Source: Undaria pinnatifida
Taxonomy: Eukaryota; Sar; Phaeophyceae; Laminariales; Alariaceae
DNA length: 64,000 bases
Direction: 5' to 3'
NCBI GenBank assembly: GCA_012845835.1
Contig: JABAKD010000018.1
Span: forward strand, 3,292,229 to 3,356,228
Shown: piece after piece, positions 1-64,000 of the stretch
How the letters are laid out: every line of letters begins with the position of its first letter
Numbering within the stretch: the first letter of the stretch is position 1
The notes under the pieces: model-generated
What the model saw: only the letters and a program-made list of their open reading frames with translations
Databases searched by the model: none
Told to the model about the DNA's origin: nothing
Made by a program: the position numbers and the translations under genes

Positions 1-1109
1 TCGGCGCGCGGTGATTATAGGGACCCAATGCTCGCAAGAGTATCAATTGGAGTCTAGAGGATAGCAGTAGAATATTCTGCAGATACATCTCGCTGTTAGC
101 ATGATGCAGTAATTGCGCGGCAGAAAGAAGTTCCAAGAAATGGGTAGCGAAAAAAATATACTAACATGCTGTGGGTATTGAATACTACCGAAGCCAGCCC
201 GCAGAATGCATCATGCAGCATAGAATCAACCATTCTGGCCACACCAACTAGTTCGAATCAAGACTGCATTTGTCGCCACAACCAGCGATCAGACCGTGTA
301 CTCCAAGAAGAAGCCCACCAGAGCAACCAGTTTGACGGTACATTTAAGAATAACGAGCATATCTGTGATGTAATCCGTGACAACGGAGCTTGTCTTGAAC
401 AGCACACACGTGTACAGCCCTCCATCGAACTCACAGAAGATGCCAGCTCGCGTTTGTTGGTGCTATTATCGTCATCAACGAACTCAATCATGTAGCGACA
501 GGCTCCAACCATCGATTATTATAAAATACAATATGGTCTCACACGGCAGTACGGCTCAACCGTACGAAGTTGCTGTTGTCCTCGTCATCGCAATACAAAT
601 CGGGACAGACAGGTTCCAACCACTGCCTGCCGCCACAAATGTTTTTTTAGTAGAATTATTCACAGTCCTAACTCATCACGGCCAGATATCATACCTGGTA
701 GTAGACAGTCGTATCCATGGTGTGACACGAGTATAGGCGACATATATGTGCACATAGCTTGTAAATATGAAGATCGATGAAATCCTCAATCTCACACCTG
801 GAGTGTGTTTGATTTTTTTGATAGTATGTATCACCTCGCAAGCATCGACCAGTTGACCAGCCCCACTCCCACCTCAGGTACAAGTGTAGTTGGATTAAAT
901 AAAAGCATTTCAAAACAAACCAGCACCCTCTTTCGTTGTTCTGGACACAGATATCAAGGGACGGCACTTTTACCACTTGACCGGCGGCAAAATTCCAATA
1001 GTTGACCTTGATTGACGCCGAACTACTAGGGTTAAATTTGACCGATAGTGTTCACACCCGTGACCGCTGGGACGTTCCCGTTGACTGCCCGTCTCAGGAC
1101 ATAGTACTG
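1..1109. other. Unit 1 leader, no gene seen
   Basis: No convincing coding sequence. Short open frames exist on both strands, but they are not better preserved between units than the DNA around them. The stretch holds a degenerate direct duplication: 448-513 resembles 567-630, and both end in a GACAGGYTCCAACCA motif. It also holds a sentence-like segment at about 750-830 (ATCGATGAAATCCTCAATCT and following bases) that has a second copy in unit 4 only. Confidence 0.5.
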
Positions 1110-1436
1110 CTAAAAGGCCCCCTGGACAGAAATATGTTTATTGTTTATTACTCTTGCATCTTTGCCATCTCTAACCGCGCCCCTCCACGTACACCACACA
1201 CACCGCTTCAGAGACGCGGCCAGGTAATCCCGTCGCCCAAGGTCCCGGTCGCGGGAATAATCCCGCAAGTTGAGATCCAGCTTTCTCGTCCACAGGGTCC
1301 TCTTCGCCTCCGAGTTGACTGCGCGCACATGCGGAGTCAAATACTTGGCTTGGCTGGCGAATCCAGGGACTACCTCGTGCCCGCCTACAATATCAGCAAG
1401 AGCTCCTGCCGCTTGCGCCCGGCGTGTCCTTGATAG
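1110..1436 (-). pseudogene. Coding-like relic, copy A, unit 1 (nonsense)
   Basis: A minus-strand frame that reads like protein, containing the short strings HEVVPGFASQAKYLTPH, KLDLNLRDY and RCVWCTW. In units 1 and 2 an in-frame TAG at 1437-1439 (plus strand CTA) replaces the AAG lysine codon found in units 3 and 4, closing the frame upstream. No ATG precedes it. A diverged relative lies 14.5 kb further on in the same unit at about 15791-15960, with the shared strings GALAD and HEVVP. That makes it more likely an old duplicated exon or element fragment than a chance ORF. I do not recognise the family. The alternative is that the DNA repeat is non-coding and open by chance. Confidence 0.4.
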
Positions 1437-1900
1437 CTAGCACGCGACGAGCCGTAACCGGGAGTGGTCCGGGGTTGCTCGTTCACGTTGTTTTACGACA
1501 CTCTTCTTCGACCCATATTCCCGACACAGACGTGCCTCATTCTCTCCACAAAACAACATAAACATTACCTTGTCTGTTACGTTGTTATTTTATGTGCGCA
1601 GACAAAGCTATCCTATAGCATTTGGAACATAGACCCTTTGTCAACTTGGCCATATCCTGCGACGTGTAGTATGCATTTGGTGTATTTGAGGCAGAACTCG
1701 AATGTCAGCGCAAACACAGGTTTCGCTCAACGTCCTGGCGCATACAACACCGGTGGGTAACATGCATTCGGCGCGGCGTCGGGAATCGGTCCTACACGGA
1801 CAAGCAAGGTGTTGGTGATGATAAATGTTGAAGCTGGTATCAGCGCGTCGTCGTTTGTCATACTAAGGGGGGCAAGAAAAGTCCAGGCGAACGAGTGAAG

Positions 1901-1965
1901 CCTCCCCTCCCTCCTTGGTACAAGGGGGGGATTGGGGGGGGGAGGGGGGGTTCCTCAGGGCGGGA
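1901..1965. repeat. C-rich/G-rich foldback, unit 1
   Basis: A C-rich arm (1901-1914) runs into CCTTGGTACAAGG and then three G-runs of 7-9 bases at 1924-1950, followed by GGGCGGG at 1958-1964. The plus strand could form a hairpin, and the G-runs satisfy a G-quadruplex pattern. The minus strand could form an i-motif. The element sits at the same place in all four units with run lengths that vary. No gene function can be assigned. Confidence 0.7.
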
Positions 1966-2406
1966 GTTCTTCCCCCTTGTGAGAAGGAAAGGGATCTTTA
2001 TGAACGTCCCTAAGCTGCTTTCCGCAAGACTCCGTGTGTTGGTAATCCGCGGACAGGCCAGGTTGGCGAATGTATCAGAATAAATAAAGGATGCGAGCTG
2101 CTTTTCGCACATTTTCGTATGTCGATCTTTCACTAAGGCAGCGCGGAGAGACAGGGACTTACACGTTACTGCATTTTTGTTTATGAGGCACATCGCTCGT
2201 CTTTGTCGGAGGCCCCCTCATGATCATGGGAAATTTGAACAAGACAACAAAAAAATTCAATATCCGCGTTCCTCATTTACTTTTCCCAAATCAATGGCAT
2301 TCATGTTTTATAGCTGAACGCCTTGTTTGATGCACTCGTTCGAACAACTGTTGATACGTGCCAAGTATACCGGGACAGTCGATCTACACCCCCGCTTCCG
2401 AACGCT

Positions 2407-2575
2407 AAATACGACGAGAAAAGAAACAAGTGCACCAACAAAGACATTGAGAAAACGAGAAATCCAAATATCGAGAAAAACATCGGAACGGACAACCGAA
2501 CGAAAGCTAAACGAAAACAAGAAACAAAAGAAACAAAAGAGACGAAAAAACGAACTCTGCTTGAAAACGCACGCT
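2407..2575. other. A-rich, T-poor asymmetric tract
   Basis: About 170 bp of the plus strand is dominated by A with G and C and almost free of T (for example GAAACAAAAGAAACAAAAG). It recurs at 23934-24102, 43376-43544 and, with more changes, 63571-63730. On the minus strand it is a pyrimidine-rich tract about 430-600 nt beyond the stop of the 484-codon ORF. It could lie in a 3' untranslated region or be a simple-sequence relic. Both strands are open here by composition only. Confidence 0.5.
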
Positions 2576-2579
2576 GCTC

Positions 2580-3004
2580 CCTGTGATCCTCGGACATGCC
2601 CTTACCGACAACTCATACCCCTTGCGATCACCGGCTTGGTTTTCGGCGGCACCTTGACCGGATGTCGTCTAAACATTATCGCCATACCGCATCCTTTTAC
2701 TTTAGCTGCGCGTAAACAGCAAGACAAACAGTGGATGTCTTTAAAGCACCAAACCTCAGTCGTCATACTTAGAAGCAAACAAGCTTCACGATAATGAGCT
2801 ACAAAGTCAGCGGTGGATATCTTCGAATGGCCACCCCCGCTGTACATCATCACAAACAAACCAGAGAGTCATAGACCTTCCTTTAACAGCAAAACCATTA
2901 GCTACATTTAACAGGTCCGTTTCCGCCAGTCCATTCTAGTAATGAAAGCAGGTAGAGTAGCTAAACACCACATTCAGTCATACAGGCGGTTTAGTTGGCG
3001 ACAT
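2580..3004. other. Downstream flank of the ORF, no gene seen
   Basis: A 425-bp stretch between the A-rich tract and the stop codon of the minus-strand ORF. It is almost identical in units 1, 2 and 3 (24107-24531, 43549-43973). Short frames on both strands are not distinctive. This would be the 3' flank or 3' UTR of the ORF if it is transcribed. I see no AATAAA on the minus strand close to the stop. Confidence 0.4.
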
Positions 3005-4459
3005 TTAGCCTACGCAGAAAAAGCGAAACCAGATAGCGATTCTTGAGCAGCAGCAGGAAAACCACTTTGTTACGGCTAACGTCCAATCTGCTCCATCTGT
3101 TTCCGTCTTTACAAACTCCTCTTCCTCCCGGTCCTTCCGAAAGCCCAAAGCAGGCGGGCACACGGAGTCCGAGGCGGGGGAACCCACCACGGAAACTTCT
3201 CGCAACCTCACCGTGTCCAACTCAAAGAACCGCCCTTGGTCCAACGCCCCCGTCCCGGTGGGGTGCTCGTCGCTTTCGTCACAACCGCCCGGGTAAGCGG
3301 AGCTGTCATCCTTCTCCTCAGCGTCCGACATCGTCCCAAAGCTCAAACTGTTCGCCACACCGCCCTCTACGACGGCGTCCGACTTCAAGGTTTCTTGGAC
3401 GAGGGGGCACACCGACTCCTGGGCGAGGTGTAACACGGGGTCCAGTTGAGGGAAGCCTTGGTTCGAGCCCCTCCAGGAGGAAGTGTCATCTTCCCCCGCA
3501 TTTGAGTCGGTGAGAGTAGTAGAGAGGTCCGTTACCGGACGCTCAACTGGATCGAATGCCGGCCACCAATTTTTGTTCGGCTCCCCCGAAGGGTTGGCCG
3601 TGTCGTGGGTTGTTGCGTCTGACTCGGTCCACATTGTCGAGCTATCCGTTTCTGACGACGAGCCTGCCGGATCTAATGCCGCATGCTTTTGGTCCGAACC
3701 CTCCGCGGTAGTCGTGTCCTTATCCCCTTCTTTTGAGACGTTGTAGTTGATCGACGTTGTCTGCGTTTCCGGGGGCGTCCACACCGGATCCAATTCCGGG
3801 CACCAGATTTTCTCCGACCCCCCTGAGAAGTCGCCCGTACCGTGAATCGCTACGCCTGAATCCCAGCAGTGGCTCGAGCTTCCTCCCTGCGCGTCCGAAC
3901 CGGTCCAATCGGTCGAGCTGTTCAACCCTGTCCAGTCGATGGAGTCGCTTCCTGTCGAGATGGGATTCCACGCCCAACGGTCGGGGCCAGGGGAGTGCCC
4001 GGGGTCCGACACCACCGAAGACACGGCCTCCGACGCCGTGGAGGTGGAGGATGCGGGGTTGCTGTCGTCAATGTCCGGCAAGGTTGTGTCATGCGTGCGC
4101 CACGCGGGCTTCGAATCGGTCGAGGGGGAAGAGGTGGGATTCATGTCCGAAAGGTCCAACGATATGGTGCCCTCGACATTCCCCGTGACAAGGTCGCGGC
4201 ACAGAACGGGGTCAGACTCTAACGGGGTCGACGAGTTCCCAATGTCCTGGGGGGCCGTGCATGTGCTGCCGGCTTTCCACGTGGCAATAACAGAGCAGTC
4301 TGACTCCGGCCATGTGGTAGAGGCTTCTTGAAGGGGTTTGTCCAAAACGCGAGAGATGGCCGCTTCGACCATTTCCATCCTGGCAGCATCGTCTTTCTCC
4401 TGCCAAGGCCAACAGGTGGGGATAACAGAGGGAGAGTAAACCAGCGAGGGAGGGAACAT
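3005..4459 (-). CDS. 484-aa Ser/Thr/Asp/Trp-rich repeat protein, unit 1
   Basis: The one convincing gene of the unit. An intact ATG-to-TAA frame of 484 codons lies in a GC-rich island, while the flanks are visibly more AT-rich. Codon third positions look G/C-rich. Residues 1-45 are mixed and partly helical (AARMEMVEAAISRVLD). Residues 47-345 hold degenerate repeats of 35-45 residues. Their pattern is S-T-x-W-T-x-S-D-A, then an SG-rich spacer, then W-x-P-x-L/F-D-P-V (clear at 182-227, 273-308 and 313-345). Residues 378-450 are acidic with an EEEE run. The last 20 residues are Cys-rich and hydrophobic (WFSCCCSRIAIWF), possibly a membrane tail. A GTAACA just before that tail could be a splice donor, in which case the tail would be intronic. 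There is no signal peptide and no known domain. The function is unknown. Confidence 0.7.
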   Translation of the reverse strand: MFPPSLVYSPSVIPTCWPWQEKDDAARMEMVEAAISRVLDKPLQEASTTWPESDCSVIATWKAGSTCTAPQDIGNSSTPLESDPVLCRDLVTGNVEGTISLDLSDMNPTSSPSTDSKPAWRTHDTTLPDIDDSNPASSTSTASEAVSSVVSDPGHSPGPDRWAWNPISTGSDSIDWTGLNSSTDWTGSDAQGGSSSHCWDSGVAIHGTGDFSGGSEKIWCPELDPVWTPPETQTTSINYNVSKEGDKDTTTAEGSDQKHAALDPAGSSSETDSSTMWTESDATTHDTANPSGEPNKNWWPAFDPVERPVTDLSTTLTDSNAGEDDTSSWRGSNQGFPQLDPVLHLAQESVCPLVQETLKSDAVVEGGVANSLSFGTMSDAEEKDDSSAYPGGCDESDEHPTGTGALDQGRFFELDTVRLREVSVVGSPASDSVCPPALGFRKDREEEEFVKTETDGADWTLAVTKWFSCCCSRIAIWFRFFCVG

Positions 4460-7400
4460 GCGAGGGAGCGATTTATGATCCTGATTGATTGGTATGTGTG
4501 AAGCAACTGGTTCGTTGTATTACGCGGGGTCATGCGACCAAACGAAAAACCCATACCACTCTCTCAAGAAGGTCTGAACGAATATGTCAGGAGTGAGACG
4601 ACAAAGAACACAGAAGCATCTTTAACGTTTTTCGTTAATTCTTGTTGATGTTAGGGCACCCCTCATCATGTCTAGGTAAACAATGTCCAGTGGGGTGTGA
4701 ACAGTTCGGCTTTGGACTTGCGTCTGGACCGCTCCTATATTTGTCGTAGTAAAGTAGCAAGCGGGTGACGGGCGCGCGAGGTTAGGCGGTTGATTGATTT
4801 ATATTTTTTTGTCCTTGAACGGTTTAGCTGTCTTGCACAACTGTTGGCGTACTTTTCGTGGTAGTCGTTACAGAAACGGCGCGAAGGAGTAAGCTATAAG
4901 ACTGGCGTGTTGAGCCACCGAACACCGGGAACAAGAAATATCAAGCGCCTTCGCGTGCTATGTACCACAGGCGTAAAGCACAGTTATAAACACCCCAATG
5001 TATGGCATTACATTGCTCGTCGAGTTGCGGGTGTATTGGTTTGACCTGTTAAGCCGTGAACGGATGCCCTTGTTAACTGTAACAAAGGAACTACGCGATA
5101 CTGTTAGAGTACCACTCGTGTGTCACATCGTCATTCGGTAGGCATGATATTATTCATCGAGCTGCACGTTGCTTTTCCCCATCGCCAAGGTTTGAGTGGG
5201 GTAGAGGTCCCAAAGTCTGGAGCCTGACAAAAACGCTGTGCACTCCTGACGTAGCATGTCTCTACTGGGACAGGCAAATATGACATAGAGAGCGAGAGAG
5301 AGAACTAGTACCGTATACGGGGTATAACATAGTATCACATGCCCTACCTTGTGCACTACACCCACACCGACGGTAAGCTATTCAAACATTAAGAATATAC
5401 AGCTCACTTTATCGCCCGGGGTACGATGTATAGACTTGCAACATTCTTCATGTTCTACCTCCCAGGAGCATATCTCGCGCTGGATAACAACTATACATTG
5501 CTGGAAGGAGGGAGTGCGTACTGTGTCACCCGGGGTACATTTTTTAGCAGCATTACACACGCTACCTGCAATACTACCGCCGTAGATTATACCACCCGTG
5601 AGATAACAATTTTGTAAATACTAATGATCAGTCACTGTACATCATCCGGAATGTCACTTCCCCTATTTTGTGCGGTTTAAGCTAAACATTTGGTATACCC
5701 TCTACATGCCCACCCCGTGACATGCTTATCAAGGCCGTCTCACCTTTCCTATGGTATTAATTTTTGCTTTCGCGAAAAGTATCACATACCACATGCAGGT
5801 AGTTTTGGAATGGTGACAACAAGCCGATCTACTTGGTATTCCCCAGAATATGGTCTTGAGCCGGATGGTCGTATAAAGGGCACTCACTACCGGAACTAAA
5901 TAAGGGTCCGGAGAAGGCACAGCTGTCGTGCTGTTTACTCAATTTTTTCGCACAACATGGTATAGGCGCAGGGTCCAGAACAGCACAAACGCGGTGGCTA
6001 CTCTCGGCAGTGACTTTGAGCTGGTGAACACCCAGGCCCCATAAGTTGCCCCCATTAGGTAACTTTGATCATGAGTGATTCGGTATGGTCGAGGTTTTAC
6101 GTTTCGTTTGTCCCCATGTGCTTCCGGACAAACACGTGCATACAGGTCGACCAAGGAATGGGTTAGGGTGTTAAGATTTGAGCTATTGTTTAGCGTTCTA
6201 TCCAAAGCCCCATCCCGTTGTACGGGAACCCCACGCCGTACACACGAAATGAAAGTTTCCAAGCTGTACAATATCATGACGCGTGCTATGATAGAAGTGC
6301 ACCACTTCATTCTTGAGGTTTCTCATTTTGGGAGCTTAAGACCTCTCCCAAAAACTGATGTTGATAAAAATAAAAGTGCACGTGACTAATACAGGTATAT
6401 TTACATGCCTCGCAACAGCGTGGCAAACGGTCAGTACCGTAACCCTTTGGTGACTTCAGGGGGGGGGAAATGTATGGCATGCAAATCGATATTTACTACA
6501 GGAGGACATAACACGACTCAAAAGAGGGTTGAAGTCATCCCACGCAATAGAAAGGGTGCAGCAGAAGTTTCTAAGCTCCTATTATTACCATTGTGAGGTG
6601 CTCAATATCTCAGCCGGAACATGGCTTTGAAGACATTCGCTAGCGCAACTCGAACAGCTTTTGTTTCCGATAGATAGTCCTACACAGCGACATCATCACA
6701 CAAACCGATGGTCCTACACATGAGGAGCTTAACCAGTCCTGATCGTTTGGGCCAATCATTGCAATCCCTACCGTGGGATGAATCATTGATAGACTGTACT
6801 AGGTGGACATGTTTAATAATGCGATGTCAGTACTATCCGGTACATTTTGCGGTGAAGCGTGATGCCCACGCAGCATAGCCCCATGCGTTCGGCTGCGACA
6901 TCACACCACACGGATAAGGAGAAGGCGGAACTTTGTTGTTCGTCGTGTTCATCACTAATCTTCGTTGTTATGCCAAACATACGCGGATGCTATTCCGACC
7001 GTGTTTGCTGATCTCCGTGTTATCGGCAGTCGTTCTTATGCCATGGGGATAATTGATCACGCGCACATACTTTCCGTTGTACCACATAAAACAATAACTA
7101 TATAAAAGTGCTATCAAGGCAGCACTTTTTTATCGTCTAGCTCATCGCTTAGAATCATTCTGCGGTGCGTGCATAAAACGTAACGTGTACGAATGACGAT
7201 ACAGCATCGTCTGCACGGAGCAGCAGAGAGAAGATCCTATTAATAGGTTAGTGGGTAACCAAGGGTGCGTTCAATGAGGTCACACTTAGCGGCTCGGGTC
7301 GGTATCATAGAACAAATGCTTTTCATATTGCTGTTTTTACAACCATGGACAACCGTCTACCGTTTCATACGTATAGTGTTTCACACATACGACTCTATTT

Positions 7401-8897
7401 TTCGCAGCAGACAGACCCATGGCCGGTATGATTTGCACGACCTATCATGTTGACGGGGGGACGCGATATGATCTGAAAAAATATATACCAGGTAGTATTT
7501 GCTTGATTTCGAATGCTGTACTTCTCAGATCCTGCGAAAGATACCGTGACGACAAGCAAAATATCTAGATGGTCAAGATCCTGATATGTTGGAGGTGTGA
7601 AAAATTCGGTTTCACTGCCACAGGACAAGAACAATTGCGTCGATTTTTGAATTAGGTACAGACGCCACGACAACTGAAAAAGCAAATACGTCCACCTTTG
7701 AATAAATGACGGGACGACTCCCCGCGCGGTTCGTAGTCCAAATTGGGGTGTTCTACCAATAATATCTTGCCATGGCCGGGTGACGCCTAAAATGGCCGAC
7801 TACAAAGCAAGAGGATGCGCTGCACATTCGTATACAATGGCCGGACCAGTTTAGTGTGTTCTACGTTTGCACGATTGTGATACGAAGGAACTTCATTCTT
7901 TGTTTCGTCCCTAAACATATGGTTCGAAATGGGTTGCTAGCGCTCGTCAAAGTTTACGTACTGCGGGTGTACGAGTGTCAGTTTATTCTCTCACTCTGGA
8001 AGAACAGCAGCAAGGGTCTATCATGGCGAAACCCGGGGCAAGCTTTTACATACACAATCGGTATTATACCGTACGTACTGGCAGAAACATGATGTAATAC
8101 AGTAGTGCCGGGAATAGGAAGGTAGTACATACCAGTATACCGGTAGAAGTTTTGGGGAATCGACATGAACAGGAAGCGGAGTGGGATAGGGCGTTGACGA
8201 AAAGAAACAATGTAGAATGTTCGACCAGGCTAAGCTATCCACGCGAGTCTGCCACATTGGTTCACGTACACGAAAGCCGGTGTATACTCGCAGACGAGCT
8301 GATGGAGCAAAGGAGGACCATACAATGAAGAATGTGGAGCAAGGGTGGATAAACGTGCTAGCGACAAGTTTCAACAAACAGGCGGAGGCGAACAAGGTAA
8401 TACCGACCGAAATTGAAGCCAAGTGACGCGAAGAAACGCGAAAGCACGCAACACCTCTTTTTACGCGCCAACTTAATGCGGTACACATTACCAAACCGGC
8501 AACAGCGGAACGCGAAGGGGAAAAAAACATGCCGGTGACAGCAGTCCAAGAAGACGGCGCCAGAGCAAACCTAACCAACCAAGGCAAAACCAGGGGCAAA
8601 ACAAAAGCACTTTTGTTCACGCCATCAAACCAGGCACGGCCTAATTTTTTTGCGAAAGGGGTATATACCGCGCACACGATCAATGGAGGAGGCTCCGTCC
8701 CTAGTCCACCTTGCCCCTAGGCTGGAGTAGCGCAACTCCAGTACCCGTTACAGAATGTACCGGCTGGGCTACGTATGCCCTACAACAGCTGGGCTCCACC
8801 CGAGCCCAGACTGGCGCAATAATGGAACATCAGGTCAACTAAGGTATATTTGAAATCAGGATACGGGATTGTTTTCGCAGCTACGGTGTCGCGTATG
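4460..8897. other. Unit 1, 4.4 kb with no convincing gene
   Basis: The part next to the ORF (4460-4620) would hold its promoter on the minus strand. I see no clear TATA box there. Beyond it I find only short frames. A GA-rich microsatellite lies at about 5287-5305. A degenerate direct duplication of about 60 bp starts at CGCCCGGGGTAC (5413) and again at CACCCGGGGTAC (5529). A G9 run lies at about 6459. The frame at 5426-5617 (63 codons) is kept in units 2 and 3 but is too short and too unremarkable to call. Confidence 0.45.
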
Positions 8898-8927
8898 TCA
8901 ATGATGTAGACGCGATGCCTCTCTCAC

Positions 8928-9202
8928 CTTCGCGACTTCCGTCTCGTTGACGGCCACGTCGCTACCCACCGCCAGGTCGTACACGCACATTTTCATGTAA
9001 GGCACTAGTGACAACTCGAACTTCGAACAACCGCAATCACTTCCGTCCGAAAGAACAAGCTGTTTAAATAACGTCGGCACTGGGTGCTGCTGACGACAAT
9101 CGTGGTACTCGAGTACTCGTAGCGAGCAGAAGTATACAAAGTAGCGGCGAGAAGTAGCGAGAGAGGGGCAGAGGATGTCGGCGGTAGACAGAGAGGTCTC
9201 GT
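8928..9202 (-). CDS. Possible internal exon, unit 1
   Basis: The minus strand is open from 9221 to 8898 (107 codons) with no ATG at its front. It is bounded by good splice-like signals. Upstream is a pyrimidine tract (TTTCCCTTCGCTTCGAG) ending in AG at 9203-9204. Downstream the sequence GCGAAG is followed by GTGAGAG, with the GT at 8926-8927, in phase 0. The encoded text includes DGSDCGCSKFELSL and CVYDLAVGSDVAVNE. I do not recognise it. The neighbouring exons could not be found, and substitutions between units (K to R, D to G, H to Y) are mostly amino-acid changing. The exon call is therefore speculative. Confidence 0.25.
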
Positions 9203-9221
9203 CTCGAAGCGAAGGGAAATA

Positions 9222-11536
9222 TCACGATACGGGGAGCGTTTTCGGACTGAGCTGTGTGGGGTGTTTACGCCGATCTAGGCAGTCGGCATAATGCACGCGG
9301 CATGATCCCCCTGCGACGGGCTGCGAGCTCAGCGTAGTAGATATCGACGCTCGGCAAGACATGATCCCTGTCATTTTGCCTTGTCTCTTCCAAGCCTCGA
9401 CTTTAATCACTATTGCAAGTAACAAAAGACTCATCGCATCAGGGTTGGTCAGAACTTGCGCCGGCGTAGGACAGTAATTCCGCAGCAAATATACGTCTTT
9501 GGTCAGGAATGGGCGTGGAGGCACGCCGTGGCATTAACACCCATCCTCTCGGGAGTCAGCATCGAAAGCTTTGGACCACAACCCAGCATCGTGGAGTCTT
9601 GACCCCTCGTGTGGAGGATTTCAAGGTATATTATAGTGAAAATGAGGTGGCACCTGTTAAGGGACAGGGTGAATGACATGACGGTCATGCGTCACGTCAG
9701 CAATCATTAACCCGGGTGGTGCTGGGATATCATATGAACACAGCAATGTTTCATGTTCCCGGAAATCGTTTACCCCAGAGCGCTATTCAAGTGAAGAGAG
9801 CGGGCGCCGCGCCAGCGCCAGCTGATTGATAGGCATATGAACGACCTCAACAGCAGCATTCCTCTCTACTACAGCGTCCTCTCTGTTATGACACAAGCAT
9901 ACCGGTAGACATTCGGCCTGGTCTTATTCATCGTAGCAAGCACGTCAGGGCCATTTTTTACTTTAAGGTACGCTTTTCAATGACGTGGCGGTCAGTCAAG
10001 AAGCTATAGCAGTATTTTGCTATGACACGTATCTCACGATCTCTGTGCTGCACGACTACCCAAACCTCTACACCGAACTGTACGAAGTAGCGCTCATCGC
10101 ATCATTACTCTGGTACACCTAACATAGCTACTTGATGCTGTGTCGACGTTTGTTCGATCGTGGTTCGTGTCTTTTGATGGTGTGGTGTGAAGCTATGGGT
10201 TGCGGCCACCAGATCCCCCAGTGTAGGTTGTGCCAGGTTCACGGTAGCACCATTAAGTTACCTTCACCACGACCGTGGGTGGCGCTTAACGTCGTCAAAA
10301 TCACACGCCCAGTTCCCCCCAAAAATGCAATATCAACACCTCCGGGGGTACGTTCCTTGACGTCAACGCGATACTCGTGCTTGTTTGGTTGAACGTGCCG
10401 CGCATCGGTCCCCAGTGGGTTGGAACATACGTTGGAGCGTGGAAATCTGCAATGAGGATTATTTTCGTGGGAATAGAAATGCTCTGTTTCGTTGCAAGAT
10501 CGTGCGGAAGCTGGGCAGATCGTCCAACACGCTTGAGTAATCCGCGTTGTGGCCACAATAATATAAAAGAAAAAACTCCTGGCACTTAACATCATGATCC
10601 TTTCCTTGTTCCAGGTCGACTCTTTGAAGCCGTGTTTCCGGTTGCAGCCCGTATTTCGGGTTTCACTAGAGGGCATTAGTCCCCTGGAAATATATCCATT
10701 CCCTCGATCTCCATAGTTTTGCCTTGTCCACTGCACCCGTCTCTATCGCCTATCCGTGGGAGGCATATCACTATACTTCGCACCGTAGTATTACTACATT
10801 ATTAATGCAAACGTTTTGATTGGACATCCATTGCCGTTTTCTTTAACGGAAAATACCTCTGACTTCAGATGTTCGAATTCCAATGTGTGGCGAATCGATA
10901 CGCGGTACATTCAATTATCCGTGCTAGAGTTGTTCGTGAGGTCCGATCGGTACAAGCATGTTTTCTTGCCGTACAAGGCTTAACGCTACTCGATTCAACA
11001 GCTCCGGCGAAAACAAATGTGCTTTGCCACAGATACGTCACTACTCGTTCGGGTACCGACATGAATGTTAGCATTCTATCATAGCACATTATCGATCAAC
11101 GCACGGGCAGGCCTATCACCCGCGCTTAACTAATCCATGCCATGCGAACAGTGCTCGTACTTACCGTTTTCCCGCACGACTCTATTCCATACAGCACATT
11201 GTCTACGTTGTATCCACACTTGTCCAAGCATACAAATTCCATTCTTATCCACTCCTCTTTCCACTCGCTTTGCAGGTTGGGGGTTCAACATATGGTTGAT
11301 CGGGGCCTGGAGATGTATTCATCATATATGCTCAACATCCAATTGCCATGCGATCAGGACCTGTCCCCACCGCCGTTCCCTGTATACCATTGCTGATACG
11401 ATGCATCTCCCCGTGTCTACCAATTATCGCGTTTCTGTTTTCGGTTAAATCACATTCCACTGCTAGGTGGTTACCCATTGTATCCACATCACTCAGTCGT
11501 ATTGACGACTAAAAAACCTGAAAGCATTACAGTAAA
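9222..11536. other. Unit 1, 2.3 kb with no convincing gene
   Basis: The longest frame is 10239-10736 on the minus strand (165 codons), with counterparts of 185 codons at 32029-32586 and 162 codons at 51211-51699. Between units 1 and 3 I count about eleven amino-acid changes over 150 shared residues, with few visible silent ones, so I treat it as non-coding. No repeats, RNA genes or regulatory sites were recognised. Confidence 0.4.
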
Positions 11537-11545
11537 CTAGGGTAA

Positions 11546-11580
11546 GGTGGCCGCCCGCCGTCGGCGGCGGGACGGCCACC
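11546..11580 (-). other. 3'-terminal hairpin of the Helitron-like element
   Basis: The arms GGTGGCCGCCCGCCG (11546-11560) and CGGCGGGACGGCCACC (11565-11580) pair over 15 bp with a single unpaired A at 11572 and the loop TCGG. On the element's strand it lies just before TTACCCTAG. In Helitrons such a hairpin marks the end of rolling-circle transfer. Confidence 0.75.
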
Positions 11581-12278
11581 CGGAGATACGCCCGAAGAAG
11601 GTCAATCAATGAATTGAGGATGAGAAGTGCGGGAAATAGAGAGGAGGATGCAGGTTATGTCTATTAAAGGAGGAAGTGGCATCGATGATACATCCCCGCG
11701 ACTTTGGGCATGACTGAATTGAAACGCGGTGGCCGTATCAGGGGCGATGAATGTGTAATCAGTATAATTTTAGATGAAATATCAATGGAAAGTACGCAGG
11801 ATGGGCAGGCGGATGAATGACTCGGAAAGAGACATCGGTGACGCCGCACTGTTGTTTATGTAACGGAGTAAGTGTAATAGCTCCGTGATAAAAATCAATG
11901 GTGAAGAGAGCAAGATGACGGTGAACCCGGTGAAGAAGAAAGCGACGAAGATGATACGGTGATTAATTCGAACACATAATCGAAATCGTGAATGAAAGAA
12001 TCGGAAAAGCCCCGAAGATGGAAGGGCAAAAAGCAGCAAATCTCGATTGCTATGCTACAGCGAAAGAAAGCGAAAAAAACATGAAAAGGTCGACCTGGAA
12101 ATAATTACGTAGTGTACACGAAACGTGTGATAGCTTACGAACTCGTTGTAAGTGAAACGACTGAGACGCTGATAGCAGATGACAAACTTCAGGTGAAAAT
12201 GAGCCGGAAGAAAGTTGATGGCTAAAGAAGACGATCATCTACGGTATGTGAAACAGAAGCTTAGGTGCGTCGGTAGAA

Positions 12279-12743
12279 TCAATCTTCGTCATCGGAAGAC
12301 GACTCGTCGCTGGATGACGAAGCTTCTTCCTCGCCGGATGACGATGCAGAATCCGGCGTGTCCTCGTCGGAAGAGGATGAGGAACTGTCGCTGTCGGTGT
12401 CGTCGTCGATGGATATGATTTCAGGATTAGGTTCAGACGCAACGATGATGTTGGCAGCCCGTTGTGCGGTGTTGATGATTTCGTTCCGCGCATCCAGCGT
12501 AAATGCTCTTTGTCCTTCGTTGTCTTCTGGACGAAGCGGGGGTAATTCCCAGAACTGAGATATGGAGGTGGACACGTTAGGACTGCGCACGTATGTTGAT
12601 GTTAGACGGGCGCCCTCGCCGCTCCTTCCATCACGTGAATTTCTGCGACAATTGAGTGTTTCGTTACTCCTCGCGCGTCGAAGTCGCCTTTGTTCGTTGC
12701 GTCGGTTCTGTTGAGCTTTCGAGTATTGTCGTGTTGACGGCAT
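12279..12743 (-). CDS. 154-aa basic/acidic ORF inside the Helitron-like element
   Basis: Intact frame in the same orientation as the element, about 610 bp from its 5' end. Residues 1-45 are very basic (NRRNEQRRLRRARSNE). Residues 46-105 are mixed. Residues 110-154 are almost only Ser, Asp and Glu. The basic start recalls the Arg-rich N-terminal segments of Helitron-encoded proteins, but no Rep HUH motif or helicase motif follows. It may be a truncated transposon protein, a captured host fragment, or a low-complexity frame without function. A short GATGCGTA-type repeat lies upstream at about 12797-12830. Confidence 0.4.
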   Translation of the reverse strand: MPSTRQYSKAQQNRRNEQRRLRRARSNETLNCRRNSRDGRSGEGARLTSTYVRSPNVSTSISQFWELPPLRPEDNEGQRAFTLDARNEIINTAQRAANIIVASEPNPEIISIDDDTDSDSSSSSSDEDTPDSASSSGEEEASSSSDESSSDDED

Positions 12744-13332
12744 CGGAATGGGCAGTAGAGGTTTGGCGGGGTGCCGCGTATGATTGCGGCGGAAATGTAG
12801 ATGCGTAGATGCGTAGTGTAGATGCGGGTAAACATATTATGCGGCGGAGTTTTGATTGGCGAGGTTGTCTGCAGAAAATCCGCATATTTGCTCGTATGCG
12901 GCAGCGGGCATGGGCTGTAATCTGCAGTGGGCATGGCCAATCGTAACTACTTGACATGTTGTGACGACGTTTGATGAATGCATAAATAGGGTGGCGGTGT
13001 TTGTGTTGTGTAATGTCACGTCCATGCGCGTCGAAGCATGCACAACGAGTACAGAGATACAGAGTGGTGCCGAGGATGTTGGGCAGCACCACAGCGGCTG
13101 AGGTCTACTCATTTGAAGGTGTTCATGTCGGTGGCATATAACGAGCAACGCGTCATTGCATTCGTAGGTGCCATAAAGTGCACGTGATGAATGCACTCGC
13201 GTGGTTTCAAGTCGTGAAATGGACTATTGGGCGAGAGAGGCCAACAAATATCAAAACATGATTTTTTCTAACCTCGCATGAACCGGATGCATTCATTAAT
13301 CAAGATGTGGGAGCCATTAGCTGAATCGTGAT

Positions 13333-13356
13333 ATTATATACTCCGGAGTATATAAT
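13333..13356. other. 24-bp perfect palindrome at the Helitron 5' end
   Basis: The sequence reads the same on both strands around the centre CTCCGGAG, with ATTATATA arms. It sits exactly at the junction with the host sequence; its last base, T, belongs to the flank. A palindrome at the 5' end is not part of the usual Helitron description. Confidence 0.8.
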
Positions 13357-15489
13357 GTATTTTCCTTTACTGCGATGTTTGACAAAATACGGTCGTGAAC
13401 AACGACTACCGAACTGAAGTAAAATAGGGGGGGTCGGCATTCACTTCGAGTACCGCGGGACGATAGAGGACGGTATCTTTCCCACTGCACGCTGCGTGCT
13501 ATCTGGCCCGCCACACCCTAAGTGGCCCATCTCCCTTGGGAAAGACAGGAGTTAAGCACAAAGGTGGCACCATAAGTCCCCCCTCATGGTTACGGAAACC
13601 AACTCACAGGAACGAAATCAGAGCACCCCTCGTACCTCCAATCATGATGACACCAGGGAGAGGTGTACACATCACAAACAGAATCCTTCAGAACATTGTT
13701 ATCTCACCACGGATCGGCATCGGAGCGCGTATTTCATACCGCATGATGGCATGGGAGCGCCTTTTGCATACCAAACGATAGAATCATTGCACACTAGACT
13801 ATATACGCGACGCGCATGCAGAAGAGTGCGGCTTATACCCGCTAACTTGTGCGCGATTGCCGGTTTAAGGAAAACATGGGAATGGACTTAAGAACACCGG
13901 TCAAAGGCATATGTCGAATGTGTGTGGTTTGTACTAACCAGTATAGCACGAGACATCATCCGCAGAGAACTGAGTGCAAAGAATCGAACGCCGTTTTTTG
14001 CGGGTGTATTTGGAGGTCGTTGTCCGTTAATATATCGTTAGTGAAGAACGCGCCCTCCTCAAAATACGAAAGCCAAGCTGGGTTGTTGTTTTTGTTCCAT
14101 ACTGGCTGTCCTGTGGTGTACGGAAGGGACGTTCGTCTTGCGCACCCCGTTGTGACAGACGAGTGCGTTCAGCACAACCTGAAGATAGCAAGTAAGACGG
14201 CATTTGGCACACAATATGATGGCTGTAGAGCCACTACACCAAACGATAGCGGCACAGCCCGCCTTCCACAAAGGTCAAACATGGCAGAGAGCGCCTCGAA
14301 CACCAAATGATTGGGGGGTGGTTGGTCGAGACAAATGCAAGGATGGACTCGGGATGTCGCTGAACGAACACATATATCAACTGAACACGTTTTTCATACG
14401 CACCACGTCTGGAGCATTCGGAGTCTTGAATACCACACAATTTTGGCATATATTATATGCGCGCAACATCGTCGGATATGTACGCCTGTTTCTGTAGTTG
14501 TATTGAAGCTAAGTACCTAGTATGGGTAAACGCGTACTGACATTTGCGTGCAAGGATAACAGGAGATTACGAACGCGCTGGCAATACAGCGCATATTCAC
14601 AGCCACACAAAGGCTGTGATAAAGTAGATAAAACAATGTGGAGAGCCAGAATGGTGAGAAGGTTGGCCAATGGAAGGAAGCAATGAGCGGAGGTAGGAAT
14701 ACCAAACAAAAAATATAGTGTGCTTTGTTACGAGGGCGGATTGAGTAGACGGTTTAAATTCTGTGGTCGACGGGTTGACATTGATTGCAGCAGAATGACA
14801 ATGGTTAGTGTATCACGTCAGTGGCAACACCACGTGGGTACCGGGCAGGGAGGTGCTGGCAAACGGGTTCAATACGCGAACTCACGGTGCGCCAATACTA
14901 GTGTGGGTCAGCAGCAGCTGACTCAGGTATTTGAGACTTAACGACCGCCTTTAGGGGCTCCGACCATAGTAACGTGATTCCGTGTACCAAAGACACTATC
15001 AATGTATTTCATAAGGATGCAATGTTTGGGCTGGTGACCCAACGCCGCGGCGGGGGGATAACTTTTTGAGCCCCCTCCTTAAGTGTCTCGGTGCCACTCG
15101 TACACATTACCCTCCTGTTCCTTTGCGGTGGTAAACATTCGTGCTGTTATTTTTCGCGATACGAATCAACAACAAAATATTGCTACGCCACGCAAAATAT
15201 ATGGTCTAGTTAACCTTTGCATGTTCAGTACAGTGTCACTCGTGCGAGTGACGCAACATCGGCAGTGAAGAAGGGGGTACTTCCTTCTACCGTAGCTATC
15301 TCCAGATGCATGGCGAACGATATCACGGACGGGGGTTGTCGCCGTTGGGAGTCGTGGTGTTCACGTCCAAACGTCGTGAGGTGCATGATCTTACCGTTTC
15401 GAGTGCGCTATTGATGTATGGAGTAAAAACCTATTTGTTGTTTTTCTTTCCAAATGCGTCGTCGTTATCGTCTGCTGGGTATCGACGGA
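13356..15489. other. Unit 1, 2.1 kb with no convincing gene
   Basis: Host sequence resumes after the Helitron. Unit 1 lacks about 40 bp near 13540 that units 2 and 3 have (between CTCCCTTGG and GGGAAAG). Short frames on both strands (for example 13849-14310 plus) are repeated in units 2 and 3 but change as fast as their surroundings. I see no RNA gene or mobile element. Confidence 0.4.
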
Positions 15490-16320
15490 GAGATGTTAAC
15501 CCCCGTGGCTCGATACACCCATCGCAGCTTACAGCAATGCCCTATGTATCTCGCCCATTGATATACGACTTGCCTCTTTGTCACTAGGATGATACTATTC
15601 GGTTTCCTAACTATCGCCTCCTGCAGTCATCTCATGTGACCAAGCCTCGGAATGGTACCGTACCATTGGAGTCTTATAACCTAGCTAAAAGGTAACATAA
15701 AACAATACGAATGATGCATAATCATATCTTGATGCGCAAAATACCGGCTACATGAACCGTCCCCTCTCCCTCCCGCCCACCCTTACCCCATCATTCAAAA
15801 GAGATGTTAGGGGCGATCGGGAGGATGGGAAACACAGGACGCAAAGATCTGACTTGGCTTGCCAATTCAGGGACTACCTCATGCCTATCCACGTTATCAG
15901 CAAGAGCCCCAGCCAGCTTGCACTCCTGGCTAGCCTCTACTCGACGAGCTGCACCCAAGCCTAGTCCTGGCGTGTTCACTTACCTTTGCACTCAATACCC
16001 TACGACCCCGATTCTCGACTTTGTCTGTTACTTTGTACTCTTACGTTTGTGGACAAAGCACTACTTCATTATTTGTCTTTTGAATTGCGTTGTAATTGTT
16101 ATTCTCTAGGGTGTGAAAGAGACGTCTTCCTTTGGTTTAATATACCCATTGCTGCCTCCTGCATCCTCCTTTTTATCTGGCGCACAAATATACAGTTTTT
16201 TCCTCTCCCCAATATTCTACCGGCCAGCATCCTAACTTTTGCCGCCTACTGTCGTCTCGGGTGACCAAGCCTCCGCATGGTACCGTACCATTTGACTCCT
16301 CCAACTCCGTGGTAGTCTGA
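15490..16320. repeat. Diverged internal direct duplication, unit 1
   Basis: Segments of about 190 bp at roughly 15490-15690 and 16120-16320 align by eye and end in a shared block GTGACCAAGCCTC. This is followed by the near-palindromes AATGGTACCGTACCATT (15651-15667) and ATGGTACCGTACCAT (16277-16291). Between them, 15840-16080 is related to 1330-1620 at the head of the unit. The array unit therefore contains older, diverged duplications. Counterparts lie at 35500-36335 and about 55010-55830. Confidence 0.55.
15791..15979 (-). pseudogene. Coding-like relic, copy B, unit 1
   Basis: Minus-strand frame of 62 codons whose middle (GALADNVDRHEVVPELASQV) matches the copy A relic at 1110-1436 in the same frame. 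At the DNA level the similarity continues past the frame: CAGGGACTACCTC and a TTGTCTGTTAC motif are shared in the same order. It is shorter than copy A, and its two ends do not match. It is best read as an old duplicated fragment of the same unknown sequence. Confidence 0.35.
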
Positions 16321-16329
16321 GGCTACTGT

Positions 16330-18853
16330 TGTCGTACACTACTGATCATTTTCTACCTGGGCTGTACGTTCCTCCGGTTGTCAATCCGCCCCTAGGCTTG
16401 CCGCGAATACCTTACGTGACACCCTTATCGAACCTTTTGCGATATTCTTGTGCATGCACGCTTTGTACGCGATGAATCTCCACCGCCATTCTATATTAAT
16501 CCCTCGATTCGAAATGACTCCTCCGGCCGGTGAACGTGGTCGCTCCTGTGATGTGCAACGAGAGCAGGGTGAACGTATCGCGATTTAGAACTGACTTTGC
16601 CACTAAACTACAAACTTTATCTATGAGCACGATCGTACGACACCGCTCTTAAAGAATTTCTACAACATACGGGCAGAGGGGGGAGTGGTTGGCAAAACCA
16701 CAGACGCATGGCACCAACTGTACCATGCAGGCGACGGCACCACCGTCGTCCTTAATGGACGACCTCGCACCGCGAACCTCGTTCCGTATCCCTACTCGGT
16801 CGTCCACAACATGCGTCTGGCCATTATTGTATCCCTCAGAATGGGCGTTTAGCGTATCGGTCTATGGACACGTGATGTACACCAACTGTGTGCTGTTAGA
16901 GTGAAACAGACGCGGCCCCACTTCGTCTGATTTGCATGCACGTGTTACGCCACCCCCGAGTCGGCGGCAAACTTCTCGTCCGACGTTGTCATCACACGAT
17001 AACTAAAAAACAAAAACAGCCACAACACCTTCACTTCCAGATCCCATTGTGGGAAGAGATGCCCCCCCACCCCCCCCCACCCATGGAAAGCATGCCGAAC
17101 AAGACCGGCAGGCGAGCGCGGCGGGGAGTTCCCACCGCCACGTGTTGGGTGGGATCGTAGATACGCACGGCCATACGCCCACACGTGCACACAAACACTC
17201 CTTCCCCCCAACAAATGCTACCATAGGGGTGGACTCGTTTCCCTTAAACCTACTCCTGACGTGAGAAGCTCAACAACTGACCCAAACACAAACAAAAACA
17301 AATATCACAGAATGAAGTTTTAACCTGAAGAACAATGCCTTGACCTAGGCATGTCGCGGGTTGTGTTGTAAAGTAAGAACGTGATAAGACGATAATGGGT
17401 TAAGGACCGCCGTCATTCAGACAAAACAGCCAGAAATGCAAGATTGCTACCCCCATCAATGCCTAGGCCTTGCTGCTATCAAAATCGCGCAACTTCAACT
17501 CTCTCGGAAGCCCGTCCACCTACGAAATGTACTACAAGATAGCCGAGACCAAACTCGGAGGTACCCCTAGTCGAGCGCCCAACTGAAGTTGTCCGCGCCG
17601 CTCCATTTCCCTCGCCCGCTGCTCGAACAGCACCTCTAGGTCGCAGGTCGGCTAGGTGTTGCGTTCAGAACCGGCATCGACCTATTCTCTGCCATGCATA
17701 TCAGTCAACAGCGCCCCCTGCTGCCCCGCCCGGCAAAACGGCCGGTTGGTCGCGTTCCTCGGCTCGTAGCGAAACCAGCACCGTTGTGTAAATGCAGTTG
17801 CGCCATACCTTACCCCTCCAATCGTGAGAACTGCCCCCTCAACCGGACATCGTCCTCGGGCTCCACCTGGCTGTGCTATCCTTCAATTCACTGTTGTTAC
17901 TGACATCTCGTCGCACGAATGGATGCGTGTCCGAGGGAATCAGACAGGCCAAGGCGGGGCCCGCGGGGGGGGGTGAGTACGAGGTTCCAAGGGTGATAGA
18001 GGGGCCCCTTGTTTCCCCACACGCTCCCTTAGCGTTGATGGTGACGTGTTCTTCACACGAGCGACGAATGCGAAACATAGGGAAGAATTGAACAAAGAGT
18101 AAAATAACTGGTGAAGCGGCGTAGGAGATTCATGCCCCCACTCGTACAACGAAGTATTGTGCTATTTTGATGGCTACCCCCAGACAGGTGCCGCCCTGTC
18201 CTACAAGTGCTGATCAGAGGGGTCGAACAAGCCCGAGACACTACGTGTCCTAGACAAGGGGAATATCTCGCCGCACAACACTGATTCGGGAAACATTTGG
18301 TGCATTAGGAACGTTTATCTCGAGGCACTAGGTGCGATAAGGTTGGCTTCACTATTTCCTGTATCGACAAGCTTCTTTGCTTTTGTTGCCTTTCTATGTA
18401 ATTGGATCCACACGGGGGCCACTGTCTCTTTTGGGTCAATGTATACGAGCGCATCCACGTACATCGTGGCATTCGCCATACTCAAGAAGGCAAGAGCTTA
18501 AACAGCCCAATCGCTCCAAACTTGAGAGAAAACAGGCGCTGCCTTTACGGTGGACCCTTCTCTGAACCTGAACATTGGCCTAGCTCTGCGTCGATGGCGA
18601 ACGGCGCAACTGCGCACTTTAAACTGCGAACAAGGTAACACCTGCCAGCCACTGCGGTGCAAACGAGAGACGTCGTTTACGTGGAAACGAGCAGAGCTCT
18701 CGCGCTACGCTTTCTCTCGTATGTTTTCCTCAAATGACCGCAACAAATACCTTGTTCGTGGGAACAGCATTTAAGATAGACGAGGGGTTACTCGACCATC
18801 GAGCACTCGCGTCCCCGTGACTCCGCGGCCGTGTCTATCCGCGTTGGCTTTAC
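16330..18853. other. Unit 1, 2.5 kb with no convincing gene
   Basis: C-rich runs lie at 17061-17081, where unit 1 has extra Cs compared with units 2 and 3. A G-run lies in GCCCGCGGGG at about 17960-17970 and lengthens in unit 3. Frames at 17839-18078 (minus) and 17873-18091 (plus) overlap each other, and both persist in other units; I cannot decide for either. No RNA genes were recognised. Confidence 0.4.
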
Positions 18854-19631
18854 AACCGGCAACGTTGTTCCCAGATGGTGGCATAATACAACCATGACAG
18901 AGCAGCAAAGAGGATGTACGTTGTGCTTGCGTCTGTCTGTCGTGTTTCGTTTTCGTGTTTCTGTCGATGAGCAAGGCTACCCCCATTTTCAATACCGAGT
19001 TGTCGCCACTCGCACGACAATAACTGGGGAGATGTTTTGTCGCAACGCAGCTCCCTATTCCTATGCGCGAATTTATGTAGTAAAATTTGGACGGCAGGGA
19101 ACCTCAAGCTCGCAAAGGAACTGGGGAGTCGCTCACGTGCGTGACCCCGACCCACGGCCAATCAAAAAGCACCAAACGTTACCCCCTTCCCTAGCCTTGG
19201 TATGATACACATGCTCCCAACAAGGATGGGCCCAAAGCAACTAACCGGCAACGTTGTTCCCAGATGGTGGCATAATACAACCATGACAGAGCAGCAAAGA
19301 GGATGTACGTTGTGCTTGCGTCTGTCTGTCGTGTTTCGTTTTCGTGTTTCTGTCGATGAGCAAGGCTACCCCCATTTTCAATACCGAGTTGTCGCCACTC
19401 GCACGACAATAACTGGGGAGATGTTTTGTCGCAACGCAGCTCCCTATTCCTATGCGCGAATTTATGTAGTAAAATTTGGACGGCAGGGAACCTCAAGCTC
19501 GCAAAGGAACTGGGGAGTCGCTCACGTGCGTGACCCCGACCCACGGCCAATCAAAAAGCACCAAACGTTACCCCCTTCCCTAGCCTTGGTATGATACACA
19601 TGCTCCCAACAAGGATGGGCCCAAAGCAACT
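18854..19631. repeat. 389-bp perfect tandem duplication, unit 1 only
   Basis: 18854-19242 is repeated without a visible change as 19243-19631. Both copies start AACCGGCAACG and end CCCAAAGCAACT. Units 2 (38843-39231) and 3 have a single copy. The repeat carries a plus-strand frame (18831-19205, 124 codons; 19202-19594, 130 codons) and a minus-strand one (103 and 119 codons). About a quarter of the residues differ from unit 3, so neither frame looks constrained. Perfect identity means a very recent event or an assembly artefact. Confidence 0.9.
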
Positions 19632-20621
19632 AAATAGAAGTATGCACGTGTGTGTCGTTCTCGTTTGTTTCTTCTCCAAGAGGGAAAGTCTAGGCAGAAT
19701 CAGGGTGACTCCGCTCCTCCTGAGCGGCCCCGTTCGCTGTCACTTCCAGGTGACGGCTGCCCCGGTTGCGATTCATACGCGATGGTTGGTCGCTGGCGTA
19801 CGATACAGCCGTCGCGGGCCAGAAACGAAATTATAGATCAGACGACACCAGGATATTTGCGTATCTATACTACCTGCCTCGGCGACCATTTAGGTAGTAC
19901 AGCAGTGAAATATTCGTTCAATCGATTGGCGTCCAGACAATACGGCAGATTGACTCCACCCTCGAGTGTTTATGCCAGTCGTGACTCCACCGTGACGGCC
20001 TCGGACGTTACTCTACAAAAGGGCGATTTTCGCTGGGTACCCCTGCCGCGTCCCTCTCCACGTCAACATATAGCCGATGATGACGGTGCGTTTAAATATC
20101 GAGCAGTCTGTCTAAAGGAATACATATAATCAGCTAGTGGCATGGTAGATATAAGGCCGGCGCGACAGTGCCGTGCCCTTCACACTCGTACCGCCTTCTC
20201 TTGAAATTACTGATTGTTTCGTGAGCTATCCTGTCCAAATTGTGCGCATATGGAGGGAAGCACGCGCGCAATCTATTCGTCGCGAATCGCTTGTGTCTCG
20301 GGGGAAGGAGATCACTTACCACCAACGACACTGTTTCCGGGATAAATTAAGGTGGCCGTTATGTAGCATCACGAGCCATCACGCTACTTCCCTCTCGTAT
20401 TGGGCTCGAGTCGCCTCGCACGGGTTATGGACGATTCGTGGTCATGTAATGCACCCTATCCCAGGTGCTTGCCTCCTCTCGGTCATGAGCAGAAAGGAAA
20501 CTCACACATATACGAGCAAATATTGTCATGAAAATAAACCAAGGGGGAAGGGGTCTGAATCTTGAACGGCAAGGGCATCGACGTCACAGCATGTACCCAC
20601 CCAGGAAATTGGATGTGCCAT
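19632..20621. other. Unit 1, 1.0 kb with no convincing gene
   Basis: Plus-strand frame 19650-20129 (159 codons) has a 165-codon counterpart at 39250-39747, but in unit 3 it is broken (58759-58992 and 58980-59336 in different frames). I therefore do not call it. Unit 1 lacks about 18 bp (near 19830) that units 2 and 3 carry. Confidence 0.4.
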
Positions 20622-21447
20622 GCCTGCCTGTATCAGTGACCCTATAGTTCTATGCAATGTAGGTTCTGTTAATCGACCTGTGAGGGCAACTCTACGCTCA
20701 AATGCTCGCCGCGACTCCATAGCGGTGACACCCTCTAGCTGCGTAGCATACCCATTGCGCGCCTGGTAATTGTCGCACGACAATGAGTCGTAGATAACAT
20801 TCCAGCAGGCAGCTATGTTACGGAAGTATATCAGCGTAAGTTCTTACTTGCATCGTTGATCATACAGTGCGATGCACTGTAGGTTCTGTCTGTCACGTGA
20901 CTATGAGGACGACTCCACCCTCACTTCCTCGCGGCGACTCCGGAGCGGCGACCCTCGCCGGCGACGTGGTATACCATTTCGCGCACGGCGTTCAACGTAC
21001 GACTATGAGTTGAGTTGTAGACAATCTTCCAGCAGGTATCTCGATAGTCGAAGTAGATACAGAGTTGATCCCTACCTGCATCAATGATCCTATAGTGTGA
21101 TGCAGTTTAGGTTCTGTCATGTGAGCTGTGAGGGCGATTCCACCCTCACGCGCTCGCTGCGACCCCACTTCAGCCATTCTCTCTGACTGCGTGGTACAGA
21201 CATTGCGCGCCGGTTGTTGCTCGTACGACTAAATTCGCTGTTAGTGTCCCAGCTGTATGAACTACCAGGTATGCATGTAGAAACACAGTAAATACCTTCC
21301 TGTATTCGTGATTCAATTATGTCTAGGTTCCGTCATGTGAAGCACCACTACACACTCACGCAATGGCCGGGACTCCACAGCGCCGAATATGTCTGGCGGA
21401 ATGAAGCTGCCATTCCGCGCCCGGCATTATTATCCGTACCACATAAA
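20622..21447. repeat. Four-copy 220-bp tandem repeat, end of unit 1
   Basis: The landmark AGGTTCTGT recurs at 20661, 20881, 21109 and 21325 (AGGTTCCGT), spaced 220, 228 and 216 bp. Each copy runs: ACCTGCATCA, ATAGTGTGATGCA, the landmark, GTGAGGGCGATTCCACCCTC, GCTGCGACTCCA, then GCGCGCCGG. GTGAGGG and CCCTCAC can pair around an 8-base loop. Copies are clearly diverged from one another but ordered alike in every unit. Confidence 0.8.
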
Positions 21448-22636
21448 TTCGCACGAAATATTCAAATTTAATACAGGCAGAATAATAGACAACGAAAATA
21501 CAGTAGATATATATGTCGCTAACGAGGTCGGCGCGCGGTGATTATAGGGACCCAATGCTCGCAAGAGTATCAATTGGAGTCTAGAGGATAACAGTAGAAT
21601 ATTCTGCAGATACATCTCGCTGTTAGCATGATGCAGTAATTGCGCGGCAGAAAGAAGTTCCAAGAAATGGGTAGCGAAAAAAATATACTAACATGCTGTG
21701 GGTATTGAATACTACCGAAGCCAGCCCGCAGAATGCATCATGCAGCATAGAATCAACCATTCTGGCCACACCAACTAGTTCGAATCAAGACTGCATTTGT
21801 CGCCACAACCAGCGATCAGACCGTGTACTCCAAGAGGAAGCCCACCAGAGCAACCAGTTTGACGGTACATTTAAGAATAACGAGCATATCTGTGATGTAA
21901 TCCGTGACAACGGAGCTTGTCTTGAACAGCACACACGTGTACAGCCCTACATCGAACTCACAGAAGATGCCAGCTCGCGTTTGTTGGTGCTATTATCGTC
22001 ATCAACGAACTCAATCATGTAGCGACAGGCTCCAACCATCGATTATTATAAAATACAATATGGTCTCACACGGCAGTACGGCTCAACCGTACGAAGTTGC
22101 TGTTGTCCTCGTCATCGCAATACAAATCGGGACAGACAGGTTCCAACCACTGCCTGCCGCCACAAATGTTTTTTTAGTAGAATTATTCACAGTCCTAACT
22201 CATCACGGCCAGATATCATACCTGGTAGTAGACAGTCGTATCCATGGTGTGACACGAGTATAGGCGACATATATGTGCACATAGCTTGTAAATATGAAGA
22301 TCGATGAAATCCTCAATCTCACACCTGGAGTGTGTTTGATTTTTTTGATAGTATGTATCACCTCGCAAGCATCGACCAGTTGACCAGCCCCACTCCCACC
22401 TCAGGTACAAGTGTAGTTGGATTAAATAAAAGCATTTCAAAACAAACCAGCACCCTCTTTCGTTGTTCTGGACACAGATATCAAGGGACGGCACTTTTAC
22501 CACTTGACCGGCGGCAAAATTCCAATAGTTGACCTTGATTGACGCCGAACTACTAGGGTTAAATTTGACCGATAGTGTTCACACCCGTGACCGCTGGGAC
22601 GTTCCCGTTGACTGCCCGTCTCAGGACATAGTACTG

Positions 22637-22963
22637 CTAAAAGGCCCCCTGGACAGAAATATGTTTATTGTTTATTACTCTTGCATCTTTGCCATCTCTA
22701 ACCGCGCCCCTCCACGTACACCACACACACCGCTTCAGAGACGCGGCCAGGTAATCCCGTCGCCCAAGGTCCCGGTCGCGGGAATAATCCCGCAAGTTGA
22801 GATCCAGCTTTCTCGTCCACAGGGTCCTCTTCGCCTCCGAGTTGACTGCGCGCACATGCGGAGTCAAATACTTGGCTTGGCTGGCGAATCCAGGGACTAC
22901 CTCGTGCCCGCCTACAATATCAGCAAGAGCTCCTGCCGCTTGCGCCCGGCGTGTCCTTGATAG
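22637..22963 (-). pseudogene. Coding-like relic, copy A, unit 2 (nonsense)
   Basis: Same relic as at 1110-1436, in the block that is almost identical between units 1 and 2, so the TAG (plus-strand 22964-22966) is inherited in both. Seen directly: the frame is open from the TAG to the stop at 22637, with the same KLDLNLRDY and CVWCTW strings. No start codon is visible upstream in frame beyond the TAG. Function is unknown. Confidence 0.4.
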
Positions 22964-23427
22964 CTAGCACGCGACGAGCCGTAACCGGGAGTGGTCCGGG
23001 GTTGCTCGTTCACGTTGTTTTACGACACTCTTCTTCGACCCATATTCCCGACACAGACGTGCCTCATTCTCTCCACAAAACAACATAAACATTACCTTGT
23101 CTGTTACGTTGTTATTTTATGTGCGCAGACAAAGCTATCCTATAGCATTTGGAACATAGACCCTTTGTCAACTTGGCCATATCCTGCGACATGTAGTATG
23201 CATTTGGTGTATTTGAGGCAGAACTCGAATGTCAGCGCAAGCACAGGTTTCGCTCAACGTCCTGGCGCATACAACACCTGTGGGTAACATGCATTCGGCG
23301 CGGCGTCGGGAATCGGTCCTACACGGACAAGCAAGGTGTTGGTGATGATAAATGTTGAAGCTGGTATCAGCGCGTCGTCGTTTGTCATACTAAGGGGGGC
23401 AAGAAAAGTCCAGGCGAACGAGTGAAG

Positions 23428-23492
23428 CCTCCCCTCCCTCCTTGGTACAAGGGGGGGATTGGGGGGGGGAGGGGGGGTTCCTCAGGGCGGGA
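23428..23492. repeat. C-rich/G-rich foldback, unit 2
   Basis: Identical by eye to the unit 1 element: C-rich arm, CCTTGGTACAAGG centre, then long G-runs. It lies inside the homogenised 5.6-kb block, about 1 kb beyond the stop codon of the minus-strand ORF. Confidence 0.7.
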
Positions 23493-24531
23493 GTTCTTCC
23501 CCCTTGTGAGAAGGAAAGGGATCTTTATGAACGTCCCTAAGCTGCTTTCCGCAAGACTCCGTGTGTTGGTAATCCGCGGACAGGCCAGGTTGGCGAATGT
23601 ATCAGAATAAATAAAGGATGCGAGCTGCTTTTCGCACATTTTCGTATGTCGATCTTTCACTAAGGCAGCGCGGAGAGACAGGGACTTACACGTTACTGCA
23701 TTTTTGTTTATGAGGCACATCGCTCGTCTTTGTCGGAGGCCCCCTCATGATCATGGGAAATTTGAACAAGACAACAAAAAAATTCAATATCCGCGTTCCT
23801 CATTTACTTTTCCCAAATCAATGGCATTCATGTTTTATAGCTGAACGCCTTGTTTGATGCACTCGTTCGAACAACTGTTGATACGTGCCAAGTATACCGG
23901 GACAGTCGATCTACACCCCCGCTTCCGAACGCTAAATACGACGAGAAAAGAAACAAGTGCACCAACAAAGACATTGAGAAAACGAGAAATCCAAATATCG
24001 AGAAAAACATCGGAACGGACAACCGAACGAAAGCTAAACGAAAACAAGAAACAAAAGAAACAAAAGAGACGAAAAAACGAACTCTGCTTGAAAACGCACG
24101 CTGCTCCCTGTGATCCTCGGACATGCCCTTACCGACAACTCATACCCCTTGCGATCACCGGCTTGGTTTTCGGCGGCACCTTGACCGGATGTCGTCTAAA
24201 CATTATCGCCATACCGCATCCTTTTACTTTAGCTGCGCGTAAACAGCAAGACAAACAGTGGATGTCTTTCAAGCACCAAACCTCAGTCGTCATACTTAGA
24301 AGCAAACAAGCTTCACGATAATGAGCTACAAAGTCAGCGGTGGATATCTTCGAATGGCCACCCCCGCTGTACATCATCACAAACAAACCAGAGAGTCATA
24401 GACCTTCCTTTAACAGCAAAACCATTAGCTACATTTAACAGGTCCGTTTCCGCCAGTCCATTCTAGTAATGAAAGCAGGTAGAGTAGCTAAACACCACAT
24501 TCAGTCATACAGGCGGTTTAGTTGGCGACAT

Positions 24532-25986
24532 TTAGCCTACGCAGAAAAAGCGAAACCAGATAGCGATTCTTGAGCAGCAGCAGGAAAACCACTTTGTTAC
24601 GGCTAACGTCCAATCTGCTCCATCTGTTTCCGTCTTTACAAACTCCTCTTCCTCCCGGTCCTTCCGAAAGCCCAAAGCAGGCGGGCACACGGAGTCCGAG
24701 GCGGGGGAACCCACCACGGAAACTTCTCGCAACCTCACCGTGTCCAACTCAAAGAACCGCCCTTGGTCCAACGCCCCCGTCCCGGTGGGGTGCTCGTCGC
24801 TTTCGTCACAACCGCCCGGGTAAGCGGAGCTGTCATCCTTCTCCTCAGCGTCCGACATCGTCCCAAAGCTCAAACTGTTCGCCACACCGCCCTCTACGAC
24901 GGCGTCCGACTTCAAGGTTTCTTGGACGAGGGGGCACACCGACTCCTGGGCGAGGTGTAACACGGGGTCCAGTTGAGGGAAGCCTTGGTTCGAGCCCCTC
25001 CAGGAGGAAGTGTCATCTTCCCCCGCATTTGAGTCGGTGAGAGTAGTAGAGAGGTCCGTTACCGGACGCTCAACTGGATCGAATGCCGGCCACCAATTTT
25101 TGTTCGGCTCCCCCGAAGGGTTGGCCGTGTCGTGGGTTGTTGCGTCTGACTCGGTCCACATTGTCGAGCTATCCGTTTCTGACGACGAGCCTGCCGGATC
25201 TAATGCCGCATGCTTTTGGTCCGAACCCTCCGCGGTAGTCGTGTCCTTATCCCCTTCTTTTGAGACGTTGTAGTTGATCGACGTTGTCTGCGTTTCCGGG
25301 GGCGTCCACACCGGATCCAATTCCGGGCACCAGATTTTCTCCGACCCCCCTGAGAAGTCGCCCGTACCGTGAATCGCTACGCCTGAATCCCAGCAGTGGC
25401 TCGAGCTTCCTCCCTGCGCGTCCGAACCGGTCCAATCGGTCGAGCTGTTCAACCCTGTCCAGTCGATGGAGTCGCTTCCTGTCGAGATGGGATTCCACGC
25501 CCAACGGTCGGGGCCAGGGGAGTGCCCGGGGTCCGACACCACCGAAGACACGGCCTCCGACGCCGTGGAGGTGGAGGATGCGGGGTTGCTGTCGTCAATG
25601 TCCGGCAAGGTTGTGTCATGCGTGCGCCACGCGGGCTTCGAATCGGTCGAGGGGGAAGAGGTGGGATTCATGTCCGAAAGGTCCAACGATATGGTGCCCT
25701 CGACATTCCCCGTGACAAGGTCGCGGCACAGAACGGGGTCAGACTCTAACGGGGTCGACGAGTTCCCAATGTCCTGGGGGGCCGTGCATGTGCTGCCGGC
25801 TTTCCACGTGGCAATAACAGAGCAGTCTGACTCCGGCCATGTGGTAGAGGCTTCTTGAAGGGGTTTGTCCAAAACGCGAGAGATGGCCGCTTCGACCATT
25901 TCCATCCTGGCAGCATCGTCTTTCTCCTGCCAAGGCCAACAGGTGGGGATAACAGAGGGAGAGTAAACCAGCGAGGGAGGGAACAT
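24532..25986 (-). CDS. 484-aa Ser/Thr/Asp/Trp-rich repeat protein, unit 2
   Basis: The encoded protein is identical to the unit 1 copy over all 484 residues, and the DNA also matches by eye. Start, stop, internal repeats, acidic segment and Cys-rich tail are all as described for 3005-4459. Because the surrounding non-coding DNA is equally identical, the match reflects recent homogenisation of the block and is not by itself proof of selection on the protein. Confidence 0.7.
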   Translation of the reverse strand: MFPPSLVYSPSVIPTCWPWQEKDDAARMEMVEAAISRVLDKPLQEASTTWPESDCSVIATWKAGSTCTAPQDIGNSSTPLESDPVLCRDLVTGNVEGTISLDLSDMNPTSSPSTDSKPAWRTHDTTLPDIDDSNPASSTSTASEAVSSVVSDPGHSPGPDRWAWNPISTGSDSIDWTGLNSSTDWTGSDAQGGSSSHCWDSGVAIHGTGDFSGGSEKIWCPELDPVWTPPETQTTSINYNVSKEGDKDTTTAEGSDQKHAALDPAGSSSETDSSTMWTESDATTHDTANPSGEPNKNWWPAFDPVERPVTDLSTTLTDSNAGEDDTSSWRGSNQGFPQLDPVLHLAQESVCPLVQETLKSDAVVEGGVANSLSFGTMSDAEEKDDSSAYPGGCDESDEHPTGTGALDQGRFFELDTVRLREVSVVGSPASDSVCPPALGFRKDREEEEFVKTETDGADWTLAVTKWFSCCCSRIAIWFRFFCVG

Positions 25987-28900
25987 GCGAGGGAGCGATT
26001 TATGATCCTGATTGATTGGTATGTGTGAAGCAACTGGTTCGTTGTATTACGCGGGGTCATGCGACCAAACGAAAAACCCATACCACTCTCTCAAGAAGGT
26101 CTGAACGAATATGTCAGGAGTGAGACGACAAAGAACACAGAAGCATCTTTAACGTTTTTCGTTAATTCTTGTTGATGTTAGGGCACCCCTCATCATGTCT
26201 AGGTAAACAATGTCCAGTGGGGTGTGAACAGTTCGGCTTTGGACTTGCGTCTGGACCGCTCCTATATTTGTCGTAGTAAAGTAGCAAGCGGGTGACGGGC
26301 GCGCGAGGTTAGGCGGTTGATTGATTTATATTTTTTTGTCCTTGAACGGTTTAGCTGTCTTGCACAACTGTTGGCGTACTTTTCGTGGTAGTCGTTACAG
26401 AAACGGCGCGAAGGAGTAAGCTATAAGACTGGCGTGTTGAGCCACCGAACACCGGGAACAAGAAATATCAAGCGCCTTCGCGTGCTATGTACCACAGGCG
26501 TAAAGCACAGTTATAAACACCCCAATGTATGGCATTACATTGCTCGTCGAGTTGCGGGTGTATTGGTTTGACCTGTTAAGCCGTGAACGGATGCCCTTGT
26601 TAACTGTAACAAAGGAACTACGCGATACTGTTAGAGTACCACTCGTGTGTCACATCGTCATTCGGTAGGCATGATATTATTCATCGAGCTGCACGTTGCT
26701 TTTCCCCATCGCCAAGGTTTGAGTGGGGTAGAGGTCCCAAAGTCTGGAGCCTGACAAAAACGCTGTGCACTCCTGACGTAGCATGTCTCTACTGGGACAG
26801 GCAAATATGACATAGAGAGCGAGAGAGAGAACTAGTACCGTATACGGGGTATAACATAGTATCACATGCCCTACCTTGTGCACTACACCCACACCGACGG
26901 TAAGCTATTCAAACATTAAGAATATACAGCTCACTTTATCGCCCGGGGTACGATGTATAGACTTGCAACATTCTTCATGTTCTACCTCCCAGGAGCATAT
27001 CTCGCGCTGGATAACAACTATACATTGCTGGAAGGAGGGAGTGCGTACTGTGTCACCCGGGGTACATTTTTTAGCAGCATTACACACGCTACCTGCAATA
27101 CTACCGCCGTAGATTATACCACCCGTGAGATAACAATTTTGTAAATACTAACGATCAGTCACTGTACATCATCCGGGATATCACTTTCCCTATTTTGTGC
27201 GGTTTAAGCTAAACATTTGGTATACCCTCTACATGCCCACCCCGTGACATGCTTATCAAGGCCGTCTCACCTTTCCTATGGTATTAATTTTTGCCGTTGG
27301 CGAAAAGTATCACATACCACATGCAGGTAGTTTTGAAATGGTGACAACAAGCTGATCTACTTGGTATTATCCAGAATATGGTCTTGAGCCGGATGGTCGT
27401 ATAAAGGGCACTCACTACCGGAACTAAATAAGGGTCCGGAGAAGGCACAGCTGTCGTGCTGTTTACTCAATTTTTTCGCACAACATGGTATAGGCGCAGG
27501 GTCCAGAACAGCACAAACGCGGTGGCTACTCTCGGCAGTGACTTTGAGCTGGTGAACACCCAGGCCCCATAAGTTGCCCCCATTAGGTAACTTTGATCAT
27601 GACTGATTCGGTATGGTCGAGGTTTTACGTTTTGTTTGTCCCCAAGTGTTTCCGGACAAACACGTGCATACAGGTTGACCAAGGGATGAGTTTTGGTCTT
27701 GGATTTGAGCTCGATTGTTTTTGCGTTCCATCCAAAGCCCCCTCCCGTTGTACGGGAACCCCACGCCGTACACACAAAAGGAAAGTTTCCAAACTGTACA
27801 ATATCATGACGCGTGCTACGATAGAAGTGCACCACTTTATTCTTGAGGTTTATCAATTTGGGAGCTTAATACCTCTCCCAAGAACTGATGTTTATTCAAA
27901 TAAAAGTGCACGCGACTAATACAGGTATGTTTACATGCCTCGTAGTAGCGTGGCCCACGGTCAGTACCGTAACCCTTTGGTGACTTCAGGGGGGGGAAAT
28001 GTATGGCATGCAAATCGATATTTACTAGGGGAGGACATAACACGACTCAAAAGAGGGTTGAAGTCATCCCACGCAATAGAAAGGGTGCAGCAGAAGTTTC
28101 TAAGCTCCTATTATTACCATTGTGAGGTGCTCAATATCTCAGCCGAAACATGGCTTTGAAGACATTCGCTAGCGCAACTCGAACAGCTTTTGTTTCCGAT
28201 AGATAGTCCTACACAGCGACATCATCACACAAACCGATGGTCCTACACATGAGGAGCTTAACCAGTCCTGATCGTTTGGGCCAATCATTGCAATCCCTAC
28301 CGTGGGATGAATCATTGATAGACTGTACTAGGTGGACATGTTTAATAATGCGATGTCAGTACTATCCGGCACATTTTGCGGTGAAGCGTGATGCCCACGC
28401 AGCATAGCCCCATGCATTCGGCTGCGACATCACACCACACGGATAAGGAGAAGGCGGAACTTTGTTGTTCGTCGTGTTCATCACTAATATTCGTTGTTAT
28501 GCCAAACATTCGCGGATGCTATTCCGACCGTGTTTGCTGATCTCCGTGTTATCGGCAGTCGTTCTTATGCCATGGGGATAATTGATCACGCGCACATACT
28601 TTCCGTTGTACCACATAAAACAATAACTATATAAAAGTGCCATCAAGGCAGCACTTTTTTATCGTCTAGCTCATCGCTTAGAATCATTCTGCGGTGCGTG
28701 CATAAAACGTAACGTGTACGAATGACGATACAACATCGTCTGCACGGAGCAGCAGAGAGAAGATCCTATTAATAGGTTAGTGGGTAACCAAGGGTGCGTT
28801 CAATGACGTCACACTTAGCGGCTCGGGTCGGTATCATAGAACAAATGCTTTTCATATTGCTGTTTTTACAACCATGGACAACCGTCTACCGTTTCATACG

Positions 28901-29587
28901 TATAGTGTTTCACACATACGACTCTATTTTTCGCAGAAGACAGACCCATGGCCGGTATGATTTGCACGACCTATCATGTTGACGGGGGGACGCGATATGA
29001 TCTGAAAAAATATATTTGCTTGATTTTGAATGCTGTACTTCACAGATCCTGCGAAAGATACCGTGACGACAAGCAAAATATGTAGATGGTCAAGATCCTG
29101 ATATGTTGGAGGTGTGTAAATTTTGGTTTCACTGCCACAGGACAAGAACAATTGCGTCGATTTTTGAATGAGGTACAGACGCCACGACAACTGAAAAAGC
29201 AAATACGTCCACCTTTGAATAAATGACGGGACGACTCCCCGCGCGGTTCGTAGTCCAAATTGGGATGTTCTACCAATAATATCTTGCCATGGCCGGGTGA
29301 CGCCTAAAATGGCCGACTACAAAGCAAGAGGATGCGCTGCACATTCGTATACAATGGCCGGACCAGTTTAGTGTGTTCTACGTTTGCACGATTGTGATAC
29401 AAAGGAACTTCATTCTTTGTTTCGTCCCTAAACATATGGTTCGAAATGGGTTGCTAGCGCTCGTCAAAGTTTACGTACTGCGGGTGTACGTGTGTCAGTT
29501 TATTCTCTCACTCTGGAAGAACAGCAGCAAGGGTCTATCATGGCGAAACCCGGGGCAAGCTTTTACATACACAATCGGTATTATACC
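25987..29587. other. Unit 2, 3.6 kb with no convincing gene
   Basis: Promoter side of the ORF, then sequence equivalent to 4460-8070. Up to about 27147 it is almost identical to unit 1. Beyond this it is several percent different, and around 27590-27900 it is closer to unit 3. Frames of up to 129 codons (27467-27856 minus) change length and content between units. I see no RNA gene or mobile element. Confidence 0.4.
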
Positions 29588-29591
29588 GTAC

Positions 29592-29860
29592 TGTGAAATT
29601 AATAGGTGGGGACACAGAGTGCCCCCTGCAGGTCTGCCAATTGAGCAGGTCCTCGGAGAGTACTCACTTTCGTTCCTTCGTAGAGATGTAGCTTTATTCG
29701 TTTCCGCCAGAGCCCGGGATAGCTTCTGAGATCGGAGGCGCGTGCCTCCGATCTAATTCCTAACTTCCCCGAATATAAACCGCCAACCTTATCATACGAA
29801 ACCCATCCAAATGATCTCAAATTCGGATACCTACAGGCCTTTCGAGGCCGTATCTTAACA
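29592..29860 (-). mobile_element. Solo LTR, 269 bp, unit 2 only
   Basis: Unit 1 has the uninterrupted site CCGTACGTACTGG. In unit 2 it is opened after GTAC (29588-29591), and GTAC is repeated after the insertion (29861-29864), giving a 4-bp target duplication. The insertion begins TGTGAAATTA and ends TATCTTAACA, the TG...CA ends of an LTR. On the minus strand it starts TGTTAAGATA. It has a TATA-like TTTATATT (29772-29779) followed 70-80 bp later by AATAAA (29693-29698), which suggests minus orientation. An 11-bp perfect stem with a GCGT loop lies at 29729-29754. No internal retrotransposon part is present. An LTR retroelement left this after LTR-LTR recombination, or it is a short non-autonomous element. 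Confidence 0.8.
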
Positions 29861-30717
29861 GTACGTACTGGCAGAAACATGATGTAATACAGTAGTGCCG
29901 GGAATACGAAGGTAGTACATACCAGTATACCGGTAGAAGTTTTGGGGAATCGACATGAACAGGAAGCGGAGTGGGATAGGGCGTTGACGAAAAGAAACAA
30001 TGTAGAATGTTCGACCAGGCTAAGCTATCCACGCGAGTTTGCCACATTGGTTCACGTACACGAAAGCCGGTGTATACTCGCAGACGAGCTGATGGAGCAA
30101 AGGAGGACCATACAATGAAGAATGTGGAGCAAGGGTGGATAAACGTGCTAGCGACAAGTTTCAACAAACAGGCGGAGGCGAACAAGGTAATACCGACCGA
30201 AATTGAAGCCAAGTGACGCGAAGAAACGCGAAAGCACGCAACACCTCTTTTTACGCGCCAACTTAATGCGGTACACATTACCAAACCGGCAACAGCGGAA
30301 CGCGAAGGGGAAAAAAACATGCCGGTGACAGCAGTCCAAGAAGACGGCGCCAGAGCAAACCTAACCAACTAAGGCAAAACCAGGGGCAAAACAATAGCAC
30401 TTTTGTTCACGCCATCAAAGCAGGCACGGCCTAATTTTTTTGCGAAAGGGGTATATACCGCGCACACGATCAATGGAGGAGGCTCCGTCCCTAGTCCACC
30501 TTGCCCCTAGGCTGGAGTAGCGCAACTCCAGTACCCGTTACAGGATGTACCGGCTAGGCTACGTATGCCCTACAACAGCTGGGCTCCACCCGAGCCCAGA
30601 CTGGCGCAATAATGGAACATCAGGTCAACTAAGGTATATTTGAAATCAGGATACGGGATTGTTTTCGCAGCTACGGTGTCGCGTATGTCAATGATGTAGA
30701 CGCGATGCCTCTCTCAC

Positions 30718-30992
30718 CTTCGCGACTTCCGTCTCGTTGACGGCCACGTCGCTACCCACCGCCAGGTCGTACACGCACATTTTCATGTAAGGCACTAGTG
30801 ACAACTCGAACTTCGAACAACCGCAATCACTTCCGTCCGAAAGAACAAGCTGTTTAAATAACGTCGGCACTGGGTGCTGCTGACGACAATCGTGGTACTC
30901 GAGTACTCGTAGCGAGCAGAAGTATACAGAGTAGCGGCGAGAAGTAGCGAGAGAGGGGCAGAGGATGTCGGCGGTAGACAGAGAGGTCTCGT
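30718..30992 (-). CDS. Possible internal exon, unit 2
   Basis: Equivalent of 8928-9202, with the same open frame (30688-31011) and the same flanking pyrimidine-tract AG and GTGAGAG signals. One substitution relative to unit 1 is visible in the upstream part. It is not recognised and has no start codon. The same reservations apply. Confidence 0.25.
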
Positions 30993-33900
30993 CTCGAAGC
31001 GAAGGGAAATATCACGATACGGGGAGCGTTTTCGGACTGAGCTGTGTGGGGTGTTTACGCCGATCTAGGCAGTCGGCATAATGCACGCGGCATGATCCCC
31101 CTGCGACGTGCTGCGAGCTCAGCGTAGTAGATATCGACGCTCGGCAAGACATGATCTCTGTCATTTTGCCTTGTCTCTTCCAAGCCTCGACTTAAATCAC
31201 TATTGCAAGTAACAAAAGACTCATCGCATCAGGGTTGGTCAGAACTTGCGCCGGCGTAGGACAGTAATTCCGCAGCAAATATACGTCTTTGGTCAGGAAT
31301 GGGCGTGGAGGCACGCCGTGGCATTAACACCCATCCTCTCGGGAGTCAGCATCGAAAGCTTTGGACCACAACCCAGCATCGTGGAGTCTTGACCCCTCGT
31401 GTGGAGGATTTCAAGGTATATTATAGTGAAAATGAGGTGGCACCTTTTAAGGGACAGGGTGAATGACATGACGGTCATGCGTCACGTCAGCAATCATTAA
31501 CCCGGGTGGTGCTGGGATATCATATGAACACAGCAATGTTTCATGTCCCCGGAAATCGTTTACCCCAGAGCGCTATTCAAGTGAAGAGAGCGGGCGCCGC
31601 ACCAGCGCCAGCTGATTGATAGGCATATGAACGACCTCAACAGCAGCATTCCTCTCTACTACAGCGTCCTCTCTGTTATGACACAAGCATACCGGTAGAC
31701 ATTCGGCCTGGTCTTATTCATCGTGGCAAGCACGTCAGGGCCCTTTTTTACTTTAAGGTACGCTTTTCAATGACGTGGCGGTCAGTCAAGAAGCTATAGC
31801 AGTATTTTGCTATGACACGTATCTCACGATCTCTGTGCTGCACGACTACCCAAACCTCTACACCGAACTGTACGAAGTAGCGCTCATCGCATCATTACTC
31901 TGGTACACCTAACATAGCTACTTGATGCTGTGTCGACGTTTGTTCGATCGTGGTTCGTGTCTTCTGATGGTGTGGTGTGAAGCTATGGGTTGCGGCCACC
32001 AGTTCCCCCAGTGTAGGTTGTGCCAGGTTCACGGTAGCACCATTAAGTTACCTTCACCACGACCGTGGGTGGCGCTTAACGTCGTCAAAATCACACGCCC
32101 AGTTCCCCCCAAAAATGCTATATCAACACCTCCGGGGGTACGTTCCTTGACGTCAACGCGATACTCGTGCTTGTTTGGTTGAACGTGCCGCGCATCGGTC
32201 CCCAGTGGGTTGGAACATACGTTGGAGCGTGGAAATCTGCAATGAGGATTATTTTCGTGGGAATAGAAATGCTCTGTTTCGTTGCAAGATCGTGCGGAAG
32301 CTGGGCAGATCGTCCAACACGCTTGAGTAATCCGCGTTGTGGCCACAATAATATAAAAGAAAAAACTCCTGGCACTTAACATCATGATCCTTTCCTTGTT
32401 CCAGGTCGACTCTTTGAAGCCGTGTTTCCGGTTGCAGCCCGTATTTCGGGTTTCACTAGAGGGCATTAGTCCCCTGGAAATATAATTATATAGTCTATCC
32501 ATTCCCTCGATCTCCATAGTTTTGCCTTGTCCACTGCAGCGGTCTCTATCGCCTATCCGTGGGAGGCATATCACTATACTTCGCACCGTAGTATTACTAC
32601 ATTATTAATGCAAACGTTTTGATTGGACATCCATTGCCGTTTTCTTTAACGGCAAATACCTCTTACTTCAGATGTTCGAATTCCAATGTGTGGCGGATCG
32701 ATACGCGGTACATTCAATTTTCCGTGCTAGAGTTGTTCGTGAGGTCCGATCGGTACAAGCATGTTTTCTTGCCGTACAAGGCTTAACGCTACTCGATTCA
32801 ACAGCTCCGGCGAAAACAAATGTGCTTTGCCACAGATACGTCACTACTCGTTCGGGTACCGACATGAATGTTAGCATTCTATCATAGCACATTATCGATC
32901 AACGCACGGGCAGGCCTATCACCCGCGATCAACTAATCCATGCCATGCGAACAGTGCTCGTACTTACCGTTTTCCCGCACGACTCTATTCCATACAGCAC
33001 ATTGTCTACGTTGTATCCACACTTGTCCAAGCATACAAATTCTATTCTTACCCACTCCTCTTTCCACTCGCTTTGCAGGTTGGGGGGGCAACATATGGTT
33101 GATCGGGGCCTGAAGATGTATTCGTCATATATGCTCACATCCAATTGCCATGCGATCAGGACCTGTTCCCACCGCCGTTCCCTATATACCATTGCTGATA
33201 CGATGCATCTCCCCGTGTCTACCAATTATCGCGTTTCTGTTTTCGCTTAAATCATACTCCACTGCTAGGTGGTTTTCCAATGTATCCACATCACTCAGTC
33301 GTACTGACGACTAAAATACCTGAAAGCATTAAATGTATTTTCCTTTACTGCGATGTTTGACAAAGTACGGTCGTGAACAACGACTACTGAACTAAAGTAA
33401 AATAGGGGGGGTCGACATTCACTTCGAGTACCGCCGGACGATAGAGGACGGTATCTTTCCCACTGCACGCTTTGTGCTATCTGGCCCACCACACCCTAAG
33501 TGGCCCACCTCCCTTGGTATTGCCCACGGCACCCTGTGCGCGGGTAAGGGTTTGGGAAAGACAGGAGCTAATCACAAAGGTGGCACCATAAGTCCCCCTC
33601 ATGATTACGGAACCAACTCACGGGAAGGAAATCAAAGCACCCCTCGTACCTCCAATCATGATGACACCAGGGAGAGGTGTACACACCACAAACAGAATCC
33701 ATCAGAACACTGTTATCTCACCACGGATTGGCATCGGAGCGCGTTTTTCATGCCGCATGATGGCATGGGAGCGCCTTTTGCATACTAAACGATAGAATCA
33801 TTGCACACTAGACTATATACGCGACGCGCATGCAGAAGAGTGTGGCTTATACACGCTAACTTGTGCGCGATTGCCGGTTTTAGAGAAGCATGGGGATGGA

Positions 33901-35803
33901 CTTAAGAACACCGGTCAAAGGCGTATGTCGAATGTGTGTGGTTTGCACTCCCCAGTATAGCACGAAACATCATCCAGAGAGAACTGAGTGCAAAGAATCG
34001 AACGCCGTTTTTTGCGGGTATATTTGGAGGTCGTTGTCCGTTAATATGGCGTTAGTGAAGAACGCGCCCTCCTCAAAATACGAAAGCCAGCCTGGGTTGT
34101 TGTTTTTGTTCCACACTGGCCGTCCTGTGGTGTACGGAAGGGACGTTTGTCTTGCGCACCCCGTTGTGACAGACGAGTGCATTCAGCACACCCCAAAGAT
34201 AGCAAGTAAGACGGCATTTGGCACACGATATGACGGCTGTAGAGCTACTACACCAAACGATAGCGGCACAGCCCGCCTTCCATAAAGGTCAAACATGGCA
34301 GAGAGCGCCTCGAACACCAAATGATTGGGGGGTGGTAGGTCAAGACAAATGCAAGGATGGACTCGGGATGTCGCTGAACGAACACATATTTCAACTGAAC
34401 ACGTTTTTCATACGCACCACGTCTGAATCATTGGGAGTCTTGAATACCACACGATCGTGGCATGTATTCTTTGCGCGCAACATCGTCGGATATGTACGCC
34501 TGTTTCTGTAGTTGTGTTGAAGCTAAGTACCTAGTATGGGTAAACGCGTACTGACGTTTGCGTGAAAGGACAACAGGAGATTATTAACGCGCTGGCAATA
34601 CAGCGCATATTCACAGCCACACAAAGGCTGCGCCAAAGCAGATAAAACAATGTGGAGAGCCAGAATGGTGAGAAGGTTGGCCAATGGAAGAAAGCAATGA
34701 GCGAAGGTAGGAATACCAAACAAAAAATATAGTGTGCTTTGTTACGAGGGCGGATTGAGTAGACGGTTTTATTCTGTGGTCGACGGGTTGACATTGATTG
34801 CAGCAGAATGACAATGGTTAGTGTATCACGTCAGTGGCAACACCACGTGGGTACCGGGCAGGGAGGTGCTGGCAAACGGATTCAATACGCGAACTCACGG
34901 TGCGCCAATACTAGTGTGGGTCAGCAGCTTCTGACTCAGGTATTTGCGACTTAACGACCGCCATTAGGGGCTCCGACCATAGTAACGTGGTTCCGTGTAC
35001 CAAAGACATTATCAATGTATTTCATAAGGATGCAATGTTTGGGCTGGTGACCCAACGCCGCGGCAGCGGGATTACTTTTTGAGCCCCCTTTTTAGGTGTC
35101 TCGGTGCCACTCGTACACATTACCCTCCTGTTCCTTTGCGGTGGTAAGCATTGGTGCTGATATTTTTCGCGATACGAATCAACAACGAAATATTGCTACG
35201 CCACGCAAAATATATGGTCTAGTTAACCCTTGCATGTTCAGTACAGTGTCACTCGTGCGAGTGACGCAACATCGGCAGTGAAGAAGAGGACACTTCCTTC
35301 TACCGTAGCTATCTCCAGATGCATGGCGAACGATATCACGGACGGGGGTTGTCGCCGTTGGGAGTCGTGGTGTTCACGTCCAAACGTCGTGAGGTGCATG
35401 ATCTTACCGTTTCGAGTGCGCTATTGATGTATGGAGTAAAAACCTATTTGTTGTTTTTCTTTCCAAATGCGTCGTCGTTATCGTTTGCTGGGTAGCGACG
35501 GAGAGATGTTAACCCCCGTGGCTAGATACACCCATCGCAGCTTACAGCAATGCCCTATGTATCTCGCCCATTGATATACGACTTGCCTCTCTGTCACTAC
35601 AATGATACCAGTCGGTTTCCTAACTATCGCCTCCTGCAATCATCTCATGTGACCAAGCCTCGGAATGGTACCGTACCATTGGAGCCTTATAACCTAGCTG
35701 AAAGGTAACATAAAACAATACGAATGATGAATAATCATATCTTGATGCGCAAAATACCGGCTACATAAACCGTCCCCTCTCCCTCCCGCCCACCCTTACC
35801 CCA

Positions 35804-35992
35804 TCATTCAAAAGAGATGTTAGGGGCGATCGGGAGGATGGGAAATACAAGACGCAAAGATCTGACTTGGCTTGCCAATTCAGGGACTACCTCATGCCTA
35901 TCCACGTTATCAGCAAGAGCCCCAGCCGGCTTGCACTCCTGGCTAGCCTCTACTAGACGAGCTGCACCCGAGCCTTGTCCTGGCGTGCTCAC
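35804..35992 (-). pseudogene. Coding-like relic, copy B, unit 2
   Basis: Counterpart of 15791-15979 with the same frame of 62 codons and a few substitutions (for example LGAA to SGAA). It shows the same relation to copy A at the head of the unit. Confidence 0.35.
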
Positions 35993-38900
35993 TTACCTTT
36001 TCACACAATACCCTACGACCCCGATCCTCGACTTTGTCTGTTACTTTGTACTCTTACGTTTGTGGACAAAGCACTACCTTATTATTTGTCTTTCGAATTC
36101 CGTTGTAATTGTTATTCTCTAGGGTGTGAAAGAGACGTCTTCCTTTGGTTTAATATACCCATCGCTGCCTCCTGCATCCTCCTTTTTATCTGGCGCACAA
36201 ATATACAGTTTTTTCCTCTCCCCAACATTCTACCGGCCAGCATCCTAACTTTTGCCGCCTACTGTCGTCTCGGGTGACCAAGCCTCCCCATGGTACCGTA
36301 CCATTTGACTCCTCCAACTCCGTGGTAGTCTGAGGCTACTGTTGTCGTACACTACTGATTGGGCTGTACGTTCCTCCGGTTGTCAATCCGCCCCTAGGCT
36401 TCCCTGGAATACCTTACGTGACAACCTTATCGAACCTTTTGCGATATTCTTGTGCATGCGCGCTTTGTACGCGATGAATCGCCACCGCCCTTCTTTATTA
36501 ATCCCTCGATTCGAAATGACTCCTCCGGCCGGTGAACGTGGTCGCTCCTGTGATGTGCAACGAGAGCAGGGTGAACGTATCGCGATTACGAACTGAGTTT
36601 GCCACTAAACTCCAAACCTTCTCTATGAGCACGATCGTACGACACCGCTCTTAAAGAATTTCTACAACATACGGGCAGAGGGGGGAGTGGTTGGCAAAAC
36701 CACAGACGCATGACACCAACTGTACCATGCAGGCGACGGCACCACCGTCGTCCTTAATGGACGACCTCGCACCGCGAACCTCGTTCCGTATCCCTACTCG
36801 GTCGTCTACAACCTGCGTCTGGCCATCATTGTATCCCTCAGAATGGGCGTTTAGCGTATCGGTCTTTGGACACGTGATGTACACCAACTGTGTGCTGTTA
36901 GAGTGAAACAGACGCGGCCCCACTTCGTATGATTTGCATGCACGGGTTGCGCCACCCCCGAGTCGGCGGCAAACTTCTCGTCCGACGTTGTCATCACACG
37001 ATACCTAAAAAACAAAAACAGCCACAAAACCTTCACTTCCAGATCCCATTGTGGGAAGAGATGCCCCCCCACCCATGGAAAGCATGCCGAACAAGATCGG
37101 CAGGCGAGCGCGGCGGGGAGTTCCCACCGCCACGTTTTAGGTGGGATCGTAGATACGCACGGCCATACGCCCACACGTGCACACAAATACTCCTTCCCCC
37201 CAACATATACTACCATAGAGGTGGACTCGTTTCCCTTAAACCTACTCCTGACGTGAGAAGCTCAACAACTGACCCAAACACAAACAAAAACAAATATCAC
37301 AGAATGAAGTTTTAACCTGAAGAACAATGCCTTGACCTAGGCATGTCGCGGGTTGTGTTGTAAAGTAAGAACGTGATATGACGATAATGGGTTAAGGAGC
37401 GCCGTCATTCAGACAAAACAGCCAGAAATGCAAGATTGCTACCCCCATCAATGCCTAGGCCTTGCGGCTATCAAAATCGCGCAACTTCAACTCTCTCGGT
37501 AGCCCGTCCACCTACGAAATGTACTACAAGATAGCCGAGACCAAACTCGGAGGTACCCCTAGTCGAGCGCCCAACTGAAGTTGTCCGCGCCGTTCCATTT
37601 CCTTCGGCCTCTGCTCGAACAGCACCTCTAGGCCGCAGGTCGGCTAGGTGTTGCGTTCAGAACCGGCAGCGACCTATTCTCTGCCATGCATATCAGTCAA
37701 CAGCGCCCCCTGCTGCCCCGCCCGGCAAAACGGCCGGTTGGTCGCGCTCCTCGGCTCGTAGCGAAACCAGCACCGTTGTGTAAACGCAGTTGCGCCATAC
37801 CTTGTCCCTCCAATCGTGAGAGCTGCCCCCACAACCGGACATCGTCCTCGGGCTCCACCCGGCTGTGCTATCCTTCAATTCACTGTTGTTGCTGACATCT
37901 CGTCGCACGAATGGATGCGTGTCCGAGGGAATCAGACAGGCCAAGGCGGGGCCCGCGGGGGGGGGTGAGTACCAGGTTCCAAGGGTGATAGAGGGCCCCC
38001 CGGTTTCCCCACACGCTCCCTTAGCGTTGATGGTGACGTGTTCTTCACACGAGCGACGAATGCGAAACATAGGGAAGAATTGAACAAAGAGTAAAATAAC
38101 TGGTGAAGCGGCGTAGGAGATTCATGCCCCCACTTGTACAACGAAGTATTGTGATATTTTGACGGCTACCCCCAGACAGGTGCCGCCCTGTCCTACAAGT
38201 GCTGATCAGAGGGGTCGAACAAGCCCGAGACACTACGTGTCCTAGACAAGGGGAATATCTCGCCGCACAACACTGATTCGGGAAACATTTGGTGCATTAG
38301 GAACGTTTATCTCGAGGCACTAGGTGCGATAAGGTTGGCTTCACTATTTCCTGTATCGACAAGCTTCTTTGCTTTTGTTGCCTTTCTATGTAATTGGATC
38401 TACACGGGGCCACTGTCTCTTTTGGGTCAATGTATACGAGCGCATCCACGTACATCGTGGCATTCGCCATACTTAAGAAGGCAGGAGCTTAAACAGCCCA
38501 ATCGCTCGAAACTTGAGAGGAAACAGGCGCTGTCTTAGGGTGAACCCTTCTCTAAACCTGAACACTGGCCTAGCTCTGCGTCGATGGCGAACGGCGCAAC
38601 TGCGCACTTTCAACTGCGAACAAGGTAACACCTGCCAGCCACTGCGGTGCAAACGAGAGACGTCGTTTACGTGGAACGAGCAGAGCTCTCGCGCTACGCT
38701 TTCTCTCGTATGTTTTCCTCAAATGATCGCAACAAATACCTTGTTCGTGGGAGCAGCATTTAAGATAGACGAGGTGTTACTCGACCATCGAGCACTCGCG
38801 CCCCCGTGACTCCGCCGCCGTGTCTATCCGCGTTGGCTTTACAACCGGCAACGTTGTTCCCAGATGGTGGCCTAATTCAACCATGACAGAGCAGCAAAGA

Positions 38901-40254
38901 GGATGTACGTTGTGCTTGCGTCTGTCTGTCGTGTTTCGGTTTCGTGTTTCTGTCGATGCGCAAGGCTACCCCCATTTTCAATACCGGGTTGTCGCCACTC
39001 ACACGACAATAACTGGGGAGATGTTTTGTCGCAACGCAGCTCCCCATTCCTATGCGCGAATTTATGTAGCAAAATTTGAACGGCAGGGAACCTCAAGCTC
39101 GCAAAGGAACTGGGGAGTCGCTCACGTGCGTGACCCCGACCCACTGCCAATCAAAAAGCACCAAACGTTACCCCCTTCCCTAGCCTTATTATGATACACA
39201 TGCTCCCAACAAGGATGGGCCCAAAGCAACTAAATAGAAGTATGCACGTGTGTGTCGTTCTCGTTTGTTTCTTCTCCAAGAGGGAAAGTCTAGGCAGAAT
39301 CAGGGTGACTCCGCTCCTGATCGGCCCCGTTCGCTGTCACTTCCAGGTGACGGCTGCCCCGGTTGCAATTCAAACGCGATGGTTGGTCGCTGGCGTACGA
39401 TACAGCCGTCGCGTGGCCAGAAACGAAACTGTACCTACTGTATTTGTATCATAGATCAGACGACATCAGGATATTTACGTATCTATACTACCTGGCTCGG
39501 CGATCATTTAGGTAGTACAGCAGTGAAATATTCGTTCAATCGATTGGCGTCCAGACAATACGGCAGATTGACTCCACCCTCGAGTGTTTATGCCAGTCGT
39601 GACTCCACCGTGACGGCCTCGGACGTTACTCTACAAAAGGGCAATTTTCGCTGGGTACCCCTGCCGCGTCCCTCTCCACGTCAACATATAGCCGATGATG
39701 ACGGTGCGTTTAAATATCGAGCAGTCTGTCCAAAGGAATACATATAATCAGCTAGTGGCATGGTAGATACAAGGCCGGCGCGACAGTGCCGTGCCCTTCA
39801 CACTCGTACCGCCTTCTCTTGAAATTACTGATTGTTTCGTGAGCTATCCTGTCCAAATTGTGCGCATATGTAGGGAAGCACGCGCGCAATCTATTCGTCG
39901 CGAATCGCTTGTGTCTCGGGGGAAGGAGATCACTTACCACCAACGACACTGTTTCCGGGATAAATTAAGGTGGCCGTTATGTAGCATCACGAGCCATCAC
40001 GCTACTCCCCTCTCGTATTGGGCTCGAGTCGCCTCGCACGGGTTATGGACAATTCGTGGTCATGTAATGCACCCACCAAGCCACCTATCCCAGGTGCTTG
40101 CCTCCTCTCGGTCATGAGCAGAAAGGAAACTCACACATATACGAGAAAATATTGTCATGAAAATAAACCAAGGGGGAAGGGGTCTGAATCTTGAACGACA
40201 AGGGCATCGACGTCACAGCATGTACCTGGGCCACCCCACCCAGGAAATTGGATG

Positions 40255-41100
40255 TGCCATGCCAACCTGTATCAGTGACCCTATAGTTCTATGCAATGTA
40301 GGTTCTGTTAATCGACCTGTGAGGGCACCTCTACGCTCAAATGTTCGCCGCGACTCCATAGCGGTGACACCCTCTAGCTGCGTAGCATACCCATTGCGCG
40401 CCTGGTAATTGTCGCACGACAATGAGTCGTAGAAAACATTCCAGCAGGTAGCTAGATCACGGGCGTATGTCAGCGTAAGTCCCTACCTGCATCGTTGATA
40501 ATACAGTGTGATGCACTGTAGGTTATATCTGGCACGTGACTATGAGGACGACTCCACCCTCAATTCCTCGCGGCGACTCCGGAGCGGCGACCCTCGCCGG
40601 CGGCGTGGTATACCATTTCGCGCACGGCGTTCAACGTACGACTATGAGTTGTAGACAATCTTCCAGCAGGTATCTCGATAGTCGAAGTAGATACAGAGTT
40701 GATCCCTACCTGCATCAATGATCCTATAGTGTGATGCAGTTTAGGTTCTGTCATGTGAGCTGTGAGGGCGATTCCACCCTCACGCACTCGCTGCGACCCC
40801 ACTGCAGCCATTCTCTCTGACGGCGTGGTACAGACATTGCGCGCCGGTTGTTGCTCGTACGACTAAATTCGCTGTTAGTGTCCCAGCTGTATGAATTACC
40901 AGGTATGCATGTAGAAACACAGAAAATACCTTCCTGTATTCGTGATTCAACTATGTCTAGGTTCCGTCAGGTGAAGCATGGCTACACACTCACGCAATGG
41001 CCGGGACTCCACAGCGGCGAGTATTGCTGGTGGAATGAAGCTGCCATCCCGCGCCCGGCATTATGCGTACGACATAAATTCGCACGAAATATTCAAATTT
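40255..41100. repeat. Four-copy 220-bp tandem repeat, end of unit 2
   Basis: The same four-copy array. Landmarks lie at 40300, 40520 (AGGTTATAT), 40743 and 40959, spaced 220, 223 and 216 bp. Each copy matches its positional counterpart in unit 1 better than its neighbours. The four copies therefore predate amplification of the 20-kb unit. Confidence 0.8.
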
Positions 41101-42105
41101 AAATACAGGCGGAATAATAGACAACGAAAATACAGTAGATACATGTCGCTAACGAGGTCGGCGCGCAGTGATTATAGGGACCCAATGCTCGCAAGAGTAT
41201 CAATTGGAGTCAAGAGGATAGCAGTAGCATATTCTGCAGATACATCTCGCTGTTAGCATGATGCAGTAATTGCGCGGCAGAAAGAAGTTCCAAGAAAAGG
41301 GTAGCGTAAATACTAGACTAACCTGCTGTGGGCATTGAATACTACCGAAGCCAGCCGGCAGAATGCATCATGCAGCATAGAATCAACCATTCTGGCCACA
41401 CCAACTAGTTCGAATCAAGACTGCATTTGTCGCCACAACCAGCGATCAGACCGTGTACTCCAAGAGGAAGCCCACCAGAGCAACCAGTCTGACGGTACAT
41501 CATTTAAGATAACGAGCATATCTGTGATGAAATCCGTGACAACGGAGCTTGTCTTGAACAGCACACACGTGTACAGCCCTCCATCGAACTCACAGCAGAT
41601 GCCAGCTCGCGTTTGTTGGTGCTATTATCGTCATGAACGAACTCAATCATGTAGCGACAGGCTCCAACCATCGATTATTATAAATTAAAGTATGGTCTCA
41701 CACGGCAGTACGGCTCAACCGTACGAAGTTGCTGTTGTCCTCGTCATCGCAATACAAATCGGGACAGACAGGTTCCAACCACTGCCTGCCGCCACAAATG
41801 TTTTTTTAGTAGAAGTATTTACAGTACCAGCCCCACTCCCACCTCAGGTACAGGTGTAGTTGGAAAGTAAAAGCATTTCAAAACAAACCAGCACCCTCTT
41901 TCGTTGTTCTGGACACAGATATCAAGGGACGGCACTTTTACCACTTGACCGGCGGCAAAATTCCAATAGTTGACCTTGATTGACGCCGAACTACTATGGT
42001 TAAATTTGACCGATAGTGTTCACACCCGTGACCGCTGGGACGTTCCCGTTGACTGCCCGTCTCAGGACATAGTACTGCTAAAAGGCCCCCTGGACAGAAA
42101 TATGT

Positions 42106-42537
42106 TTATTGTTTTATTACTCTTGCATCTTTGCCATCTCTAACCGCGCCCCCCCACGTACACCACACACATCGCTTCCAAGATGCAGCCGGGTAATCCC
42201 GTCGCCCGAGCTCCCGCTCGCTGGAATAATCCCGCAAGTTGAGATCCAGCTTTCTCGAGCACGGGGTCTTCTTCGCCTCCGAGTTGACCGCGCGCACATG
42301 CAGACTCACATACTTGGCTTGGCTGGGGATTTCAGGAACTATTTCGCGCCTGCCATCAATATCAGCAAGATCCCCTACCGCTTGCGCTCGGCGTGCCCTT
42401 GAAAGCTTACACATGACGAGCCGTAACCGGGAATGGTCCGGGGTTGCTCGTTCACGTTGTTTTACGACACTCTTCTTCGACCCATATTCCCGACACAGAC
42501 GTGCCTCATTCTCTCCACAAAACAACATAAACATCAC
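42106..42537 (-). CDS. Coding-like frame, copy A, unit 3 (open, 143 codons)
   Basis: The only unit in which this frame is open from an ATG. It runs 143 codons, starts MMFMLFCGENEARL and ends ARVIKQ. It is rich in Arg and Lys, with a short Cys/Trp motif CVWCTW near residue 123. Compared with unit 4, many residues differ (for example GGHEVVPGF against GRREIVPEI). Such amino-acid change argues against strong selection, and the ORF may only be a relic that has not yet broken. There are no signal peptide, membrane segment or motifs I can name. The neighbouring G-rich foldback and the 484-codon ORF lie on the higher-coordinate side. Confidence 0.3.
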   Translation of the reverse strand: MMFMLFCGENEARLCREYGSKKSVVKQRERATPDHSRLRLVMCKLSRARRAQAVGDLADIDGRREIVPEIPSQAKYVSLHVRAVNSEAKKTPCSRKLDLNLRDYSSERELGRRDYPAASWKRCVWCTWGGAVRDGKDARVIKQ

Positions 42538-42869
42538 CTTGTCTGGTACGTTGTTTTTTTCGAGGCGCAGACAAAGCTATCCTACAGCATTTGGAACATA
42601 GACCCTTTGTCAACTTGGCCATATCCTGCGACATGTAGTTTCCATGTGTTGTATTTGAGGCAGAACTCGAATGTCAGCGCACGCACAGGTTTCGCTCAAC
42701 GTCCTGGCGCATACAACACCGGTGGGTAACATGCATTCCGCGCGGCGTCGGAAATCGGTCCTACGCGGACAAGCAAGATGTTGGTGATGATAAATGTTGA
42801 AGCTAGTATCAGCGCGTCGTCGTTTGTCATACTAAGGGGGGCAAGAAAAGTCCAGGCGAACGGGTGAAG

Positions 42870-42934
42870 CCTCCCCTCCCTCCTTGGTACAAGGGGAGGA
42901 TTGGGGGGGGGGGGGGGGGTTCCTCAGGACGGGA
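42870..42934. repeat. C-rich/G-rich foldback, unit 3
   Basis: Same position in unit 3. The first G-run is interrupted (AAGGGGAGGATT), while the second has grown into one run of 17 Gs at 42903-42919. The CCTTGGTACAAGG centre is unchanged. The foldback is kept although the surrounding 1.5 kb has diverged from units 1 and 2. Confidence 0.7.
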
Positions 42935-43973
42935 GTTCTTCCCCCTTGTGAGAAGGAAGGGGATCTTTATGAACGTCCCTAAGCTGCTTTCCGCAAGACT
43001 CCCTGTGTTGGTAATCCGCGGACAGGCCAGGTTGGCGAATGTATCAGAATAAATAAAGGATGCGAGCTGCTTTTCGCACATTTTCGTATGTCGATCTTTC
43101 GCTAAGGCAGCGCGGAGAGACAGGGACTTACACGTTACTGCATTTTCGTTTATGAGGCACATCGTTCGTCTTTGTCGGAAGCCCCCTCAGGATCATGGGA
43201 AATTTGAACAAGACAACAAAAAAAATCAATATCCGCGTTTCTCATTTACTTTTCCCAAATCAATGGCATTCATGTTTCATAGCTGAACGCCTTGTTTGAT
43301 GCACTCGTTCGAACAACTGTTGATACGTGCCAAGTAGACCGGGACAGTCGATCTACACCCCCGCTTCCGAACGCTAAATACGACGAAAAAAGAAACAAGT
43401 GCACCAACAAAGACATTGAGAAAACGAGAAATCCAAATATCGAGAAAAACATCGGAACGGACAACCGAACGAAAGCTAAACGAAAACAAGAAACAAAAGA
43501 AACAAAAGAGACGAAAAAACGAACTCTGCTTGAAAACGCACGCTGCTCCCTGTGATCCTCGGACATGCCCTTACCGACAACTCATACCCCTTGCGATCAC
43601 CGGCTTGGTTTTCGGCGGCACCTTGACCGGATGTCGTCTAAACATTATCGCCATACCGCATCCTTTTACTTTAGCTGCGCGTAAACAGCAAGACAAACAG
43701 TGGATGTCTTTAAAGCACCAAACCTCAGTCGTCATACTTAGAAGCAAACAAGCTTCACGATAATGAGCTACAAAGTCAGCGGTGGATATCTTCGAATGGC
43801 CACCCCCGCTGTACATCATCACAAACAAACCAGAGAGTCATAGACCTTCCTTTAACAGCAAAACCATTAGCTACATTTAACAGGTCCGTTTCCGCCAGTC
43901 CATTCTAGTAATGAAAGCAGGTAGAGTAGCTAAACACCACATTCAGTCATACAGGCGGTTTAGTTGGCGACAT

Positions 43974-45428
43974 TTAGCCTACGCAGAAAAAGCGAAACCA
44001 GATAGCGATTCTTGAGCAGCAGCAGGAAAACCACTTTGTTACGGCTAACGTCCAATCTGCTCCATCTGTTTCCGTCTTTACAAACTCCTCTTCCTCCCGG
44101 TCCTTCCGAAAGCCCAAAGCAGGCGGGCACACGGAGTCCGAGGCGGGGGAACCCACCACGGAAACTTCTCGCAACCTCACCGTGTCCAACTCAAAGAACC
44201 GCCCTTGGTCCAACGCCCCCGTCCCGGTGGGGTGCTCGTCGCTTTCGTCACAACCGCCCGGGTAAGCGGAGCTGTCATCCTTCTCCTCAGCGTCCGACAT
44301 CGTCCCAAAGCTCAAACTGTTCGCCACACCGCCCTCTACGACGGCGTCCGACTTCAAGGTTTCTTGGACGAGGGGGCACACCGACTCCTGGGCGAGGTGT
44401 AACACGGGGTCCAGTTGAGGGAAGCCTTGGTTCGAGCCCCTCCAGGAGGAAGTGTCATCTTCCCCCGCATTTGAGTCGGTGAGAGTAGTAGAGAGGTCCG
44501 TTACCGGACGCTCAACTGGATCGAATGCCGGCCACCAATTTTTGTTCGGCTCCCCCGAAGGGTTGGCCGTGTCGTGGGTTGTTGCGTCTGACTCGGTCCA
44601 CATTGTCGAGCTATCCGTTTCTGACGACGAGCCTGCCGGATCTAATGCCGCATGCTTTTGGTCCGAACCCTCCGCGGTAGTCGTGTCCTTATCCCCTTCT
44701 TTTGAGACGTTGGAGTTGATCGACGTTGTTTGTGTTTCCGGGGGCGTCCACACCGGATCCAATTCCGGGCACCAGATTTTCTCCGACCCCCCTGAGAGAT
44801 TACCCGTACCGTGAATCGCTACGCCTGAATCCCAGCAGTGGCTCGAGCTGCCTCCCTGCGCGTCCGAACCGGTCCAATCGGTCGAGCTGTTCAACCCTGT
44901 CCAGTCGATGGAGTCGCTTCCTGTCGAGATGGGATTCCACGCCCAACGGTCGGGGCCAGGGGAGTGCCCGGGGTCCGACACCACCGAAGACACGGCCTCC
45001 GACGCCGTGGAGGTGGAGGATGCGGGGTTGCTGTCGTCAATGTCCGGCAAGGTTGTGTCATGCGTGCGCCACGCGGGCTTCGAATCGGTCGAGGGGGAAG
45101 AGGTGGGATTCATGTCCGAAAGGTCCAACGATATGGTGCCCTCGACATTCCCCGTGACAAGGTCGCGGCACAGAACGGGGTCAGACTCTAACGGGGTCGA
45201 CGAGTTCCCAATGTCCTGGGGGGCCGTGCATGTGCTGCCGGCTTTCCACGTGGCAATAACAGAGCAGTCTGACTCCGGCCATGTGGTAGAGGCTTCTTGA
45301 AGGGGTTTGTCCAAAACGCGAGAGATGGCCGCTTCGACCATTTCCATCCTGGCAGCATCGTCTTTCTCCTGCCAAGGCCAACAGGTGGGGATAACAGAGG
45401 GAGAGTAAACCAGCGAGGGAGGGAACAT
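43974..45428 (-). CDS. 484-aa Ser/Thr/Asp/Trp-rich repeat protein, unit 3
   Basis: Intact and the same length. It differs from units 1 and 2 only in a cluster of eight bases between 44713 and 44850. These give D210N, F211L and Y239S plus several silent changes; the rest of the ORF matches by eye. The changes fall in the internal-repeat region and create no stop or frameshift. A cluster within otherwise identical sequence looks like a conversion tract from another variant unit. That all three complete units keep the frame open over 1.45 kb supports a real gene, though homogenisation weakens the argument. Confidence 0.7.
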   Translation of the reverse strand: MFPPSLVYSPSVIPTCWPWQEKDDAARMEMVEAAISRVLDKPLQEASTTWPESDCSVIATWKAGSTCTAPQDIGNSSTPLESDPVLCRDLVTGNVEGTISLDLSDMNPTSSPSTDSKPAWRTHDTTLPDIDDSNPASSTSTASEAVSSVVSDPGHSPGPDRWAWNPISTGSDSIDWTGLNSSTDWTGSDAQGGSSSHCWDSGVAIHGTGNLSGGSEKIWCPELDPVWTPPETQTTSINSNVSKEGDKDTTTAEGSDQKHAALDPAGSSSETDSSTMWTESDATTHDTANPSGEPNKNWWPAFDPVERPVTDLSTTLTDSNAGEDDTSSWRGSNQGFPQLDPVLHLAQESVCPLVQETLKSDAVVEGGVANSLSFGTMSDAEEKDDSSAYPGGCDESDEHPTGTGALDQGRFFELDTVRLREVSVVGSPASDSVCPPALGFRKDREEEEFVKTETDGADWTLAVTKWFSCCCSRIAIWFRFFCVG

Positions 45429-45523
45429 GCGAGGGAGCGATTTATGATCCTGATTGATTGGTATGTGTGAAGCAACTGGTTCGTTGTATTAGGCGGGGTC
45501 ATGCGACCAAACGAAAAACCCAT

Positions 45524-48500
45524 ACCACTCTCTCAAGAAGGTCTGAACGAATATGTCAGGAGTGAGACGACAAAGAACACAGAAGCATCTTTAACGTTTT
45601 TCGTTAATTCTTGTTGATGTTAGAGCACCCCTCATCATGTCTAGGTAAACAACGTCCAGTGGGGTGTGAACAGTTCGGCTTTGGACTTGCGTCTGGACCG
45701 CTCCTATATTTGTCCTAGTAAAGTAGCAAGCGGGTGACGGGCGCGCGAGGTTAGGCGGTTGATTGATTTGCATTTTTTTGTCCTTGAACGGTTTAGCTGT
45801 CTTGCACAACTGTTGGCGTACGTTTCGTGGTAGTCGTTACAGAAACGGCGCGGAGGAGTGAGCTATAAGACTGGCGTGTTCAGCCACCGAACACCGGAAA
45901 CAAAAAAGATCACGCGCGTTCGCGTGCTATGTGCCACAGGCGTAAAGCACAGTAACGAACACCCAATGTATGGCATTACATTGCTCGTCGAGTTGCGGGT
46001 GTATTGGTTTGACCTGTTAGGCCGTGAACGGATGCCCGTGTTAATTGTAACAAAGGAACTACGCGATACTGTTAGAGTACCACTCGTGTGTCACATCGTC
46101 ATTCGGTAGGCATGATATTATTCATCGAGCTGCACGTTTGCTTTTCCCCAGCGCCAAGTTTTGAGTGGGGTAGAGGTCCCAAAGTCTGGAGCCTGACAAA
46201 AACGCTGTGCACTTCTGTCGTAGCATGTCTCTACTGGGACAGGCAAATATGACATAGGGAGCGAGAGAGAGAACTAGTACCGTGTACCGGGTATAACATA
46301 GTATAACATGCCCTACCTTGTGCACTACACCCACAGCGACGGTAAGCTATTCAAACATTAAGAATATGCAACTCACTTTATCGCCCGGGGTACGATGTAT
46401 AGACTTGCAACATTCTTCATGTTCTACCTCCCAGGAGCATATCTCGCGCCGGATAACAACTGTACATTGCTGGAAGGGGGGAGTGCGTACTGTGTCACCC
46501 GGGGTACATTTTTTAGCAGCATTACACACACTACCTGCAATACTACCGCCGTAGATTATACCACCCGTGAGATAACAATTTTGTAAATACTAACGATCAG
46601 TCACTGTACATCATCCGGGATGCCACTTTCCCTATTTTGTGCGGTTTAAGCTAAACATTTGGTATACCCTCTACATGCCCACCCCGTGACATGCTTATCA
46701 ACGCCGTCTCACCTTTCCTATGGTATTAATTTTTGCTTTCGCGAAAAGTATCACATACCACATGCAGGTAGTTTTGGAATGGTGACAACAAGCCGATCTA
46801 CTTGGTATTATCCAGAATATGGTCTTGAGCCGGATGGTCGTATAAAGGGCACTCACTACCGGAACTAAATAAGGGTCCGGAGAAGGCACAGCTGTCGTGC
46901 TGTTTACTCAATTTTTTCGCACAACATGGTATAGGCGCAGGGTCCAGAACAGCACAAACGCGGTGGCTACTCTCGGCAGTGACTTTGAGCTGGTGAATAC
47001 CCAGGCCCCATAAGTTGCCCCCATTAGGTAACTTTGATCATGACTGATTCGGTATGGTCGAGGTTTTACGTTTTGTTTGTCCCCATGTGTTTCCGGACAA
47101 ACACGTGCATACAGGTTGACCAAGGGATGAGTTTTGGTCTTGGATTTGAGTTCGATTGATTGCTATTGCGTTTTATCCAAAGCCCCCTCCCGTTGTACGG
47201 GAACCCCACGCCGTACACACAAAAGGAAAGTTTCCAAACTGTACAATATCATGACGCGTGCTACGATAGAAGTGCACCACTTTATTCTTGAGGTTTCTCA
47301 ATTTGGGAGCTTAATACCTCTCCCAAGAACTGATGTTTATTCAAATAAAAGTGCACGCGACTAATACAGGTATATTTACATGCCTCGAAGTAGCGTGGCA
47401 CACGGTCAGTACCGTAACCCTTTGGTGACTTCAGGGGGGGGAAATGTATGGCATGCAAATCGCTATTTACTACAGAAGGACATAACACGACTCAAAAGAG
47501 GGTTGAAGTCATCGTACGCAATAGAAGGGGTGCAGCCGAAGATTCTAGGCTCCAATTATTACAATCGTGAGGTGCTCAATATCTCAGCCGAAACATGGCT
47601 TTGAAGACATTCGCTAGCGCACTTCGAACAGCTTTTGTTTTCGATAGATAGTCCTACACAGCGACATCATCACACAAACAGATGGTCCTACACATGAGGA
47701 GCTTAACCAGTCCTGATCGTTTGGGCCAATCATTGCAATCCCTACCGTGGGATGAATCATTGATAGACTGTACTAGGTGGACATGTTTAATAATGCGGTG
47801 TCAGTACTATCCGGTACATTGTGCGGTGAAGCGTGATGCCCACGCAGCATAGCCCCATCCTTACGGCTGCGACATCACACCACACGGATAAGGAGAAGGC
47901 GAAACTTTGTTGTTCGTCGTGTCAATCACTATTATTCGTTGTTATGTCATACATATACGCGGATGCTATTCCGACCGTGTTTGCTGATCTCCGTGTTATC
48001 GGCAGTCGTTCTTATGCCATGGGGATAGTTGATCCCGCGCACATACTTTTCGTTGTACCATGTCAAACAATAACTATTTTGAAGTGCTCTTAAGACAGCA
48101 CTTTTTTTATCGTCTAGCTTATCGCTTAGAATCATTCCGCGGTGTATTCATGAAACGTGACGTGTAAGAATGACGATACAACATCGTCTGCACGGAACAG
48201 CAGAGAGAAGATCCTAATAATAGGTTAGTGGGTGACCAAGGGTGCGTTCAATGAGGTCACATTTAGCGGCTCGGGTCGGTATTATAGAAACAATGCTTTT
48301 CATATTGTCGATTCACAACCATGCACAACCGTCTAGCGTTTCATACACCTAGTGTTTCACACAAACGACTCTATTTTTCGCAGCAGACAGACCCATGGCC
48401 GGTATGATTTGCACGACCTATATATCATGTTGACGGGGGGACGCCATATGATCTGAAAAAATATATTTGCTTGATTTTGAATGCTGTACTTCACAGATCC

Positions 48501-51500
48501 TGCGAAACATACCCTGACGACAAGCAAAATATGTAGATGGTCAAGATCCTGATATGTTGGAGGTGTGTAAATTTTGGTTTCACTGCGACAGGACGATAAC
48601 AATTGCGTCGATGTTTGAATGAGGTACAGACGCCACGACAACTGAAAACCAAATGCGTCCACCTCTGAATAAATGACGGGACGACTCCCCGCGCGGTAGT
48701 CCAAATTGGGGTGTTATACAATAATATCTTGCCATGGCCGGGTGAGGCCCAAAATGGCCGACTACAAAGCAAGAGGATGCACCGCACAATCGTATGCAAT
48801 GGCCGGACCAGTTTCATGTTTTACGTTGGCACGATTGTGATACAAAGGAACTTCATTCTTTGTTTCGTCCCTAAACATATGGTTCGAAATGGGTTACTAG
48901 CGCTCGTCAAAGTTTACGTACTGCGGGTGTACGTGTGTCAGTTTAATCTTCTCCCGTTGGGAGAACAGCAGCAAGGGTCTATCATGGCGAAACCCGGGGC
49001 AAGCATTTACATACACAATCGGTATCATACCGTACGTACTGGCAGATATATCATGTAGTACAGTAGTACCGGAAGTACGAAGGTAGTACATACCAGTATA
49101 GGAGTTTTGGGGAATCGACAAGAACAGGAGGCGGAGTGGAAGAAGGGCGTTGACGAAAAGAAACAATGTAAAATGTTTGACCAAGCTAAGCTATCGACGC
49201 GAGTCTGCCACATTGGTTCACGTACACGATAGCCGGTGTTTACTCGCAGACGAGCTGATGGAGCAAAGGAGGACCACACAATGAAGAATGTGGAGCAAGG
49301 GTGGATAAACGTGCCAGCGACAAGTTTCAACAAACAGGAGGAGGCGAACAAGGTAATATCAACCACAATTGAAGCCAAGTGACGCGAAGAAACGCGAAAG
49401 CACGCAACACCTCTTTTTACGCGTCAACTTGATGCGGCACACATTACCAAACCGGCAACAGCGGAACGCGAAGGGAAAAAAACATGCCGGTGACAGCAGT
49501 CCAAGAAGACGGCGCCAGAGCAAACCTAACCAACCAAGACAGACGCCAAGCAATGCAAAACCAGGGGCAAAACAAAAGCACTTTTGTTCAGGCCATCAAA
49601 CCAGGCACGGACTATTTTTTTTGCGAAAGGGGTGTACACCGCGCACACGATCAATGGAGGAGGCTCCGTCCCTAGTCCACCTTGCCCCTAGACTAGAGTA
49701 GCGCAACCCCAGTACCCGTTACATGATGTACCGGCTGGGCTATGTATGCCCTAAAACAGCTGGGCTTCACCCGAGCCCAGACTGGCGCAATAATGGAACA
49801 TCAGGTCAACATAAGGTATCTTTGAAATTAGGATACGGGATTGTTTTCGCAACTGCGGTGTTGCATATGTCTATGATACAGACGCGATGCTTCTCTCACC
49901 TTCGCGACTTCCGTCTCGTTGACGGCCACGTCGCTACCCACCGCCAGGTCGTACACGCACATCCTCATGTAAGGCACTAGTGACAACTCGAACTTCGAAC
50001 AACCGCAATCACTTCCGCCCGAAAGAACAAGCTGTTTAAATAACGTCGGCACTGGGAGCTGCTGACGACAATCGTGGTACTCGAGTACTCGTAGCGAGCA
50101 GAAGTATACGTAGTAGCGGCGAGGAGTAGCGAGAGAGATGCAGAGGATGTCGGCGGTAGACAGAGAGGTCTCGTCTCGAAGGGAAGGGAAATATCACGAT
50201 ACGGGGAGTGTTTTCGGACTGAGCTGTGTGGGGTGTTTACGACGATCTAGGCAGTCGGCATAATGCACGCGGCATGATCCCGCTGCGACGGGCTGCGAGC
50301 TCAGCGTAGTAGATATCGACGCTCGGCAAGACATGATCTCTGACATTTTGCCTTGTCTCTTCCAAGTCTCGACTTAAATCAATATTGCAAGTAACAAAAG
50401 ACTCATCGCATCAGGGTTGGTCAGAACTTGCGCCGGCGTAGGACAGTAGTTCCGCAGCAAATATACGTCTCTGGTCAGGAATGGGCGTGGAGGCACGCCG
50501 TGGCATTAACACACATCCTCTCGGAATTCAGCAATGAATGCTTTGGACCACGACCCAGCATCGTGGAGTCTTGACCCCTCGTGTGGAGGATTTCAAGGTA
50601 TATTTTGGTGAAAATGAGGTGGCACCTTTTAAGAGACAGGGTGAATGACATGACGGTCATGCGTCACGTCATCAATAATTCACCCGGGTGGTGCTGGGAT
50701 ATCATATGAACACAGCAATGTTTCATGTCCCCGGAAATCGTTTACCCCAGAGCGCTATTCAAGTGAAGAGAGCGGGCGCCGCACCAGCGTCAGCTGATAG
50801 ATAGGCATATGAAGGACCTCAACAGCAGCATTCCTCTCTACTACAGCGTCCTCTCTGTTATGACACAAGCATACCGGTAGATATTCGGTCTGGTCTTATT
50901 CATCGCGGCAAGCACGTCAACGCCGTTTTTTACTTTAAGGTACGCTTTGCAATGACGTGGCGGTCAGTCAAGAGGCTATAGCAGTATTTTTCCATGACAC
51001 GTATCTCACGATCCCTGTGCTGCACAACTACCCAAACCTCCACACCGAACTGTACGAAGTAGCGCTCATCGCATCATTACTCTGGTTCACCTAACATAGC
51101 TACTTGATGCTGTGTCGACGTTTGTTCGATCGTGGTTCGTGTCTTCTGATGGTGTGGTGTGAAGCTATGGGTTGCGGCCACCCGTTCCCCCAGTTTAGGT
51201 TGTGCCAGGTTCACGGTAGCACCATTAAGTTACCTTCACCACGGCCGCGGGTGGCGCTTAACGTCTTCAAAATCACACGCCCAGTTCCCCCCAAAAATGC
51301 AATATCAACACCTCCGGGGGTACGTTTCTTGACGTCAACGCGATACTCGTGCATGTTTGGTTGAACTTGCCGCGCATCGGTCCCCAGTGTGTTGGAACAT
51401 ACGTTGGAGCGTGGACATCTGCAATGAGGATTATTTTCGTGGGAATAGAAATGCTCTGTTTCGTTGGAAGATCGTGCGGAAGCTGGGCAGACCGTCCAAC

Positions 51501-51744
51501 ACGCTTGGTTAATCCGCGTTGTGGCCACAATAATATAAAAGAAAAAACTCCTGGCACTTAACATCATGATCCTTTCCTTGTTCCAGGTCGACTGTTTGAA
51601 GCCGTGTTTCCGGTTGCAGCCCGTATTTCGGGTTTCACTAGAGGGCATTAGTCCCCTGGAAATATAATTATATAGTCTATCCATTCCCTCGATCTCCATA
51701 GTTTTGCCTTGTCCACTGCAGCGGTCTCTATCGCCTATCCATGG
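45524..51744. other. Unit 3, 6.2 kb with no convincing gene
   Basis: Equivalent of 4555-10715 of unit 1. Divergence rises sharply after about 45610. Short frames on both strands are not better preserved than the DNA. It contains the possible exon at 49858-50132 listed separately. No RNA gene was recognised. Confidence 0.4.
49858..50132 (-). CDS. Possible internal exon, unit 3
   Basis: Equivalent segment in unit 3. The frame stays open although unit 3 has diverged. The pyrimidine tract before the AG is longer here (TTTCCCTTCCCTTCGAG), and the GTGAGAG donor-like site is unchanged. The stop used in units 1 and 2 is lost, so the frame runs on to 49828. Preservation of both signal motifs and the frame is the best support for an exon. 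The protein changes are not conservative enough to prove it. Confidence 0.25.
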
Positions 51745-51748
51745 GAGG

Positions 51749-52092
51749 TGTTATAAGGCTTAGCTTGGGTGAGCTATTGGTTAACCAGTTGCAAGTGTTC
51801 AAACGGACTAATACCCCACTAAAACTTTAACAAATGGCGTCGTCGACAGACCATGGGTTTTTGGGTCGTGGGTTCGATCCCCACCATCCACAATAATAAA
51901 CTTTTCAGATTTTCCCCATGTCGAACTTGAAAAATACTCTCCCTGGTATCCCCAGGGAATGTAATTGCTTGAATATTGACAGAGGCCCGCCGTTTCAGGG
52001 GGAGAGAGTGTTATAAGGCTTAGCTTGGGTAAGCTATTGGTTAACCAGTTGCAAGTGGTCAAACGGACTAATACCCCGCTAATACCTTAACA
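51749..52092 (+). mobile_element. TRIM-like miniature retroelement with tRNA-like core, 344 bp, unit 3 only
   Basis: Units 1 and 2 have an intact GGGAGGCATAT. In unit 3 GAGG (51745-51748) is repeated after the insertion (52093-52096), a 4-bp target duplication. Two 84-bp direct terminal repeats (51749-51832 and 52009-52092) start TGTTATAAGG and end TTAACA, and differ at five positions. TGGCGTCGTCGAC begins two bases after the left repeat, as a primer-binding site would. A purine tract AGGGGGAGAGAG (51997-52008) abuts the right repeat, as a polypurine tract would. The 176-bp interior has no gag or pol. It carries a tRNA-like stretch with a perfect B-box. This is the architecture of a terminal-repeat retrotransposon in miniature. 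Confidence 0.75.
51835..51894 (+). other. tRNA-like segment (A/B-box) in the TRIM-like element
   Basis: From TGGCGTCGTCGACAGACCA the order of bases resembles the D-arm of a tRNA (12 of 19 positions match a eukaryotic tRNA-Lys as I remember it). After a shortened anticodon region comes GGGTC, then GTGGG-TTCGATC-CCCAC, a perfect T-arm of 5-bp stem and 7-base loop that contains the B-box GGTTCGATCC. It is too short for a functional tRNA and has no paired acceptor stem. It could act as an internal Pol III promoter, or be a relic of a SINE or of a tRNA captured at priming. Confidence 0.55.
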
Positions 52093-52096
52093 GAGG

Positions 52097-55000
52097 CATA
52101 TGACTATACTTCGCACCGTAGTATTACCGCATTATTAATGCAAACGTTTTGATTGGACATCCATTGCCGTTATCGTTGACTGCAAATACCTCTGACTTCA
52201 GACGTTCGAATTCCAATGTGTGGCGAATCGATACGCTGTACATTCAATTATCCGTGCTTGAGTTGTTCGTGAGGTCCGATCGGTACAAGCATGTTTTCTT
52301 GCCGTACAAGGCTTAACGCTACTCGACTCCAATTAACAGCTCCGGCGAAAACAAATGTGCTTTGCCACAGATGCGTCACTACTCGTTCGGGTACCGACAT
52401 GAATGTTAGCCTTCTATCATAGAACATTATCGATCAACGCACGGGCAGGCCTATCACCCGCGCTTAACTAATCCATGCCATGCGAACAGTGCTCGTACTT
52501 ACCGTTTTCCCGCACGACTCTATTCCATACAGCACATTGTCTACGTTGTATCCACACTTGTCCAAGCATACAAATTCCATTCTTATCCACTCCTCTTTCC
52601 ACTCGCTTTGCAGGTTGGGGGGTCAACATATGGCTGATCGGGGCCTGAAGATGTATTCATCATATATGCTCAACATCCAACTGCCATGCGAACAGGACCT
52701 GTCCCCACCGCCGTTCCCTGTATACCATTGCTGATACGATGCATCTCCCCGTGTCTACCAATTATCGCGTTTCTGTTTTCGTTTAAATCATACTCTACTG
52801 CTAGGTGGTTACCCATTGTATCCACATCACTCAGTCGTACTGACGACTAAAAAACCTGAAAGCATTAAAGTAAATGTATTTTCCTTTACTGCGATGTTTG
52901 ACAGAATACGGTCGTGAACAACGACTACCGAACTAAAGTAAAATAATAGGGGGGGTCGACATTCACTTCGAGTACCGCCGGACGATAGAGGACGGTATCT
53001 TTCCCACTGCACGCTGCGTGCTATCTTGCCCACCATACCCTAAGTGGCCCACCTCCCTTGGTATTGCCCACGGCACCCTGTGCGCGGGTAAGGGTTTGGG
53101 AAAGAGGGAGTTAAGCACAAAGGTGGCACCATAAGTCCCCCTCATGGTTACGGAAACCAACTCACAGGAACGAAATCAGAGCACCCCTCGTACCTCCAAT
53201 CATGATGACACCAGGGAGAGGTGTATACATCACAAACAGAATCCATCAGAACACTGTTATCTCACCACGGATTGGCATCGGAGAGCCTTTTGCATACTAA
53301 ACGATAGAATCATTGCACACTAGACTATATACGCGACGCGCATGCAGAAGAGCGCGGCTTATACACGATAACTTGTGCGCGATTGCCGGTTTTAGAGAAG
53401 CATGAGGATGGACTTAAGAACACCGCTCAAAGGCATATGTCGGATGTGTGTGGTTTGCACTCCCCAGTATAGCACGAGACATCATCCGCAGAGAACTGAG
53501 TGCAAAAAATCGAACGCCGTTTTTCGCGGGTATGTTTGGAGGTCGTTGTCCGTTAATATGGCGTTAGTGAAGAACGCGCCCTCCTCAAAATACGAAAGCC
53601 AGTCTGGGTTGTTGTTTTTGTTCCATACTGGCTGTCCTGTGGTGTACGGAAGGGACGTTCGTCTTGCGCACCCCGTTGTGACAGACGAGTGCGTTCAGCA
53701 CCACCTGAAGATAGAAAGTAAGACGGCATTTGGCACACGATATGACGGCTGTAGAGCCACTACACCAAACGATAGCGGCACAGCCCGCCTTCCATAAAGG
53801 TCAAACATGGCAGAGAGCGCCTCGAACACCAAATGATTGGGGGGTGGTTGGTCAAGACAAATGCAAGGATGGACTCGGGATGTCGCTGAACGAACACATA
53901 TATCAACTAAACACGTTTTTCATAGGCACCACGTCTGGAGCATTGGGAGTCTTGAATACCATACAATCGTGGCATATATTCTTTGCGCGCAACATCATCG
54001 GATATGTACGCCTGTTTCTGTAGTTGTATTGAAGCTAAGTACCTAGTATGGGTGAACGCGTACTGACGTTTGCGTGAAAGGATAACGGGAGAATATGAAC
54101 GCGCTGGCAATACAACGCATATTCACAGCCACACACAGGCTGCGCCAAAGTAGGTAAAACAATGTAGAGAGCCAGAATGGTGAGAAGGTTGGCCAATGGA
54201 AGGAAACAATGAGCGAAGGTAGGAATACGAAAAAAAAAGTTGTGTGCTTTGTTACGAGGACCGATTGAGTAGACGTTTCGATTCTGTGGTCGACGAGTTG
54301 ATATTGATTGCAGCAGAATGACAATGGTTAGTGTATCACGTCAGTGGCAATACAACGTGGGTACAGGGCAGGGAGGTGCTGGCAGACGGATTCAATACGC
54401 GAACTCAACGTGCGCCAATACTAGTGTGGGTCAGCAGCTGCTAACTCAGGTATTCGCGACTTAACGACCGCCTTTCTTTAGGGACTCCGACCGTAGTAAC
54501 GTGATTCCGTGTACCAAAGACATTATCAATGTATTTCATAATGATGCAATGTTTGGGCTGGTGACCCAACGCCGCGGCAGGGGGATTACGTTTTGAGCCC
54601 CCTTCTTAAGTGTCTCGGTGCCACTCGCACACATTGCCCTCCTGTTCCTGTGCGGTGGAGAGCATTCGTGCTGTTATTTTTCGCGATACGAATCAACAAC
54701 GAAATATTGCTACGTCACGCAAAATACATGGTCTAGTTAACCCTTTCATGTTCGGTACAGTGTCACTCGTGCGAGTGACGCAACATCGGCAGTGAAGAAG
54801 GGGGTACTTCCTCCTACCGCAGCTATCTCCAGATGCATGGCGAACGATATCACGGACGGGGGTTGTCGCCGTTGGGAGTCGTGGTGTTCACGTCCAAACG
54901 TCGTGAGGTGCATGATCTTACCGTTTCGAGTGCACTATTGATGTATGGAGTAAAAACCTATTGGTTGTTCATCTTTCCAAATGAGTCGTCATTATCGTTT

Positions 55001-58000
55001 GCTGGGTAGCGGCGGGGAGATGTTAACCCCCGTGGCTAGATACACCCATCCCAGCTTACAGCAATGTCCTATGAATCTCGCCCGTTCATATACCACTTGC
55101 CTTTATGTCACTAGGATGATACCAGTCGGTTTCCTAACTATCGCCTCCTGCAGTCATCTCAAGTGACCAAGCCTCGGAATGGTACCGTACCATTGGAGTC
55201 TTAGAACCTTGCTAAAAGGTAACATAAAACAATACGAATTATGCATAATCATATCTTAATGCGCGAAATACCGGCTACATGAACCGTCCCCTCTCCCCCC
55301 CGCCCACCCTTACCCCATCATTCAAAAGAGATGGTAGGGGCGATCGGGAGGAGGACATAAAGACCTGACTCGGCTTGCCAATCCAGGGACTACCTCATGC
55401 CTATCCATGTTATCAGCAAGGGCCCCAACCGGCTTGCACTCCTGGCTAGCTTCTACACGACGAGCTGCACCCGAGACTAGTCCTGGCGTGCTCACTCACC
55501 TTTTCACACAATACCCTACGACCCCGATTCTCGACTTTGTCTGTTACTTTGTAATCTTACGTTTGTGGACAAAGCACTACTTTATTATTTCTGTTTTGAA
55601 TTGCGTTGTAATTGTTATTGTCTAGGGTGTGAAAGAGACGTCTTCCTTTAATTTCATACACCCATCGCTGCCTCCTGCGTCCTCCTTTTTATCTGGCCCA
55701 CAAATATACAGATTTTCCCTCTCCCCAAAATTATACCGGCCAGCATCCTAACTTTTGCCGCCTACTGTCGTCTCGGGTGACCAAGCCTTCGCATGGTACC
55801 GTATTATTTGACGCCTCCAGCTCCGTGGTAGTCTGAGGCTACCGTTGTCGTACATTACTGATCATTTTCTACCTGGGCTGTACGTTCCCCCAGTTGTCAA
55901 TCCGCCCCTAGGCTTGCCCCATCTACCTTACGCGACACCCTTATCGAACCTTTTGCGATACTCTTGTGCATGCACGCTTTGTACGCGATGAATCGCCAAC
56001 GCCCTTCTTTATTAATCATTCGATTCGAAATGCCTCCTCCGGCCGGTGAACGTGGTCGCTCCCATGATGTGCAAAAAGAGCAGGGTGAACGTATCGCGAT
56101 TACGAACTGACTTTGCCACTAAACTCCAACTTTTTGCTATGAGCACAATCGTACGACACCGCTCTTCAAGAATTTCTACAACATACGGGCAGAGGGGGGA
56201 GTGGTTGGCAAAACCATAGAAGCATGACACCAACTGTACCATGCAGGCGACAGTACCACCGTCGTCCTTAATGGACTACCTCGCACCGCGAACCTCGTTT
56301 GGTGTCTCTACTCGGTCGTCTACAACCTGCGTCCGGCCGTCATTGTATCCCTCAGAATTATCGTGTATAGTATCGGTCTATGGACACGGGATGTACACCA
56401 ACTGTGTTCTGGTGGCGTGAAACAGACGCGGCCCCACTTTGTATGACTTGCATGCACGGGTTGCGCCACCTCCGAGTTGCCGGCAAACGTCTCGTCCGAC
56501 GTTGCCGTCACACGATAACTGAAAAACAAAACCCAGCCACAACACATTCACTTCCAGATCCCATGGTGGGAAGAGATGTCCCCCCACCCATGGAAAGCAT
56601 GCCGAGCAAGACCGGCAGGCGAGCGCGGCGGGGAGTTCCCACCGTCACGTGTTAGGTGGGATCGTAGATACGCACGACCACACGCCCACACGTGCACACA
56701 AACACTCCTTTCCCCCAACAAATGCTACCATAGGGGTGTCCTCGTTTCACTCAAACCTACTCCTGACGTGAGAAACTCAACAACTGACCCAACCACAAAC
56801 ACAAACACATATCACAGAATGAAGTTTTAACCTGATGAACAATGCCTTTAGCTAGGTATGCCGCGGGTTGGGTTGTAAAGTAAGAACGTGATAAGACGAT
56901 AATGGGTTAAGGAGCGTCGTCATTCAACCAAACCAGCCCCAAATGCAAGATTGCTACCTCCATCAATGCCTAGGCCTTGCGGCTATTAAAATCGCGCAAC
57001 TTCAACTCTCTCGGTAACCCATCCACCTACGAAATTTACTACAAGATAGCCAAGACCTGGCTCTGAGGTACCCCTAGTCGAGCGCCCAACTGAAGTTGTT
57101 GTCCGCGCCGCTCCATCTCTCCTCGGCCGCTGCTCGAACAGCACCTTTAGGTTGCAGGTCGGCTTGTTGTTGCAGTCTGAACCGGCAGCGACCTATTGTT
57201 TGCCCTGCAGATCAGTCAACAACGCCCCGTCTTGCGAATAGGTCGGTTGGTCGCGTTCCTCGCCTTTTAACGAAACCACCACCGTTTTGTAAGCGCAGTT
57301 GCCGCATCCTTTATCCGTTCAATCGTTCGAGCTGCCCCACACCCGGACGTCGTCCTCGGGCTCCATCTGGCTGCGCTTTCCTTCAACTGACTGTTGTTGC
57401 TGACATCTCTTCGCACGAATGGATGCGTGTCCGAGGGAATCAGGCGAGCCAAGGCGGGGCCCGCGGGGGGGGGGGGCGAGTACCCCGTTCCGAGGGTGAT
57501 GAAGGGGGGCCCTGTTTCCCCACACGCTCCCTTAGCGTTGATGGTGACGTGTTCTTCACACGAGCGACCAATGCGAAACATGGGGAAGATTTGAACAAAT
57601 AGTAAAATAACTGGTAAAGCGGCGTAGTAGTATCATGCTCCCACTCGTACAACGAAGACGTGTGCTATTGTGATGGCTACCCCCAGACTGGTGCCGCCCT
57701 GTCCTTAAAGTGCTTATCAGAGGGGTCGAACAAGACCGATACACTGCGTGTCCCGACAAGATTATATCTCGCCGCACAACACTGATTCGGGAAACATTTT
57801 GTGCATCAGGAACGTTTATCACGAGGCACTAGGTACGATAAGCTTTGCTTCACAATTTCCCGTATCAGCAAGCCTCTTCGCTTGCGTTGCCTTCCTCTGT
57901 ACTTGGATCTACACGAGGGCACTGTCTCTTTCAGGTCAATGTAGACGAGCGCACCCACGTAACTCGTGTCACTCGCCACATTTAAGATGGCAGGGGCTTG

Positions 58001-59745
58001 AACAGCCCAATCGCTCCAAACTTGAGAGAAAACAGGCGATGTCTTTAGGGTGTAGCCTTCGCTAAGCCTGAACACTGGCCTATCTCTGCGTCGATGACGA
58101 ACAGCGCAACTGCGCACTTTCAATTGTGAACGAGGTAACACTTTCCAGCCACTGCGGTGCGCTCGAGATCCGTCGTTCATGTGGAAACAAAAGGATATTT
58201 CGTCCTGCGTTTTCTCTCGTACGATTTCCGTCATCACACCCAATAATATACTTGTTCGTGGGAGCAGTATTTAAGATAATTAAGGGATACTCGACCATCG
58301 AGGACTCGCGCCCCTGCGACTTCGCGGCAAGGTATATCTGCATTGGCCTTACAACCACCAACGTTGTTTACAGCTGGTGGCACGATTCAACCAGCACACA
58401 GCAGGAAAGAGGATGTACGTTGTACTTGCGTCTGTCTGTCGTGTTTCATTTTCGTGCTTCTGTCGTTGAGCAAAGCTACCCCCATTTTCAATACCGGGTT
58501 GTCGCCACTCGCACGACAATAACTGGGGAGACGTTTTGGCGCAACGTTACTCACCATTCCTACTCGCGAATTCATATAGCAAAATTTGAACGGCACGAAC
58601 CATCTAGCTCGTAAAGGAACTGAGGGATCGCTCACGCGTCTGACCCCGAGCCACTGTCAATAAAAAAGCACCACACGTGACCCCCTTCTCTAGCCTTGGT
58701 CCGATACACATGCTCCCAACAGGATGGGCCCAAAGCAACGAAATAGAAATATGCACGTGTGTCTCCTTCTCGTTTGTTTCTTCTCCAAGAGGGAAAGTCG
58801 AGGCAGAACAAGGTCACTCCGCTCCTGACCGGCTCCGTTTGCTGTCACTTCGATGTGACGGCTGCCCCGGTTGCGATTAATACGCGATGGTTGGTCGCTG
58901 GCGGTACGATACAGCCGTCGCGTGGCCGGAAACGTAATGGTACCTACTGTATTCGTATCATAGATCAGACGACACCAGGATGTTTAGACTAAATATTTAC
59001 ACTATCTGCCTCGACGATCACATATGTACTACAGCAGTGAAATGTTTGTTTGATCGACTGGCGTCCAAACAATACGGCAGAGTGGCTCCACCCTCGAGTG
59101 TTTACGCCAGTCGTGACTCCACCGTGGCGGCCTCGGATGTTACTCCACAAGGGGCGATTTTCGCTGGGTACCCCGGCCGCGTCCCTCTCCACGTCAACGT
59201 AAGACCGATGATGACGGTGCGTTTATATATCGAGCAGTCTGTCCAAAGGAATACATATAATCAGCTACGTGGCATGGTGGATACGAGGCCGGCGCGACAA
59301 TGCCGTGCCTTTCACACTCGTACCGCCTTCTCTTGAAATTGCTAATTGTATCGCGAGCTATCCTGTCCAAATTGTGGGCATATGGAGGGAACCACGCGCG
59401 CAATCTATTCGGCGTGAATGGCTTGTGTCTCGGGGGAAGCAGATCACTTACCACAATAAATACTGATTGCGGGATTAAATATGTAGCATCATGAGCCATC
59501 ACGCTAGCTCCTTCTCGCATTGGGCTCCAGTCGCTTCGCACGGGTTATGGACGATGCGTGGTCATGCAATGCACCCACCCACCCACCCACCGCAGGTGCT
59601 TGGCTCCTCTCAGTCACAAGCAGAGCGAAAACTCACACATATAAATATTGTCATGAAATTAAACCAAGGGGGAAGGCAGCTAAATCTTGAACGGCAAGGG
59701 CATCGACGTCACAGCATGAGCCTGGGCCACCCCACCCAGGAAATT
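52097..59745. other. Unit 3, remaining body
   Basis: Equivalent of 10736-20615 of unit 1 without the Helitron. It includes the internal duplication (about 55010-55830), relic copy B and a single copy of the 389-bp segment. A short (CCCA)n tract at 59573-59592 is expanded relative to units 1 and 2. Frames such as 57096-57602 (plus, 168 codons) do not persist in the other units. No RNA genes were seen. Confidence 0.4.
55332..55500 (-). pseudogene. Coding-like relic, copy B, unit 3 (frame broken)
   Basis: The DNA matches copy B of units 1 and 2. About 11 bases are missing near 55352 (GAGGAGGACATAAAG, where unit 1 has a longer stretch), which destroys the frame. This shows the segment tolerates frameshifts. 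Confidence 0.35.
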
Positions 59746-59755
59746 GGATGTGCCA

Positions 59756-60590
59756 TGCTTACCTGCATCAGCGACCCTATAGTCTATGCAATGTAGGTTC
59801 TGTTAATCGACCTGTGAGGGCGACTCCACGCTCACGTGCTCGCCGCGACTCTATAGCGGTGACCCCCTCTAGCTGCGTGGCATAACCATTGCGCACCAGT
59901 GAATTCTCGCACGACAATAAGTCGTAGACAACATTGCAGCAGGCAGCTAGGTCACGGACGTATGTCAGCGTATGTCCCTACCTGCATCGTTGATCATACA
60001 GTGTAATGCACTGTAGGTTCTGTCTGTCACTTGAATATGGGGACGACTCCACCCTCACTTCCTCGCTGCGACTCCAGAGCGGCGACCCTCGCCGGCGGCG
60101 TGGTATTCCATTTTGCGCCCGGCATTCAACGTACGACTACGAGTTGTAGACAATCTTTCAACAGGTATCTCGGTAGTCGAGGTAGATACAGAGTTGATCC
60201 CTACCTGCATCAACGATCATATAGTGTGATGCAAATTAGGTTCTGTCATGTGACCTGTGAGGGCGATTCCACCGTCACGCGCTCGCTGCGACTCCACTGC
60301 AGCCATTCTCCCTGGCAGCGTAATATAGCCATTGCGCGCCGGTCATTGCTCGTACGACTAAGTTCGCTGTTCGTGTCCTAGCTGTATGAATTATGTATGT
60401 AGAAACACAGAAAATACCTTTCTGTATTCGTGATTCAATTATGTCTAGGTTCCGTCATGTGAAGCACGACTACACACTCACGCAATGGCCGGGACTCCAC
60501 AGCGGCGAATATGGCTGGCGGAATGAAGCTGCCATCCCGCGCCCGGCACTATCCGTACGACATACATTCGCACTAAATATTCCAATTAAA
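59756..60590. repeat. Four-copy 220-bp tandem repeat, end of unit 3
   Basis: The same array before the unit 3/4 boundary. Landmarks lie at 59795, 60015, 60238 and 60447, spaced 220, 223 and 209 bp. The GTGAGGG...CCCTCAC hairpin is partly degraded in several copies here (for example CCGTCAC in copy 3). Confidence 0.8.
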
Positions 60591-61160
60591 TAAGGCAGAA
60601 TAATAGACAACGAAATTACAGCAGATATATGTCGCTAACGAGGTCGGCGCGCAGTAACTATAGGGACCCAATGTTCGCAAGAGTATCAATTGGAGTCAAG
60701 AGGATAGCAGTAGCATATTCTGCAGATACAGCTCGCTGGTAGCATGATGCAGTAATTGCGCGGCAGAAAGGAATCCCAGGAAATGGAAAGCGTAAATACT
60801 AGACTAACCTGCTGTGGATTTCGAATACTAACGAGGCCAGCTCGCAGAATGCATCATGCAGCATTGAATAAACCATTCTGGCCACACCAACAAATTCGAA
60901 TCAAGAGCGCATTTGTCGCCACAACCAGCCATCAAACCATGTTCTTTGGGAGGAAGCCCACCAAAGCAATCAGTCTGACGGTACATTTAAGATAACGAGC
61001 ACATCTGTGATGTTATCCGTGACAACAGCGTTTGTCTTAAATAGCACACACGTGTACCCCCCTTGATTGAACTCACAGCAGTTTTCAGCTCGCGTTCGTT
61101 GCTGTTAATATCATCATCAACGAACTCAACCAAGCAGCGACAGGCTCCAACCATCGATTA

Positions 61161-61705
61161 AAATAATGTATAGTTTCCAGGCACATTTTGAGCTGCCCCC
61201 CCCGCCCCTCCCCCCCCCCCCCCCCGCCCCAACCCCCCCCCCCCCGCCCCCAATAATATACTGGTGCCAAAACCGTCAGATTCATCCCCTCGAAAGGATT
61301 TAAAGCTTACATGCACAAACTGCCCCCTTCCCCCCCCCCCCCCCTCTCCAAACCCGCTCGCTTTTGATCAAACCCAGGCCCCCACGTCCTTCGAAACTCC
61401 GCCCCACCCCCCTCACCGGTTATTCGACTTACAAGATTCACTTGATAAAAGGATACATTTCCATCCACAGCTGTCAGATTTTGTCCCCCTCAGAAACGGG
61501 TTTTATAGTTTCCGCGCACAGACTGACTAAAATCATCCTGTTGACCCTGATAGCTACACTGTAGTTGTAAGGGGAGTCGCCGACCTATATCCTTAATGAG
61601 GACACACAACTCGTAATGCGCGCGATCGGAGTATCACACACAGCTTGCAAAGATGAGTTTCGACGAAATCTTCGATCTCACAGCTGGAGTGTATTTTCAT
61701 TTTTT
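61161..61705. mobile_element. Insertion of about 545 bp with poly-C tracts, unit 4 only
   Basis: Units 1-3 run directly from CAACCATCGATTA to an AT-rich TAAAATA and GTCTCACAC. In unit 4 these are about 545 bp apart. The added sequence has C-runs interrupted by single G, T or A at 61196-61250 and a run of 14 Cs at 61331-61344. It ends with a 65-bp segment (61643-61710) similar to the unit's own sequence 300 bp downstream (61943-62008). No terminal repeats, target duplication or ORF of note were found, so its nature is open. It could be an insertion, or an ancestral segment deleted from units 1-3. Confidence 0.5.
61196..61250 (-). other. Poly-C tract, potential G-quadruplex on the minus strand
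   Basis: Fifty-five bases that are almost only C on the plus strand, with runs of about 8 to 15 Cs. The minus strand has more than enough G-runs for a quadruplex. A second C-rich run lies at 61323-61344. Long homopolymers are also prone to sequencing-length error. Confidence 0.7.
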
Positions 61706-62320
61706 ATAATAATAAATATTGTCTCACACAGCAGTACGGTTCAACCGATCGAAGTTGCTGTTGCCCTCGTCATCGCAATACAAGTCGGGATAGACAGGTT
61801 CCAACCACTGCCTACCAACCAACACTTTTTTCTAGCAGGAGTATTCACAGTCCCAACTCATGACGGCCAGATATCATACCTGGTAGTAGACTATCGTATC
61901 CATGGTGTGACACGAGTATAGCCGACATATATGTGCACATAGCTTGTAAAAATACGAATCGATGAAATCCTCAATCTCACACCTGGAGTGTGTTTGATTT
62001 TTATGATAGTATGTATAACCTCGCAAGCATCGGCCAGTTAATCAGCCCCACTCCCACCTCAGGCAGTTGAAAACAAAATACATTTCAAAACCAACCAGCA
62101 TTCTCTTCCGTTGCTCTGGACACAGATATCAAGAGACCGCACTTTCACCACTTGACCGGCGGCAAAATTCCAATAGTTGACCTTGATTGACGTCAGACTA
62201 CTAGGGTTAAATTTGACCGCTAGTGCTAACACCCTTGACCGCTGGGACGTTCCCGTTGACTGCCCGTCTCGGGACATATTACTGCTGAAAGGGTCCCTGG
62301 ACAGAAATATATTTACTGTT

Positions 62321-62632
62321 TTATAACTCTTGCATCTTCGCGAACTCTAACCGCGCCCCCCACGTACACCACACACACCGCTCCGGAGACGCGGCTAGGT
62401 AATCCCGTCGCCCGAGCTCCCGGTCGCGGCAATAATCCCGCAAGTTGACATCCAGCTTTCTCGTCCACGGGGTCCTCTTCGCGTCCGAGTTGACCGCGTG
62501 CACATGCGGAGTCAAATACTTGGCTTGGCGGGCGAATCCAGGGACTACCTCGTGCCCGCCCACGATACCAGCAAGACCCCCTACCGCTTTCGATCGGCGT
62601 GCTCTTGATAGCTTGCACACGACGAGCCGCAA
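62321..62632 (-). pseudogene. Coding-like relic, copy A, unit 4 (frameshift)
   Basis: The frame is open from an ATG-type start at 62632 and keeps the strings KLDVNLRDY and RCVWCTWG. A one-base loss in a C-run at about 62355-62361 then shifts it, so the end reads differently from units 1-3. The lysine codon that is TAG in units 1 and 2 is intact here. Taken together, two units carry a nonsense change, one a frameshift and one is open. That is what neutral decay looks like. Confidence 0.4.
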
Positions 62633-62639
62633 CCGGGAA

Positions 62640-63076
62640 TGGTCCGGGGTTGCTCTTTTGCGTTGTTTTGCACTCTTCTACGACCCAGATTCACGACTCA
62701 GTCGTGCCTCATTCTCTCCACAAAACACCATAAACATCACCTTGTCTGTTACGTTGTATTTTTGTTTCGTGCGCAGACAAAGCTATCCTACAGCATCTAC
62801 AACATAGACCCCTGTTGTCAACTTGGCCATATCCTGCGACATGTAGTTTGCATGTGTTGTATTTGAGGCGGAACTCGAGCGTCAGCGCACGCACAGGTTG
62901 CGCTCAACGTGCTGGCGCATAAAACACCGGTGGGTACATGCATTCCGCGCGACTTCGGGAATCGGTCCTACGCGGACAAGCAAGGTGTTGGTGATGATAA
63001 ATGTTGAAGCTGGTATCAGCGCGTCGTCGTTTGTCATACTAAGGGGGGCAAGAAACGTCCAGGCAAACAGATGAAG
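62640..63076. other. Unit 4 stretch with no gene
   Basis: Equivalent of 1440-1900 of unit 1. Short frames only. The sequence is more diverged from unit 1 than unit 2 is, but collinear with it. Confidence 0.4.
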
Positions 63077-63138
63077 CCCCCCCCCCCTCCTTGGTACAAG
63101 GGGGGGAGTGTGGGGGGGGGGGGTTCCTCAGGGCGGGA
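63077..63138. repeat. C-rich/G-rich foldback, unit 4
   Basis: Same position in unit 4. Here the C arm is an uninterrupted run at 63077-63087, and the last G-run has lengthened to about 12. Arm lengths change but the CCTTGGTACAAGG centre and the pairing potential remain. Confidence 0.7.
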
Positions 63139-64000
63139 GTTCTTCCCCTTTGTGAGAAAGGAATGGGATCTTGATGAACGGCCCTAAGCTGCTTCCCGCA
63201 AGACTCCGTGTGTTGGTAATCCGCGGACAGGCAAGGTTACGAATGTAATAAAAAAAAGGATGTGAGCCGCTTTTCGCACATTTTCGTTGGTCGATCTTTC
63301 GCTGAGGCACCGCGGAGAGACAGGGACTTACACGTTACTGCATTTTTGTTCAGCAGGCCCATCGTCCATCATTGGTGGAGGCCCCCTCATGATCATGGGG
63401 AATTTAACAAGACAACGGAAAATTTCAATATCCGCCTTCTCATTCAGTTTTCCATCTGAATGGGAATTATGATTTATAACTGAACGCCTTGTTTGATGCA
63501 CTCGTTCGAACAACTGTTGATACGTCCGAGATAAGCCGGGGCAGTCCATCTACACCGCCCACCCAAAAGCTAAATACGACGAGAAAAGGAACAAATGAAC
63601 CAACAAAGACATTGAGAAAACGAACAATCCAAATATTGAAAATTTATGGGAACAAATAACGGAAGAAAGCGGAACAAACACAAGAACCAAAAGAACCAAA
63701 AGGAAAAAGAAAAACGAATTTTGCACGAACAAGCATATATTGGACGAGATTTTACCCACGTCGCTCCCCGTGCTCCTCGGGTATGCCCCTCCCAACAACT
63801 CATCCCCCCTGCGATCACCGGCTAAGTTTTCGACGGCACCTTGACCGGATGTCGTCTAAAGATCATGTTGCTATACCGCATCCTTTTATTTTAGCTGCGG
63901 ATAAGCAGGAAGACAAGCAGTGATGTCTTTAAAACACCAAAGCAAACGAGGTTCACGAAAATGAACTACAAAGTCAGCGATGGATATCTTGCTAACGGCC
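63139..64000. other. Unit 4 end, no gene within the window
   Basis: Equivalent of 1966-2820 of unit 1, including the A-rich tract (about 63571-63730). By analogy the 484-codon ORF should follow a few hundred bases beyond the window end. That is inference only. Confidence 0.4.

Follow-up and report, generated by a model that had tools for sequence, protein, structure and literature searches.

A tandem array of about 20-kb units in Undaria pinnatifida looks like a local gene-duplication array rather than a satellite

The window analyzed here, a 64,000-nucleotide stretch of Undaria pinnatifida DNA located at 3.29 Mb in an 11.08-Mb contig (C24), is filled by collinear direct repeats, and the question that it raises is whether these are the units of a macrosatellite, each with a conserved open reading frame (ORF), as proposed in the original prediction, or the members of a more ordinary array. 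Self-BLAST and MAFFT alignment bear out the three complete units and part of a fourth, with four unit starts inside the window (Table 1). The array was said to make up the whole window, and it does, yet the window is only part of an array of ∼119 kb (C24:3256163-3375297) whose ends are visible in the assembly, with weak pieces running slightly past both. This array holds five near-full units, designated units 0-4, with unit 0 lying directly left of the window, together with two short decayed units at the left edge and a remnant at the right edge; the 164 kb spanning it contain no N. Of the locations considered initially, a subtelomeric site is argued against by the position of the array in the interior of the contig and a centromeric site, more tentatively, by its small size; none of six telomere-type motifs was found in tandem within the window. 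An rRNA or tRNA repeat unit was also considered and rejected, as no Rfam family reaches its gathering score and no tRNA gene was detected.

Table 1. Positions of the units, predicted gene parts, and other features, counted from the first nucleotide of the window
Feature	Position	Strand	Description
Unit 1	1..21527		21.5 kb; self-BLAST and MAFFT
Unit 2	21528..41157		19.6 kb; self-BLAST and MAFFT
Unit 3	41158..60643		19.5 kb; self-BLAST and MAFFT
Unit 4, first part	60644..64000		Cut by window edge, goes on to about C24:3373480; self-BLAST
Unit 1 gene, predicted exon 1	8928..8996	-	69 nt, 23 codons, then GTGAGAGA
Unit 1 gene, predicted intron	4400..8927	-	∼4.5 kb
Unit 1 gene, predicted exon 2	3005..4399	-	464 codons and stop
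Unit 2 gene, predicted exon 1	30718..30786	-	
Unit 2 gene, predicted exon 2	24532..25926	-	DNA identical to unit 1
Unit 3 gene, predicted exon 1	49900..49968	-	
Unit 3 gene, predicted exon 2	43974..45368	-	8 substitutions relative to unit 1, all inside 138 bp
Homogenized core	2419..4522		Units 1 and 3 differ only in patch 3744-3881
Insertion A	11531..13353	-	Helitron-like; own 154-aa frame at 12279-12743 (-)
Insertion B	29592..29860		LTR-like, 269 bp, TG...CA ends, 4-bp target duplication GTAC
Insertion C	51749..52092		TRIM-like, 344 bp, two ∼84-bp terminal repeats (TG...CA), 4-bp target duplication GAGG
189-bp stretch	667..855		In units 1, 2, and 4; missing in unit 3
Exact 389-bp tandem duplication	18854..19633		Single-copy in units 0, 2, and 3
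Old interspersed repeat	35446..37446		Main matches 66-74% identical

Each complete unit carries, as predicted, an intact minus-strand frame of 484 codons (3005-4459, 24532-25986, and 43974-45428), and its openness is beyond chance: the stop-free run here is 504 codons, compared with a longest run of 218 codons in 40 composition-matched random units and of 388 codons in 40 random units with local composition. The 25 strongest period-3 windows of unit 1 all lie in the frame of the ORF or at 12101-12601, within insertion A. The frame does not, however, appear to be a whole gene, but mostly exon 2 of a predicted two-exon gene with a long intron. Its first 20 codons resemble the 3′ end of an intron and are called intronic on that account, a pyrimidine-rich tract and a CAG/GAG acceptor being present in all seven aligned copies, and a short predicted exon 1 followed by a GTGAG donor is found ∼4.5 kb upstream of exon 2 in 6 of 9 copies. 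It was not found in the array copies 3256k and 3266k or in one copy on a second contig, C20 (the copy in L019, for which the search took in ∼4.9 kb of upstream sequence only); the exon 1 proteins of unit 1 and of the C20 relative in L020 are 83% identical. The nine copies in the genome comprise these two on C20 and seven in the array, all on the minus strand and spanning ∼102 kb, a copy number derived from one assembly. In units 0-3, exon 1 and the splice signals are present and exon 2 is open, whereas the other three of the seven array copies are broken, 3256k and 3266k in their frames and unit 4 near the end of its frame. From these signals we infer that exon 1 would be spliced to exon 2 and that the gene may be expressed. 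The phase of substitutions between units 1 and 3 gave a coding signal above shuffles nowhere, including the ORF, where substitutions are few. It should be noted that short exons could escape coding-signal tests, and exon 1 itself escaped them.

The main BLAST blocks of units 1, 2, and 3 are 94-99% identical, except in the right part of unit 3, which is about 87-90% identical with 250-bp windows as low as 79%, and the part of unit 4 inside the window is ∼87% identical. The divergence is mosaic. Between units 1 and 2 it is 0-0.3% to 5 kb and stays near zero up to about 5.6 kb; it rises to 4% at 6-7 kb, falls back to 0.7-1.4% at 7-11 kb, and reaches 2.5-5.6% farther right. Units 1 and 3 share a 1326-nt run without substitution that takes in ∼586 bp of 3′ flank, and unit 4 is 12-18% different from unit 1 over 2109-2830. 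Because the flanking DNA of the ORF is identical too, its near-identity among units 1, 2, and 3, which had been read as conservation, appears to be better explained mainly by local homogenization than by protein constraint, presumably through crossing over or conversion. Units 0 and 1 have no substitutions over 3745-7464 and dense differences below 3745, and the abutment of these two regions places an exchange switch point inside exon 2 of unit 0.

The zero or near-zero divergence of units 0 and 1 and of units 1 and 2 in these stretches, like the exact 389-bp tandem duplication, would also be expected of an assembly duplication or of haplotype copies joined in series. That explanation is very improbable for the array, in that the region is without N, the units differ by ∼2.5-28% right of 13 kb, and insertions B and C, with their target duplications, sit in different units; the divergence and the different insertions, the latter already adduced in the original prediction, make assembly duplication unlikely for most units. 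The exception is the pair of units 0 and 1, which differ by ≤1.1% right of 13 kb and may owe their likeness to an assembly duplication. The source of the published Undaria assembly is described as a clonal male gametophyte, which is a haploid stage (PMC7058681), and this argues against haplotype copies if that assembly is the same as this genome.

The differences between units that were first called private insertions consist of three transposon-like insertions and one deletion. Insertions B and C are in different units, as the term implied, but insertion A is present in unit 0 as well as unit 1 and is not private to the latter, and the 189-bp difference reflects loss of the stretch from unit 3, since units 1, 2, and 4 carry it. 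Insertion B sits in the predicted intron of the unit 2 gene. Of 123 candidate matches to insertion A in the genome, 40 were scored, and these include related copies at no fewer than 34 places outside the array; for the old interspersed repeat, 40 of 400 candidates were scored, giving no fewer than 35 places outside C24. All such genome repeat counts are lower bounds, a further search having scored 40 of 1431 candidates. The frame of insertion A has no relative in viral_contigs and only sub-cut-off matches, to Nop14 (E 0.46) and PRK01326 (E 0.084). Insertion C scores 22.3 bits with the tmRNA model, below the gathering score of 47, and this weak match is taken as a tRNA-like piece, and its terminal-repeat pattern has no match in viral_contigs.

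A macrosatellite, in the sense of a tandem repeat maintained for its structural or chromatin role, with the ORF only incidental, is consistent with units that are large, collinear, and mostly without coding signal. It is nonetheless a quite improbable account of an array with only about five near-full units and visible ends in the interior of a contig, in which the unit holds a predicted long-intron gene and dispersed repeats and the gene exists outside the array too.

The predicted protein has 487 residues and is acidic (in a joined translation with exon 1 six bases off the reported coordinates); AlphaFold without an alignment gives a mean pLDDT of 37, and the product would be an acidic, probably disordered protein. 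The 484-aa frame has no match in Pfam at E ≤ 1 and none in PHROGs or NCBIfam, the best matches in a PDB sequence search have E values of only 0.42 and 0.82, and no relative was found in viral_contigs, genome_contigs, or plasmids. Window positions 1-7900 had no match to phages, and a six-frame Pfam search of unit 1, together with the beginning of unit 4 in three plus-strand frames, returned no family at E ≤ 0.5.

Nineteen of the 21 pairwise comparisons give a dN/dS of 0.54-0.76, and units 0 and 1 give 1.02; values near 0.6-0.75 on a low-complexity protein are weak evidence of function. In the C20 relatives the protein ends with a hydrophobic tail of membrane type; the main array copies lack it, since their frame is shifted near the C terminus by a difference of one base in length. 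The dN/dS values, the missing tail, and the broken frames of three array copies are all in keeping with a decaying, functionless set of pseudogenes whose open frames would reflect no more than the youth and homogenization of the copies. This is possible but somewhat unlikely, given that the two C20 frames are both open though ∼20% diverged from each other, that the array shares exon 1 with one C20 copy, that the acceptor is kept in every aligned copy, and that the sequence MVEAAISRVLD is conserved in all of units 0-4 as well as in the two C20 copies. Our best guess is that the gene is weakly constrained and that the effect of the array is extra dosage. An unlikely alternative is that the gene, which has no known relatives, is being remodeled in its own array, with exchange breakpoints in the coding exon giving rise to chimeric copies and a branch that lost the tail amplified as a new soluble form.

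The explanation that we consider very probable is a young local tandem gene array that arose by duplication of a gene-bearing segment, followed by partial homogenization and decay at the edges. The starting segment of ∼20 kb would have consisted of a single gene, its two exons separated by a long intron, plus old transposon remnants, and would have been duplicated head to tail through unequal exchange; the gene region may then have been partly homogenized by more exchange or gene conversion, while the edges of the array would decay. The tandem structure, the array ends, the mosaic divergence, the switch in exon 2 of unit 0, and the broken edge frames can be read directly from the DNA. What looks like a macrosatellite of 20-kb units with a conserved ORF can thus be explained as an ordinary gene array through a long intron, recent homogenization, and transposon insertions, and the locus presents a kelp gene family in which stages of duplication, exchange, and decay stand side by side in one array.

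Helitrons insert between A and T and have a 5′ TC and a 3′ hairpin with a CTRR end. Insertion A is like them in having inserted between A and T at the only site that has an empty counterpart and in carrying a 15-bp hairpin and then CTAG at its 3′ end, with T next at the three sites read, but differs in a 5′ end of TATATA or similar and in the lack of a Rep or helicase match in six-frame Pfam. TRIM elements are defined by short LTRs, a primer-binding site, a polypurine tract, and a target duplication; insertion C resembles these in its short TG...CA terminal repeats, GAGG duplication, and purine-rich stretch before the second repeat, and departs from them in its internal tRNA-like piece; no primer-binding site was matched to a tRNA.

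Macrosatellites are long arrays of many similar units whose number varies between individuals. The locus has a head-to-tail unit of several kb, and it shares with D4Z4 and DXZ4, to which it had been likened, a tandem unit that is large and contains no more than one ORF. However, D4Z4 is described as having 3.3-kb units, 8 to >100 in number, and DXZ4 as a run of 3-kb units with no interruption, whereas the present array has, in this assembly, about five near-full units of ∼20 kb, with ends. A macrosatellite of this type is not supported, and tandem gene duplication is preferred because of the roughly five copies, the decayed edges, the contig-interior site, and the two gene relatives on another contig.

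Tandemly arrayed gene duplicates are birth-and-death families shaped by unequal crossing over and gene conversion. The array differs from the usual examples in devoting a 20-kb unit to one small coding sequence, and in its predicted 4.5-kb intron, its transposon remnants, and a protein unmatched in the libraries searched. It resembles them in its adjacent, same-orientation, head-to-tail one-gene copies, with intact coding structure in units 0-3, and in its mosaic divergence, chimeric copy, decayed edges, and dispersed relatives.

The window forms part of a genuine tandem gene array with visible ends, for which segmental duplication and partial homogenisation are the best explanation. Self-comparison bears out the original prediction that three complete units, all direct, and part of a fourth fill the window. 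The surrounding assembly comprises 511,146,479 bases in 68 contigs; in the 164 kb examined around the window, which occupies 3292229-3356228 of contig C24 (JABAKD010000018.1, 11.08 Mb), unit homology spans about C24:3256163 to 3375297 and includes five near-full units, namely units 1-3, unit 4 and a copy to the left designated unit 0. The left edge is formed by two short decayed units of 70-85% identity (3256k and 3266k, named by C24 position) and the right edge by one remnant of 72-79% identity, but it should be noted that these limits are not sharp, because weaker pieces (66-84% identity) continue slightly beyond both ends. Units 0-2 have diverged least from one another, and divergence peaks towards the array edges. 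Relative to unit 1, unit 2 diverges by 0-0.3% over the first 5 kb, by 4% between 6 and 7 kb, by 0.7-1.4% between 7 and 11 kb and by 2.5-5.6% farther right; unit 3, compared with unit 1 in 250-bp windows, diverges by 0-12% across its left half and by as much as 21% across its right half.

Coordinates of the array units and of the predicted gene in unit 1 (window positions unless prefixed C24)
Feature	Position	Strand	Basis or remark
Unit 0	C24:3270870-3292228		near-full, left of window
Unit 1	1-21527		self-comparison
Unit 2	21528-41157		self-comparison
Unit 3	41158-60643		self-comparison
Unit 4	60644-64000 in window; C24:3352872 to about 3373480 overall		cut by window end
Predicted exon 1, unit 1 gene	8928-8996	-	
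Predicted intron, unit 1 gene	4400-8927	-	
Predicted exon 2, unit 1 gene	3005-4399	-	

The GC content of the window is 49.8%, and CpG is not depleted (observed/expected 1.04); the published Undaria pinnatifida genome description gives 511,280,173 bp in 114 scaffolds with a GC content of 50.14% (PMC7058681). A degenerate tandem repeat of approximately 220 bp lies near the right end of every unit (about 20678-21163, 40317-40865 and 59760-60360). Unit 4 matches unit 1 in two parts, and the stretch between them (61160-61701) contains long cytosine runs. In unit 1, a 389-bp segment is exactly duplicated in tandem (18854-19633); the segment is single-copy in units 0, 2 and 3, so that the duplication is either a very recent event or an assembly slip.

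The claim of one intact 484-codon minus-strand ORF per unit stands insofar as the frame occurs three times in the window, but its first 20 codons resemble the 3' end of an intron, being in all seven copies of the 5'-end alignment a pyrimidine-rich tract with CAG, then GAG. The stop-to-stop length of 504 codons exceeds the random maxima of 218 (40 composition-matched units) and 388 (40 local-composition units), and the period-3 signal is strong (8.2, against at most 4.7 in 10 random units). Nine copies of the frame are present in the genome, seven in the array and two, at loci L019 and L020, on another contig, C20. A stretch about 4.5 kb upstream within the unit matches sequence directly upstream of the L020 copy, and a gene splicing an exon 1 within this stretch to exon 2, with 487 codons in all in unit 1, is predicted. 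The predicted exon 1, an ATG and 22 codons ending in AAG and followed by GTGAG, is present in six of the nine copies (units 0-4 and L020); the 3256k, 3266k and L019 copies yielded no such exon, the L019 search covering about 4.9 kb upstream. The peptides that it encodes in unit 1 and in L020 share 83% identity, and in L020 only 287 bp separate the two exons (5965 to 5677). The C20 relatives, with about 400 kb between them, are oppositely oriented and about 80% identical to each other over 2 kb, and both have open frames and hydrophobic C-terminal tails.

The ORFs of units 1 and 3 differ at only 8 sites, 5 of them synonymous and all inside 138 bp, and outside this patch the two frames match exactly, as does a 3' flank of about 586 bp (run 2418-3744); overall they differ at 1162 sites (about 6%), and in the same flank (2109-2830) unit 4 is 12-18% different from unit 1. 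Recent exchange or conversion accounts for this identity better than constraint on the protein, because synonymous sites and the flank vary as little as the protein does. Pairwise dN/dS, calculated without unit 2 (its ORF is that of unit 1) and the 3256k copy (frame in pieces), with unit 4 truncated ahead of the break in its frame and with 3266k entered as a broken copy whose start is misaligned, lies within 0.54-0.76 for 19 of 21 values; the others are 1.02 for units 0 and 1 and 0.18 for units 1 and 3, the latter resting on only 8 changes. Protein constraint is therefore weak at best by this measure. The peptide MVEAAISRVLD is invariant in units 0-4 and in the two copies on C20; its first residue is changed in the 3266k copy and its last in the 3256k copy.

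Unit 0 is a chimera, since a stretch with zero substitutions relative to unit 1 (3745-7464) adjoins dense differences below, placing the switch at about 3607-3745, inside exon 2. Over 2162-3700, 45 variants are common to units 0 and 4 against units 1-3, and 44 are private to unit 0. The near-identity of units 1 and 2 stops at 5625. The three boundaries hint that exchanges may favour the gene.

Ser, Asp, Thr and Glu are abundant in the predicted protein, which has 83 acidic and 29 basic residues as counted on a slightly shifted exon join. Protein-family searches gave no match, a sequence search of the PDB no relative, and AlphaFold without an alignment no confident fold (mean pLDDT 37; longest helix 456-482). 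The gene family matched nothing in any library searched; orphan genes are frequent in little-studied lineages. Both C20 copies and the broken 3256k copy continue into a hydrophobic membrane-type tail, and this tail was probably ancestral, because the leftmost array copy shares it with the C20 pair. In the other copies taken into the alignment (units 1, 3 and 4 and 3266k), the frame is shifted near the end by a length difference of one base, and units 0-3 have a stop soon after it.

The insertions within units had been described as private, a view that needs correction: insertion A (11531-13353) is common to units 0 and 1 (99.1% identity over 2.1 kb with flanks), and a 189-bp length difference among units is a deletion in unit 3. 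When 40 of 123 candidates were scored, 34 places outside the array proved to hold relatives of insertion A, mostly 95-100% identical. It appears Helitron-like because one end has a 15-bp hairpin and CTAG and the insertion site is A^T, as in Helitrons, although the 5' TC of those elements is absent. Within it, a 154-aa open frame with a period-3 signal (12279-12743, minus strand) has a basic N terminus and an acidic Ser/Asp/Glu tail; its family matches all fall below the cut-off. From their hallmarks, insertions B and C we take to be LTR-like and TRIM-like, respectively. The internal part of insertion C (51749-52092) includes a tRNA-like stretch with a weak match to a tmRNA model (22.3 bits). 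The segment 35446-37446 represents an old interspersed repeat, for which 40 of 400 candidates were scored and 35 places lay outside C24. For intronic 26000-29000, where 40 of 1431 candidates were scored, the matches outside the array are dispersed repeats as short as about 80-260 bp.

In the properties tested, the array agrees with a tandemly arrayed gene family, the gene itself being predicted from sequence. The original designation as a macrosatellite is not upheld, since macrosatellites consist of many units, whereas the array in this assembly has five near-full ones.
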